Source of the DNA: Hybos culiciformis
Lineage: Eukaryota > Arthropoda > Insecta > Diptera > Hybotidae
DNA length: 64,000 nucleotides
NCBI GenBank assembly: GCA_964007475.1
Contig: OZ023274.1
Coordinates: 60,346,076 to 60,410,075 of the forward strand
Direction of reading: 5' to 3'
Of this stretch, positions 1 through 64,000 are shown one piece after another. The first letter of the stretch is position 1. Every line of letters begins with the position of its first letter. The translations under genes and the position numbers were made by a program. The notes beneath the pieces were generated by a model. The model was given only the letters and a program-made list of their open reading frames with translations. It was not told the origin of the DNA and did not search any database.

Positions 1-1935
1 GGTTTTGAAGTTTAGCGAGAGATCTGCAAATTCGGATGTCTTTTGTGTAAGGGATTTTACTAGATTTTGATAAGTGAAATTTTTCTGTAGTGAACTAAAG
101 TTTACTTTACTGCTATTGTATATCAGCATATCTAGTGAATAATTTTTAAAGCTATATATGTTAGGGATATCATTTATATGATATTGGGTTAGGATTTCTT
201 CAATTTTTATTACTTTTTCTTGTCTACAACTGTGAATGGGTACTATTTCTATTCCTTCTGTTGTTAGGATTAAGCATTTATCTATTGTCTCTAAAGTTAC
301 ATTTGTATCTCCTTTATTGGAGACACATTTTTCAATTTTTTCGATTTTATTAATGTATGCTACTTTATTGCCTTTTGATTTAAGATGATTGTTCGTATTA
401 TTAAAATTTACCGTCAAAAATTGGAATTTTTGTTTGTAACAGGATTTACAAAGGAATAGTGAATTTTGTAAAGATTGGCATCCTGAATTTAATTGTAGTG
501 AAGGCAGGATTAAAGTAGGAAGTTTCTTCCATTGTACTTTAGTAGGAGTTGTAAAAATAAAGAAAGGGGTGGCATTCTTGTATACCAAAGTTGGGTGAGG
601 GTTAAAATTATGTGCTATCAGGTCTGTCCAATATACAATTTTTTTATTTAGAAATTCATTAATTTCGTTACATTCCTGGGTGGCAATGCATTTTCCCACC
701 CATTGATGGAGACTTAATGATCGTCTTAATGACTCAAAAATTTCTATTGATCTTGCTTGGGTATGGGCTAGGGTATTTACTACATGGCTTTTTTGCTCTA
801 ATTTCCATGTTTTAAAATTAATTATTAAATTTATTATTTGGATTGTATTTTGGGTTGTTAGGATTTTATCCTGTATATATTTTTCTATTTTTCCTTGTTG
901 GAAGTTAAGTTCTTTTAAAATTTTGTCTGTTCTTTGGAATATTTCATTTTCTTTTTTTAATTGTTGATCTACTACTGAGCTATAATGCTCAATTTCATGT
1001 TTACTATTTTCAAGATCATTTTTGAAGGTATTTAGGTCTATTTTGCAACTATTGTAGTTGAATCCCCATTTGCCTAACAATGTGAAAGTTGTACATCCTT
1101 CGGTCTCTTCTGTTTCCCTCTTTACCCTTTGAGGTATTCCTTTTATTTTTTTGTACAATTCTACTAATCCTGATAACCCGACTTCACAGAAAGAGGTTTC
1201 ACAGTCTTTGAATTCCTCTTTAAATTCAATTGAACTTACCAAAGCTATTATGGGTAGATTTTCAAAAGTTTCTGTGATTTTGATTTCATCTGTTAAAATT
1301 TCTATTTTTGGTTCTTCGCAGAACCATTCTAGTTTTAGGTCTTGTGTAAGTATAGGTTGAAGAATCCATCCTCTTAATTCAGGATATAATGAACTTAACA
1401 TTCTTACGTTAGCCTTTTCGTTGTGTGTTAGTCCTCTTCCTATTTCATTAAAATTTTTGTTATCTGGTAGTACTAAGCTTAATGGATGCTTTTTGTTATT
1501 ATTTATTGAGATTGGTGATATATTAGGAGTTAGGATGGGTGGGATTAAAATTCCGTCTTCGCATTCGTGTATTAATTCGACGTTTTTTAAAGATTTTCCA
1601 AAGATTGGGTATAATATACTATATTTTAGGATTTTTGATGCATAAATTTCCACCTCTTTTTCGTATAATGGATATATGTTTAGTTCGGTATTGTCGTATA
1701 CTGGTCGATATAGGTCTTCTATTATTACTACGCTAGTCTGTATTTTGTGTATTAATGTTAGTAATACTAGTGCCTGCCTAAGTAAGCAGTAACTACGTAG
1801 TTGACATAGAATCATTAGTAAAATTAGTGCTAGGAAAAGAGCTAATATCGATCCGGTTAAATATAAAAAATATGTTATTGGCTGTGTCATCCAGGACATC
1901 GATATCCCGATGCAGCCAAGAAAATCGTTGCACAT
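1..1935 (-). CDS. env: Env-like membrane glycoprotein of an errantivirus-like retroelement (partial, runs off window)
   Basis: An open frame of about 645 codons runs from an ATG at 1935 (further in-frame ATGs at 1905 and 1890) to the left window edge with no stop. Residues ~18-45 form a strongly hydrophobic segment, either a signal peptide or a signal anchor. A furin-type RVKR motif lies at 1117-1128 (about residue 270). A long polar, Cys-containing region follows, with several N-X-S/T sequons near 66-116. It lies downstream of pol on the same strand, where env sits in errantiviruses, and is presumably made from a spliced mRNA. I do not recognise the fusion-protein family: the residues after RVKR are polar rather than an obvious fusion peptide, so 'Env' rests on position, hydrophobic start, furin motif and sequons. 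The frame is intact within the window. Confidence 0.6.
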   Translation of the reverse strand, partial: MCNDFLGCIGISMSWMTQPITYFLYLTGSILALFLALILLMILCQLRSYCLLRQALVLLTLIHKIQTSVVIIEDLYRPVYDNTELNIYPLYEKEVEIYASKILKYSILYPIFGKSLKNVELIHECEDGILIPPILTPNISPISINNNKKHPLSLVLPDNKNFNEIGRGLTHNEKANVRMLSSLYPELRGWILQPILTQDLKLEWFCEEPKIEILTDEIKITETFENLPIIALVSSIEFKEEFKDCETSFCEVGLSGLVELYKKIKGIPQRVKRETEETEGCTTFTLLGKWGFNYNSCKIDLNTFKNDLENSKHEIEHYSSVVDQQLKKENEIFQRTDKILKELNFQQGKIEKYIQDKILTTQNTIQIINLIINFKTWKLEQKSHVVNTLAHTQARSIEIFESLRRSLSLHQWVGKCIATQECNEINEFLNKKIVYWTDLIAHNFNPHPTLVYKNATPFFIFTTPTKVQWKKLPTLILPSLQLNSGCQSLQNSLFLCKSCYKQKFQFLTVNFNNTNNHLKSKGNKVAYINKIEKIEKCVSNKGDTNVTLETIDKCLILTTEGIEIVPIHSCRQEKVIKIEEILTQYHINDIPNIYSFKNYSLDMLIYNSSKVNFSSLQKNFTYQNLVKSLTQKTSEFADLSLNFKT

Positions 1936-2185
1936 TAAGAAAAAAAAAGAATTTTATTTACCCTATATATAATTGTTTTTTTTTTTTTTTTTTTTTTTTT
2001 TTGTTTATATATATATTGTATGTATTATTTGTTTTACTTATTCTATATTTTAATTATTTTTTTTTTTTTTTAACTTAGTAATTCTACAAGAAATTCTTTT
2101 GCTTAAATTACTTACGGTTGCTAAAAATATTTTTTTTTTTTTTTATTTTTGTTTTTTTATTTTATTTTATTTTTTTTTTTGTTTT

Positions 2186-2224
<39 letters not shown>

Positions 2225-2476
2225 TTTTATGTAAATTTTTTTTGTATATATATTTTTTTTTTTATATTTTTTTTTTTATATTTTTTTTTTTATATATTTT
2301 TTTTTTACAATCTTCAAATCTTATTCTACAGAGGTTTTTGCTATGTTTACTTAAGAATTGCTTCTGTTTGCTTTTTCTTTTCACACGTATATATTTTTCC
2401 AGAATACGTTTAAGCAGGTTTTTATTATCTGCAGAGGATATTTGCTGAAAGCAAAAAAAAAATTTGTTTAAAAGAA

Positions 2477-2517
<41 letters not shown>

Positions 2518-2581
2518 TTTTAAGGATAATATACAGAAAGTTTTCGCTTTGATTATAATTTTATTAGCCAGATTTCTTATC
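1936..2581. other. T-rich low-complexity gap between pol and env
   Basis: Long T runs (for example around 1979-2000, 2187-2223 and 2480-2516) with interspersed TTTA/TATA. No gene is supported here; short plus-strand frames rich in Phe are products of the T tracts. On the element's sense strand these are A tracts. Confidence 0.7.
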
Positions 2582-3057
2582 TTAACCTTTTAGATCCTTT
2601 GCGTGGTATCTACCTATCGTGTTTTTCCCTAACAAGTCTTTAACTTCGTATATACTACCTCCTATGATTTTTAGTACTATACAGGGTATAAATTTCTTCC
2701 ATAGTTTGGCGTTGAAGTGCTTGCTAAAGTCACTTTGTGCAAAGTTTCTTCTATAGATGGTCTGGCCTATTTTAAATTTAACGTTCTTACATTTTCTATT
2801 ATATAATTTCCTGCCTTTTTCCTTAGACTTCTCTAGATTTCGTTTAACTATATCTCTTATAATTTGAAATGATCCAGGAGGAGGTAAGATTTCTATATCT
2901 TCTCCTTGGATCATATGCATTTTTCTTAGCAACTTGAATGAGCTACCGTGTGTTATCATTTGTTGCCCAAACAGAATATAGTAAGGGGACATTCCCGTTG
3001 CTTCATGTACCGTAGCGCGAAGAGCTGTGCTTATACTATCTAAGTCAGCATCCCAGT
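2582..3057 (-). CDS. pol: Integrase C-terminal part of pol, separated by a frameshift
   Basis: This segment continues the integrase in a different frame. The frame is open upstream of the first Met at 2992, through codons for an NWDADL stretch that directly follows the end of the main pol ORF, and then reads into MSPYYILFGQQ, the typical integrase segment after the catalytic core. Its end is basic and resembles the C-terminal domain of Ty3/Gypsy integrases (GRYHAKDLKG). The main pol frame stops at TAA near 3057-3059 in mid-domain, so a small indel at about 3058-3066 is the simplest explanation. It would make the integrase of this copy incomplete unless bypassed. Confidence 0.75.
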
Positions 3058-6000
3058 TATATTGCTGGTATATAAGCTCTTATGGCATTTAATATTGAAC
3101 CATTAACCCTTTCGCTTGCGTTGGCTTGAGGTGCATAAAAAGCAGTTAATTTATGCTCTATTCCGTAATTTTGAAGATAGGATTCGAAATCTTTTGATAC
3201 TAATGGAGTTCCGTTGTCACTTAGTATGCATTCCGGGCAACCGAACAAGCTGAATGCTTCATCCAAAACTTTTATAGCGTTAGCGGTTGTTGCTTTCCTA
3301 AGTGGCCGGATTATAACATATTTAGAAAAAGCATCTAATATGATAAATATGCAAGTGTTTCCTGATCTAGCTCTAGGATATGGGCCTAAAAAGTCGATAT
3401 ATAGATTTTGAAATGGTCTTGAGGGTATCGGTTTATTTCCCATAGGGGGTCTTAAAATCTGGTTGGAAGGCTTGGTTTCTTTACAGATTGTACACTTTTG
3501 TACATATTCTTTCACTTCCGTAAACATACGGGGCCAGTAATATTTAGTTCTTATTCTATAAAGTGTCTTTCCTAACCCTCCGTGTGCCGAATGTGGTGGG
3601 TCATGATTGTTCTTTATCACGTCCTTTACTAATTCCTCTGGAACCCAAAGTCTCCATAGGTTGAATTCTGACTCTTCTTGGTCTTTTCTGAACTCAACTC
3701 TTTTGAATACTTTGTTCTCTATTACTTTTAGGTCTGGTAGTCTATCCTTATTGTCTATAATGGCTTCTCGAATTTCTATGTATTTATTTGATTCGAAAGC
3801 TTCTGAGTCTAGATCTAAGTCCGGGCAGCGTAAGGTTATTTCTTCTAACCCAAATGAACGTGAGAGGGTGTCCGCTACTACATTTTTCTTTCCCGATCTG
3901 TGTTGTATATCGAATTCAAATGCCTGTAACTTTAAAGACCACCTAAAAAGTTTACCGTGATGGTCTTTGCAAGTCATTAGCCATTTAAGTGCTGCACAGT
4001 CGGTTAGTACCGTGAATTTAACCCCTTCTACATACATCCTGAATTTTTTTATGGCCTCGACAACTGCAAAGCATTCCTGCTCCGTAGCTGCCCATCTTGC
4101 TTGTGTTTCGTTAAACTTTTTCGACATGTACGCTACAGGGTGTTCTTCGTTTTCTGAGTCGTACTGGAAAATCACTGCTCCGATTCCTGATTGACTGGCA
4201 TCGGTTTGGATGAAAAATTGTTTATTATAATCCGGAGGAGCTATTACAGGTTCCGTTATTAAAATTTCTTTTATTTTTGCGAAGGCTTCTCTGGCCTCTT
4301 TTGTGAAAACAAACTTATTATTACTGTTTTTTATTTTTAAGCAGTCTGTTATGGGAGACACTATTGTTGAGTAATCCCTTATTAATCGCTGAAACCACCC
4401 GGTCATTCCTAAAAACCTTCTGGTTTGTTTTAATGATTTTGGTTCAGGATATTCAGAAATTGCTTTGATTTTCTCCGGGTCAGGTCTTGTACCATCTGCC
4501 CCTATTATATAGCCTAAATATTTTATTTCCTTTCTAAAGAATTTCGATTTTTCGACATTTATGGTGAGGTTAGCTTTTCTTAATGCATAGGCGACTTGTC
4601 TCAAGAGTTCAAAGTGACGTTCTTTAGTTTCCGTTGCGATCATTAAGTCGTCAAGGTAAACTTTTACTTCCTCTTTTAATTGTTGAGGTATTACTTTGTC
4701 CATTAGGCGGCACATTCTTTGTGCGGCGTTACAAAGTCCGAACGGCATTCTTGTATACTGGTAGAGAGGTCTACCAGGGACTGCGAAGGTCGTCTTTTCT
4801 CTTGAAACCTTTTCCAATGGGATTTGCCAAAATGCATCTTTTAAGTCTATGCTGCTTATATATTTTGTCTTATCGATTCTTGCGAGTAGTCCTTGTATAT
4901 TGGGTAATGGATATGCGTCTTTTTTTGTTAAATCGTTTACTTTTCTCGAGTCTAAGCATAAACGATTCTTCCCTGGTTTCCTTACTAGTACTACGGGAGA
5001 TGTCCACGCACTATTACTTTCTTCGATTACCCCCATTTCTAGCATCCTATCTATTTCTGCATACATAAGGTCTTGTATTGCAGGGGAGATTGGGTAATGT
5101 TTTTGTTTGACTGGTTCATTGTCCCCTGTGTCTATTATGTGTTCTTCTAGAGAGGTGCATCCTAGACCTTCCTCGGCGTATGAGGGAAACATTTTTTTAA
5201 TGGTGTCTAATTGTATTTGTTCTCTTATTGTTAGATCATGGCTATTCGGATCCGTTTCGGATATTTCATTAATTGCGTTAAAAATTTGCGGAGCTAAATC
5301 AAAGGCTTTCCAGAAGTTAACTCCAAGATAAAGTTCTTGTGATAACTTCGGGACTACATGTATTTTTAAAATTTTGGTTTTGTTTTTGAAACTTAATGGA
5401 ACTAAGATATATCCTATTATTTCAGTTTTACCGCCTGCTGCAGTTATTACTGATTCTTTAATTTTATGAAGTTTGAGATTTGTTTCTTCATCTATCCATT
5501 TCTTGTCTTTTCCTAGACAGGAGATAGATGCTCCTGAATCTAATAGTCCCATCAAGGGTTGTTCCCCTATTTTAATTCTTATATATGGTCTATTATCATC
5601 AGGGATCTGTATTATCGAGGAGAGAATCTTTTTCTTGTCGTCTTTAACCTCTGTATAATATCTGTTTTCTCTTTTTGCTCCCACTGTTCGTCTATTTGAT
5701 GTTTTCTTTTTATAAATATTTAATCTTACTTCACTTATGTTGCTAAATGTTACAATTTCTGCTCTCCTTTTATCATATCTTTGTTTTCTGATATGATAAG
5801 GAGGCCATTGTTTTCTTTCTTTAGGGGGAGCTTCGTCTATTTCTGTTCTTTGTAATATTTTTGTAACTTTGATCTCTTTTTCTTCAGTTACTTCATTTTG
5901 TTCCTTTTCTTTATTTTGCTCAATTTTTTTGTTTTCTAATAATTCTATATTTTTATTATATTTCTTTATTATATCTAAGTAATCCTTAATTTTATTTACA

Positions 6001-6134
6001 TCTAATTTTGAATTTTGGCCTTTGTCAACATCTGTGTGTGGCCTTTCCACAGACTGGGAATTTAGTTTCCCTGAAAACGAACTGCTTTGTGGCAATTTCT
6101 GCACGTTGGAGAGTATTCGTTGGGCATTCCGCAC
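3057..6134 (-). CDS. pol: Pol polyprotein of Ty3/Gypsy-type element (protease, RT, RNase H, integrase core)
   Basis: A 1,025-codon frame. After a Lys/Glu-rich N-terminus it shows an aspartic protease motif (LLDSGAS, D199), a reverse transcriptase with the first catalytic Asp at ~430 (SSIDLKDAF) and the YLDD box at 493-496, an RNase H (TDAS, then a TEQECFAVVEA helix and a LTDCAALKW segment) at about 640-760, an integrase HHCC zinc finger ending CTICKET, and a catalytic core with D (YIDFLGP), D (SDNG) and E (ASERVNG) spaced DD34E by my count. The order PR-RT-RH-IN is that of Ty3/Gypsy elements. It overlaps gag by 73 bases in the -1 frame, so it is expected to be made as Gag-Pol by frameshifting and its first ATG is probably not used. 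The frame stops inside the integrase (see the next segment at 2582-3057). Confidence 0.9.
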   Translation of the reverse strand: MRNAQRILSNVQKLPQSSSFSGKLNSQSVERPHTDVDKGQNSKLDVNKIKDYLDIIKKYNKNIELLENKKIEQNKEKEQNEVTEEKEIKVTKILQRTEIDEAPPKERKQWPPYHIRKQRYDKRRAEIVTFSNISEVRLNIYKKKTSNRRTVGAKRENRYYTEVKDDKKKILSSIIQIPDDNRPYIRIKIGEQPLMGLLDSGASISCLGKDKKWIDEETNLKLHKIKESVITAAGGKTEIIGYILVPLSFKNKTKILKIHVVPKLSQELYLGVNFWKAFDLAPQIFNAINEISETDPNSHDLTIREQIQLDTIKKMFPSYAEEGLGCTSLEEHIIDTGDNEPVKQKHYPISPAIQDLMYAEIDRMLEMGVIEESNSAWTSPVVLVRKPGKNRLCLDSRKVNDLTKKDAYPLPNIQGLLARIDKTKYISSIDLKDAFWQIPLEKVSREKTTFAVPGRPLYQYTRMPFGLCNAAQRMCRLMDKVIPQQLKEEVKVYLDDLMIATETKERHFELLRQVAYALRKANLTINVEKSKFFRKEIKYLGYIIGADGTRPDPEKIKAISEYPEPKSLKQTRRFLGMTGWFQRLIRDYSTIVSPITDCLKIKNSNNKFVFTKEAREAFAKIKEILITEPVIAPPDYNKQFFIQTDASQSGIGAVIFQYDSENEEHPVAYMSKKFNETQARWAATEQECFAVVEAIKKFRMYVEGVKFTVLTDCAALKWLMTCKDHHGKLFRWSLKLQAFEFDIQHRSGKKNVVADTLSRSFGLEEITLRCPDLDLDSEAFESNKYIEIREAIIDNKDRLPDLKVIENKVFKRVEFRKDQEESEFNLWRLWVPEELVKDVIKNNHDPPHSAHGGLGKTLYRIRTKYYWPRMFTEVKEYVQKCTICKETKPSNQILRPPMGNKPIPSRPFQNLYIDFLGPYPRARSGNTCIFIILDAFSKYVIIRPLRKATTANAIKVLDEAFSLFGCPECILSDNGTPLVSKDFESYLQNYGIEHKLTAFYAPQANASERVNGSILNAIRAYIPAI

Positions 6135-7576
6135 TTATAACAGAATACTCTCTTGTAGTTTTCTTGACAGTCCATATATCCATGTCCTGGCTTCTCACAG
6201 TTCCAGCAACGCAAGTTGTTTTCAGGTGTTGTTGGTCTTGAAGGCTGCTGTTTTACTTTAGCTGGCTCTTCATATTTCTTTTTAGTCATGTTTTGTGTTT
6301 GTTTTATAGCAGGTTGTACTGCTTCCAATTCATAATATTCGCTGTCTAGATACTCATCATACATATCGTTGTCTTCGTACTGGATTTCTTGTACTCTGTA
6401 TTTATTTCTTTCTTGACTTGGTCTTGCATACCCGCTCTCTTCACGGTATGGTCTATATGACATCTTGGTTTCTAGATTCGAGTCTATTAATCTAAATTTA
6501 GATCTCAAAGCATTCAAATTGTCTATTTCGGAGGCTTGAAGAGGTTCTTTATACTCTCTTCTTACGTTTCGTCTTATCCTGTTGGTCAGACGACGTTCAT
6601 TTAAAGGCTCGTCTAGTTTTTGATTCAGGGCATCCATTGCTTGGATAAATTCCCTCCATGTTTCGCCTTGTTTTTGTTTTCTATTTATCATTTCGGTTAA
6701 CTTGACGTCTTCGTCAACCGAGTCAGCATATTCTTCTATTAGAGCTGTTCTGAATGCCCTCCAGGTAGTATCCTCTTTGTCATGCTTTCTGAAATAGCTA
6801 AAGTACCATTTTTTAACTATAGGATCTAGAAGTTGGTGAAAATTATTAATTAGCATCCGGTCTGAAATATTGTGGTCTATTCTCTGATTGTTTACATCCT
6901 TTACGAAGTTTTCAACTTCTTCCCCGTTAAAGAATAGTCCAAACCGTTTTTTTAAATCTAGCTCACGAGTATACCGGTGCTCGTGTTCATATGCCGGATA
7001 TCTTTCTCGGTCTTCATTTCTTACCGGATTTCTACGTGTATGTCTCGGAGCTGGGGACATATCTCTAGCTCTAGTGCTAGATCTTAGTTGTGACCCTCCT
7101 GTTCTTGAGTTTCCGCTTCCTGACTCTTGTTGTCTTGCAGAAGCTTGTCTTGAATTCCTTCGCCCTTTTGTTTTTGGAATTTCTAGAGAATCTAGACTAT
7201 TTTCTCCAGGGCTAGTTGATCTTGGTCTCATTGAAGGGGTTGGTTGTTTAGACAAATAATCTGCCACAACCGGTTGGATTTTCTTCTCCAAATTCTCTAT
7301 CATGGCCATTAATTTGGTCATTGGTTCTGCTTGGTTGTTTGTTCCTTCTGGTTCTTTTTGTTGTTTTGGGAACTCATAGTTCCTAGCGGTTGATAATGGA
7401 GGCAAATTCTTTTTTGATCTTGATACTGCTTGTAGTATCTCTTCTTGCCTGTCCTTTATAAATATTGGGATATGTTCTTGTTGTTGTCTATTTGGATCTA
7501 CCCAGGTAGCCATATTCATTCCCCTGTTTGGGACTTTTTGTCTGCTTACTTTTGTATAGGTAAGCTCCTTCGTCAT
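6062..7576 (-). CDS. gag: Gag capsid-nucleocapsid frame of the errantivirus-like element
   Basis: A 504-codon frame. The N-terminal third is rich in Ser, Pro, Gln and Arg. The middle (about 205-370) looks like a retrotransposon capsid: alpha-helical, with WYFSYFRKHDKEDTTWRAF and a GETWREFIQAMDALNQ segment typical of retrotransposon gag domains. The C-terminus has a CX2CX4HX4C zinc knuckle (residues 457-470) followed by a four-cysteine CX2C-X9-CX2C motif (479-495) in place of a second standard knuckle. The first ATG at 7576 lies inside the end of the upstream ORF in the +1 frame; a later in-frame ATG also exists. This frame could be the true Gag, or the downstream part of a longer Gag. Confidence 0.8.
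   Translation of the reverse strand: MTKELTYTKVSRQKVPNRGMNMATWVDPNRQQQEHIPIFIKDRQEEILQAVSRSKKNLPPLSTARNYEFPKQQKEPEGTNNQAEPMTKLMAMIENLEKKIQPVVADYLSKQPTPSMRPRSTSPGENSLDSLEIPKTKGRRNSRQASARQQESGSGNSRTGGSQLRSSTRARDMSPAPRHTRRNPVRNEDRERYPAYEHEHRYTRELDLKKRFGLFFNGEEVENFVKDVNNQRIDHNISDRMLINNFHQLLDPIVKKWYFSYFRKHDKEDTTWRAFRTALIEEYADSVDEDVKLTEMINRKQKQGETWREFIQAMDALNQKLDEPLNERRLTNRIRRNVRREYKEPLQASEIDNLNALRSKFRLIDSNLETKMSYRPYREESGYARPSQERNKYRVQEIQYEDNDMYDEYLDSEYYELEAVQPAIKQTQNMTKKKYEEPAKVKQQPSRPTTPENNLRCWNCEKPGHGYMDCQENYKRVFCYKCGMPNEYSPTCRNCHKAVRFQGN
6065..6071 (-). promoter_or_regulatory. Candidate -1 ribosomal frameshift site GGGAAAC at the gag stop
   Basis: Read on the minus strand the gag frame ends G GGA AAC TAA, a canonical X XXY YYZ heptamer directly followed by the stop codon (6062-6064). 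Slipping back one base enters the pol frame, which is open on both sides. Downstream, TCTGTG and CACAGA can pair across an 11-base loop, 11 bases after the heptamer. The heptamer is a known type of -1 slippery sequence; use here is inferred. Confidence 0.7.
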
Positions 7577-8180
7577 TGGTGGCTGATTCGGAGTCTAATA
7601 CTGATGGTGGGACACTTATTAATTTTTTTATTGCTCCTGTATTTTTCTTTGGTTCTTCTTCCACTTCGGTTATTGATAGATCTGCGAAAGGATCCGTTAG
7701 TGTTTCTTCTATGTTTTGCTCTAGCTCGATTGTTTCTGCTCTTTTTGTGAGTAGTTTTTCTATTGCTACTACTACTACTTCTATACTGTCTTTTAGGCGT
7801 GTTAATACGTCTACTTGTTTGTTTTCCCCTTGTCCACCCCTTGAGGTAAATTCTAATATTTTACACTTGTGGTGGGTTAACCTACTTACTAAAGGTGCTA
7901 AGTTTTCTAATACAGGGGTTTCAAGCGATGCGTTTGCTTGATTAATTACTTTAAATGCTTCTTTTATGGCTTTTTCTTTCTCTTCTGTTGACCAGAGAGA
8001 ACTTTTGCCTGAGCCTGCTAGTACTCTTACGCTCGGATCTTTCGTTTCGCGCTCTAAACATTTCCTTAACTTTGTCATTGAGTTTTGGTCAGCATAGGAA
8101 ATCTGATTTCTTTCATATTCAAATTTTAATTCGTCTATTTCCAGATGTTCTGGGACGATATATAATTTATTGTCTGACAT
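7488..8180 (-). CDS. Upstream ORF of the gag region (230 aa), function not recognised
   Basis: A 230-codon frame starting at the first ATG after the leader. It is mostly charged and helical, with no cysteines arranged as a finger and no motif I recognise. It overlaps the capsid frame by 89 bases. Its position between leader and capsid suggests a matrix-like N-terminal part of Gag, either joined to the capsid frame by a +1 shift or separated from it by an old indel, or else an independent small protein. A GTAAGC within the overlap (about 7546-7551) resembles a splice donor and could serve an env mRNA, but this is weak. Confidence 0.55.
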   Translation of the reverse strand: MSDNKLYIVPEHLEIDELKFEYERNQISYADQNSMTKLRKCLERETKDPSVRVLAGSGKSSLWSTEEKEKAIKEAFKVINQANASLETPVLENLAPLVSRLTHHKCKILEFTSRGGQGENKQVDVLTRLKDSIEVVVVAIEKLLTKRAETIELEQNIEETLTDPFADLSITEVEEEPKKNTGAIKKLISVPPSVLDSESATNDEGAYLYKSKQTKSPKQGNEYGYLGRSK

Positions 8181-8620
8181 TTTTATTATGTTTTTTTTCT
8201 CTTTTATCCTTAAAATTATATTGTTTATATATATATATATCTAAATTTCAACACTGTTGTGTTCTTGACTAATATATAGGTGTGAATTCTATATTTACAG
8301 TTTGTTTGTTTTTTTTTTTTTTGTAAAAAAAAAATTTTATTTTTTTTTTGTTCTTTTAAATTTGTTAAAAAGAAATTTTTAAATTTAGGTTTGTTACCTT
8401 GAATAAAAGAATATTAAAGTTTGTTGTTTTGATTTTAAAAGAATGTTTTTTTATTTAAACTTGTTGTGTTTTTTTTTTCAATTTTTTTTTTTTTTTAGGT
8501 CCTTTTAGGTATTTGAAATGCTTCGTTGGTAGAGATAGATAAAAAATTTTTAGGGAAAGAAGAATTTTGTAGTTAGCTCTATTAAGATAGATAGTTAGAT
8601 AGCAGGAAAATAAGATTTTT

Positions 8621-8717
8621 GTTTCATTTTTGGCTGTCCACCCCAGCGTGTACAGTGTAGACCTAGCCTACATTTTCTACTGCACTCACGCTGCAAGGTG
8701 GAAAGTCAAAAGTGAAA
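8621..8717 (-). repeat. Leader hairpin H1 (long stem with conserved apical core)
   Basis: Arms of about 24 bases (8621-8644 and 8694-8717) pair with one mismatch and two G-T pairs. They enclose a core with CAGCGTG/CACGCTG and the sub-hairpin GTAGAC...GCCTAC. It is the first of four hairpins sharing the core but not the arms. CAGCGTG/CACGCTG replaces CAGCATG/CATGCTG of the other three, a paired change. Confidence 0.75.
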
Positions 8718-8737
8718 CTATATTTGATTTACAAGTT

Positions 8738-8816
8738 GTTAATTAATATCGCAGCATGTACAGTGTAGACTTATGCCTACATTTTATACTGCACTCATGC
8801 TGTACGATATTAATTG
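8738..8816 (-). repeat. Leader hairpin H2
   Basis: The outer arms AATTAATATCG and CGATATTAATT pair perfectly over 11 bases around the same core (CAGCATG...CATGCTG; inner GTAGAC...GCCTAC). The arms are unrelated in sequence to those of H1. Confidence 0.75.
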
Positions 8817-8882
8817 TATTATTTATGTATATTATTTATTTATTTATTTTATTTATTATTTTTTTATTGAAGAGAAAAAAAA

Positions 8883-8983
8883 ACATACAGTTATCCTTTT
8901 ACCTGTTCCCAGCATGTACAGGGTAGATTATATCTACTTTTTCTACTGCACTCATGCTGAGAGGTAGAAGGAGAACTGTGTAT
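8883..8983 (-). repeat. Leader hairpin H3
   Basis: Arms of about 22 bases (centred on ACAGTTATCCTTTTACCT and AGGTAGAAGGAGAACTGT) pair with a few mismatches or wobble pairs around the core. The apical stem is GTAGAT...ATCTAC, perfectly paired. Confidence 0.75.
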
Positions 8984-9026
8984 TATTAGAAATTAAGAAA
9001 GAGTTAGATAGTTTAGAGGAAAGAAT

Positions 9027-9128
9027 TTTAATATTTTCAGAAACCTCTTACCCCAGCATGTACAGGGTAGATTATATCTACTTTTTCTACTGCACTCATG
9101 CTGCAAGGTGAAAAGCTTCTTCTAATAT
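9027..9128 (-). repeat. Leader hairpin H4
   Basis: Arms starting AATATT and ending AATATT pair imperfectly around a core identical to that of H3. This is the weakest of the four outer stems. Confidence 0.65.
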
Positions 9129-9352
9129 TGTTTGGAAAAATTTCATAGAGCTAACTCTTTTTTATTTTTATTTTTATTTATGGGGTTTCGTTTTTTATAG
9201 GGTAAAACTCATTATTTATTCTCTATACTTTTTCTATATATCTATATATAAAAACTTAAGGTTGTGTAAGATTTTATTTCTCACAAAACTTGTAAAGGGC
9301 ATAGACTCTTTAAGCCTTTGCCTCTTTGAGTAGGGTATGACTCCTAGTCTTA

Positions 9353-9367
9353 CCACGTTGGGCGCCA
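9353..9367 (-). promoter_or_regulatory. Primer binding site, tRNA-Lys type
   Basis: On the minus strand TGGCGCCCAACGTGG lies two bases after the LTR end. It has the TGGCGCCCAACGTG form of gypsy/ZAM-type errantivirus PBS, which are complementary to tRNA-Lys. Confidence 0.85.
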
Positions 9368-9369
9368 TT

Positions 9370-9627
9370 TGTTATGATAAATTTTAAGGTTGATTACGGG
9401 GGGTGTACATAAATACAAAGATTCTGAGTTCAAGATGAACTCATGAAGATTTTTATCATATCTTATGATAAAAGAGAAATTGGTGAAAGTAGCGGCAATA
9501 GAAAGTGCTCTACTTTCAACTATGAATCTGGTGTTGAGTCTACTGTCTAAGGACATCCTGTTCAAAGGCTGGGTCTAAGCTCGTCGGTGGGTGGGTAAGG
9601 ACAGTGAACACCAGAGGGTTCATAACA
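9370..9627 (-). repeat. 5' LTR of the errantivirus-like element (258 bp)
   Basis: The segment begins and ends with the short inverted repeat TGTTATGA/TCATAACA (TG...CA ends on both strands) and abuts the primer binding site with a two-base spacer. It lies at the transcriptional start side of the minus-strand element. The partner 3' LTR must lie left of the window, so the pair cannot be compared. A 71-codon frame inside it is not considered a gene. Confidence 0.75.
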
Positions 9628-10886
9628 TAGTTTATAGGATGTCTCTGATAAAAGGTTTAAAATTGAGATAATAGCAAAAAAAGAAAAAAAGGAAACCCCG
9701 ACCAAAAATAAAAATAAACATTTTAAAATTAAATGACTATGTTGTCATTCTTCAGCTTATGGCTATGGCCATCTTGAGCTGGACCTTACTTCAGCATTTC
9801 AATGTACCTGTTAGGACCTGTGGATGTGAATTTAGTGTAAAGACATTTTCTTTTATTCTGTTTACATTAAATTTATTAAAAAGTTAAAAAAAAATTTATA
9901 AGCTTAAATAAAACTTAATTACAGCAGTTTGGAATTGTTCTTCATTTACAATGGTTGAAAAATATTTCTGTTTGTAATCTTGTATTATAGGATTTTTATT
10001 TTACAATTTCCTATTTCATATATCATTTATTAAATATTAGTTTCATCTAAAAAATTTTTATTTGTAATGATTTAAAGTTTTAATTTACTTTATCATATAT
10101 ATATAAACATTTTCTTTTGAAATTTTTTTTTTTATAGTATTTTTACTATTTTTTTACTATTTGCCTACTTTTGAGGACTTAATTCTGTTTGTTTTTGTTG
10201 CCGACAGGCGTCTTCACCCCAATGTTATGGTATGTGGTGGCGCTTTTTAGGTCTGTTTTCTCCTAGTGGTGGCTTTAAAAACCTTGTCGGTGGGTAAAAA
10301 AAAATTTCTTGCTTTTTGCTTTATGTTTGAAGAATTTTTTTTTACATGAAAAATTGTGGTTTTTTTTTTTGTTTTTATTTTTTTTGAAAATATAAGAAAA
10401 TAGATAAAAAAAATTAGTTTTGTTATTTATAGATAATAAAATTAGTAAGAAGTTTATATTGATACAAGTGTCAACCATCTAATAAAAAAATTTTTCTTCA
10501 GCCGGTTATAAATTTTGTTCGGCGGCTCGCTGATGATTTTTGTGTTGGGTGGTAACATTAAGTTCGATATTGATACGTATTACTTTTTTATACGTGTTAA
10601 AACTAAAAAGTGTTTTTTTTTTTTTATTCGGTGTAAAAAATTTTGTGTTAAAAAAAATTTTGTGTTTTATTTAATAAAAAAAAATTTTTAAAAAGTTTTC
10701 CTATATTTTTTTATTTTGAAATATCTCGGTTATTAAAAGGTGAAATAGGTAAGTTTTTTTTTTCTATGAAAAATTTCCTTTTATAAATTTCCTTTTTTTT
10801 TTTTTTCTTTCTTGAATATTTAAAAATTTTTTTGGGTTGGTTCTTTTTTTTTCTAAAATTATATTTTAAAAAATTTTTCTTTTCAG
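9628..10886. other. AT-rich sequence without recognised gene
   Basis: Many A and T runs and no convincing frame. A GC-richer stretch at about 10196-10292 (GTGGTGGCGC, CCTAGTGGTGGC) stands out but is not identified. It could be 5' sequence or intron of the exon-like segment at 10887-11066. Confidence 0.4.
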
Positions 10887-11066
10887 ATTATGAATCGTTG
10901 GGATTTTCCAATTGTCGTTCCTTATAGGATTTGTTGGCGCTGTGGCCAAAAAGGTCATCTGTGGCGTCAGTGTGATGCCACGGTGGTAGAGGACTTGAAG
11001 GACACTCGGAACGAGTGTTATGGTTGTGGGAGGAAGGTGCACAAGGGTACCTGCTCCTATACTTAT
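10887..11066 (+). CDS. Exon-like segment encoding two CCHC zinc knuckles (partial gene)
   Basis: A 59-codon frame from ATG at 10890 ends exactly at a GTAAGT splice-donor consensus (11067-11072), in phase 0. It starts four bases after a T-rich stretch ending TTTTCAG (acceptor consensus, AG at 10885-10886). The peptide has CWRCGQKGHLWRQC (CX2CX4HX4C) and CYGCGRKVHKGTC (CX2CX4HX3C). Such fingers bind single-stranded nucleic acid in Gag and in host CCHC proteins. The next exon is not visible: the sequence after the donor is T-rich and then AT-rich up to the Fanzor array. It could be a domesticated gag fragment, a host gene exon, or part of another retroelement. Confidence 0.45.
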
Positions 11067-11072
11067 GTAAGT

Positions 11073-11721
11073 ATATTTTTTTTATTTTTTTTTATAATTT
11101 TTTTATATATATATATCGTCGACTGATAATTATATTAGTCCATACGCCCTTGAGATAGTTTCGAGTAAATCGCATTTGAAAGTTTAGGTAAAATTGATGA
11201 AAAAACTGGCCGAAAAAAGTACGGTTTTTTATATGCACGAATCATGTCTTAATAATTTTACACAAGATTCTGCAATCAACATATTAATAAGTGATCATTT
11301 GAGAAAGTGATTGGACTGTTAATCAACGCACCTCAAAATATCGTTTTATTCCACCTCATACATTTAAATTTTTTGTTTTACACTTTGTATGATATGGACT
11401 AAAAATGAATGGATATGGAATAATATAAAAATTAAAAAAAATAATAAATTTATAAGAGAATTTGAGACATATCCTAAACAAATGAAAAAAGAATTTATTT
11501 TATAATTATAAAAGTATTATTTTTTTTTATATTTATTTCATATTTCATATTTTTTTGATATATATATTTAAAAAAATTATCAATAGTACATAAATCCAAA
11601 TACTAAAAATAAGATTCACAGCTTATTTGTTTCTTAAAACTAATTTTGGTTTAACCTAATCACAAAATTGTATTTCCCACTATATTATAGTTTTTAGTCT
11701 GTTAATTTATTTTTATAAGTA
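11073..11721. other. AT-rich sequence between zinc-knuckle exon and array
   Basis: No coding frame or repeat recognised. It ends at the array boundary, where unit sequence begins abruptly with ATTCATATCTTCCGAG at 11722. This is the only place in the window where the 3' side of the array meets unique DNA. Confidence 0.5.
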
Positions 11722-11792
11722 ATTCATATCTTCCGAGAAAAGAAACTATTTCAATATGACAGGCCGGAGTTTTACTGTGACTTAAAAGAAGC

Positions 11793-11824
11793 GAGAACTG
11801 ATTCATCGTTTTCATTCAGTTCTC
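11793..11824 (-). ncRNA. Candidate omega-RNA-type hairpin downstream of Fanzor (unit 1; same in every unit)
   Basis: A perfect 9-bp stem GAGAACTGA/TCAGTTCTC with a 14-base loop starts six bases after the Fanzor stop codon. It recurs in every unit at ORF end minus 37 to minus 6 (for example 14124-14155, 39705-39736, 59349-59380). TnpB and Fanzor guide RNAs are encoded over and just beyond the 3' end of the nuclease gene, so position and structure fit; transcription is not shown. A terminator or mRNA 3' structure is the alternative. Confidence 0.4.
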
Positions 11825-11829
11825 ACACA

Positions 11830-12882
11830 TTACCGCAACGAATACGACACATTGTTTTTAATATGTATTTCGTAGCCTGCTTGTAGAATATTCTGACTAG
11901 CATTTATGTCTCTATTCCACACAATTCTGCATTTTTTGCAACTTGAATATCTGTGTGGACTTTGCGATACATCATGGTCATCTAAGCAGCTGCTACATTT
12001 TTTCGTTGTATTATACTCGTCCACCATTATCAGCTGAATTTTTGGATGCGAGTTCAGCGTTATTGATAATAGTTTCAAAGGGGTCCTTATGTACCCCTTC
12101 ATTGGACTATTTTGCGCGGTTTGGGTGCTTCCCAAGAAAACTGTTATTAATTTTTCATTTTTAACTAAGTTTTCTTTAATCCATTTATTTAAAGCACTTC
12201 TTCTCCGGATAAATGCGTCAAATCTTAATCGGGAAATTTTTGGTCGAATATATGATTTGGTTTTTTGTGAAAACCATAATAAATTGAATTTCACTTTCTC
12301 ATTCATCCAGTTAGTCCACCAATCTTCTGTGGTGCTTCTCTGGATGAAATCTATTTTATTTTCTTCAATTTTTTTCTCTATATGAGAAGTGAACTTCTCC
12401 AATTTATATTTCCTTGCATAATGACCGTTATCAGTATAATAATTTTTTGTATAATATTTAATGTTATTCAAATTTGAATAAACATTTTTCTGATTGTACG
12501 GGTCATCATTGCTGGATCGTACAGCTGCCACGAACATTTTATTTCCAGGATCAATTCCAATGTTCACTGGTGTTGGCTTGAATTCTTCTGTTATTTCAGA
12601 TGGTTCCTTTCTTTCCTTTATTTCCTTTATAAATTTTATAGAACAGGAAACCCCATCTGTTGAAAAACTCATGCACTCCAAGTTTTTTCGTGGCAGCTTC
12701 AAATAATCGCTGTAATCAAAAGTGCCATTAAACTGTTCGAAGGATTGGTTAACATCTTTGTTTGTTTTCAAACTCTTCGTTTTCGCGCACTTTTTCACCG
12801 AACTTAACAAATGATAGAAAGCATAATGACCGTAGTCTAAATGCTTTCTAAAACATTTGAACTTCGGCAACAAGATGACCAT
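11830..12882 (-). CDS. 5'-truncated Fanzor copy, unit 1 (350 aa)
   Basis: This carries the C-terminal 348 residues of the full-length protein with two new residues (Met-Val) from the junction. It keeps the whole RuvC/zinc-ribbon core: RuvC-I Asp111 (GIDPG), the Glu of VDEYNTT, a CX2C...CX2C zinc ribbon and the NRDINASQNI motif with the last Asp. It lacks the OTU piece, basic linker and helical region. It has KKCAKTKS where the other copies have KKCPKTKS. The ATG is formed at the junction, right after two 20-base direct repeats. Whether a protein this short binds a guide RNA is unknown; it may be a relic kept open only because duplication is recent. It is the last unit of the array in transcription direction. 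Confidence 0.8.
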   Translation of the reverse strand: MVILLPKFKCFRKHLDYGHYAFYHLLSSVKKCAKTKSLKTNKDVNQSFEQFNGTFDYSDYLKLPRKNLECMSFSTDGVSCSIKFIKEIKERKEPSEITEEFKPTPVNIGIDPGNKMFVAAVRSSNDDPYNQKNVYSNLNNIKYYTKNYYTDNGHYARKYKLEKFTSHIEKKIEENKIDFIQRSTTEDWWTNWMNEKVKFNLLWFSQKTKSYIRPKISRLRFDAFIRRRSALNKWIKENLVKNEKLITVFLGSTQTAQNSPMKGYIRTPLKLLSITLNSHPKIQLIMVDEYNTTKKCSSCLDDHDVSQSPHRYSSCKKCRIVWNRDINASQNILQAGYEIHIKNNVSYSLR

Positions 12883-12884
12883 AT

Positions 12885-12925
12885 AATATCATATTTTCGG
12901 GACTAATATTATATTTTCGGGACTA
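12885..12925 (-). repeat. Two direct repeats just upstream of truncated Fanzor starts
   Basis: Two copies of an about 20-base motif containing ATATTTTCGGGACTA lie immediately 5' of the junction-derived ATG. They are present in all truncated units (for example 15213-15253, 17544-17584) and absent upstream of the full-length genes. They may mark the duplication breakpoint or act as a new 5' region. Confidence 0.6.
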
Positions 12926-13505
12926 ATAATTTATTATTTATTAATAAAAATTATCTACCCAGATTTGGCAGTGCAATAATTGCATCGAACTCTTCTGTAC
13001 TTCCGACAATGGTGACTTAAAGTGACATTTCTTTTTTTTTTGTATTCAACTTATTACTAACAATTACATATACAGATTATTTTTTTCTTAATTCACTAAA
13101 ACTAACTTAAAATTTGTCATAATTTTTATTACATTTTTTTTTTTTTTTTTTTTATAAACTAACTTAAAATTTGTCATAAGGACTTTCCTATTCTAATAAT
13201 ATCTTATATGCTTTCCAAACTGGGAATTTTATTCATAAATTAAATCAGGTTATCCCTCAATTGAAAATTGCTGTTCACACTATGAAAACCAGGGCTAATT
13301 TTGTTGTCTTTTATATATTTTTGTTGTTAAATTTCTAAATAAAAATTAGTGAATAAAATTTAATCAAATATTCTATATGTGAATTAAAATTCGAAAAATA
13401 ATAATTACAAAAAAAAAATTATATTATTTTTATTCTTTTTTTGTAGCCATTTTTTATTTTTTTTTATTTTTCAAATGCCCAACAGATTTATTTAGTTCAA
13501 TGAAT

Positions 13506-13532
13506 ATGTTCTGATTACAAGATTTCAGAACA
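13506..13532. repeat. Spacer hairpin ATGTTCTG/CAGAACAT
   Basis: A perfect 8-bp inverted repeat with an 11-base loop in the unit spacer, repeated in every unit. Its role is unknown. Confidence 0.6.
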
Positions 13533-13882
13533 TGTTGATTGAATATAAATAAACAATGCTTAGTTTTATCGGGTGAACCTGATTTAACTCATATTTAACT
13601 CAAGTTTTAAACACCGTAATTTTTGTATCATAAACGTCCTTTAACTCAACAACTATTTATGAATATTTTTGAAAACTTATTTGAACGCGAAGTTTGGAAA
13701 ACATAAAAAAATAATTTTAAAGCCCATTCTGCGTCTTTCATGTTTTTTCTGAAAAGAAAACATAATTTTTTATTTTTACGAAAGCCAATAAAATTTTATG
13801 AAGTATATACTTATTCCGCTGACGGGTGGCATACAGTTGCCCAAATGATATTTGTTAATCCGAGATTTGCCAACGGTCGCTA

Positions 13883-14059
13883 ACATTTCCAATTCCACAT
13901 TTGCCAATTCTACATTTGCCAATTCTACATTTTATAATCCGACATTTGATAATCTGTTCTATAATTTCTGTGAACAATTCACTAAAATCATGTGCAATGT
14001 TTTTGAAACACTGTTCAATAATTTCTGTGAACAATTCACTAAAATCATTTGCATTCATA
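13883..14059. repeat. Short tandem repeats in each unit spacer
   Basis: Five tandem 14-15-base repeats of the form YACATTTGCCAATTC (13883-13955) are followed by two copies of a 57-base repeat beginning GTTCWATAATTTCTGTG (13956 and 14013). The same block occurs 3' of every Fanzor copy. The repeats lack the identical-repeat, unique-spacer structure of CRISPR. They keep open frames on both strands because 15 and 57 are multiples of three. Confidence 0.85.
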
Positions 14060-14160
14060 TCTTCCGAGAAAAGAAACTATTTCAATATGACAGGCCGGAG
14101 TTTTACTGTGACTTAAAAGAAGCGAGAACTGATTCATCGTTTTCATTCAGTTCTCACACA

Positions 14161-15210
14161 TTACCGCAACGAATACGACACATTGTTTTTAATATGTATT
14201 TCGTAGCCTGCTTGTAGAATATTCTGACTAGCATTTATGTCTCTATTCCACACAATTCTGCATTTTTTGCAACTTGAATATCTGTGTGGACTTTGCGATA
14301 CATCATGGTCATCCAAGCAGCTGCTACATTTTTTCGTTGTATTATACTCGTCCACCATTATCAGCTGAATTTTTGGATGCGAGTTCAGCGTTATTGATAA
14401 TAGTTTCAAAGGGGTCCTTATGTACCCCTTCATTGGACTATTTTGCGCGGTTTGGGTGCTTCCCAAGAAAACTGTTATTAATTTTTCATTTTTAACTAAG
14501 TTTTCTTTAATCCATTTATTTAAAGCACTTCTTCTCCGGATAAATGCGTCAAATCTTAATCGGGAAATTTTTGGTCGAATATATGATTTGGTTTTTTGTG
14601 AAAACCATAATAAATTCAATTTCACTTTCTCATTCATCCAGTTAGTCCACCAATCTTCTGTGGTGCTTCTCTGGATGAAATCTATTTTATTTTCTTCAAT
14701 TTTTTTCTCTATATGAGAAGTGAACTTCTCCAATTTATATTTCCTTGCATAATGATTATCAGTATAATAATTTTTTGTATAATATTTAATGTTATTCAAA
14801 TTTGAATAAACATTTTTCTGATTGTACGGGTCATCATTGCTGGATCGTACAGCTGCCACGAACATTTTATTTCCAGGATCAATTCCAATGTTCACTGGTG
14901 TTGGCTTGAATTCTTCTGTTATTTCAGATGGTTCCTTTCTTTCCTTTATTTCCTTTATAAATTTTATAGAACAGGAAACCCCATCTGTTGAAAAACTCAT
15001 GCACTCCAAGTTTTTTCGTGGCAGCTTCAAATAATCGCTGTAATCAAAAGTGCCATTAAACTGTTCGAAGGATTGGTTAACATCTTTGTTTGTTTTCAAA
15101 CTCTTCGTTTTCGGGCACTTTTTCACCGAACTTAACAAATGATAGAAAGCATAATGACCGTAGTCTAAATGCTTTCTAAAACATTTGAACTTCGGCAACA
15201 AGATGACCAT
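14161..15210 (-). CDS. 5'-truncated Fanzor copy, unit 2 (349 aa)
   Basis: As unit 1, but with an in-frame 3-base deletion that changes YTDNGHYARK to YTDNHYARK. It has KVKLNLLW where other copies have KVKFNLLW. The RuvC and zinc-ribbon residues are intact. Confidence 0.8.
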   Translation of the reverse strand: MVILLPKFKCFRKHLDYGHYAFYHLLSSVKKCPKTKSLKTNKDVNQSFEQFNGTFDYSDYLKLPRKNLECMSFSTDGVSCSIKFIKEIKERKEPSEITEEFKPTPVNIGIDPGNKMFVAAVRSSNDDPYNQKNVYSNLNNIKYYTKNYYTDNHYARKYKLEKFTSHIEKKIEENKIDFIQRSTTEDWWTNWMNEKVKLNLLWFSQKTKSYIRPKISRLRFDAFIRRRSALNKWIKENLVKNEKLITVFLGSTQTAQNSPMKGYIRTPLKLLSITLNSHPKIQLIMVDEYNTTKKCSSCLDDHDVSQSPHRYSSCKKCRIVWNRDINASQNILQAGYEIHIKNNVSYSLR

Positions 15211-16488
15211 ATAATATCATATTTTCGGGACTAATATTATATTTTCGGGACTAATAATTTATTATTTATTAATAAAAATTATCTACCCAGATTTGGCAGT
15301 GCAATAATTGCATCGAACTCTTCTGTACTTCCGACAATGGTGACTTAAAGTGACATTTCTTTTTTTTTTGTATTCAACTTATTACTAACAATTACATATA
15401 CAGATTATTTTTTTCTTAATTCACTAAAACTAACTTAAAATTTGTTATAATTTTTATTACATTTTTTTTTTTTTTTTTTATATAAACTAACTTAAAATTT
15501 GTCATAAGGACTTTCCTATTCTAATAATATCTTATATGCTTTCCAAACTGGGAATTTTATTCATAAATTAAATCAGGTTATCCCTCAATTGAAAATTGCT
15601 GTTCACACTATGAAAACCAGGGCTAATTTTGTTGTCTTTTATATATTTTTGTTGTTAAATTTCTAAATAAAAATTAGTGAATAAAATTTAATCAAATATT
15701 CTATATGTGAATTAAAATTCGAAAAATAAAAATTACAAAAAAAAAATTATATTATTTTTATTCTTTTTTTGTAGCCATTTTTTATTTTTTTTTATTTTTC
15801 AAATGCCCAACAGATTTATTTAGTTCAATGAATATGTTCTGATTACAAGATTTCAGAACATGTTGATTGAATATAAATAAACAATGCTTAGTTTTATCGG
15901 GTGAACCTGATTTAACTCATATTTAACTCAAGTTTTAAACACCGTAATTTTTGTATCATAAACGTCCTTTAACTCAACAACTATTTATGAATATTTTTGA
16001 AAACTTATTTGAACGCGAAGTTTGGAAAACATAAAAAAATAATTTTAAAGCCCATTCTGCGTCTTTCATGTTTTTTCTGAAAAGAAAACATAATTTTTTA
16101 TTTTTACGAAAGCCAATAAAATTTTATGAAGTATATACTTATTCCGCTGACGGGTGGCATACAGTTGCCCAAATGATATTTGTTAATCCGAGATTTGCCA
16201 ACGGTCGCTAACATTTCCAATTCCACATTTGCCAATTCTACATTTGCCAATTCTACATTTGATAATCCGACATTTGATAATCTGTTCTATAATTTCTGTG
16301 AACAATTCACTAAAATCATGTGCAATGTTTTTGAAACACTGTTCAATAATTTCTGTGAACAATTCACTAAAATCATTTGCATTCATATCTTCCGAGAAAA
16401 GAAACTATTTCAATATGACAGGCCGGAGTTTTACTGTGACTTAAAAGAAGCGAGAACTGATTCATCGTTTTCATTCAGTTCTCACACA

Positions 16489-17541
16489 TTACCGCAACGA
16501 ATACGACACATTGTTTTTAATATGTATTTCGTAGCCTGCTTGTAGAATATTCTGACTAGCATTTATGTCTCTATTCCACACAATTCTGCATTTTTTGCAA
16601 CTTGAATATCTGTGTGGACTTTGCGATACATCATGGTCATCCAAGCAGCTGCTACATTTTTTCGTTGTATTATACTCGTCCACCATTATCAGCTGAATTT
16701 TTGGATGCGAGTTCAGCGTTATTGATAATAGTTTCAAAGGGGTCCTTATGTACCCCTTCATTGGACTATTTTGCGCGGTTTGGGTGCTTCCCAAGAAAAC
16801 TGTTATTAATTTTTCATTTTTAACTAAGTTTTCTTTAATCCATTTATTTAAAGCACTTCTTCTCCGGATAAATGCGTCAAATCTTAATCGGGAAATTTTT
16901 GGTCGAATATATGATTTGGTTTTTTGTGAAAACCATAATAAATTGAATTTCACTTTCTCATTCATCCAGTTAGTCCACCAATCTTCTGTGGTGCTTCTCT
17001 GGATGAAATCTATTTTATTTTCTTCAATTTTTTTCTCTATATAAGAAGTGAACTTCTCCAATTTATATTTCCTTGCATAATGACCGTTATCAGTATAATA
17101 ATTTTTTGTATAATATTTAATGTTATTCAAATTTGAATAAACATTTTTCTGATTGTACGGGTCATCATTGCTGGATCGTACAGCTGCCACGAACATTTTA
17201 TTTCCAGGATCAATTCCAATGTTCACTGGTGTTGGCTTGAATTCTTCTGTTATTTCAGATGGTTCCTTTCTTTCCTTTATTTCCTTTATCAATTTTATAG
17301 AACAGGAAACCCCATCTGTTGAAAAACTCATGCACTCCAAGTTTTTTCGTGGCAGCTTCAAATAATCGCTGTAATCAAAAGTGCCATTAAACTGTTCGAA
17401 GGATTGGTTAACATCTTTGTTTGTTTTCAAACTCTTCGTTTTCGGGCACTTTTTCACCGAACTTAACAAATGATAGAAAGCATAATGACCGTAGTCTAAA
17501 TGCTTTCTAAAACATTTGAACTTCGGCAACAAGATGACCAT
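16489..17541 (-). CDS. 5'-truncated Fanzor copy, unit 3 (350 aa)
   Basis: Intact frame with the GHY form. It has small substitutions (CSIKLIKE, FTSYIEKK) compared with its neighbours. Confidence 0.8.
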   Translation of the reverse strand: MVILLPKFKCFRKHLDYGHYAFYHLLSSVKKCPKTKSLKTNKDVNQSFEQFNGTFDYSDYLKLPRKNLECMSFSTDGVSCSIKLIKEIKERKEPSEITEEFKPTPVNIGIDPGNKMFVAAVRSSNDDPYNQKNVYSNLNNIKYYTKNYYTDNGHYARKYKLEKFTSYIEKKIEENKIDFIQRSTTEDWWTNWMNEKVKFNLLWFSQKTKSYIRPKISRLRFDAFIRRRSALNKWIKENLVKNEKLITVFLGSTQTAQNSPMKGYIRTPLKLLSITLNSHPKIQLIMVDEYNTTKKCSSCLDDHDVSQSPHRYSSCKKCRIVWNRDINASQNILQAGYEIHIKNNVSYSLR

Positions 17542-18818
17542 ATAATATCATATTTTCGGGACTAATATTATATTTTCAGGACTAATAATTTATTATTTAT
17601 TAATAAAAATTATCTACCCAGATTTGGCAGTGCAATAATTGCATCGAACTCTTCTGTACTTCCGACAATGGTGACTTAAAGTGACATTTCTTTTTTTTTT
17701 GTATTCAACTTATTACTAACAATTACATATACAGATTATTTTTTTCTTAATTCACTAAAACTAACTTAAAATTTGTCATAATTTTTATTACATTTTTTTT
17801 TTTTTTTTTTTATAAACTAACTTAAAATTTGTCATAAGGACTTTCCTATTCTAATAATATCTTATATGCTTTCCAAACTGGGAATTTTATTCATAAATTA
17901 AATCAGGTTATCCCTCAATTGAAAATTGCTGTTCACACTACGAAAACCAGGGCTAATTTTGTTGTCTTTTATATATTTTTGTTGTTAAATTTCTAAATAA
18001 AAATTAGTGAATAAAATTTAATCAAATATTCTATATGTGAATTAAAATTCGAAAAATAAAAATTACAAAAAAAAAATTATATTATTTTTATTCTTTTTTT
18101 GTAGCCATTTTTTATTTTTTTTTATTTTTCAAATGCCCAACAGATTTATTTAGTTCAATGAATATGTTCTGATTACAAGATTTCAGAACATGTTGATTGA
18201 ATATAAATAAACAATGCTTAGTTTTATCGGGTGAACCTGATTTAACTCATATTTAACTCAAGTTTTAAACACCGTAATTTTTGTATCATAAACGTCCTTT
18301 AACTCAACAACTATTTATGAATATTTTTGAAAACTTATTTGAACGCGAAGTTTGGAAAACATAAAAAAATAATTTTAAAGCCCATTCTGCGTCTTTCATG
18401 TTTTTTCTGAAAAGAAAACATAATTTTTTATTTTTACGAAAGCCAATAAAATTTTATGAAGTATATACTTATTCCGCTGACGGGTGGCATACAGTTGCCC
18501 AAATGATATTTGTTAATCCGAGATTTGCCAACGGTCGCTAACATTTCCAATTCCACATTTGCCAATTCTACATTTGCCAATTCTACATTTGATAATCCGA
18601 CATTTGATAATCTGTTCTATAATTTCTGTGAACAATTCACTAAAATCATGTGCAATGTTTTTGAAACACTGTTCAATAATTTCTGTGAACAATTCACTAA
18701 AATGATTTGCATTCATATCTTCCGAGAAAAGAAACTATTTCAATATGACAGGCCGGAGTTTTACTGTGACTTAAAAGAAGCGAGAACTGATTCATCGTTT
18801 TCATTCAGTTCTCACACA

Positions 18819-19868
18819 TTACCGCAACGAATACGACACATTGTTTTTAATATGTATTTCGTAGCCTGCTTGTAGAATATTCTGACTAGCATTTATGTCT
18901 CTATTCCACACAATTCTGCATTTTTTGCAACTTGAATATCTGTGTGGACTTTGCGATACATCATGGTCATCCAAGCAGCTGCTACATTTTTTCGTTGTAT
19001 TATACTCGTCCACCATTATCAGCTGAATTTTTGGATGCGAGTTCAGCGTTATTGATAATAGTTTCAAAGGGGTCCTTATGTACCCCTTCATTGGACTATT
19101 TTGCGCGGTTTGGGTGCTTCCCAAGAAAACTGTTATTAATTTTTCATTTTTAACTAAGTTTTCTTTAATCCATTTATTTAAAGCACTTCTTCTCCGGATA
19201 AATGCGTCAAATCTTAATCGGGAAATTTTTGGTCGAATATATGATTTGGTTTTTTGTGAAAACCATAATAAATTGAATTTCACTTTCTCATTCATCCAGT
19301 TAGTCCACCAATCTTCTGTGGTGCTTCTCTGGATGAAATCTATTTTATTTTCTTCAATTTTTTTCTCTATATGAGAAGTGAACTTCTCCAATTTATATTT
19401 CCTTGCATAATGATTATCAGTATAATAATTTTTTGTATAATATTTAATGTTATTCAAATTTGAATAAACATTTTTCTGATTGTACGGGTCATCATTGCTG
19501 GATCGTACAGCTGCCACGAACATTTTATTTCCAGGATCAATTCCAATGTTCACTGGTGTTGGCTTGAATTCTTCTGTTATTTCAGATGGTTCCTTTCTTT
19601 CCTTTATTTCCTTTATAAATTTTATAGAACAGGAAACCCCATCTGTTGAAAAACTCATGCACTCCAAGTTTTTTCGTGGCAGCTTCAAATAATCGCTGTA
19701 ATCAAAAGTGCCATTAAACTGTTCGAAGGATTGGTTAACATCTTTGTTTGTTTTCAAACTCTTCGTTTTCGGGCACTTTTTCACCGAACTTAACAAATGA
19801 TAGAAAGCATAATGACCGTAGTCTAAATGCTTTCTAAAACATTTGAACTTCGGCAACAAGATGACCAT
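18819..19868 (-). CDS. 5'-truncated Fanzor copy, unit 4 (349 aa)
   Basis: Intact frame with the 3-base-shorter HY form, like unit 2. The alternation GHY, HY, GHY, HY across units 1-4 suggests that pairs of units were duplicated together. Confidence 0.8.
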   Translation of the reverse strand: MVILLPKFKCFRKHLDYGHYAFYHLLSSVKKCPKTKSLKTNKDVNQSFEQFNGTFDYSDYLKLPRKNLECMSFSTDGVSCSIKFIKEIKERKEPSEITEEFKPTPVNIGIDPGNKMFVAAVRSSNDDPYNQKNVYSNLNNIKYYTKNYYTDNHYARKYKLEKFTSHIEKKIEENKIDFIQRSTTEDWWTNWMNEKVKFNLLWFSQKTKSYIRPKISRLRFDAFIRRRSALNKWIKENLVKNEKLITVFLGSTQTAQNSPMKGYIRTPLKLLSITLNSHPKIQLIMVDEYNTTKKCSSCLDDHDVSQSPHRYSSCKKCRIVWNRDINASQNILQAGYEIHIKNNVSYSLR

Positions 19869-21145
19869 ATAATATCATATTTTCGGGACTAATATTATAT
19901 TTTCGGGACTAATAATTTATTATTTATTAATAAAAATTATCTACCCAGATTTGGCAGTGCAATAATTGCATCGAACTCTTCTGTACTTCCGACAATGGTG
20001 ACTTAAAGTGACATTTCTTTTTTTTTTGTATTCAACTTATTACTAACAATTACATATACAGATTATTTTTTTCTTAATTCACTAAAACTAACTTAAAATT
20101 TGTCATAATTTTTATTACATTTTTTTTTTTTTTTTTTTTATAAACTAACTTAAAATTTGTCATAAGGACTTTCCTATTCTAATAATATCTTATATGCTTT
20201 CCAAACTGGGAATTTTATTCATAAATTAAATCAGGTTATCCCTCAATTGAAAATTGCTGTTCACACTATGAAAACCAGGGCTAATTTTGTTGTCTTTTAT
20301 ATATTTTTTTGTTAAATTTCTAAATAAAAATTAGTGAATAAAATTTAATCAAATATTCTATATGTGAATTAAAATTCGAAAAATAAAAATTACAAAAAAA
20401 AAATTATATTATTTTTATTCTTTTTTTGTAGCCATTTTTTATTTTTTTTTATTTTTCAAATGCCCAACAGATTTATTTAGTTCAATGAATATGTTCTGAT
20501 TACAAGATTTCAGAACATGTTGATTGAATATAAATAAACAATGCTTAGTTTTATCGGGTGAACCTGATTTAACTCATATTTAACTCAAGTTTTAAACACC
20601 GTAATTTTTGTATCATAAACGTCCTTTAACTCAACAACTATTTATGAATATTTTTGAAAACTTATTTGAACGCGAAGTTTGGAAAACATAAAAAAATAAT
20701 TTTAAAGCCCATTCTGCGTCTTTCATGTTTTTTCTGAAAAGAAAACATAATTTTTTATTTTTACGAAAGCCAATAAAATTTTATGAAGTATATACCTATT
20801 CCGCTGACGGGTGGCATACAGTTGCCCAAATGATATTTGTTAATCCGAGATTTTCCAACGGTCACTAACATTTCCAATTCCACATTTGCCAATTCTACAT
20901 TTGCCAATTCTACATTTGATAATCCGACATTTGATAATCTGTTCTATAATTTCTGTGAACAATTCACTAAAATCATGTGCAATGTTTTTGAAACACTGTT
21001 CAATAATTTCTGTGAACAATTCACTAAAATTATTTGCATTCATATCTTCCGAGAAAAGAAACTATTTCAATATGACAGGCCGGAGTTTTACTGTGACTTA
21101 AAAGAAGCGAGAACTGATTCATCGTTTTCATTCAGTTCTCACACA

Positions 21146-22197
21146 TTACCGCAACGAATACGACACATTGTTTTTAATATGTATTTCGTAGCCTGCTTGT
21201 AGAATATTCTGACTAGCATTTATGTCTCTATTCCACACAATTCTGCATTTTTGCAACTTGAATATCTGTGTGGACTTTGCGATACATCATGGTCATCCAA
21301 GCAGCTGCTACATTTTTTCGTTGTATTATACTCGTCCACCATTATCAGCTGAATTTTTGGATGCGAGTTCAGCGTTATTGATAATAGTTTCAAAGGGGTC
21401 CTTATGTACCCCGTCATTGAACTATTTTGCGCGGTTTGGGTGCTTCCCAAGAAAACTGTTATTAATTTTTCATTTTTAACTAAGTTTTCTTTAATCCATT
21501 TATTTAAAGCACTTCTTCTCCGGATAAATGCGTCAAATCTTAATCGGGAAATTTTTGGTCGAATATATGATTTGGTTTTTTGTGAAAACCATAATAAATT
21601 GAATTTCACTTTCTCATTCATCCAGTTAGTCCACCAATCTTCTGTGGTGCTTCTCTGGATGAAATCTATTTTATTTTCTTCAATTTTTTTCTCTATATGA
21701 GAAGTGAACTTCTCCAATTTATATTTCCTTGCATAATGACCGTTATCAGTATAATAATTTTTTGTTTAATATTTAATGTTATTCAAATTTGAATAAACAT
21801 TTTTCTGATTGTACGGGTCATCATTGCTGGATCGTACAGCTGCCACGAACATTTTATTTCCAGGATCAATTCCAATGTTCACCGGTGTTGGCTTGAATTC
21901 TTCTGTTATTTCAGATGGTTCCTTTCTTTCCTTTATTTCCTTTATAAATTTTATAGAACAGGAAACCCCATCTGTTGAAAAACTCATGCACTCCAAGTTT
22001 TTTCGTGGCAGCTTCAAATAATCGCTGTAATCAAAAGTGCCATTAAACTGTTCGAAGGATTGGTTAACATCTTTGTTTGTTTTCAAACTCTTCGTTTTCG
22101 GGCACTTTTTCACCGAACTTAACAAATGATAGAAAGCATAATGACCGTAGTCTAAATGCTTTCTAAAACATTTGAACTTCGGCAACAAGATGACCAT
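21146..22197 (-). pseudogene. Broken truncated Fanzor copy, unit 5
   Basis: Two breaks: an A-to-T change (plus strand, near 21766) makes a stop after NNIKY, and a one-base deletion in the T run near 21250 shifts the frame just before the last CX2C. The same NNIKY stop is shared by units 6 and 7, so those units are related by descent. Confidence 0.85.
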
Positions 22198-22545
22198 ATA
22201 ATATCATATTTTCGGGACTAATATTATATTTTCGGGACTAATAATTTATTATTTATTAATAAAAATTATCTACCCAGATTTGGCAGTGCAATAATTGCAT
22301 CGAACTCTTCTGTACTTCCGACAATGGTGACTTAAAGTGACATTTCTTTTTTTTTTGTATTCAACTTATTACTAACAATTACATATACAGATTATTTTTT
22401 TCTTAATTCACTAAAACTAACTTAAAATTTGTCATAATTTTTATTACATTTTTTTTTTTTTTTTTTTATAAACTAACTTAAAATTTGTCATAAGGACTTT
22501 CCTATTCTAATAATATCTTATATGCTTTCCAAACTGGGAATTTTA

Positions 22546-23318
22546 TAGTACGTTCAGTAAGTACAGATTGTCCGTAGCTAAGGAATTCCCTTTTCTGCAA
22601 AATACTGCAAATAACTTCTGCAAAGCCCTACGATAAGGACAGCTGTGACATTTCATTTTAAAATCATATACATTAAAAAAATTTATATGGGCATATTAAA
22701 ATGTGTCATTTGTTGTTTTTCAGATTTTAAAGAATAATTTGTAACATTTATTAATAATATGCTTATATTTTGTTTAAGCAAATACAAATTTAATGAAATT
22801 TCAAAAATTCTGCATTTTCTTAAATGTTTTTAAGCTAACAAAAAAAAAATAAAATTTATGAAAAATAAAAATTAATACAAATTGTTTAGTGAAATGCATG
22901 AACAAAAATTGAGTGAATGTGTTTTTTATTTTTACATATATTTCTGTTTCTGTATTGAATCATGCTGAATATCGCTTGCAAGTTCTTTAATAGAGCAAAA
23001 AAGTACGAACAATTTACTTTTTAAATAAGATCTTGTCTCACTTCAACATGAATTATTACTTCCAATTCACTAGTGATTCACCAATGAAAAAGTATTTCTA
23101 TTTCTGAAACTAGTGTCATGCCATTTGAACAAATATTAAAAGTACAAAGCACCTGATTTTTTTTTTATTTTATTTTATTTATTGTATCTTTAGATTTAAA
23201 CCAACAGTTTACAAAACTAATTCTAGGTTTAAAATAGAAAAATTTACATATAGATAAGCTTAAAAAGAAGTCTTATATAAAAAAATTTATTAAATACATA
23301 CTTTTTTCTTATTTTTTT

Positions 23319-23367
<49 letters not shown>

Positions 23368-24805
23368 TTTATTCAAAATATCTACATAGTATTATTTTAC
23401 TTTTTTTTTTTTTTTTTTTATTTATTTTTTTTTTTTTTTATTATTTGTTTTATATTTATTAAGTTTTTTAAAAAAATATATATATATTCGTTAAAAAATA
23501 TATGAAAATTCAAGTTTCAATAATTATAATACAACATAAGTATTTAATTCTAATTTCAAAAATTAATTGTAACAAATTTGAAGTAATAGCATGAATTCAT
23601 TTTTATTAAAAGAAGGAAAGAGATGAGGAAAGCAAGCAATATTATTATTGAGATAAAATCAGAGAGTTAAGGAAAGTAACTTCTTACGTACCTCATTCTT
23701 TGGGAAATAAGAAAAACTGCAGATATCCACGTCCATGAACAACTGATTATGATTCCTCTGTGCTCGTATTATTGGTGATTTGAACAGCAAATTAGTTCTG
23801 GATTGTGGAATCCTGAATAGGTAATAAATTATTCTGGGAGATCTGAGAGTCCAGTTGAAATTAATTTTTTCAAGAAGATAAGTTGATTGTATTTTTGATG
23901 TTATTATTTTATGTAAAAACATTTCATCTAGGAATATGCGGCGTTTCTCGAGAGATAGCAAGTTGTAGGATACTAATCTATCCGAATATTCTTGATAAGG
24001 AAAATAAAATTTATAGTGTAAGAGTCTTGTAAATTTTTTTTGTATTTTTTCTATATGATCTACGTATATTTTATAAATTGGATTCCATACGGAACTAGCA
24101 TATTCAAGTGAACTACGAACCAGAGAGTTAAATAAGGTAATTAATTAATGATGTCTTATTAACATTATGCCTCCTTTACGAAGTTTCTTAATTTTTTCTT
24201 GTTGTAGCCAATTTTTATTTAAAAGTTAAAATGTTTGATATCTCGAAAAATAAAGAAGACATCAAAATTTTTATTTAATTTGCATAAAAATTTGAAAACA
24301 ATCATTATAAAGGAAGCAGAATAGCTACGTAGTAAAATGTAAACAAGAAATCGGTATAAACCTTTTTAAAGTATATGGGTTGAACTAAATTTGATAAAAT
24401 ATGTAAATAAAATTAAAAATTTTATATTTTTATTAAAAATTTTATATGTTTATTTAAAATTTTATATTTTATTTAAATAAAAATATAAAATTTCGAATTT
24501 TATTTAGGAAAACATAAAATTTTGTTAAAATTCATTTTTTTTATTTGTTTTTAATCAAAATATTCATTGTCCTTAGCTAAGGCCAACTAAAAAGTACTCC
24601 CAGAATACGGACTATTATGGGAAATTATGAAATTTCCCTTTGCAGAAGTTTTGAGGTAGGATTGCATTACTGAACGATTTTTTGTAGAAATTGTCTGTAT
24701 TTAAGGACTTTAGCTGTCAGATTTTGTCTTTCACAAACTTCAGATTGTCTGCAACGTAGGATTTTGTCACTAGCTAAGGACAATCTGTACTTACTGAACG
24801 TACTA
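22546..24805. mobile_element. TIR DNA transposon copy 1 (2,260 bp, non-autonomous), inserted in the unit 5 spacer
   Basis: The ends are inverted repeats of about 35 bases (28 perfect) starting TAGTACGTTCAGTAAGTACA. Comparison with empty units shows a 3-base target duplication TTA (22543-22545 and 24806-24808). A TWA duplication is typical of PIF/Harbinger elements, but no transposase is seen, so the superfamily is tentative. The subterminal regions repeat TAGCTAAGG motifs. The interior is AT-rich with long T tracts and carries a non-LTR RT remnant. Confidence 0.85.
23659..24150 (-). pseudogene. Non-LTR retrotransposon RT C-terminal remnant inside the TIR element (copy 1)
   Basis: A minus-strand open stretch of about 160 codons (only the last 100 start with Met, at 23961) contains SSLEYASSVWNPIY, then IEKIQKKFTRLL, LEKRRIFLDEMFLHKI and FRIPQSRTNLLFKSPIIRAQ. 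These are the characteristic order of segments in the region after the RT domain of arthropod Jockey/R1-like non-LTR elements. No polymerase YADD region is present and a stop lies upstream, so it is a fragment that inserted into or was captured by the TIR element. Confidence 0.7.
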
Positions 24806-25737
24806 TTATTCATAAATTAAATCAGGTTATCCCTCAATTGAAAATTGCTGTTCACACTATGAAAACCAGGGCTAATTTTGTTGTCTTTTATATATTTTTG
24901 TTGTTAAATTTCTAAATAAAAATTAGTGAATAAAATTTAATCAAATATTCTATATGTGAATTAAAATTCGAAAAATAAAAATTACAAAAAAAAAATTGTA
25001 TTATTTTTATTCTTTTTTTGTAGCCATTTTTTATTTTTTTTTATTTTTCAAATGCCCAACAGATTTATTTAGTTCAATGAATATGTTCTGATTACAAGAT
25101 TTCAGAACATGTTGATTGAATATAAATAAACAATGCTTAGTTTTATCGGGTGAACCTGATTTAACTCATATTTAACTCAAGTTTTAAACACCGTAATTTT
25201 TGTATCATAAACGTCCTTTAACTCAACAACTATTTATGAATATTTTTGAAAACTTATTTGAACGCGAAGTTTGGAAAACATAAAAAAATAATTTTAAAGC
25301 CCATTCTGCGTCTTTCATGTTTTTTCTGAAAAGAAAACATAATTTTTTATTTTTACGAAAGCCAATAAAATTTTATGAAGTATATACTTATTCCGCTGAC
25401 GGGTGGCATACAGTTGCCCAAATGATATTTGTTAATCCGAGATTTGCCAACGGTCGCTAACATTTCCAATTCCACATTTGCCAATTCTACATTTGCCAAT
25501 TCTACATTTGATAATCCGACATTTGATAATCTGTTCTATAATTTCTGTGAACAATTCACTAAAATCATGTGCAATATTTTTGAAACACTGTTCAATAATT
25601 TCTGTGAACAATTCACTAAAATCATTTGCATTCATATCTTCCGAGAAAAGAAACTATTTCAATATGACAGGCCGGAGTTTTACTGTGACTTAAAAGAAGC
25701 GAGAACTGATTCATCGTTTTCATTCAGTTCTCACACA

Positions 25738-26873
25738 TTACCGCAACGAATACGACACATTGTTTTTAATATGTATTTCGTAGCCTGCTTGTAGAATATT
25801 CTGACTAGCGTTTATGTCTCTATTCCACACAATTCTGCATTTTTTGCAACTTGAATATCTGTGTGGACTTTGCGATACATCATGGTCATCCAAGCAGCTG
25901 CTACATTTTTTCGTTGTATTATACTCGTCCACCATTATCAGCTGAATTTTTGGATGCGAGTTCAGCGTTATTGATAATAGTTTCAAAGGGGTCCTTATGT
26001 ACCCCTTCATTGGACTATTTTGCGCGGTTTGGGTGCTTCCCAAGAAAACTGTTATTAATTTTTCATTTTTAACTAAGTTTTCTTTAATCCATTTATTTAA
26101 AGCACTTCTTCTCCGGATAAATGCGTCAAATCTTAATCGGGAAATTTTTGTTCGAATATATGATTTGGTTTTTTGTGAAAAACTTTTTCACCGAACTTAA
26201 CAAATGATAGAAAGCATAATGACCGTAGTCTAAATGCTTTCTAAAACATTTGAACTTCGGCAACAAGATGACCATATAATTTCACTTTCTCATTCATCCA
26301 GTTAGTCCACCAATCTTCTGTGGTGCTTCTCTGGATGAAATCTATTTTATTTTCTTCAATTTTTTTCTCTATATGAGAAGTGAACTTCTCCAATTTATAT
26401 TTCCTTGCATAATGACCGTTATCAGTATAATAATTTTTTGTTTAATATTTAATGTTATTCAAATTTGAATAAACATTTTTCTGATTGTACGGGTCATCAT
26501 TGCTGGATCGTACAGCTGCCACGAACATTTTATTTCCAGGATCAATTCCAATGTTCACTGGTGTTGGCTTGAATTCTTCTGTTATTTCAGATGGTTCCTT
26601 TCTTTCCTTTATTTCCTTTATAAATTTTATAGAACAGGAAACCCCATCTGTTGAAAAACTCATGCACTCCAAGTTTTTTCGTGGCAGCTTCAAATAATCG
26701 CTGTAATCAAAAGTGCCATTAAACTGTTCGAAGGATTGGTTAACATCTTTGTTTGTTTTCAAACTCTTCGTTTTCGGGCACTTTTTCACCGAACTTAACA
26801 AATGATAGAAAGCATAATGACCGTAGTCTAAATGCTTTCTAAAACATTTGAACTTCGGCAACAAGATGACCAT
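25738..26873 (-). pseudogene. Broken, internally rearranged truncated Fanzor copy, unit 6
   Basis: It shares the NNIKY stop with unit 5. In addition, about 97 bases identical to its own 5' end (CTTTTTCACCGAAC...GACCATATAA, 26181-26279) replace a short stretch in the middle of the gene, splitting it into fragments at 25738-26043 and 26442-26873. The inserted block includes the truncated copy's ATG. Confidence 0.85.
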
Positions 26874-27221
26874 ATAATATCATATTTTCGGGACTAATAT
26901 TATATTTTCGGGACTAATAATTTATTATTTATTAATAAAAATTATCTACCCAGATTTGGCAGTGCAATAATTGCATCGAACTCTTCTGTACTTCCGACAA
27001 TGGTGACTTAAAGTGACATTTCTTTTTTTTTTGTATTCAACTTATTACTAACAATTACATATACAGATTATTTTTTTCTTAATTCACTAAAACTAACTTA
27101 AAATTTGTCATAATTTTTATTACATTTTTTTTTTTTTTTTTTTATAAACTAACTTAAAATTTGTCATAAGGACTTTCCTATTCTAATAATATCTTATATG
27201 CTTTCCAAACTGGGAATTTTA

Positions 27222-27994
27222 TAGTACGTTCAGTAAGTACAGATTGTCCGTAGCTAAGGAATTCCCTTTTCTGCAAAATACTGCAAATAACTTCTGCAAA
27301 GCCCTACGATAAGGACAGCTGTGACATTTCATTTTAAAATCATATACATTAAAAAAATTTATATGGGCATATTAAAATGTGTCATTTGTTGTTTTTCAGA
27401 TTTTAAAGAATAATTTGTAACATTTATTAATAATATGCTTATATTTTGTTTAAGCAAATACAAATTTAATGAAATTTCAAAAATTCTGCATTTTCTTAAA
27501 TGTTTTTAAGCTAACAAAAAAAAAAAAAAATTTATGAAAAATAAAAATTAATACAAATTGTTTAGTGAAATGCATGAACAAAAATTGAGTGAATGTGTTT
27601 TTTATTTTTACATATATTTCTGTTTCTGTATTGAATCATGCTGAATATCGCTTGCAAGTTCTTTAATAGAGCAAAAAAGTACGAACAATTTACTTTTTAA
27701 ATAAGATCTTGTCTCACTTCAACATGAATTATTACTTCCAATTCACTAGTGATTCACCAATGAAAAAGTATTTCTATTTCTGAAACTAGTGTCATGCCAT
27801 TTGAACAAATATTAAAAGTACAAAGCACCTGATTTTTTTTTTATTTTATTTTATTTATTGTATCTTTAGATTTAAACCAACAGTTTACAAAACTAATTCT
27901 AGGTTTAAAATAGAAAAATTTACATATAGATAAGCTTAAAAAGAAGTCTTATATAAAAAAATTTATTAAATACATACTTTTTTCTTATTTTTTT

Positions 27995-28041
<47 letters not shown>

Positions 28042-29481
28042 TTTATTCAAAATATCTACATAGTATTATTTTACTTTTTTTTTTTTTTTTTTTTATTTAT
28101 TTCTTTTTTTTTTTTATTATTTGTTTTATATTTATTAAGTTTTTTAAAAAAATATATATATATTCGTTAAAAAATATATGAAAATTCAAGTTTCAATAAT
28201 TATAATACAACATAAGTATTTAATTCTAATTTCAAAAATTAATTGTAACAAATTTGAAGTAATAGCATGAATTCATTTTTATTAAAAGAAGGAAAGAGAT
28301 GAGGAAAGCAAGCAATATTATTATTGAGATAAAATCAGAGAGTTAAGGAAAGTAACTTCTTACGTACCTCATTCTTTGGGAAATAAGAAAAACTGCAGAT
28401 ATCCACGTCCATGAACAACTGATTATGATTCCTCTGTGCTCGTATTATTGGTGATTTGAACAGCAAATTAGTTCTGGATTGTGGAATCCTGAATAGGTAA
28501 TAAATTATTCTGGGAGATCTGAGAGTCCAGTTGAAATTAATTTTTTCAAGAAGATAAGTTGATTGTATTTTTGATGTTATTATTTTATGTAAAAACATTT
28601 CATCTAGGAATATGCGGCGTTTCTCGAGAGATAGCAAGTTGTAGGATACTAATCTATCCGAATATTCTTGATAAGGAAAATAAAATTTATAGTGTAAGAG
28701 TCTTGTAAATTTTTTTTGTATTTTTTCTATATGATCTACGTATATTTTATAAATTGGATTCCATACGGAACTAGCATATTCAAGTGAACTACGAACCAGA
28801 GAGTTAAATAAGGTAATTAATTAATGATGTCTTATTAACATTATGCCTCCTTTACGAAGTTTCTTAATTTTTTCTTGTTGTAGCCAATTTTTATTTAAAA
28901 GTTAAAATGTTTGATATCTCGAAAAATAAAGAAGACATCAAAATTTTTATTTAATTTGCATAAAAATTTGAAAACAATCATTATAAAGGAAGCAGAATAG
29001 CTACGTAGTAAAATGTAAACAAGAAATCGGTATAAACCTTTTTAAAGTATATGGGTTGAACTAAATTTGATAAAATATGTAAATAAAATTAAAAATTTTA
29101 TATTTTTATTAAAAATTTTATATGTTTATTTAAAATTTTATATTTTATTTAAATAAAAATATAAAATTTCGAATTTTATTTAGGAAAACATAAAATTTTG
29201 TTAAAATTCATTTTTTTTATTTGTTTTTAATCAAAATATTCATTGTCCTTAGCTAAGGCCAACTAAAAAGTACTCCCAGAATACGGACTATTATGGGAAA
29301 TTATGAAATTTCCCTTTGCAGAAGTTTTGAGGTAGGATTGCATTACTGAACGATTTTTTGTAGAAATTGTCTGTATTTAAGGACTTTAGCTGTCAGATTT
29401 TGTCTTTCACAAACTTCAGATTGTCTGCAACGTAGGATTTTGTCACTAGCTAAGGACAATCTGTACTTACTGAACGTACTA
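27222..29481. mobile_element. TIR DNA transposon copy 2 (2,260 bp), in the unit 6 spacer
   Basis: Same ends, same length, same insertion point relative to the unit and same TTA duplication (27219-27221, 29482-29484) as copy 1. Only a few bases differ (for example in A/T runs). It arose by duplication of the host unit, not by a second insertion. Confidence 0.85.
28335..28826 (-). pseudogene. Non-LTR RT remnant inside TIR element copy 2
   Basis: Duplicate of the fragment at 23659-24150, offset by 4,676 bases. Confidence 0.7.
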
Positions 29482-30413
29482 TTATTCATAAATTAAATCA
29501 GGTTATCCCTCAATTGAAAATTGCTGTTCACACTATGAAAACCAGGGCTAATTTTGTTGTCTTTTATATATTTTTGTTGTTAAATTTCTAAATAAAAATT
29601 AGTGAATAAAATTTAATCAAATATTCTATATGTGAATTAAAATTCGAAAAATAAAAATTACAAAAAAAAAATTGTATTATTTTTATTCTTTTTTTGTAGC
29701 CATTTTTTATTTTTTTTTATTTTTCAAATGCCCAACAGATTTATTTAGTTCAATGAATATGTTCTGATTACAAGATTTCAGAACATGTTGATTGAATATA
29801 AATAAACAATGCTTAGTTTTATCGGGTGAACCTGATTTAACTCATATTTAACTCAAGTTTTAAACACCGTAATTTTTGTATCATAAACGTCCTTTAACTC
29901 AACAACTATTTATGAATATTTTTGAAAACTTATTTGAACGCGAAGTTTGGAAAACATAAAAAAATAATTTTAAAGCCCATTCTGCGTCTTTCATGTTTTT
30001 TCTGAAAAGAAAACATAATTTTTTATTTTTACGAAAGCCAATAAAATTTTATGAAGTATATACTTATTCCGCTGACGGGTGGCATACAGTTGCCCAAATG
30101 ATATTTGTTAATCCGAGATTTGCCAACGGTCGCTAACATTTCCAATTCCACATTTGCCAATTCTACATTTGCCAATTCTACATTTGATAATCCGACATTT
30201 GATAATCTGTTCTATAATTTCTGTGAACAATTCACTAAAATCATGTGCAATATTTTTGAAACACTGTTCAATAATTTCTGTGAACAATTCACTAAAATCA
30301 TTTGCATTCATATCTTCCGAGAAAAGAAACTATTTCAATATGACAGGCCGGAGTTTTACTGTGACTTAAAAGAAGCGAGAACTGATTCATCGTTTTCATT
30401 CAGTTCTCACACA

Positions 30414-31549
30414 TTACCGCAACGAATACGACACATTGTTTTTAATATGTATTTCGTAGCCTGCTTGTAGAATATTCTGACTAGCGTTTATGTCTCTATT
30501 CCACACAATTCTGCATTTTTTGCAACTTGAATATCTGTGTGGACTTTGCGATACATCATGGTCATCCAAGCAGCTGCTACATTTTTTCGTTGTATTATAC
30601 TCGTCCACCATTATCAGCTGAATTTTTGGATGCGAGTTCAGCGTTATTGATAATAGTTTCAAAGGGGTCCTTATGTACCCCTTCATTGGACTATTTTGCG
30701 CGGTTTGGGTGCTTCCCAAGAAAACTGTTATTAATTTTTCATTTTTAACTAAGTTTTCTTTAATCCATTTATTTAAAGCACTTCTTCTCCGGATAAATGC
30801 GTCAAATCTTAATCGGGAAATTTTTGTTCGAATATATGATTTGGTTTTTTGTGAAAAACTTTTTCACCGAACTTAACAAATGATAGAAAGCATAATGACC
30901 GTAGTCTAAATGCTTTCTAAAACATTTGAACTTCGGCAACAAGATGACCATATAATTTCACTTTCTCATTCATCCAGTTAGTCCACCAATCTTCTGTGGT
31001 GCTTCTCTGGATGAAATCTATTTTATTTTCTTCAATTTTTTTCTCTATATGAGAAGTGAACTTCTCCAATTTATATTTCCTTGCATAATGACCGTTATCA
31101 GTATAATAATTTTTTGTTTAATATTTAATGTTATTCAAATTTGAATAAACATTTTTCTGATTGTACGGGTCATCATTGCTGGATCGTACAGCTGCCACGA
31201 ACATTTTATTTCCAGGATCAATTCCAATGTTCACTGGTGTTGGCTTGAATTCTTCTGTTATTTCAGATGGTTCCTTTCTTTCCTTTATTTCCTTTATAAA
31301 TTTTATAGAACAGGAAACCCCATCTGTTGAAAAACTCATGCACTCCAAGTTTTTTCGTGGCAGCTTCAAATAATCGCTGTAATCAAAAGTGCCATTAAAC
31401 TGTTCGAAGGATTGGTTAACATCTTTGTTTGTTTTCAAACTCTTCGTTTTCGGGCACTTTTTCACCGAACTTAACAAATGATAGAAAGCATAATGACCGT
31501 AGTCTAAATGCTTTCTAAAACATTTGAACTTCGGCAACAAGATGACCAT
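30414..31549 (-). pseudogene. Broken, internally rearranged truncated Fanzor copy, unit 7
   Basis: Carries both the NNIKY stop and the same internal 97-base self-copy (30857-30955) as unit 6. Its spacer lacks the transposon and lacks one AAACTAACTTAAAATTTGTC segment after the T tract, a deletion shared with unit 8. Confidence 0.85.
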
Positions 31550-32804
31550 ATAATATCATATTTTCGGGACTAATATTATATTTTCGGGACTAATAATTTA
31601 TTATTTATTAATAAAAATTATCTACCCAGATTTGGCAGTGCAATAATTGCATCGAACTCTTCTGTACTTCCGCCAATGGTGACTTAAAGTGACATTTCTT
31701 TTTTTTTTGTATTCAACTTATTACTAACAATTACATATACAGATTATTTTTTTCTTAATTCACTAAAACTAACTTAAAATTTGTCATAATTTTTATTAAA
31801 TTTTTTTTTTTTTTTTTTTTATAAGGACTTTCCTATTCTAATAATATCTTATATGCTTTCCAAACTGGGAATTTTATTCATAAATTAAATCAGGTTATCC
31901 CTCAATTGAAAATTGCTGTTCACACTATGAAAACCAGGGCTAATTTTGTTGTCTTTTATATATTTTTGTTGTTAAATTTCTAAATAAAAATTAGTGAATA
32001 AAATTTAATCAAATATTCTATATGTGAATTAAAATTCGAAAAATAAAAATTACAAAAAAAAATTATATTATTTTTATTCTTTTTTTGTAGCCATTTTTTA
32101 TTTTTTTTTATTTTTCAAATGCCCAACAGATTTATTTAGTTCAATGAATATGTTCTGATTACAAGATTTCAGAACATGTTGATTGAATATAAATAAACAA
32201 TGCTTAGTTTTATCGGGTGAACCTGATTTAACTCATATTTAACTCAAGTTTTAAACACCGTAATTTTTGTATCATAAACGTCCTTTAACTCAACAACTAT
32301 TTATGAATATTTTTGAAAACTTATTTGAACGCGAAGTTTGGAAAACATAAAAAAATAATTTTAAAGCCCATTCTGCGTCTTTCATGTTTTTTCTGAAAAG
32401 AAAACATAATTTTTTATTTTTACGAAAGCCAATAAAATTTTATGAAGTATATACTTATTCCGCTGACGGGTGGCATACAGTTGCCCAAATGATATTTGTT
32501 AATCCGAGATTTGCCAACGGTCGCTAACATTTCCAATTCCACATTTGCCAATTCTACATTTGCCAATTCTACATTTGATAATCCGACATTTGATAATCTG
32601 TTCTATAATTTCTGTGAACAATTCACTAAAATCATGTGCAATGTTTTTGAAACACTGTTCAATAATTTCTGTGAACAATTCACTAAAATCATTTGCATTC
32701 ATATCTTCCGAGAAAAGAAACTATTTCAATATGACAGGCCGGAGTTTTACTGTGACTTAAAAGAAGCGAGAACTGATTCATCGTTTTCATTCAGTTCTCA
32801 CACA

Positions 32805-33854
32805 TTACCGCAACGAATACGACACATTGTTTTTAATATGTATTTCGTAGCCTGCTTGTAGAATATTCTGACTAGCATTTATGTCTCTATTCCACACAAT
32901 TCTGCATTTTTTGCAACTTGAATATCTGTGTGGACTTTGCGATACATCATGGTCATCCAAGCAGCTGCTACATTTTTTCGTTGTATTATACTCGTCCACC
33001 ATTATCAGCTGAATTTTTGGATGCGAGTTCAGCGTTATTGATAATAGTTTCAAAGGGGTCCTTATGTTCCCCTTCATTGGACTATTTTGCGCGGTTTGGG
33101 TGCTTCCCAAGAAAACTGTTATTAATTTTTCATTTTTAACTAAGTTTTCTTTAATCCATTTATTTAAAGCACTTCTTCTCCGGATAAATGCGTCAAATCT
33201 TAATCGGGAAATTTTTGGTCGAATATATGATTTGGTTTTTTGTGAAAACCATAATAAATTGAATTTCACTTTCTCATTCATCCAGTTAGTCCACCAATCT
33301 TCTGTGGTGCTTCTCTGGATGAAATCTATTTTATTTTCTTCAATTTTTTTCTCTATATGAGAAGTGAACTTCTCCAATTTATATTTCCTTGCATAATGAT
33401 TATCAGTATAATAATTTTTTGTATAATATTTAATGTTATTCAAATTTGAATAAACATTTTTCTGATTGTACGGGTCATCATTGCTGGATCGTACAGCTGC
33501 CACGAACATTTTATTTCCAGGATCAATTCCAATGTTCACTGGTGTTGGCTTGAATTCTTCTGTTATTTCAGATGGTTCCTTTCTTTCCTTTATTTCCTTT
33601 ATAAATTTTATAGAACAGGAAACCCCATCTGTTGAAAAACTCATGCACTCCAAGTTTTTTCGTGGCAGCTTCAAATAATCGCTGTAATCAAAAGTGCCAT
33701 TAAACTGTTCGAAGGATTGGTTAACATCTTTGTTTGTTTTCAAACTCTTCGTTTTCGGGCACTTTTTCACCGAACTTAACAAATGATAGAAAGCATAATG
33801 ACCGTAGTCTAAATGCTTTCTAAAACATTTGAACTTCGGCAACAAGATGACCAT
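32805..33854 (-). CDS. 5'-truncated Fanzor copy, unit 8 (349 aa)
   Basis: Intact frame, HY form, with MKGNIRTP where most copies have MKGYIRTP. This substitution is shared with unit 9, as is the 2,305-base period of the preceding spacer. Confidence 0.8.
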   Translation of the reverse strand: MVILLPKFKCFRKHLDYGHYAFYHLLSSVKKCPKTKSLKTNKDVNQSFEQFNGTFDYSDYLKLPRKNLECMSFSTDGVSCSIKFIKEIKERKEPSEITEEFKPTPVNIGIDPGNKMFVAAVRSSNDDPYNQKNVYSNLNNIKYYTKNYYTDNHYARKYKLEKFTSHIEKKIEENKIDFIQRSTTEDWWTNWMNEKVKFNLLWFSQKTKSYIRPKISRLRFDAFIRRRSALNKWIKENLVKNEKLITVFLGSTQTAQNSPMKGNIRTPLKLLSITLNSHPKIQLIMVDEYNTTKKCSSCLDDHDVSQSPHRYSSCKKCRIVWNRDINASQNILQAGYEIHIKNNVSYSLR

Positions 33855-35109
33855 ATAATATCATATTTTCGGGACTAATATTATATTTTCGGGACTAATA
33901 ATTTATTATTTATTAATAAAAATTATCTACCCAGATTTGGCAGTGCAATAATTGCATCGAACTCTTCTGTACTTCCGACAATGGTGACTTAAAGTGACAT
34001 TTCTTTTTTTTTTGTATTCAACTTATTACTAACAATTACATATACAGATTATTTTTTTCTTAATTCACTAAAACTAACTTAAAATTTGTCATAATTTTTA
34101 TTACATTTTTTTTTTTTTTTTTTTTATAAGGACTTTCCTATTCTAATAATATCTTATATGCTTTCCAAACTGGGAATTTTATTCATAAATTAAATCAGGT
34201 TATCCCTCAATTGAAAATTGCTGTTCACACTATGAAAACCAGGGCTAATTTTGTTGTCTTTTATATATTTTTGTTGTTAAATTTCTAAATAAAAATTAGT
34301 GAATAAAATTTAATCAAATATTCTATATGTGAATTAAAATTCGAAAAATAAAAATTACAAAAAAAAATTATATTATTTTTATTCTTTTTTTGTAGCCATT
34401 TTTTATTTTTTTTTATTTTTCAAATGCCCAACAGATTTATTTAGTTCAATGAATATGTTCTGATTACAAGATTTCAGAACATGTTGATTGAATATAAATA
34501 AACAATGCTTAGTTTTATCGGGTGAACCTGATTTAACTCATATTTAACTCAAGTTTTAAACACCGTAATTTTTGTATCATAAACGTCCTTTAACTCAACA
34601 ACTATTTATGAATATTTTTGAAAACTTATTTGAACGCGAAGTTTGGAAAACATAAAAAAATAATTTTAAAGCCCATTCTGCGTCTTTCATGTTTTTTCTG
34701 AAAAGAAAACATAATTTTTTATTTTTACGAAAGCCAATAAAATTTTATGAAGTATATACTTATTCCGCTGACGGGTGGCATACAGTTGCCCAAATGATAT
34801 TTGTTAATCCGAGATTTGCCAACGGTCGCTAACATTTCCAATTCCACATTTGCCAATTCTACATTTGCCAATTCTACATTTGATAATCCGACATTTGATA
34901 ATCTGTTCTATAATTTCTGTGAACAATTCACTAAAATCATGTGCAATGTTTTTGAAACACTGTTCAATAATTTCTGTGAACAATTCACTAAAATCATTTG
35001 CATTCATATCTTCCGAGAAAAGAAACTATTTCAATATGACAGGCCGGAGTTTTACTGTGACTTAAAAGAAGCGAGAACTGATTCATCGTTTTCATTCAGT
35101 TCTCACACA

Positions 35110-36159
35110 TTACCGCAACGAATACGACACATTGTTTTTAATATGTATTTCGTAGCCTGCTTGTAGAATATTCTGACTAGCATTTATGTCTCTATTCCAC
35201 ACAATTCTGCATTTTTTGCAACTTGAATATCTGTGTGGACTTTGCGATACATCATGGTCATCCAAGCAGCTGCTACATTTTTTCGTTGTATTATACTCGT
35301 CCACCATTATCAGCTGAATTTTTGGATGCGAGTTCAGCGTTATTGATAATAGTTTCAAAGGGGTCCTTATGTTCCCCTTCATTGGACTATTTTGCGCGGT
35401 TTGGGTGCTTCCCAAGAAAACTGTTATTAATTTTTCATTTTTAACTAAGTTTTCTTTAATCCATTTATTTAAAGCACTTCTTCTCCGGATAAATGCGTCA
35501 AATCTTAATCGGGAAATTTTTGGTCGAATATATGATTTGGTTTTTTGTGAAAACCATAATAAATTGAATTTCACTTTCTCATTCATCCAGTTAGTCCACC
35601 AATCTTCTGTGGTGCTTCTCTGGATGAAATCTATTTTATTTTCTTCAATTTTTTTCTCTATATGAGAAGTGAACTTCTCCAATTTATATTTCCTTGCATA
35701 ATGATTATCAGTATAATAATTTTTTGTATAATATTTAATGTTATTCAAATTTGAATAAACATTTTTCTGATTGTACGGGTCATCATTGCTGGATCGTACA
35801 GCTGCCACGAACATTTTATTTCCAGGATCAATTCCAATGTTCACTGGTGTTGGCTTGAATTCTTCTGTTATTTCAGATGGTTCCTTTCTTTCCTTTATTT
35901 CCTTTATACATTTTATAGAACAGGAAACCCCATCTGTTGAAAAACTCATGCACTCCAAGTTTTTTCGTGGCAGCTTCAAATAATCGCTGTAATCAAAAGT
36001 GCCATTAAACTGTTCGAAGGATTGGTTAACATCTTTGTTTGTTTTCAAACTCTTCGTTTTCGGGCACTTTTTCACCGAACTTAACAAATGATAGAAAGCA
36101 TAATGACCGTAGTCTAAATGCTTTCTAAAACATTTGAACTTCGGCAACAAGATGACCAT
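35110..36159 (-). CDS. 5'-truncated Fanzor copy, unit 9 (349 aa)
   Basis: Intact frame, HY form, MKGNIRTP like unit 8, plus CSIKCIKE. Confidence 0.8.
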   Translation of the reverse strand: MVILLPKFKCFRKHLDYGHYAFYHLLSSVKKCPKTKSLKTNKDVNQSFEQFNGTFDYSDYLKLPRKNLECMSFSTDGVSCSIKCIKEIKERKEPSEITEEFKPTPVNIGIDPGNKMFVAAVRSSNDDPYNQKNVYSNLNNIKYYTKNYYTDNHYARKYKLEKFTSHIEKKIEENKIDFIQRSTTEDWWTNWMNEKVKFNLLWFSQKTKSYIRPKISRLRFDAFIRRRSALNKWIKENLVKNEKLITVFLGSTQTAQNSPMKGNIRTPLKLLSITLNSHPKIQLIMVDEYNTTKKCSSCLDDHDVSQSPHRYSSCKKCRIVWNRDINASQNILQAGYEIHIKNNVSYSLR

Positions 36160-37438
36160 ATAATATCATATTTTCGGGACTAATATTATATTTTCGGGAC
36201 TAATAATTTATTATTTATTAATAAAAATTATCTACCCAGATTTGGCAGTGCAATAATTGCATCGAACTCTTCTGTACTTCCGACAATGGTGACTTAAAGT
36301 GACATTTCTTTTTTTTTTGTATTCAACTTATTACTAACAATTACATATACAGATTATTTTTTTCTTAATTCACTAAAACTAACTTAAAATTTGTCATTAT
36401 TTTTATTACATTTTTTTTTTTTTTTTTTTTTATAAACTAACTTAAAATTTGTCATAAGGACTTTCCTATTCTAATAATATCTTATATGCTTTCCAAACTG
36501 GGAATTTTATTCATAAATTAAATCAGGTTATCCCTCAATTGAAAATTGCTGTTCACACTATGAAAACCAGGGCTAATTTTGTTGTCTTTTATATATTTTT
36601 GTTGTTAAATTTCTAAATAAAAATTAGTGAATAAAATTTAATCAAATATTCTATATGTGAATTAAAATTCGAAAAATAATAATTACAAAAAAAAAATTAT
36701 ATTATTTTTATTCTTTTTTTGTAGCCATTTTTTTTTTTTTTTTATTTTTCAAATGCCCAACAGATTTATTTAGTTCAATGAATATGTTCTGATTACAAGA
36801 TTTCAGAACATGTTGATTGAATATAAATAAACAATGCTTAGTTTTATCGGGTGAACCTGATTTAACTCATATTTAACTCAAGTTTTAAACACCGTAATTT
36901 TTGTACCATAAACGTCCTTTAACTCAACAACTATTTATGAATATTTTTGAAAACTTATTTGAACGCGAAGTTTGGAAAACATAAAAAAATAATTTTAAAG
37001 CCCATTCTGCGTCTTTCATGTTTTTTCTGAAAAGAAAACACAATTTTTTATTTTTACGAAAGCCAACAAAATTTTATGAAGTATATACTTATTCCGCTAA
37101 CGGGTGGCATACAGTTGCCCAAATGATATTTGTTAATCCGAGATTTGCCAACGGTCGCTAACATTTCCAATTCCACATTTGCCAATTCTACATTTGCCAA
37201 TTCTACATTTGATAATCCGACATTTGATAATCTGTTCTATAATTTCTGTGAACAATTCACTAAAATCATGTGCAATGTTTTTGAAACACTGTTCAATAAT
37301 TTCTGTGAACAATTCACTAAAATCATTTGCATTCATATCTTCCGAGAAAAGAAACTATTTCAATATGACAGGCCGGAGTTTTACTGTGACTTAAAAGAAG
37401 CGAGAACTGATTCATCGTTTTCATTCAGTTCTCACACA

Positions 37439-38491
37439 TTACCGCAACGAATACGACACATTGTTTTTAATATGTATTTCGTAGCCTGCTTGTAGAATAT
37501 TCTGACTAGCATTTATGTCTCTATTCCACACAATTCTGCATTTTTTGCAACTTGAATATCTGTGTGGACTTTGCGATACATCATGGTCATCCAAGCAGCT
37601 GCTACATTTTTTCGTTGTATTATGCTCGTCCACCATTATCAGCTGAATTTTTGGATGCGAGTTCAGCGTTATTGATAATAGTTTCAAAGGGGTCCTTATG
37701 TACCCCTTCATTGGACTATTTTGCGCGGTTTGGGTGCTTCCCAAGAAAACTGTTATTAATTTTTCATTTTTAACTAAGTTTTCTTTAATCCATTTATTTA
37801 AAGCACTTCTTCTCCGGATAAATGCGTCAAATCTTAATCGGGAAATTTTTGGTCGAATATATGATTTGGTTTTTTGTGAAAACCATAATAAATTGAATTT
37901 CACTTTCTCATTCATCCAGTTAGTCCACCAATCTTCTGTGGTGCTTCTCTGGATGAAATCTATTTTATTTTCTTCAATTTTTTTCTCTATATGAGAAGTG
38001 AACTTCTCCAATTTATATTTCCTTGCATAATGACCGTTATCAGTATAATAATTTTTTGTATAATATTTAATGTTATTCAAATTTGAATAAACATTTTTCT
38101 GATTGTACGGGTCATCATTGCTGGATCGTACAGCTGCCACGAACATTTTATTTCCAGGATCAATTCCAATGTTCACTGGTGTTGGCTTGAATTCTTCTGT
38201 TATTTCAGATGGTTCCTTTCTTTCCTTTATTTCCTTTATAAATTTTATAGAACAGGAAACCCCATCTGTTGAAAAACTCATGCACTCCAAGTTTTTTCGT
38301 GGCAGCTTCAAATAATCGCTGTAATCAAAAGTGCCATTAAACTGTTCGAAGGATTGGTTAACATCTTTGTTTGTTTTCAAACTCTTCGTTTTCGGGCACT
38401 TTTTCACCGAACTTAACAAATGATAGAAAGCATAATGACCGTAGTCTAAATGCTTTCTAAAACATTTGAACTTCGGCAACAAGATGACCAT
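37439..38491 (-). CDS. 5'-truncated Fanzor copy, unit 10 (350 aa)
   Basis: Intact frame, GHY form, with VDEHNTT instead of VDEYNTT next to the catalytic Glu. The same change is found in array 2 (54756 and 57082), which links the units that lie before the full-length copies. Confidence 0.8.
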   Translation of the reverse strand: MVILLPKFKCFRKHLDYGHYAFYHLLSSVKKCPKTKSLKTNKDVNQSFEQFNGTFDYSDYLKLPRKNLECMSFSTDGVSCSIKFIKEIKERKEPSEITEEFKPTPVNIGIDPGNKMFVAAVRSSNDDPYNQKNVYSNLNNIKYYTKNYYTDNGHYARKYKLEKFTSHIEKKIEENKIDFIQRSTTEDWWTNWMNEKVKFNLLWFSQKTKSYIRPKISRLRFDAFIRRRSALNKWIKENLVKNEKLITVFLGSTQTAQNSPMKGYIRTPLKLLSITLNSHPKIQLIMVDEHNTTKKCSSCLDDHDVSQSPHRYSSCKKCRIVWNRDINASQNILQAGYEIHIKNNVSYSLR

Positions 38492-39741
38492 ATAATATCA
38501 TATTTTCGGGACTAATATTATATTTTCGGGACTAATAATTTATTATTTATTAATAAAAATTATCTACCCAGATTTGGCAGTGCAATAATTGCATCGAACT
38601 CTTCTGTACTTCCGACAATGGTGACTTAAAGTGACATTTCTTTTTTTTTTGTATTCAACTTATTACTAACAATTACATATACAGATTATTTTTTTCTTAA
38701 TTCACTAAAACTAACTTAAAATTTGTCATAATTTTTATTACATTTTTTTTTTTTTTTTTTTATAAACTAACTTAAAATTTGTCTTGGACTTTCCTATTCT
38801 AATAATATCTTATATGCTTTCCAAATTGGGAATTTTATTCATAAATTAAATCAGGTTATCCCTCAATTGAAAATTGCTGTTCACACTATGAAAACCAGGG
38901 CTAATTTTGTTGTCTTTTATATATTTTTGTTGTTAAATTTCTAAATAAAAATTAGTGAATAAAATTTAATCAAATATTCTATATGTGAATTAAAATTCGA
39001 AAAATAAAAATTACAAAAAAAAAATTATATTATTTTTATTCTTTTTTTGTAGCCATTTTTTATTTTTTTTATTTTTCAAATGCCCAACAGATTTATTTAG
39101 TTCAATGAATATGTTCTGATTACAAGATTTCAGAACATGTTGATTGAATATAAATAAACAATGCTTAGTTTTATCGGGTGAACCTGATTTAACTCATATT
39201 TAACTCAAGTTTTAAACATCGTAATTTTTGTATCATAAACGTCCTTTAACTCAACAACTATTTATGAATATTTTTGAAAACTTATTTGAACGCGAAGTTT
39301 GGAAAACATAAAAAAATTATTTTAAAGCCCATTCTGCGTCTTTCATGTTTTTTCTGAAAAGAAAACATAATTTTTTATTTTTACGAAAGCCAATAAAATT
39401 TTATGAAGTATATACTTATTCCCAAATGATATTTGTTAATCCGAGATTTGCCAACGGTCGCTAACATTTCCAATTCCACATTTGCCAATTCTACATTTGC
39501 CAATTCTACATTTGATAATCCGACATTTGATAATCTGTTCTATAATTTCTGTGAACAATTCACTAAAATCATGTGCAATGTTTTTGAAACACTGTTCAAT
39601 AATTTCTGTGAACAATTCACTAAAATCATTTGCATTCATATCTTCCGAGAAAAGAAACTATTTCAATATGACAGGCCGGAGTTTTACTATGACTTAAAAG
39701 AAGCGAGAACTGATTCATCGTTTTCATTCAGTTCTCACACA

Positions 39742-41923
39742 TTACCGCAACGAATACGACACATTGTTTTTAATATGTATTTCGTAGCCTGCTTGTAGAA
39801 TATTCTGACTAGCATTTATGTCTCTATTCCACACAATTCTGCATTTTTTGCAACTTGAATATCTGTGTGGACTTTGCGATACATCATGGTCATCCAAGCA
39901 GCTGCTACATTTTTTCGTTGTATTATACTCGTCCACCATTATCAGCTGAATTTTTGGATGCGAGTTCAGCGTTATTGATAATAGTTTCAAAGGGGTCCTT
40001 ATGTACCCCTTCATTGGACTATTTTGCGCGGTTTGGGTGCTTCCCAAGAAAACTGTTATTAATTTTTCATTTTTAACTAAGTTTTCTTTAATCCATTTAT
40101 TTAAAGCACTTCTTCTCCGGATAAATGCGTCAAATCTTAATCGGGAAATTTTTGGTCGAATATATGATTTGGTTTTTTGTGAAAACCATAATAAATTGAA
40201 TTTCACTTTCTCATTCATCCAGTTAGTCCACCAATCTTCTGTGGTGCTTCTCTGGATGAAATCTATTTTATTTTCTTCAATTTTTTTCTCTATATGAGAA
40301 GTGAACTTCTCCAATTTATATTTCCTTGCATAATGACCGTTATCAGTATAATAATTTTTTGTATAATATTTAATGTTATTCAAATTTGAATAAACATTTT
40401 TCTGATTGTACGGGTCATCATTGCTGGATCGTACAGCTGCCACGAACATTTTATTTCCAGGATCAATTCCAATGTTCACTGGTGTTGGCTTGAATTCTTC
40501 TGTTATTTCAGATGGTTCCTTTCTTTCCTTTATTTCCTTTATAAATTTTATAGAACAGGAAACCCCATCTGTTGAAAAACTCATGCACTCCAAGTTTTTT
40601 CGTGGCAGCTTCAAATAATCGCTGTAATCAAAAGTGCCACTAAACTGTTCGAAGGATTGGTTAACATCTTTGTTTGTTTTCAAACTCTTCGTTTTCGGGC
40701 ACTTTTTCACCGAACTTAACAAATGATAGAAAGCATAATGACCGTAGTCTAAATGCTTTCTAAAACATTTGAACTTCGGCAACAAGATGAAATTATTCCA
40801 ACCATTTACTATATTTTCCTTGTAAATTTGGAAAAAATCTGGAAGAACTTCAAATGCATTCATTTTATGAAAATGTGCCTTTTCCCATGGCATGATTTTC
40901 AATGTATTATGAGAGTCATCGGCGTCCTTTGAAAATAACCATTCCATGTTTTTCATTATTTCTTTGCGATGGTCCTGAATTTTTTCGATTTGATTTTTTT
41001 TTAATCAAATAACGCCTGACTCTTGTAAATGCGTGTTCAACAATGTTCATTTCAAAGGCTGATGAATATTTTTCTGCCAGAGCTCCGAATAGATTACTAC
41101 GATATGATTTATCGTATTTTTGTAATCTAATTCTGAGACTTTTGTATTCTGGACATAAATCTTCGTGTTTTTTACAATCCATCAAACTATAAAAATATGA
41201 CAGGAAATCAATTTTTTTCTTGCCATATTCATTTGAATTCAATTGGCGCATCAATTCAAAATTAATCAGAATTGATGCCTCGTACGCCAAGATGCTCATT
41301 TCGTCGACATCTATTTGAATTTTATCATTTAAGCTGTCATCTTTTATGACGCTTTTTACTGATAATTTCACTGTTGTAACACGAATGCCAGCGTCTACAT
41401 TCTGTACGCGTCTGGCGGTCGTTTTTCTTGTTACTTTCTCTGTTGTTGTTTTTATTTTTGGCGCTTTTTTTCCTTTGGTGGCAACATCTGGCTTCATTGT
41501 TTCTATCTTCTTTGAAGCCGCAACAGCTTTTTCCGCGACCACCTTCTGTGTGCGTCTGCTGGTAGTTTTTCTTGCTGGTTTTTTCTCTGCAGCGTCTGGC
41601 TTCACTGATTCCATGCGAATTTTTTTTGAAGCCGCATCAGCTTCTTCAGCTTTTCTTTTTTGATGCTTAGATTCCACTGGAATCAAAGCATCAAAGTGTC
41701 CATTTGTGGTGTCGCCACTGTGCTTCAATCTTTTTATTGGCACATTATTTTCTCCGGTTGGGCGATATTCTGCCCGAAAAACTTTACCAACGTAAAGGCG
41801 AAACGCGCAACCGTAAACATGTGCCGCAGCTTTTAGCTCAGCAGTGGATCCATATGTGTTATGATGTACCATATCTGACACATATTGATCAACACTGCCG
41901 TAAGGCTCACCGGTATTCATCAC
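39742..41923 (-). pseudogene. Full-length OTU-Fanzor copy 1, frameshifted
   Basis: Same gene as the intact copy at 59372-61561, but split into ORFs 40916-41923 (335 aa: OTU part, basic linker, first helical part) and 39742-40956 (404 aa: rest and nuclease core). The break is one extra T in a homopolymer (nine T at 40994-41002, eight in the other copy), so it could be a real mutation or a sequencing error. It retains the normal stop codon that the other copy has lost. A 22-base deletion in its 3' spacer (TTATTCCCAAATG, near 39417) is shared with the other full-length copy and with no truncated unit. Confidence 0.85.
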
Positions 41924-41960
41924 CGTTTCAATACCGTAATCGAGCCAATTTTCCTTAATG

Positions 41961-42100
41961 TCCTCATTCTTATTTCACGAGAACGGGATTGTGTTCCATA
42001 CATTAAATAACTTATCGAATTGAACAGGCATGCGCCATCCCCGTTCATTTCGATAAGTTGGTAAGGAATTTTTTGTTTCTTTTCTCTAAAATGTTCGATT
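41961..42100 (-). pseudogene. N-terminal OTU catalytic motif upstream of full-length copy 1, in another frame
   Basis: Read on the minus strand, an open stretch contains NGDGACLFNSISYLMYGTQ (42002-42045), the canonical OTU motif with the catalytic Asp and Cys, followed by SRSREIR. The next OTU segment (ENWLDYG...YGSVDQYVS...YGSTAELKAAAHVYG...NGHFDALIP) is in the frame of the downstream ORF, so a one-base frame break lies near 41961-41975. A TTTCAG near 42111 could be a splice acceptor. The identical arrangement in copy 2 means the break predates the duplication or is tolerated. Confidence 0.7.
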
Positions 42101-43380
42101 ACTTTTTTTTTTATCTGAAATCGTTAAAAAATTATTTTTCATAAACGTGCTATATTTTATCAAAAAAATAAAATCTAAGAAAAATTTATAAACAAAAATA
42201 GACATAAAACCAGCATAATATAGAACAATTTTTCGCAACATAAAATCTCAGTACCGACTATCTTTTTAAATATTTAAATTTCAATAGACAAGTACGCAGA
42301 AGGATAAAAAGCTTCAAGTCTTTTAATTAATAAAAAAAAAATATCATAACTTACGGATAACTTGATATTGAATGTTAATATCAAAGATAATCATATTTTT
42401 CCTACATTTTATACCCAACTTTCTGTCTTCAGTCCTTCAGTGTATACGAATGCCAAAAATGTTATTTTAGTTTAATATAAAACATTAGTATATATAACAA
42501 TATATTATCAAACTAATATTTTAAAACATAATTTTTACTAATTTTATCAATTAAATAAGATTTTTTTGATTTTTATCGACAGTCTACTATGAAAAAACAA
42601 TAACGTATAGTCGAAGTTCTTTGATATTTTAGTTTTGAACCAAGACCTAAAATAAAAAAATTTCAACTCGGATTTTCAAATATGATCATTATAATAATTT
42701 CTTTGGAATCTACTTTTTATAGGTGACATATTCAAAACAGCTGCTATTTTTTTTATTTTTAATTTTAATTTTAATTTTTTGTTTTTTTTTTCTTTTTAAC
42801 TCAAATATAATTTCAATTCGGATATTTTTAAATTATATATAGTTAAACGCTTGTTTTTTTTTGGCTTTTTCTTAAGTTTATATCGAAAGTTTCATTTTAT
42901 TTATGAATGAAACTAAAAGTTTTAATTCAAAAAAACTATAACTTAATTATAATCATTAAGATAACTTTAAAGAAATAAAATAAAATTTTTGGTCTATAAT
43001 AAAAAAAAAATAGGTTATATAATTTTTTTTTGTTTTAAAAAAAAAAAAAAAACAACAACAAAATAAAATTCCTTCTTCTTAACACTATAATATATAAACA
43101 ATATTTATAGAATTCACCAATTATATTGTAATACAGAAAAGATTATTATAGATAACTAAATGCAACATTGTAATTACTTCGTCTCTAATATAGCATATTT
43201 CATGAGAATAACGAACATAAACCTCATATTACTTTATAATTCCATTTCAATCAAATCTTTAAATAAAAATTCTCATGAAATCCAGCAAACACAGCAGTTT
43301 TAATAAAAGATAAAACTACATTTTAAAACCTAGAATTTATAAAGATAAAAATACTGAAATAAATTATCTTGTTCTCGTTA
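42101..43380. other. AT-rich sequence between the OTU-Fanzor 5' end and the element A LTR
   Basis: No coding frame. It must contain the 5' region of OTU-Fanzor (minus strand) and the start of the element A LTR (plus strand). Neither boundary is clear; I could not find a convincing TG...CA pair. It recurs almost unchanged at 61740-63020. Confidence 0.5.
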
Positions 43381-43545
43381 TTGCTTTTATAAAAATAAAC
43401 AGTTCAGTTCGGTGTTGTATTTTGAACAGAAATTAACTACTTTGTATTGTCTAGATCTAAAAATTAATTAATAAAGATTTCTAATTTTGAACCGAATTAC
43501 TCTTTTGTATTGTCTAGTTTGATTAAATCGATAAAGATTTATAAT
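43381..43545 (+). repeat. 3' part of the element A LTR with TATA box, initiator and internal duplication
   Basis: TATAAAA at 43388-43394, an arthropod-type initiator TCAGT at 43404-43408 (closer to the TATA box than usual), two diverged ~62-base repeats (43421-43484 and 43485-43544) each with TTTTGTATTGTCTAG-like sequence and AATAAAG/ATAAAG, and an end at TATAAT directly before the PBS, as in 17.6/297-type elements. Confidence 0.6.
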
Positions 43546-43557
43546 TGGCGCAGTCGG
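43546..43557 (+). promoter_or_regulatory. Primer binding site of element A
   Basis: TGGCGCAGTCGG follows the LTR end. It matches the start of the PBS of 17.6/297-type Ty3/Gypsy elements (tRNA-Ser type). Confidence 0.75.
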
Positions 43558-43696
43558 TGAAGTCGTGTTGTAAAAGTTAATTTTTACAATAATAAAAAAA
43601 AAAAGAAGAAGAGTTTCTAATAATCGGGTAAAAGATTAAAAGAAAAAAAAACATTCAAACTTATAGACAAAAAAAAAAAGAGAAAAAAATTTTGAT

Positions 43697-43882
43697 AAAT
43701 TTAAAAGAAATTATTTTACAAAAAATATCAAAAAAAAAATAATAAATAAAATAAAAGAAGAATTTTTGAAGAAGTCATAAATTTAAAAGAAATTATTTTA
43801 CAAAAATATCAAAAAAAATAAATAAAATAAAAGAAAAATTTTTGAAGAAGTCATAAATTTGAAAGAAATTATTTTACAAATT
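43697..43882 (+). repeat. Tandem leader repeat of element A (2.3 copies of ~80 bases)
   Basis: AAATTTAAAAGAAATTATTT recurs at about 43697 and 43779 and, with one change, at 43855, each time followed by TACAAA and A-rich sequence. The repeat lies between PBS and gag and recurs in the second copy (about 63335-63520). Confidence 0.75.
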
Positions 43883-44176
43883 TTTTTTTAAAATTAAAAT
43901 AAAGAAATAAATAATAATTAATCCACCTTATTCAACACCAAATTTAATTGAAGGAATTCTGGTATTTTGTGTTTGAGTCCATACAACGAATCAACGAAGG
44001 AACAACAATCATCTGTTTGGCAACAATTTGGCAACATCAAGATCATCAAAAAAAAAAAAAAAAAACACATATTCGTATCTATCGTATAAATTTTTTTACT
44101 TTACTTTTTACAAATTATAAAAAAAAAAAAAAAAATTCAGAATCTTAGTCTTAAAATAAAAAAAAAAAAAAAAAAA

Positions 44177-44780
44177 ATGGAAAACTTAGATCACCAGCAA
44201 AAGTTTAATATGATGATAAAATGTCTCTCAAACGTAACACCGTTCAATGGTGATCCTAATAATTTGATAAATTTCATAGCGAGAATCGAATCACTTATAC
44301 CAACTATTGAGACTCTACCACTTGCTTTTAAAACAATATTGTTAGGTTTCATTCAAGACAGAATAGTAGGAGATGCTCGCGCTACCGTTCTTACTCAATC
44401 GACAGTAACGTGGCCTCAATTAAAAACTTTACTAATGCGAGCTCATGGCGAAAAGGTACCTGCACCTAAATTAGCCGATCAAAGGTTCGATAGAAGAATT
44501 TTATACCGAAATAAATAATTTGCTTATTAGATTAAACAACGCGTATACTATGAATGAAGAAGGAACTGACGAGCAAATTACGATTAATAAAAGAATAGCT
44601 TTAAATACGTTCAACGGAAATTTGCCCGAGCCTGTCCGCGGTATTATCATTAATAGAAATCCAGAAAGCCTTGAAGATGCTTATAAGATAATAGAAGAAG
44701 AAGGATACGCAAAATTCAGTGGTTTAAAAAATTATAAATTTGTTGTGGATAAAAATTATTGTTCTACATTTAAAATTTAG
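44177..44780 (+). pseudogene. gag: Truncated, frameshifted gag of element A
   Basis: ORF 44177-44518 begins MENLDHQQKFNMMIKCL and contains FNGDPNNLINFIARIESL, the start of a Ty3/17.6-type gag capsid domain. A frame break near 44490 shifts to the frame of 44520-44780, which continues the capsid (INKRIALNTFNGNLPEP, NPESLEDAYKIIEEEGYAKF). No zinc knuckle or pol follows: after 44780 the sequence passes into element B's LTR remnant. A second copy of the start is at 63809-64000. Confidence 0.8.
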
Positions 44781-44985
44781 GTTAATGAAATATCGACAAA
44801 AGAAAGAATTACGTTATATTGCAAAATGCTTAATATGCATTTTGAAATATGATTTGACCGAATTCTTTCTTTTGATATTACATCATAAAAATAAAAATGT
44901 AACTCAATATTCTGAATGTAAAAAATAAAGAAAATAAGTTTTAATTTTAACAGCAACAAGATCGGTCGTTTTATTTCTAACAATT
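44781..44985 (+). repeat. Probable 5' LTR remnant of element B
   Basis: About 200 bases ending ...TTCTAACA directly before a PBS-like sequence. Its start cannot be fixed and does not match the TGTAAATAACG after the element's polypurine tract, so the LTR is probably truncated at its 5' side where it meets gag A. Confidence 0.45.
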
Positions 44986-44986
44986 G

Positions 44987-45000
44987 GCGCAGCCTGTGAA
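44987..45000 (+). promoter_or_regulatory. Primer binding site of element B
   Basis: TGGCGCAGCCTGTG, of the same tRNA type as element A for its first eight bases, then divergent. It is followed by an A run. Confidence 0.6.
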
Positions 45001-45815
45001 AAAAAAAAAAAAAAAAAAAAAAAAACTGAAAAAGTTAAGTGTGAAAAAGTGAATTGTGAAGTAAAACATAAAAATTAAAAGAAGCCTATGAAAAAATAAT
45101 GTTCGATGTAAAATAATAAAATAATATTGAACACAAAGAATAAATTTAAAAAAAAAATAAAACACCATCCTAAAGAAAAATTATTTAAAAATAAAACACC
45201 ATCCCAAAGAATAAAAAATAAAATAAATGAAAACTCCAACAAACTGCGAGGAATATTTTAAAAATATAGAATAAAATAATAATAATATAAAAAAAAAAAA
45301 ATTATATGATATTAATCAAAAATTGATTTGGCGATTGAAACTTCAACAGTATAAAGAGGATTATACTGGTAACATCATTACAATAGGAACAATTAACAGA
45401 AAAATTTTTAAGCAGCATTGCAGGGGAATTGTATTATTATCTAAGCAGCAATATTTTAGTAAGTTAAAAAGTACAATAAAATATCATTGAACTTTGTTAA
45501 AATTAAGAAATTTGATATAGTACTTGTATAAAAAAAAAAAAAAAAAGTAAACAAATTTTATGATTACTGTTAGGTTTTAAACCAAATTTTTGTTCTGTTT
45601 TTAGTAATTTGACCATATATAAAAAAAAAAAATTAAATAAAATTTGTGTTTTAACTGATAAGAAAAATAAAAATTAATTTTTTTTGGAAAATAAAAAGGG
45701 GTAAATATTACTAGATATTAAAAGATATAATTATTTAGCCAATTAATAATTTTTTTTTTTTACATTTGAATTGATGTACCAAATACATTGATTAAATACG
45801 TTTTATTTAGAAGTA
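45001..45815 (+). other. A-rich leader of element B
   Basis: No frame above background. A moderately complex stretch at 45300-45500 (GGCGATTGAAACTTCAACAG...) is flanked by A runs. It leads to the gag ATG. Confidence 0.5.
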
Positions 45816-47489
45816 ATGAGTAGTGGTAGTCAAAGCGACGAAACGTCATATAATTTGTCCTTACGTACAAAAAAAATTAAAAAAAATTTAGGGTTAAAGA
45901 CAAAAAGTAAAAATAAATCTTTGATAAGCACAAATTTTGAAAACCATTCAGAAAACGATTCTTCCAAAGGCAATTGTACTTTAATCTCTACAGAATTAGA
46001 GTTAAACGAAGAAACAGAAATTAATCAAAATATTAATTCAGATACACACTCGGAAAGTGAATCGGAAAGTGTTTTTAATAAAAGTAATAATACCGTCATA
46101 TCTGTAGATAGCCTAGAAGATGATGAAAGAATAAATAAATTGACGACAAATCTAGATAATCAAATAGGTATAACAAAAAAATTGTGTACACAATTGGATA
46201 AACGAACAACAACATTTAAACAAGACATTAAAAACTTTTTGGAAGGTACTTTTAAATTTTCGATACAAAACACACCTATTAATAAAAAAAAAAAGGCGGA
46301 CTCTACTAGACTTACAAATATAATAGCCACAATAAATCAAGCTATTCCAACTTTTTCGGGAGAACCTTTTGAAAAAACAACATATGATCTCCATATTTTT
46401 TTGAAAATTTCTAATACCATTTATAATTCATTAACGGAGGAAGAAGAGAAAACAATGTTTTTATCTTTATTACCTAAACTAAAATTAAGAGGAATACCTT
46501 ATGAAATGTGTATAAATCAAACTTTTACAACTTTTGATGAATTACAGTCAATTCTTATGAATTATTATTTTCCTACGAAAGATTTAGCTAGTTTAACACA
46601 AGAATTGCAAAGTTGTAGGCAATTTAATCAGGAATCTGTTCGTCAGTTCGGACAAAGAATCAAATTCAAATTAAAAGAATGCGAACTATTTTTAATCAAA
46701 ATTTGTAAGGAAAATACTAGCGACCCGATGATAAAACAATATGAACTGATAGCTACCCAAGTATTTATTAGAGGGCTACTGAGCAATTCCCTCAAACAAT
46801 TCGCTTGTCTACTTGGAACAAAAAATTTGGAGGAGCTTATTAACAAAGTAACTGAAACAGAACAGCTTGAAAATAATAGTTTTAACAGTTTGGTTTTTCC
46901 AACTCGTGGTTATAATCCATTATTAGGGCCCAATAACAATAATACGCCTAATTTTAATAATTCAGAAAATTTTACTCCGCATTCGGGCCAAAGTTATCGT
47001 GATCAACAGCTCACAAATTTTGGACCAAATTACGAACTTAATTTGAATACAAATTCGATATCTAACCACTCTTGGTCACCGCAAACAAAACCAAATAATT
47101 TCAATCATAGCAATAACATGAATAAGTTTAATCCAACGCAGAATTCTAATTTTGTTGATAGAAATTCAAATTTTACTAGACGAATAATTTGTTATTCCTG
47201 TGGAAAGAGTGGACATATTAGTCGTGAATGTAGAGCAAAATTCTGTACCTTTTGTAAAATTCAAGGACATACTTTATTGGAGTGTAGAAAAAACAAACCG
47301 AGTCGCGTAAATCAGATAGGAAATCTATTCCATTGTATTTTTTGTCAACGTCTGGATCATAACATTGAAGATTGCGAACCAAAACGTATTTACGAACAAT
47401 ATCAAAAAAAGGTTGCATCTGAAAATGAGAGCAATAATATATCGGGAAACGAAGAAGGACCGAATGCAAACGTCCCATATCGGTCCTAG
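45816..47489 (+). CDS. gag: Gag of Ty3/Gypsy element B (557 aa, three zinc knuckles)
   Basis: An intact frame. The N-terminal ~150 residues are acidic and Ser/Asn-rich. A capsid-like helical domain spans about 165-345 (TFSGEPFEKTTYDLHIFL, SCRQFNQESVRQFGQRIK). An Asn-rich linker follows, then three CX2CX4HX4C knuckles in a row: CYSCGKSGHISREC, CTFCKIQGHTLLEC and CIFCQRLDHNIEDC. The frame ends at TAG 47487-47489, 37 bases after a GGGAAAC frameshift heptamer. The pol frame overlaps it in -1. Asn-rich composition with A-rich codons fits the AT-rich surroundings. Confidence 0.9.
   Translation: MSSGSQSDETSYNLSLRTKKIKKNLGLKTKSKNKSLISTNFENHSENDSSKGNCTLISTELELNEETEINQNINSDTHSESESESVFNKSNNTVISVDSLEDDERINKLTTNLDNQIGITKKLCTQLDKRTTTFKQDIKNFLEGTFKFSIQNTPINKKKKADSTRLTNIIATINQAIPTFSGEPFEKTTYDLHIFLKISNTIYNSLTEEEEKTMFLSLLPKLKLRGIPYEMCINQTFTTFDELQSILMNYYFPTKDLASLTQELQSCRQFNQESVRQFGQRIKFKLKECELFLIKICKENTSDPMIKQYELIATQVFIRGLLSNSLKQFACLLGTKNLEELINKVTETEQLENNSFNSLVFPTRGYNPLLGPNNNNTPNFNNSENFTPHSGQSYRDQQLTNFGPNYELNLNTNSISNHSWSPQTKPNNFNHSNNMNKFNPTQNSNFVDRNSNFTRRIICYSCGKSGHISRECRAKFCTFCKIQGHTLLECRKNKPSRVNQIGNLFHCIFCQRLDHNIEDCEPKRIYEQYQKKVASENESNNISGNEEGPNANVPYRS
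47444..47486 (+). promoter_or_regulatory. -1 ribosomal frameshift signal of element B: GGGAAAC, spacer, 7-bp stem
   Basis: G GGA AAC (47444-47450) is in the gag zero frame. A six-base spacer GAAGAA is followed by a perfect stem GGACCGA (47457-47463) / TCGGTCC (47480-47486) with a 16-base loop, and the gag stop immediately follows the stem. Slipping back one base gives a frame that is open through KRPISVLDIAEQ to the protease motif. Heptamer, spacer length and stem match known -1 frameshift signals. Confidence 0.8.
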
Positions 47490-48676
47490 ATATAGCAGAG
47501 CAAAAAAAATTTTCACCGACAATACACGTAGAATTAGATATTAGTAATAATCCTAAAGTAGAATTATTGGTGGATACTGGCTCTGAAGTTAGTTTAATAA
47601 ATAGCGACGTTATAAAAAAAGCTGTTGAAATAAATGTTAATGAAAAAATTATTTTGAGTTCGATAAATGGAAAAACTGAAACACTAGGTAAAGTAGTAGG
47701 TAATATAATGATACCAAATTATGAAGAAAAAATTATAAATCAGCAAAATCAAAATGAAAACGAATTATTAAATAAGGAAAAAATTAAAGTACAATGTGAA
47801 TTTAATGTAATAAAAAAAAATAAGAATATACCGGGAGATGGGATTTTAGGTTTTAACTTTTTAAAAGAAAATTGTAATGTCGAAGGACCAAATCAAATTC
47901 TCAGATTTCCTCGCATGGAAACTGAAACTGAAATTCTAATAAACAATCATAATGACATTGTACAGTCTAATGCTAACAGTGATTGTTATGATTTTGGGAA
48001 AATATTTGCGAGTTTTCACAATGACATATTTGAAAATTGTAAGAAAGGAAGAGACGATGTTGAACATGTGACAGTATTTTCAATTCCAGCTCGTTCAAAA
48101 AAAAGTTTTAAAATCCCAATAATCCTGAAAGAGGAGGCTATATGTTTTTCAACAGAAATCAGTCCTGGAGTGTTTTTAGCAAATAGCTTAATTAAACCGA
48201 TTAATGGGTACGTAGTAGTGGGTCTAATGAATGTTAATGATTTTGATGTTACAATTGATAAAATAGAATTAAATACAATGCCCTTAAATGAATATAGAAT
48301 TGGAAATTTAAAGAATTTTACAGAAAGAGAATGTAGTTCAAAGAAAAAATTAGGTTACAAAAATAGAAGTAAAAGATATGAAGCGAAAATAAATTATTGT
48401 AAAATTAATAACGAAGAAATTGACGAAAAAAGATGTAAACTACTATTAGAAGAAATAAATTTAGATGGTACGTTAAATGATATCGAAAAAGAGTCTGTTA
48501 CTCAAATTTGTAAAGAATATAATAGTATTTTTTTTCTGCCTGAAGATAAATTGTCACATACAGACGAAGCTGTACATTCAATTATAACCCCACTAGATTC
48601 AGCACCAATAAATCAAAAGATGTATCGGTTACCACAAATACATAAAGAAGTAATGTTCATGTTAGGGAAATGTTAG
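47451..48676 (+). pseudogene. pol: Pol of element B, first segment (protease to RT start), broken
   Basis: The -1 frame reads from the frameshift site into an aspartic protease with LLVDTGSEVSLIN (about 47564-47600) and a later ILGFNFLKE flap-end motif, then a linker and the start of the reverse transcriptase (NQKMYRLPQIHKEV). There it stops at TAG near 48674. The RT continues in another frame from about 48657, so a small indel around 48650 breaks pol. No conventional ATG precedes the protease; expression would be by frameshifting from gag. Confidence 0.85.
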
Positions 48677-50205
48677 AAAATAAAATTATTGAGCTTAGTA
48701 AAAGCCCGTGGAATTCACCTTTATTAGTGGTTCCGAAAAAATCAGGGCCTGATAAAAAAAAAAATTGGCGGGTCGTTGTAGATTTTAGAAAAATAAATGA
48801 TATAACAGTCGGGGATGCGTATCCTCTACCACGAATGGAAGATATATTAGACCAATTAGGGCATTCACGGTATTTCACCACTCTGGATTTGGCAAGTGGA
48901 TATCATCAAATTTTAATGGACGACAAGGACAAGGAAAAAACCGCATTTAGCACTCCGGAGGGACATTATCATTTTTTAAGAATGCCATTTGGTTTGAAAA
49001 ATAGTCCAGCCACTTTTCAGCGAAAAATGTCAATAATAATGTCTGGTTTAGAGGGAATAGATTGCCTTATATATTTAGATGATATAGTAATATACGCAAA
49101 GAATTTAGAAGACCACAATAAGAAACTTATCCGAGTATTTGACCGTTTAAAATCGAGTAACTTGAAGTTGCAACCACGTAAATGCCAATTTCTCAGTAAG
49201 GAGGTAGTTTACCTGGGTCATAAATGTTCGGCTTTGGGGGCGGAACCAGATCCGGGTAAAGTTCAGTGTGTGATAAATTTTCCAACTCCTAATTCGGTTA
49301 AAACGGTACAAAGTTTTCTAGGTCTAGCAAATTACTATCGTAAATTCATACCTAACTTTTCAGCCGTAGCAAACCCCCTTAATAAATTATTGCGAAAAGA
49401 GTCAAAGTTTAAATGGGATCCTGAGTGTGAAAAATCTTTTGTTAAATTAAAAAATGCCCTAGTACAGCCACCTGTACTAGCATATCCAGATTTTGACAAG
49501 AAATTTTTTTTAACAACTGACGCTAGTTCTGAGGCATTAGGTGCTGTATTGTTTCAAGGCGATAATTCTGATAACGAACACCCTATTGCGTACGCTAGTC
49601 GAACTCTTAACACCGCCGAAAAAAATTATTCAACAATCGAAAGAGAATTATTAGCAGTAGTTTGGGCGATAAAAAATTTTCATTGTTACTTATATGGAAA
49701 ACCATTCACTGTTTTTTCAGACCATAAGCCTTTACAAAATTTTAAAAAATTCAAAGACATTAGTTCTCGATTAACCCGATTCCAATTAAAACTTTCTGAA
49801 TACGATTTCGATATTATTTATAAGGCTGGAAAATTAAATACGAATGCGGACAGTCTAAGTCGAATACCAAACGTTGAAGAACAGAAAAAGAATTGTTTTG
49901 TAACTACTCGAGCAACAGCCAAACAAGTAAAAAATGCCAATTCAAAAAATACTGAAAATTCAATTTATGAAAATAATGAAAATAATGCTAACAACGATAA
50001 TTCTGAAGAAGATACTGAGAGCGATGAAAATTCAGATGAAGATATAAATTTCAACGATAAAATAGAAGAAGTTAATAACGTTAAAGATCAACAATTAATT
50101 ATAAAAGAATATCATGACTCATTGTTTGGTGGACATCAAGGTTTTCAGAGGACGTATAAAAGAATAAAAACAAATATAAATGGAAGAGTATGCAGAAAGA
50201 TATAA
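48670..50205 (+). pseudogene. pol: Pol of element B, second segment (RT, RNase H, start of integrase)
   Basis: 511 codons. RT with VVVDFRKIND, catalytic Asp73 (TLDLASGYHQ), MPFGLKNSPATFQ and the YLDD box at 135-138. RNase H with TTDASSEALGAVLF, the ERELLAVVWAIKNF helix and FSDHKPLQNF, ending in NTNADSLSRIP. An acidic Asn-rich linker follows, then the two His of the integrase HHCC finger (EYHDSLFGGHQGF). The frame ends at TAA 50203-50205 inside the finger; its two cysteines are in the next frame. Confidence 0.9.
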
Positions 50206-51116
50206 AAAGTTTTGTTAAGAAATGTCGAAAATGCCAACAAAATAAAATTTCAAGAAATACTAAGATGCACATGCAAATGACCGATGTAGCGACGTATCCA
50301 TTTGATAAAGTTTATATGGACATTGTTGGACCATTAGAGGTTACACATGCAGGTAATAGGTACATTTTGACTTTTATGGACGATTTAAGCAGGTTTATGG
50401 ACTGTTATGCTTTGCCTACTATTGAAGCAGAACAATTAGCTAGGATTTTAGTAGACGAAATCATAAGTAGGTACAAAATTCCAAAATCTTTGGTAACGGA
50501 TCAGGGTAGCAACTTCACAAGCGAATTATTCAAAAAAACATGTAAGCTATTAAAAATTAAAAAGATACAGACAACTGCCTATCACCCTCAGTCAAATGGT
50601 GCATTGGAACGTTCGCATAGGTCATTAGCAGAATATCTTCGGAATTTTACAGATGCAGACTCAAAAACGTGGGATCAGATATTAAGACAAGCAATGTTCG
50701 TGCATAATAATACTCCACATTCATCGACTAAACTAACACCAATGGAATGTTTATTTGGTTTTAAATCTGATGTACCGACAAATATACAACAAAAAATTCA
50801 ACCGATATATGATTTTGAAAACTACTTCTATCAAATTCGATATAAATTACAAAAAGCTCATGCAATTGCCCGACAAAATTTAGAAAAAAGTAAAGAAATT
50901 TCAAAAAAACAATACGATAAGAATGCCAACCCCAAACATTTTAAGATAGGCGAGAAGGTGTTGTTGAAAAATCCGGTAATAAAGGGAAAATTTTCGCAAA
51001 TTTGGTTAGGACCATTTGAAGTCACAGAAGTAAACAGCCCTGTTAATGTCACAATTAAAATTGGAAGAAAATTTAAAAGAGTAAATAATAATAGATTGAA
51101 AAAATTCTATGAGTAA
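50190..51116 (+). pseudogene. pol: Pol of element B, third segment (integrase)
   Basis: 308 codons starting within the HHCC finger (CRKCQQNK). Integrase core with D44 (YMDIVGPL), D104 (VTDQGSNFTS) and E140 (ALERSHR), an exact DD35E, then HNNTPHSSTKLTPMECLFGF and a C-terminal domain ending RVNNNRLKKFYE. All catalytic residues are present, but a frame break near 50180 separates it from the rest of pol. Confidence 0.9.
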
Positions 51117-51258
51117 TAAAATTTTCCTTTAATATTAGATCTTAATTAACATACTATACAAAATAAAAAAAAAAAAGAAAAAAAAAAAAAAAGGAGGTAC
51201 AATGTAAATAACGATGTTAAATTCTAATGCAATTTTTTATTTTTAGTAAAAAATAAAA
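51117..51258 (+). repeat. Polypurine tract and truncated 3' LTR of element B
   Basis: A long A run ending AAAAGGAGGT (to 51198) has polypurine tract form. It is followed by TGTAAATAACGATGTT at 51203, the likely LTR start. Only about 56 bases remain before the sequence becomes Fanzor unit spacer at about 51259 (CCTTCCGACAATGG against CTTCCGACAATGG in the units). Confidence 0.55.
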
Positions 51259-52423
51259 TAACCTTCCGACAATGGTGACTTAAAGTGACATTTCTTTTTT
51301 TTTTGTATTCAACTTATTACTAACAATTACATATACAGATTATTTTTTTCTTAATTCACTAAAACTAACTTAAAATTTGTCATAATTTTTATTACATTTT
51401 TTTTTTTTTTTTTTTTATAAACTAACTTAAAATTTGTCATAAGGACTTTCCTATTCTAATAATATCTTATATGCTTTCCAAACTGGGAATTTTATTCATA
51501 AATTAAATCAGGTTATCCCTCAATTGAAAATTGCTGTTCACACTATGAAAACCAGGGCTAATTTTGTTGTCTTTTATATATTTTTGTTGTTAAATTTCTA
51601 AATAAAAATTAGTGAATAAAATTTAATCAAATATTCTATATGTGAATTAAAATTCGAAAAATAAAAATTACAAAAAAAAAATTATATTATTTTTATTCTT
51701 TTTTTGTAGCCATTTTTTATTTTTTTTTATTTTTCAAATGCCCAACAGATTTATTTAGTTCAATGAATATGTTCTGATTACAAGATTTCAGAACATGTTG
51801 ATTGAATATAAATAAACAATGCTTAGTTTTATCGGGTGAACCTGATTTAACTCATATTTAACTCAAGTTTTAAACACCGTAATTTTTGTATCATAAACGT
51901 CCTTTAACTCAACAACTATTTATGAATATTTTTGAAAACTTATTTGAACGCGAAGTTTGGAAAACATAAAAAAATAATTTTAAAGCCCATTCTGCGTCTT
52001 TCATGTTTTTTCTGAAAAGAAAACATAATTTTTTATTTTTACGAAAGCCAATAAAATTTTATGAAGTATATACTTATTCCGCTGACGGGTGGCATACAGT
52101 TGCCCAAATGATATTTGTTAATCCGAGATTTGCCAACGGTCGCTAACATTTCCAATTCCACATTTGCCAATTCTACATTTGCCAATTCTACATTTGATAA
52201 TCCGACATTTGATAATCTGTTCTATAATTTCTGTGAACAATTCACTAAAATCATGTGCAATGTTTTTGAAACACTGTTCAATAATTTCTGTGAACAATTC
52301 ACTAAAATCATTTGCATTCATATCTTCCGAGAAAAGAAACTATTTCAATATGACAGGCCGGAGTTTTACTGTGACTTAAAAGAAGCGAGAACTGATTCAT
52401 CGTTTTCATTCAGTTCTCACACA

Positions 52424-53476
52424 TTACCGCAACGAATACGACACATTGTTTTTAATATGTATTTCGTAGCCTGCTTGTAGAATATTCTGACTAGCATTTA
52501 TGTCTCTATTCCACACAATTCTGCATTTTTTGCAACTTGAATATCTGTGTGGACTTTGCGATACATCATGGTCATCCAAGCAGCTGCTACATTTTTTCGT
52601 TGTATTATACTCGTCCACCATTATCAGCTGAATTTTTGGATGCGAGTTCAGCGTTATTGATAATAGTTTCAAAGGGGTCCTTATGTACCCCTTCATTGGA
52701 CTATTTTGCGCGGTTTGGGTGCTTCCCAAGAAAACTGTTATTAATTTTTCATTTTTAACTAAGTTTTCTTTAATTCATTTATTTAAAGCACTTCTTCTCC
52801 GGATAAATGCGTCAAATCTTAATCGGGAAATTTTTGGTCGAATATATGATTTGGTTTTTTGTGAAAACCATAATAAATTGAATTTCACTTTCTCATTCAT
52901 CCAGTTAGTCCACCAATCTTCTGTGGTGCTTCTCTGGATGAAATCTATTTTATTTTCTTCAATTTTTTTCTCTATATGAGAAGTGAACTTCTCCAATTTA
53001 TATTTCCTTGCATAATGACCGTTATCAGTATAATAATTTTTTGTATAATATTTAATGTTATTTAAATTTGAATAAACATTTTTCTGATTGTACGGGTCAT
53101 CATTGCTGGATCGTACAGCTGCCACGAACATTTTATTTCCAGGATCAATTCCAATGTTCACTGGTGTTGGCTTGAATTCTTCTGTTATTTCAGATGGTTC
53201 CTTTCTTTCCTTTATTTCCTTTATAAATTTTATAGAACAGGAAACCCCATCTGTTGAAAAACTCATGCACTCCAAGTTTTTTCGTGGCAGCTTCAAATAA
53301 TCGCTGTAATCAAAAGTGCCATTAAACTATTCGAAGGATTGGTTAACATCTTTGTTTGTTTTCAAACTCTTCGTTTTCGGGCACTTTTTCACCGAACTTA
53401 ACAAATGATAGAAAGCATAATGACCGTAGTCTAAATGCTTTCTAAAACATTTGAACTTCGGCAACAAGATGACCAT
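52424..53476 (-). pseudogene. Broken truncated Fanzor copy, array 2 unit 1
   Basis: Two nonsense changes: Trp to stop in KWIKE (near 52773) and Gln to stop in FEQFNG (near 53328). Both look like single C-to-T or G-to-A changes. The GHY form is otherwise intact. Confidence 0.85.
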
Positions 53477-54755
53477 ATAATATCATATTTTCGGGACTAA
53501 TATTATATTTTCGGGACTAATAATTTATTATTTATTAATAAAAATTATCTACCCAGATTTGGCAGTGCAATAATTGCATCGAACTCTTCTGTACTTCCGA
53601 CAATGGTGACTTAAAGTGACATTTCTTTTTTTTTTGTATTCAACTTATTACTAACAATTACATATACAGATTATTTTTTTCTTAATTCACTAAAACTAAC
53701 TTAAAATTTGTCATAATTTTTATTACATTTTTTTTTTTTTTTTTTTTATAAACTAACTTAAAATTTGTCATAAGGACTTTCCTATTCTAATAATATCTTA
53801 TATGCTTTCCAAACTGGGAATTTTATTCATAAATTAAATCAGGTTATCCCTCAATTGAAAATTGCTGTTCACACTATGAAAACCAGGGCTAATTTTGTTG
53901 TCTTTTATATATTTTTGTTGTTAAATTTCTAAATAAAAATTAGTGAATAAAATTTAATCAAATATTCTATATGTGAATTAAAATTCGAAAAATAATAATT
54001 ACAAAAAAAAAATTATATTATTTTTATTCTTTTTTTGTAGCCATTTTTTTATTTTTTTTATTTTTCAAATGCCCAACAGATTTATTTAGTTCAATGAATA
54101 TGTTCTGATTACAAGATTTCAGAACATGTTGATTGAATATAAATAAACAATGCTTAGTTTTATCGGGTGAACCTGATTTAACTCATATTTAACTCAAGTT
54201 TTAAACACCGTAATTTTTGTATCATAAACGTCCTTTAACTCAACAACTATTTATGAATATTTTTGAAAACTTATTTGAACGCGAAGTTTGGAAAACATAA
54301 AAAAAATAATTTTAAAGCCCATTCTGCGTCTTTCATGTTTTTTCTGAAAAGAAAACATAATTTTTTATTTTTACGAAAGCCAATAAAATTTTATGAAGTA
54401 TATACTTATTCCGCTAACGGGTGGCATACAGTTGCCCAAATGATATTTGTTAATCCGAGATTTGCCAACGGTCGCTAACATTTCCAATTCCACATTTGCC
54501 AATTCTACATTTGCCAATTCTACATTTGATAATCCGACATTTGATAATCTGTTCTATAATTTCTGTGAACAATTCACTAAAATCATGTGCAATGTTTTTG
54601 AAACACTGTTCAATAATTTCTGTGAACAATTCACTAAAATCATTTGCATTCATATCTTCCGAGAAAAGAAACTATTTCAATATGACAGGCCGGAGTTTTA
54701 CTGTGACTTAAAAGAAGCGAGAACTGATTCATCGTTTTCATTCAGTTCTCACACA

Positions 54756-55808
54756 TTACCGCAACGAATACGACACATTGTTTTTAATATGTATTTCGTA
54801 GCCTGCTTGTAGAATATTCTGACTAGCATTTATGTCTCTATTCCACACAATTCTGCATTTTTTGCAACTTGAATATCTGTGTGGACTTTGCGATACATCA
54901 TGGTCATCCAAGCAGCTGCTACATTTTTTCGTTGTATTATGCTCGTCCACCATTATCAGCTGAATTTTTGGATGCGAGTTCAGCGTTATTGATAATAGTT
55001 TCAAAGGGGTCCTTATGTACCCCTTCATTGGACTATTTTGCGCGGTTTGGGTGCTTCCCAAGAAAACTGTTATTAATTTTTCATTTTTAACTAAGTTTTC
55101 TTTAATCCATTTATTTAAAGCACTTCTTCTCCGGATAAATGCGTCAAATCTTAATCGGGAAATTTTTGGTCGAATATATGATTTGGTTTTTTGTGAAAAC
55201 CATAATAAATTGAATTTCACTTTCTCATTCATCCAGTTAGTCCACCAATCTTCTGTGGTGCTTCTCTGGATGAAATCTATTTTATTTTCTTCAATTTTTT
55301 TCTCTATATGAGAAGTGAACTTCTCCAATTTATATTTCCTTGCATAATGACCGTTATCAGTATAATAATTTTTTGTATAATATTTAATGTTATTCAAATT
55401 TGAATAAACATTTTTCTGATTGTACGGGTCATCATTGCTGGATCGTACAGCTGCCACGAACATTTTATTTCCAGGATCAATTCCAATGTTCACTGGTGTT
55501 GGCTTGAATTCTTCTGTTATTTCAGATGGTTCCTTTCTTTCCTTTATTTCCTTTATAAATTTTATAGAACAGGAAACCCCATCTGTTGAAAAACTCATGC
55601 ACTCCAAGTTTTTTCGTGGCAGCTTCAAATAATCGCTGTAATCAAAAGTGCCATTAAACTATTCGAAGGATTGGTTAACATCTTTGTTTGTTTTCAAACT
55701 CTTCGTTTTCGGGCACTTTTTCACCGAACTTAACAAATGATAGAAAGCATAATGACCGTAGTCTAAATGCTTTCTAAAACATTTGAACTTCGGCAACAAG
55801 ATGACCAT
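54756..55808 (-). pseudogene. Truncated Fanzor copy with one nonsense codon, array 2 unit 2
   Basis: Shares the FEQ stop (near 55660) with the previous unit. From the codon after the stop, 290 residues remain open and contain the complete RuvC/zinc-ribbon core, with the VDEHNTT variant. The next in-frame ATG is within that part, so an even shorter product is possible. Confidence 0.8.
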
Positions 55809-57081
55809 ATAATATCATATTTTCGGGACTAATATTATATTTTCGGGACTAATAATTTATTATTTATTAATAAAAATTATCTACCCAGATTTGGCAGTGC
55901 AATAATTGCATCGAACTCTTCTGTACTTCCGACAATGGTGACTTAAAGTGACATTTCTTTTTTTTTTGTATTCAACTTATTACTAACAATTACATATACA
56001 GATTATTTTTTTCTTAATTCACTAAAACTAACTTAAAATTTGTCATAATTTTTATTACATTTTTTTTTTTTTTATAAACTAACTTAAAATTTGTCATAAG
56101 GACTTTCCTATTCTAATAATATCTTATATGCTTTCCAAACTGGGAATTTTATTCATAAATTAAATCAGGTTATCCCTCAATTGAAAATTGCTGTTCACAC
56201 TATGAAAACCAGGGCTAATTTTGTTGTCTTTTATATATTTTTGTTGTTAAATTTCTAAATAAAAATTAGTGAATAAAATTTAATCAAATATTCTATATGT
56301 GAATTAAAATTCGAAAAATAATAATTACAAAAAAAAAATTATATTATTTTTATTCTTTTTTTGTAGCCATTTTTTTATTTTTTTTATTTTTCAAATGCCC
56401 AACAGATTTATTTAGTTCAATGAATATGTTCTGATTACAAGATTTCAGAACATGTTGATTGAATATAAATAAACAATGCTTAGTTTTATCGGGTGAACCT
56501 GATTTAACTCATATTTAACTCAAGTTTTAAACACCGTAATTTTTGTATCATAAACGTCCTTTAACTCAACAACTATTTATGAATATTTTTGAAAACTTAT
56601 TTGAACGCGAAGTTTGGAAAACATAAAAAAAATAATTTTAAAGCCCATTCTGCGTCTTTCATGTTTTTTCTGAAAAGAAAACATAATTTTTTATTTTTAC
56701 GAAAGCCAATAAAATTTTATGAAGTATATACTTATTCCGCTAACGGGTGGCATACAGTTGCCCAAATGATATTTGTTAATCCGAGATTTGCCAACGGTCG
56801 CTAACATTTCCAATTCCACATTTGCCAATTCTACATTTGCCAATTCTACATTTGATAATCCGACATTTGATAATCTGTTCTATAATTTCTGTGAACAATT
56901 CACTAAAATCATGTGCAATGTTTTTGAAACACTGTTCAATAATTTCTGTGAACAATTCACTAAAATCATTTGCATTCATATCTTCCGAGAAAAGAAACTA
57001 TTTCAATATGACAGGCCGGAGTTTTACTGTGACTTAAAAGAAGCGAGAACTGATTCATCGTTTTCATTCAGTTCTCACACA

Positions 57082-58131
57082 TTACCGCAACGAATACGAC
57101 ACATTGTTTTTAATATGTATTTCGTAGCCTGCTTGTAGAATATTCTGACTAGCATTTATGTCTCTATTCCACACAATTCTGCATTTTTTGCAACTTGAAT
57201 ATCTGTGTGGACTTTGCGATACATCATGGTCATCCAAGCAGCTGCTACATTTTTTCGTTGTATTATGCTCGTCCACCATTATCAGCTGAATTTTTGGATG
57301 CGAGTTCAGCGTTATTGATAATAGTTTCAAAGGGGTCCTTATGTACCCCTTCATTGGACTATTTTGCGCGGTTTGGGTGCTTCCCAAGAAAACTGTTATT
57401 AATTTTTCATTTTTAACTAAGTTTTCTTTAATCCATTTATTTAAAGCACTTCTTCTCCGGATAAATGCGTCAAATCTTAATCGGGAAATTTTTGGTCGAA
57501 TATATGATTTGGTTTTTTGTGAAAACCATAATAAATTGAATTTCACTTTCTCATTCATCCAGTTAGTCCACCAATCTTCTGTGGTGCTTCTCTGGATGAA
57601 ATCTATTTTATTTTCTTCAATTTTTTTCTCTATATGAGAAGTGAACTTCTCCAATTTATATTTCCTTGCATAATGATTATCAGTATAATAATTTTTTGTA
57701 TAATATTTAATGTTATTCAAATTTGAATAAACATTTTTCTGATTGTACGGGTCATCATTGCTGGATCGTACAGCTGCCACGAACATTTTATTTCCAGGAT
57801 CAATTCCAATGTTCACTGGTGTTGGCTTGAATTCTTCTGTTATTTCAGATGGTTCCTTTCTTTCCTTTATTTCCTTTATAAATTTTATAGAACAGGAAAC
57901 CCCATCTGTTGAAAAACTCATGCACTCCAAGTTTTTTCGTGGCAGCTTCAAATAATCGCTGTAATCAAAAGTGCCATTAAACTGTTCGAAGGATTGGTTA
58001 ACATCTTTGTTTGTTTTCAAACTCTTCGTTTTCGGGCACTTTTTCACCGAACTTAACAAATGATAGAAAGCATAATGACCGTAGTCTAAATGCTTTCTAA
58101 AACATTTGAACTTCGGCAACAAGATGACCAT
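57082..58131 (-). CDS. 5'-truncated Fanzor copy, array 2 unit 3 (349 aa)
   Basis: Intact frame, HY form, VDEHNTT variant like array 1 unit 10. Confidence 0.8.
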   Translation of the reverse strand: MVILLPKFKCFRKHLDYGHYAFYHLLSSVKKCPKTKSLKTNKDVNQSFEQFNGTFDYSDYLKLPRKNLECMSFSTDGVSCSIKFIKEIKERKEPSEITEEFKPTPVNIGIDPGNKMFVAAVRSSNDDPYNQKNVYSNLNNIKYYTKNYYTDNHYARKYKLEKFTSHIEKKIEENKIDFIQRSTTEDWWTNWMNEKVKFNLLWFSQKTKSYIRPKISRLRFDAFIRRRSALNKWIKENLVKNEKLITVFLGSTQTAQNSPMKGYIRTPLKLLSITLNSHPKIQLIMVDEHNTTKKCSSCLDDHDVSQSPHRYSSCKKCRIVWNRDINASQNILQAGYEIHIKNNVSYSLR

Positions 58132-59348
58132 ATAATATCATATTTTCGGGACTAATATTATATTTTCAGGACTAATAATTTATTATTTATTAATAAAAAT
58201 TATCTACCCAGATTTGGCAGTGCAATAATTGCATCGAACTCTTCTGTACTTCCGACAATGGTGACTTAAAGTGACATTTCTTTTTTTTTTGTATTCAACT
58301 TATTACTAACAATTACATATACAGATTATTTTTTTCTTATTTCACTAAAACTAACTTAAAATTTGTCATAATTTTTATTACATTTTTTTTTTTTTTTTTT
58401 TTATAAACTAACTTAAAATTTGTCATAAGGACTTTCCTATTCTAATAATATCTTATATGCTTTCCAAACTGGGAATTTTATTCATAAATTAAATCAGGTT
58501 ATCCCTCAATTGAAAATTGCTGTTCACACTATGAAAACCAGGGCTAATTTTGTTGTCTTTTATATATTTTTGTTGTTAAATTTCTAAATAAAAATTAGTG
58601 AATAAAATTTAATCAAATATTCTATATGTGAATTAAAATTCGAAAAATAAAAATTACAAAAAAAAAATTATATTATTTTTAGTCTTTTTTTGTAGCCATT
58701 TTTTATTTTTTTTTATTTTTCAAATGCCCAACAGATTTATTTAGTTCAATGAATATGTTCTGATTACAAGATTTCAGAACATGTTGATTGAATATAAATA
58801 AACAATGCTTAGTTTTATCGGGTGAACCTGATTTAACTCATATTTAACTCAAGTTTTAAACACCGTAATTTTTGTATCATAAACGTCCTTTAACTCAACA
58901 ACTATTTATGAATATTTTTGAAAACTTATTTGAACGCGAAGTTTGGAAAACATAAAAAAATTATTTTAAAGCCCATTCTGCGTCTTTCATGTTTTTTCTG
59001 AAAAGAAAACATAATTTTTTATTTTTACGAAAGCCAATAAAATTTTATGAAGTATATACTTATTCCCAAATGATATTTGTTAATCCGAGATTTCCCAACG
59101 GTCGCTAACATTTCCAATTCCACATTTGCCAATTCTACATTTGCCAATTCTACATTTGATAATCCGACATTTGATAATCTGTTCTATAATTTCTGTGAAC
59201 AATTCACTAAAATCATGTGCAATGTTTTTGAAACACTGTTCAATAATTTCTGTGAACAATTCACTAAAATCATTTGCATTCATATCTTCCGAGAAAAGAA
59301 ACTATTTCAATATGACAGGCCGGAGTTTTACTATGACTTAAAAGAAGC

Positions 59349-59380
59349 GAGAACTGATTCATCGTTTTCATTCAGTTCTC
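59349..59380 (-). ncRNA. Candidate omega-RNA-type hairpin at the 3' end of full-length OTU-Fanzor copy 2
   Basis: The same 9-bp stem as in the array units. Because this copy has lost its normal stop, the ORF now ends at 59372, inside the 3' arm of the hairpin, so coding sequence and hairpin overlap here, as omega-RNAs and TnpB genes often do. Confidence 0.4.
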
Positions 59381-61561
59381 ACACCGCAACGAATACGACA
59401 CATTGTTTTTAATATGTATTTCGTAGCCTGCTTGTAGAATATTCTGACTAGCATTTATGTCTCTATTCCACACAATTCTGCATTTTTTGCAACTTGAATA
59501 TCTGTGTGGACTTTGCGATACATCATGGTCATCCAAGCAGCTGCTACATTTTTTCGTTGTATTATACTCGTCCACCATTATCAGCTGAATTTTTGGATGC
59601 GAGTTCAGCGTTATTGATAATAGTTTCAAAGGGGTCCTTATGTACCCCTTCATTGGACTATTTTGCGCGGTTTGGGTGCTTCCCAAGAAAACTGTTATTA
59701 ATTTTTCATTTTTAACTAAGTTTTCTTTAATCCATTTATTTAAAGCACTTCTTCTCCGGATAAATGCGTCAAATCTTAATTGGGAAATTTTTGGTCGAAT
59801 ATGTGATTTGGTTTTTTGTGAAAACCATAATAAATTGAATTTCACTTTCTCATTCATCCAGTTAGTCCACCAATCTTCTGTGGTGCTTCTCTGGATGAAA
59901 TCTATTTTATTTTCTTCAATTTTTTTCTCTATATGAGAAGTGAACTTCTCCAATTTATATTTCCTTGCATAATGACCGTTATCAGTATAATAATTTTTTG
60001 TATAATATTTAATGTTATTCAAATTTGAATAAACATTTTTCTGATTGTACGGGTCATCATTGCTGGATCGTACAGCTGCCACGAACATTTTATTTCCAGG
60101 ATCAATTCCAATGTTCACTGGTGTTGGCTTGAATTCTTCTGTTATTTCAGATGGTTCCTTTCTTTCCTTTATTTCCTTTATAAATTTTATAGAACAGGAA
60201 ACCCCATCTGTTGAAAAACTCATGCACTCCAAGTTTTTTCGTGGCAGCTTCAAATAATCGCTGTAATCAAAAGTGCCACTAAACTGTTCGAAGGATTGGT
60301 TAACATCTTTGTTTGTTTTCAAACTCTTCGTTTTCGGGCACTTTTTCACCGAACTTAACAAATGATAGAAAGCATAATGACCGTAGTCTAAATGCTTTCT
60401 AAAACATTTGAACTTCGGCAACAAGATGAAATTATTCCAACCATTTACTATATTTTCCTTGTAAATTTGGAAAAAATCTGGAAGAACTTCAAATGCATTC
60501 ATTTTATGAAAATGTGCCTTTTCCCATGGCATGATTTTCAATGTATTATGAGAGTCATCGGCGTCCTTTGAAAATAACCATTCCATGTTTTTCATTATTT
60601 CTTTGCGATGGTCCTGAATTTTTTCGATTTGATTTTTTTTAATCAAATAACGCCTGACTCTTGTAAATGCGTGTTCAACAATGTTCATTTCAAAGGCTGA
60701 TGAATATTTTTCTGCCAGAGCTCCGAATAGATTACTACGATATGATTTATCGTATTTTTGTAATCTAATTCTGAGACTTTTGTATTCTGGACATAAATCT
60801 TCGTGTTTTTTACAATCCATCAAACTATAAAAATATGACAGGAAATCAATTTTTTTCTTGCCATATTCATTTGAATTCAATTGGCGCATCAATTCAAAAT
60901 TAATCAGAATTGATGCCTCGTACGCCAAGATGCTCATTTCGTCGACATCTATTTGAATTTTATCATTTAAGCTGTCATCTTTTATGACGCTTTTTACTGA
61001 TAATTTCACTGTTGTAACACGAATGCCAGCGTCTTCATTCTGTACGCGTCTGGCGGTCGTTTTTCTTGTTACTTTCTCTGTTGTTGTTTTTATTTTTGGC
61101 GCTTTTTTTCCTTTGGTGGCAACATCTGGCTTCATTGTTTCTATCTTCTTTGAAGCCGCAACAGCTTTTTCCGCGACCACCTTCTGTGTGCGTCTGCTGG
61201 TAGTTTTTCTTGCTGGTTTTTTCTCTGCAGCGTCTGGCTTCACTGATTCCATGCGAATTTTTTTTGAAGCCGCATCAGCTTCTTCAGCTTTTCTTTTTTG
61301 ATGCTTAGATTCCACTGGAATCAAAGCATCAAAGTGTCCATTTGTGGTGTCGCCACTGTGCTTCAATCTTTTTATTGGCACATTATTTTCTCCGGTTGGG
61401 CGATATTCTGCCCGAAAAACTTTACCAACGTAAAGGCGAAACGCGCAACCGTAAACATGTGCCGCAGCTTTTAGCTCAGCAGTGGATCCATATGTGTTAT
61501 GATGTACCATATCTGACACATATTGATCAACACTGCCGTAAGGCTCACCGGTATTCATCAC
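59372..61561 (-). CDS. Full-length OTU-Fanzor nuclease, copy 2 (729 aa, open frame)
   Basis: Predicted RNA-guided DNA endonuclease of the Fanzor (eukaryotic TnpB-like) family. Residues 1-83 are the second half of an OTU cysteine protease domain (YGSVDQYVS, YGSTAELKAAAHVYG, catalytic-type His76 in NGHFDAL). Residues 85-190 are a Lys/Arg-rich linker with probable nuclear localisation signals. Residues 190-400 are helical, followed by a region leading to RuvC. RuvC-I Asp487 lies in VNIGIDPGNK. At the position where TnpB has its RuvC-II Glu this protein has Gly627 (VFLGSTQ), and Glu665 lies in VDEYNTTKKC, the rearranged site reported for Fanzors. Zinc ribbon C672, C675, C691, C694; RuvC-III Asp701 in NRDINASQNI. 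A 4-base deletion removes the usual stop, adding Cys-Glu-Asn. The ATG chosen is the first in frame, but the OTU frame continues upstream in another frame (61562-61740). Fanzor1-like is my best guess. Confidence 0.85.
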   Translation of the reverse strand: MMNTGEPYGSVDQYVSDMVHHNTYGSTAELKAAAHVYGCAFRLYVGKVFRAEYRPTGENNVPIKRLKHSGDTTNGHFDALIPVESKHQKRKAEEADAASKKIRMESVKPDAAEKKPARKTTSRRTQKVVAEKAVAASKKIETMKPDVATKGKKAPKIKTTTEKVTRKTTARRVQNEDAGIRVTTVKLSVKSVIKDDSLNDKIQIDVDEMSILAYEASILINFELMRQLNSNEYGKKKIDFLSYFYSLMDCKKHEDLCPEYKSLRIRLQKYDKSYRSNLFGALAEKYSSAFEMNIVEHAFTRVRRYLIKKNQIEKIQDHRKEIMKNMEWLFSKDADDSHNTLKIMPWEKAHFHKMNAFEVLPDFFQIYKENIVNGWNNFILLPKFKCFRKHLDYGHYAFYHLLSSVKKCPKTKSLKTNKDVNQSFEQFSGTFDYSDYLKLPRKNLECMSFSTDGVSCSIKFIKEIKERKEPSEITEEFKPTPVNIGIDPGNKMFVAAVRSSNDDPYNQKNVYSNLNNIKYYTKNYYTDNGHYARKYKLEKFTSHIEKKIEENKIDFIQRSTTEDWWTNWMNEKVKFNLLWFSQKTKSHIRPKISQLRFDAFIRRRSALNKWIKENLVKNEKLITVFLGSTQTAQNSPMKGYIRTPLKLLSITLNSHPKIQLIMVDEYNTTKKCSSCLDDHDVSQSPHRYSSCKKCRIVWNRDINASQNILQAGYEIHIKNNVSYSLRCEN

Positions 61562-61599
61562 CGTTTCAATACCGTAATCGAGCCAATTTTCCTTAATGT

Positions 61600-61740
61600 C
61601 CTCATTCTTATTTCACGAGAACGGGATTGTGTTCCATACATTAAATAACTTATCGAATTGAACAGGCATGCGCCATCCCCGTTCATTTCGATAAGTTGGT
61701 AAGGAATTTTTTGTTTCTTTTCTCTAAAATGTTGGATTAC
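61600..61740 (-). pseudogene. N-terminal OTU catalytic motif upstream of full-length copy 2, in another frame
   Basis: The same GDGACLF-containing stretch (61641-61684) and the same one-base frame break before the Met of the 729-aa ORF as in copy 1. With His76 downstream, all three residues of an OTU triad are encoded at the locus but in two frames. Confidence 0.7.
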
Positions 61741-63020
61741 TTTTTTTTTTATCTGAAATCGTTAAAAAATTATTTTTCATAAACGTGCTATATTTTATCA
61801 AAAAAATAAAATCTAAGAAAAATTTATAAACAAAAATAGACATAAAACCAGCATAATATAGAACAATTTTTCGCAACATAAAATCTCAGTACCGACTATC
61901 TTTTTAAATATTTAAATTTCAATAGACAAGTACGCAGAAGGATAAAAAGCTTCAAGTCTTTTAATTAATAAAAAAAAAATATCATAACTTACGGATAACT
62001 TGATATTGAATGTTAATATCAAAGATAATCATATTTTTCCTACATTTTATACCCAACTTTCTGTCTTCAGTCCTTCAGTGTATACGAATGCCAAAAATGT
62101 TATTTTAGTTTAATATAAAACATTAGTATATATAACAATATATTATCAAACTAATATTTTAAAACATAATTTTTACTAATTTTATCAATTAAATAAGATT
62201 TTTTTGATTTTTATCGACAGTCTACCATGAAAAAACAATAACGTATAGTCGAAGTTCTTTGATATTTTAGTTTTGAACCAAGACCTAAAATAAAAAAATT
62301 TCAACTCGGATTTTCAAATATGATCATTATAATAATTTCTTTGGAATCTACTTTTTATAGGTGACATATTCAAAACAGCTGCTATTTTTTTTATTTTTTA
62401 TTTTAATTTTAATTTTTTGTTTTTTTTTTCTTTTTAACTCAAATATAATTTCAATTCGGATATTTTTAAATTATATATAGTTAAACGCTTGTTTTTTTTT
62501 GGCTTTTTCTTAAGTTTATATCGAAAGTTTCATTTTATTTATGAATGAAACTAAAAGTTTTAATTCAAAAAAACTATAACTTAATTATAATCATTAAGAT
62601 AACTTTAAAGAAATAAAATAAAATTTTTGGTCTATAATAAAAAAAAATATAGGTTATATAATTTTTTTTTGTTTTTAAAAAAAAAAAAAAACAACAACAA
62701 AATAAAATTCCTTCTTCTTAACACTATAATATATAAACAATATTTATAGAATTCACCAATTATATTGTAATATAGAAAAGATTATTATAGATAACTAAAT
62801 GCAACATTGTAATTACTTCGTCTCTAATATAGCATATTTCATGAGAATAACGAACATAAACCTCATATTACTTTATAATTCCATTTCAACCAAATCTTTA
62901 AATAAAAATTCTCATGAAATCCAGCAAACACAGCAGTTTTAATAAAAGATAAAACTACATTTTAAAACCTAGAATTTATAAAGATAAAAATACTGAAATA
63001 AATTATCTTGTTCTCGTTAT
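61741..63020. other. AT-rich sequence, second copy of 42101-43380
   Basis: Nearly identical to the region upstream of copy 1, with only scattered base and run-length differences. No gene seen. Confidence 0.6.
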
Positions 63021-63184
63021 TGCTTTTATAAAAATAAACAGTTCAGTTCGGTGTTGTATTTTGAACAGAAATTAACTACTTTGTATTGTCTAGATCTAAA
63101 AATTAATTAATAAAGATTTCTAATTTTGAACCGAATTACTCTTTTGTATTGTCTAGTTTGATTAAATCGATAAAGATTTATAAT
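63021..63184 (+). repeat. Second copy of the element A LTR 3' part
   Basis: Same TATAAAA, TCAGT initiator and two ~62-base repeats as at 43381-43545. A PBS, TGGCGCAGTCGG, follows at 63185-63196. Confidence 0.6.
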
Positions 63185-63196
63185 TGGCGCAGTCGG
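63185..63196 (+). promoter_or_regulatory. Primer binding site, second copy of element A
   Basis: TGGCGCAGTCGG, identical to 43546-43557, followed by the same leader repeats. Confidence 0.75.
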
Positions 63197-63808
63197 TGAA
63201 GTCGTGTTGTAAAAGTTAATTTTTACAATAATAAAAAAAAAAAGAAGAAGAGTTTCTAATAATCGGGTGAAAGATTAAAAGAAAAAAAAACATTCAAACT
63301 TATAGACAAAAAAAAAAAGAGAAAAAAATTTTGATAAATTTAAAAGAAATTATTTTACAAAAAATATCAAAAAAAAAATAATAAATAAAATAAAAGAAGA
63401 ATTTTTGAAGAAGTCATAAATTTAAAAGAAATTATTTTACAAAAATATCAAAAAAAATAAATAAAATAAAAGAAAAATTTTTGAAGAAGTCATAAATTTG
63501 AAAGAAATTATTTTACAAATTTTTTTTTAAAATTAAAATAAAGAAATAAATAATAATTAATCCACCTTATTCAACACCAAATTTAATTGAAGGAATTCTG
63601 GTATTTTGTGTTTGAGTCCATACAACGAATCAACGAAGGAACAACAATCATCTGTTTGGCAACAATTTGGCAACATCAAGATCATCAAAAAAAAAAACAC
63701 ATATTCGTATCTATCGTATAAATTTTTTTACTTTACTTTTTACAAATTATAAAAAAAAAAAAAAAATTTCAGAATCTTAGTCTTAAAATAAAAATAAAAA
63801 AAAAAAAA

Positions 63809-64000
63809 ATGGAAAACTTAGATCACCAGCAAAAGTTTAATATGATGATAAAATGTCTCTCAAACGTAACACCGTTCAATGGTGATCCTAATAATTTGAT
63901 AAATTTCATAGCGAGAATCGAATCACTTATACCAACTATTGAGACTCTACCACTTGCTTTTAAAACAATATTGTTAGGTTTCATTCAAGACAGAATAGTA
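63809..64000 (+). CDS. gag: Start of gag of element A, second copy (cut by window edge)
   Basis: Identical for its first 64 codons to the gag start at 44177. It runs off the window before the point where the first copy is frameshifted, so it may belong to an intact element. Confidence 0.75.
   Translation, partial: MENLDHQQKFNMMIKCLSNVTPFNGDPNNLINFIARIESLIPTIETLPLAFKTILLGFIQDRIV

Follow-up and report, generated by a model that had tools for sequence, protein, structure and literature searches.

Satellite and macrosatellite arrays that derive from transposons are a known class of repeat. In the residue criteria given in PMC10711439, Fanzor proteins carry a DPG motif at RuvC1, a glutamate before the zinc finger and an aspartate after it. 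PMC4067079 describes, in the relevant sections, both OTU proteases carried by Helentrons and tandem arrays of Helitrons, and the section of PMC3627910 on Chlamydomonas links Fanzor1 families that are 5'-truncated, with intact 3' ends, to Helitrons. Neither an OTU-Fanzor fusion nor a tandem Fanzor array was found in the literature searched (subscription papers, supplements and most preprints lay outside it), and the word OTU is absent from the main text of the Fanzor papers that were searched by term.

The window (i.e., the whole 64,000-nucleotide stretch of DNA analysed here) carries one Fanzor-type gene in 15 head-to-tail copies in the assembly, all of them within 11722-61561 and on the minus strand. 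Thirteen copies are 5'-truncated and two are longer, and the period is ~2.33 kb; aligned pieces of the repeat unit are 96.7-99.5% identical, and the ORF parts of the copies 99.1-100%. In transcription order a longer copy heads each of two groups, and the array ends at 11722, its last unit being the truncated copy 11830-12882. Comparison of the window copies bears out what a sequence-only reading had proposed, namely 15 same-strand copies, 13 of them truncated, with a longer copy first in transcription order. That reading had also counted nine of the truncated frames as open, where we find eight of the 13, and its two full-length copies turn out both to be broken, with a 10-bp deletion within the OTU part in common. 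The features are as follows.

61562..61752, minus strand, 5' extension of copy B, out of frame with its 729-aa ORF
59372..61561, minus strand, longer copy B, 729-aa ORF with a GTG start that is not the real start
58132..59371, minus strand, 3' region of a repeat unit, non-coding, ~1.2 kb
58120..58184, minus strand, example of a unit junction, ABHD17-like exon fragment joined to the gene with a 3-base overlap
57082..58131, minus strand, truncated copy, open, 349 aa
54756..55808, minus strand, truncated copy, premature stop common to copy 52424-53476
52424..53476, minus strand, truncated copy, two premature stops, 3' region cut at 51263
41924..51261, unstranded, flank of copy A, nested LTR retrotransposons, large tandem duplication
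39742..41923, minus strand, longer copy A, two ORFs (40916-41923 and 39742-40956)
37439..38491, minus strand, truncated copy, open, 350 aa
35110..36159, minus strand, truncated copy, open, 349 aa
32805..33854, minus strand, truncated copy, open, 349 aa
30414..31549, minus strand, truncated copy, internally rearranged, duplicate of 25738-26873
25738..26873, minus strand, truncated copy, internally rearranged
22547..24805, unstranded, 2.26-kb insertion, inverted ends of 27 bp and a LINE-like fragment (both by inspection)
21146..22197, minus strand, truncated copy, premature stop and 1-bp deletion
18819..19868, minus strand, truncated copy, open, 349 aa
16489..17541, minus strand, truncated copy, open, 350 aa
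14161..15210, minus strand, truncated copy, open, 349 aa
11830..12882, minus strand, truncated copy, open, 350 aa, last unit of the array

The units also contain plus-strand ORFs of ~121 aa, which run antisense to the repeat. When one of them (59077-59412) was scanned, it gave only a pentapeptide-like match, below the cut-off.

By profile, residue rule and predicted fold, the source protein of the array is a Fanzor1. When the 729-aa protein was checked against profiles, the Fanzor part of the earlier assignment stood, with a profile match to SpuFz1 at E 9.7e-17; PF02338 (OTU) gave no match to this ORF. In the AlphaFold model of this ORF the mean pLDDT is 73.2, with most of the core at 70-96 and nearly all of residues 1-176 below 50; the structure prediction agrees with the assignment, Foldseek ranks 1-7 all being Fanzor1 structures (E 5.4e-17 to 4.7e-16, TM by query 0.48-0.52), and the GtFz1 alignment covers profile positions 21-547 of 569. 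The RuvC1 DPG motif (residues 487-489 in copy B) and a RuvC2 glutamate six residues ahead of the first zinc-finger CxxC (E665 in copy B) are present in copy B, in copy A (the DPG in its C-terminal part), in the eight open truncated copies and in P0003, an open 831-aa relative at C2:49.80 Mb in the same genome. The RuvC3 aspartate, D701, is the seventh residue past the last Cys, the criterion being four to eight after the zinc finger, and the triad aligns on SpuFz1 D383/E541/D606, D701 with D606. The whole residue pattern is matched by 16 of the 19 proteins P0001-P0019 (P0003 included), in a form looser than that given in PMC10711439 (Cys pairs 2-4 apart, D after 3-8), a looseness that P0002 needs. 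As had been claimed, the truncated copies keep the RuvC triad and the zinc ribbon, at least in the eight that are open. The WED domain and REC lobe, which in Fanzor1 serve to recognise the target-adjacent motif, are present in copy B and P0003 and missing in the 13 truncated copies, which begin at the equivalent of SpuFz1 residue 262; because the equivalent of residues 1-261 (almost the whole REC lobe together with the first segment of WED) is gone, target recognition by the unit proteins should fail, and we infer a loss of activity.

The OTU-Fanzor1 fusion that the sequence-only reading proposed is real as judged from P0003, since this open relative has an N-terminal OTU domain that matches PF02338 at 31.6 bits against a cut-off of 23.3. 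By inspection it contains GDGACLF and GHFDAL, which we take to hold the catalytic cysteine and histidine. A profile scan of the window's 729-aa ORF gave no PF02338 match because the N-terminal half of the OTU domain is out of frame, and none of the eight homologues scanned matched PF02338. A protein search with the 831-aa protein gave no match at E 0.01 among 8000 candidates scored; P0001 was missed too, probably because the query words come largely from the low-complexity linker, so that the blank result says little about whether the fusion occurs elsewhere.

Both longer copies are frameshifted, so that the intact full-length nucleases expected at the array heads are not there. The 729-aa ORF of copy B comprises the C-terminal half of the OTU domain, a Lys/Ala-rich linker and the entire Fanzor core with its RuvC residues D487, E665 and D701, and its GTG falls inside the OTU domain. 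Upstream lie a start-like ATG (61686-61684) and the OTU cysteine codon (61668-61666), and a possible 3' splice acceptor AG ends at 61753 (by inspection). A 10-bp deletion relative to other copies, at 61600/61599 in copy B, puts the OTU cysteine motif (61686-61666) out of frame with the 729-aa ORF, so that in the window the OTU cysteine and histidine motifs stand in different frames. Copy A has the same deletion further upstream and a second frameshift near 41000; the deletion is absent in the other 15 comparison rows (9 loci).

In the window array, to which the junction analysis was confined, the truncated copies that retain their 5' edge have one common breakpoint, at a host exon fragment. 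The junction falls at codon 378/379 of the 729-aa ORF, the ABHD17-like exon fragment provides the ATG of the truncated ORF, and a 20-bp piece at the example junction is present about twice; the joining with a 3-base overlap is as in microhomology tandem duplication. A copy on contig C388, 95.5% identical and not arrayed there, has the common 3' region followed by the ABHD17-like exon, which hits an in-frame stop and may therefore itself be a decayed copy.

Larger segments were duplicated as well. One unit carries the 2.26-kb insertion, which was duplicated together with a segment of ~4.7 kb, 21602-27222 matching 26278-31877 at 99.4% identity. The flank of copy A, 41924-51261, equals 61562-70907 (extended coordinates, past the window) at 99.3%, and the gene, part of the array and the retrotransposon-filled flank were therefore duplicated jointly. 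The two groups on one strand that had been described do exist, but as independent arrays they do not survive this comparison: they are a single array that was copied together with 9.35 kb of its flank.

Are the units under selection? We compared 13 aligned units (11 truncated and two longer, the two rearranged truncated copies being excluded). The 18 ORF variants comprise 12 non-synonymous, three synonymous and three stops, where the 3' spectrum predicts 17.6, 5.5 and 1.95 (binomial p 0.78 and 0.16), and variant density is 18/1047 in the ORF vs 28/1275 in the 3' region (p 0.46). Nucleotide diversity is slightly lower in the ORF (0.32% vs 0.46%) and indels are fewer (2 vs 9 events, p 0.13), neither difference being significant. 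The variants are thus compatible with neutrality, though their small number might mask weak constraint. Across the family, dN/dS in the RuvC part is 0.33 between copy B and the distant L012 (346 codons) and 0.84 between copy B and the closer L010 (340 codons), values that suggest a family under constraint whose recent copies bear little sign of it. Against this, close pairs elsewhere do not all approach 1, at 0.59 (L012-L025), 0.49 (L023-L031), 0.74 (L029-L001) and 1.2 (L032-L033), and gene conversion could be hiding older history. The neutral comparison lends no support to open frames as a mark of function, and the unit ORFs in all likelihood appear intact mainly because they are young, while evolving as neutral DNA.

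We therefore read the locus, with considerable confidence, as a broken OTU-Fanzor1 copy that underwent recent, neutral amplification, close to the satellite seeded by a nuclease gene that had been among the earlier suggestions. The order of events that we infer would begin with an OTU-Fanzor1 gene of a multi-copy family that adjoined an ABHD17-like exon, its OTU part being broken by the 10-bp deletion before or after the first tandem duplication. That duplication, with its ends in the ABHD17-like exon and the Fanzor coding region and a 3-base overlap, would have created the 2.33-kb unit of RuvC/NUC half plus ~1.2 kb of 3' flank, which unequal exchange would then have multiplied. The inverted-end element would have entered one unit and been copied along, and last, part of the array, a longer gene copy and ~9.35 kb of LTR-retrotransposon-filled flank would have been duplicated in tandem.

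Could the array instead be a working part of a Fanzor system? Its units might yield guide RNAs, or else a truncated protein of the nuclease lobe that would assist or oppose open OTU-Fanzor copies such as that at C2:49.80 Mb. The eight open frames of 13, the RuvC triad and zinc ribbon retained in them, the open relative in the same genome and the same hairpin-forming sequence after each unit ORF speak for this, but the variants fit neutrality and all 13 truncated units have exactly the same 100 bases downstream of the ORF, a finding that disposes of a bank of different guides and leaves the proposed supply of guide RNAs without its diversity. The 171-base piece around the hairpin, moreover, folds no better than shuffles (z -1.06). 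Subfamilies diverge past ~20 bases after the stop (by inspection, 12 loci), and for most of the distant copies compared the nucleotide match stops at or within ~20 bases of the stop codon, L010 and L034 sharing more; a conserved RNA structure after the stop was accordingly discarded. Scans of the window with Rfam at gathering scores and for tRNAs gave nothing. We consider a working array distinctly unlikely, and the array, as an apparent neutral amplification, should not be taken for a guide-RNA bank. That collapse or duplication errors in the assembly produced the array, or part of it, is very unlikely: the two segment pairs are highly alike (99.3-99.4%), but individual units have private variants, indels and insertions, ~0.7% of columns differ across the large duplication, and further tandem or clustered family copies exist elsewhere in the genome. 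Amplification by a rolling-circle element (Helitron or Helentron) would accord with the OTU proteases and tandem arrays known from such elements (PMC4067079, in the sections cited) and with the 5'-truncated, 3'-intact Helitron-linked Fanzor1 copies of Chlamydomonas (PMC3627910, likewise); the single common breakpoint at a host exon fragment, in place of many 5' ends, and the lack of a Rep/helicase family match among the 10 window ORFs scanned speak against it, and we consider it very unlikely.

The repeated tandem or clustered arraying of the family is not predicted by a purely random account and counts against the neutral reading. Such sets occur at three places besides the window: at least 48 copies of a 5' piece at steps of ~0.5 or 1.0 kb (C1:124.03-124.07 Mb), two copies 3,313 bp apart with 99.97% identity (C3:26.89 Mb), and at least six same-strand copies on contig C291, five of them at steps of ~11, 22, 22 and 11 kb and 91-99% identical in their aligned parts. 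As a weak control, ten further matches to an LTR-like repeat gave pairs and no arrays. These sets favour a nuclease that drives its own amplification, cutting at or near its own copies so that inter-copy repair repeatedly builds tandem arrays, but the amplified piece varies from place to place (C-terminal half, N-terminal half, larger segments), and the 4-kb pieces compared on C291 have only 1.1-3.2 kb in common, a regular 11-kb unit being unproven there. The copies at C2:49.80 Mb and on C291 have ~4.25 kb in common around the gene, with interruptions, and among the matches listed no inverted-repeat pair lies at both ends of this region. The self-expanding element suggested earlier has no positive evidence save this repeated arraying, and self-amplification is distinctly unlikely. 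It is similarly improbable that OTU-Fanzor1 genes in this genome repeatedly trigger tandem amplification around themselves, the arrays being scars of self-targeting and the OTU domain tuning repair or enzyme stability. With several such sets in one family, it nevertheless becomes possible to ask if the nuclease contributes to their formation.

The notable parts are the OTU fusion and the repeated arraying. An OTU deubiquitinase-like domain fused to an RNA-guided nuclease, with one member still open, would give Fanzor an architecture that the literature searched did not show, and would tie the ubiquitin system to such a nuclease in a way that can be tested. Like SpuFz1, GtFz1 and PpFz1, the family has the RuvC1 DPG, the alternative glutamate placed six residues ahead of the zinc finger and the aspartate after it; unlike these Fanzor1 proteins it has an N-terminal OTU domain and a Lys/Ala-rich linker, its window copies are broken, and the array units lack almost all of REC as well as the first segment of WED. 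As in the transposon-carried OTU cysteine proteases of Ginger1 and Helentrons, a PF02338 domain is linked to a mobile-element enzyme, but here the OTU domain is fused ahead of a Fanzor: it neither follows a DDE transposase nor forms an ORF of its own as in Helentrons. No transposase was seen alongside OTU-Fanzor. Like transposon-derived satellites, the array consists of young, near-identical head-to-tail units built from part of a mobile-type gene, and it shows duplication at a higher order as well as nested insertions; unlike them, it was seeded by an RNA-guided nuclease gene, its unit includes a host exon fragment, and several places hold different parts of one gene family.

The gene repeated in the window encodes a Fanzor-type nuclease, as the sequence-only reading had proposed. 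The 729-aa ORF (the frame of copy B, starting at a GTG inside the OTU domain) matches PF07282 at 41.5 bits, and a 20-sequence profile search finds SpuFz1 (8gkh; E = 9.7e-17) and GtFz1 (9cer; E = 4e-11), compared with weak matches only (E = 0.15 and 0.44) in the single-sequence version. In the profile alignment, D487, E665, and D701 lie opposite SpuFz1 D383, E541, and D606 (residues from excerpts of the Fanzor structure papers; offset of 394 derived from the printed chain, agreeing at N385). The residue pattern that defines Fanzors in the excerpt of PMC10711439 is present in copy B, in copy A (its C-terminal part), in all eight truncated copies that are open, and in 16 of the 19 compared proteins (P0001-P0019), a set in which P0003 is the member from the Hybos culiciformis genome. 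In the structure predicted for the 729-aa ORF, the Fanzor core is modelled with confidence and the initial 176 residues are unreliable; the best seven matches in a structural search with this model are all Fanzor1 structures. The truncated copies begin at codon 378/379, equivalent to SpuFz1 261/262; by the domain boundaries given in the structure paper excerpt, they are therefore missing the initial WED segment and almost the whole of REC. Among the 7999 best candidates scored, 3 of 18 matching relatives carry an organism name: two from the midge Diamesa hyperborea and one from the beetle Hypothenemus hampei.

The array is built from a 2.33-kb minus-strand unit repeated between 11722 and 59371. 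The array region holds 13 truncated copies, as first counted, each keeping ~1.05 kb from the gene's C-terminal part; eight of them are open, rather than the nine claimed. A complete unit adds ~1.2 kb of 3' region, and some units are partial, rearranged, or insertion-bearing. The longer copies A (39742-41923) and B (59372-61561) stand at the array heads, their similarity to the unit running downwards from 40790 and 60429. In the genome searched (342 Mb, 509 contigs; window at C2:60346076-60410075), there are at least 32 PF07282 matches, at least 14 of them within the window. Units differ from one another at 1 to 16 sites per ~2.3 kb (the last, incomplete unit excluded), and a 3-bp deletion in every other unit toward the far end of the array resembles a higher-order repeat. 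Flank 41924-51261 is 99.3% identical to 61562-70907 (extended coordinates, that is, window numbering continued past its right end), which indicates tandem duplication of a segment comprising part of the array, a longer copy, and ~9.35 kb of flank. Two LTR-like pairs in the right flank differ at 1/421 and 1/243 sites, so these elements are young too. A ~4.7-kb segment bearing a 2.26-kb insertion also occurs twice.

Elements and insertions in the region (coordinates beyond the window are extended)
43126-51261 and past the window: nested LTR-like elements
43126-43546, 62765-63185, 80182-80602: outer LTR-like repeats
44741-44983, 64393-64635, 74514-74756: inner LTR-like repeats
48670-50205: reverse transcriptase of the inner LTR-like element
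22547-24805: 2.26-kb inverted-end insertion in one unit, with a LINE-like fragment inside (by inspection)
3057-8180 (-): Ty3/gypsy-like element (pol 3057-6134, gag 6062-7576, further ORF 7488-8180)
13852-14217 (+), equivalent spot in other units: antisense ORF of ~121 aa with NSTFANSTF repeats from a 15-bp tandem repeat

Copies A and B had been described as full-length OTU-Fanzor genes. The fusion itself is upheld by locus L012 (C2:49.80 Mb), whose protein P0003 is open over 831 residues, with an above-cut-off PF02338 match over residues 24-112 and a PF07282 match over 762-813, but the head copies are not intact. A 10-bp deletion common to A and B in the 5'-end alignment is missing from the remaining 15 rows (from L010, L028, L030, L037, L043, L012, L032, L033, and L002, with no row from L042), so neither copy can encode the fusion in one frame; L032 and L033 themselves contain stops. 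The 729-aa ORF has no Pfam match to an OTU family and matches an OTU protein weakly (E = 0.44) in a PDB search; the OTU cysteine motif lies upstream, in a different frame. Because homology to the L012 group starts near a candidate splice acceptor, an extra exon further upstream is possible. None of eight homologues scanned from other sources has an OTU match, so that, among the sequences examined, the fusion is seen in the H. culiciformis genome only.

The origin of the unit can be traced through a copy on contig C388 (L010), 95.5% identical to the window sequence and sharing its 3' region.

C388:33001-44587 (L010, L041): ABHD17-like exon with in-frame stop, past the common 3' region; NAA25-like exon a few kb on (PF09797, 87.4 bits)

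Beyond the common region, ~120 differing bases precede this exon, which reads for 39 residues and which we take to be ABHD17-like; Pfam gives a hydrolase hint below cut-off only. Past its in-frame stop lies a piece of another ABHD17-like exon (by inspection), and the exon may therefore be a decayed copy. The gene is not arrayed on C388, the one other match being 50 kb away. Unit junctions in the window carry a fragment of the C388-type exon, a 20-bp piece of it about twice, fused to the Fanzor reading frame through a common 3-base overlap, and the exon supplies the ATG of the truncated ORF.

The suggestion that the array supplies guide RNAs finds no support: the 100 bases 3' of the ORF are identical in 13/13 truncated units (copies A and B have one difference in common), so that a guide from there would be a single guide, and a 171-base fold has z = -1.06. 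In the majority of distant copies, the nucleotide match ends at the stop codon or shortly beyond; it extends further into the 3' region in L010 and L034, which are closer.

Selection was assessed on 13 aligned units (11 truncated and 2 longer, without the two at 25738 and 30414, which are rearranged) and in a dN/dS comparison over 11 copies, and no constraint on the window array was detected. The 18 ORF variants (12 non-synonymous, 3 synonymous, 3 stops; 17.6, 5.5, and 1.95 expected from the 3' spectrum) are compatible with neutrality (15 vs 3, p = 0.78; stops, p = 0.16), as are variant density (ORF vs 3' region, p = 0.46) and indels (2 in the ORF vs 9, p = 0.13); nucleotide diversity is slightly lower in the ORF (0.32% vs 0.46%). 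Judged from these variants, strong constraint on the array ORFs is unlikely and weak constraint possible. Between copy B and L012, dN/dS is 0.33 over 346 codons of the RuvC part and 0.50 over 150 codons from the C-terminal half of the OTU part. RuvC-part values for closer pairs, some from few changes, are 0.84 (copy B-L010), 0.74 (L029-L001), 0.59 (L012-L025), 0.49 (L023-L031), and 1.2 (L032-L033). The OTU-Fanzor family, then, has been under constraint. The macrosatellite is real, built from a broken OTU-Fanzor1 copy, and probably neutral.

The family is clustered elsewhere too, the amplified piece being different at every place. At C1:124.03-124.07 Mb, there are at least 48 copies of a 5' piece, many including the OTU part; at C3:26.89 Mb, two copies spaced 3,313 bp apart are 99.97% identical; and C291 has at least six same-strand copies, five at steps of ~11, 22, 22, and 11 kb, although a regular unit there is not proven, as the pieces align across 1.1-3.2 kb only (91-99%). 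As a weak control, the ten further matches listed for an LTR-like repeat include pairs and no arrays. Beside the OTU array, L042 (C1:124022001-124027000) has minus-strand ORFs of 238, 116, and 103 aa; the two scanned of these three have no Pfam match.

Within partial literature coverage, we found neither a published OTU-Fanzor fusion nor a description of Fanzor genes in tandem arrays, and the source gene family merits attention more than the array. In the portions of the literature consulted, Fanzor structures are described (PMC10432273, PMC11423790), OTU domains are reported in the transposons Ginger1 and Helitron (PMC2836005) and in Helentrons (PMC4067079), and Fanzor genes are found inside transposons, with 5'-truncated copies (PMC3627910).
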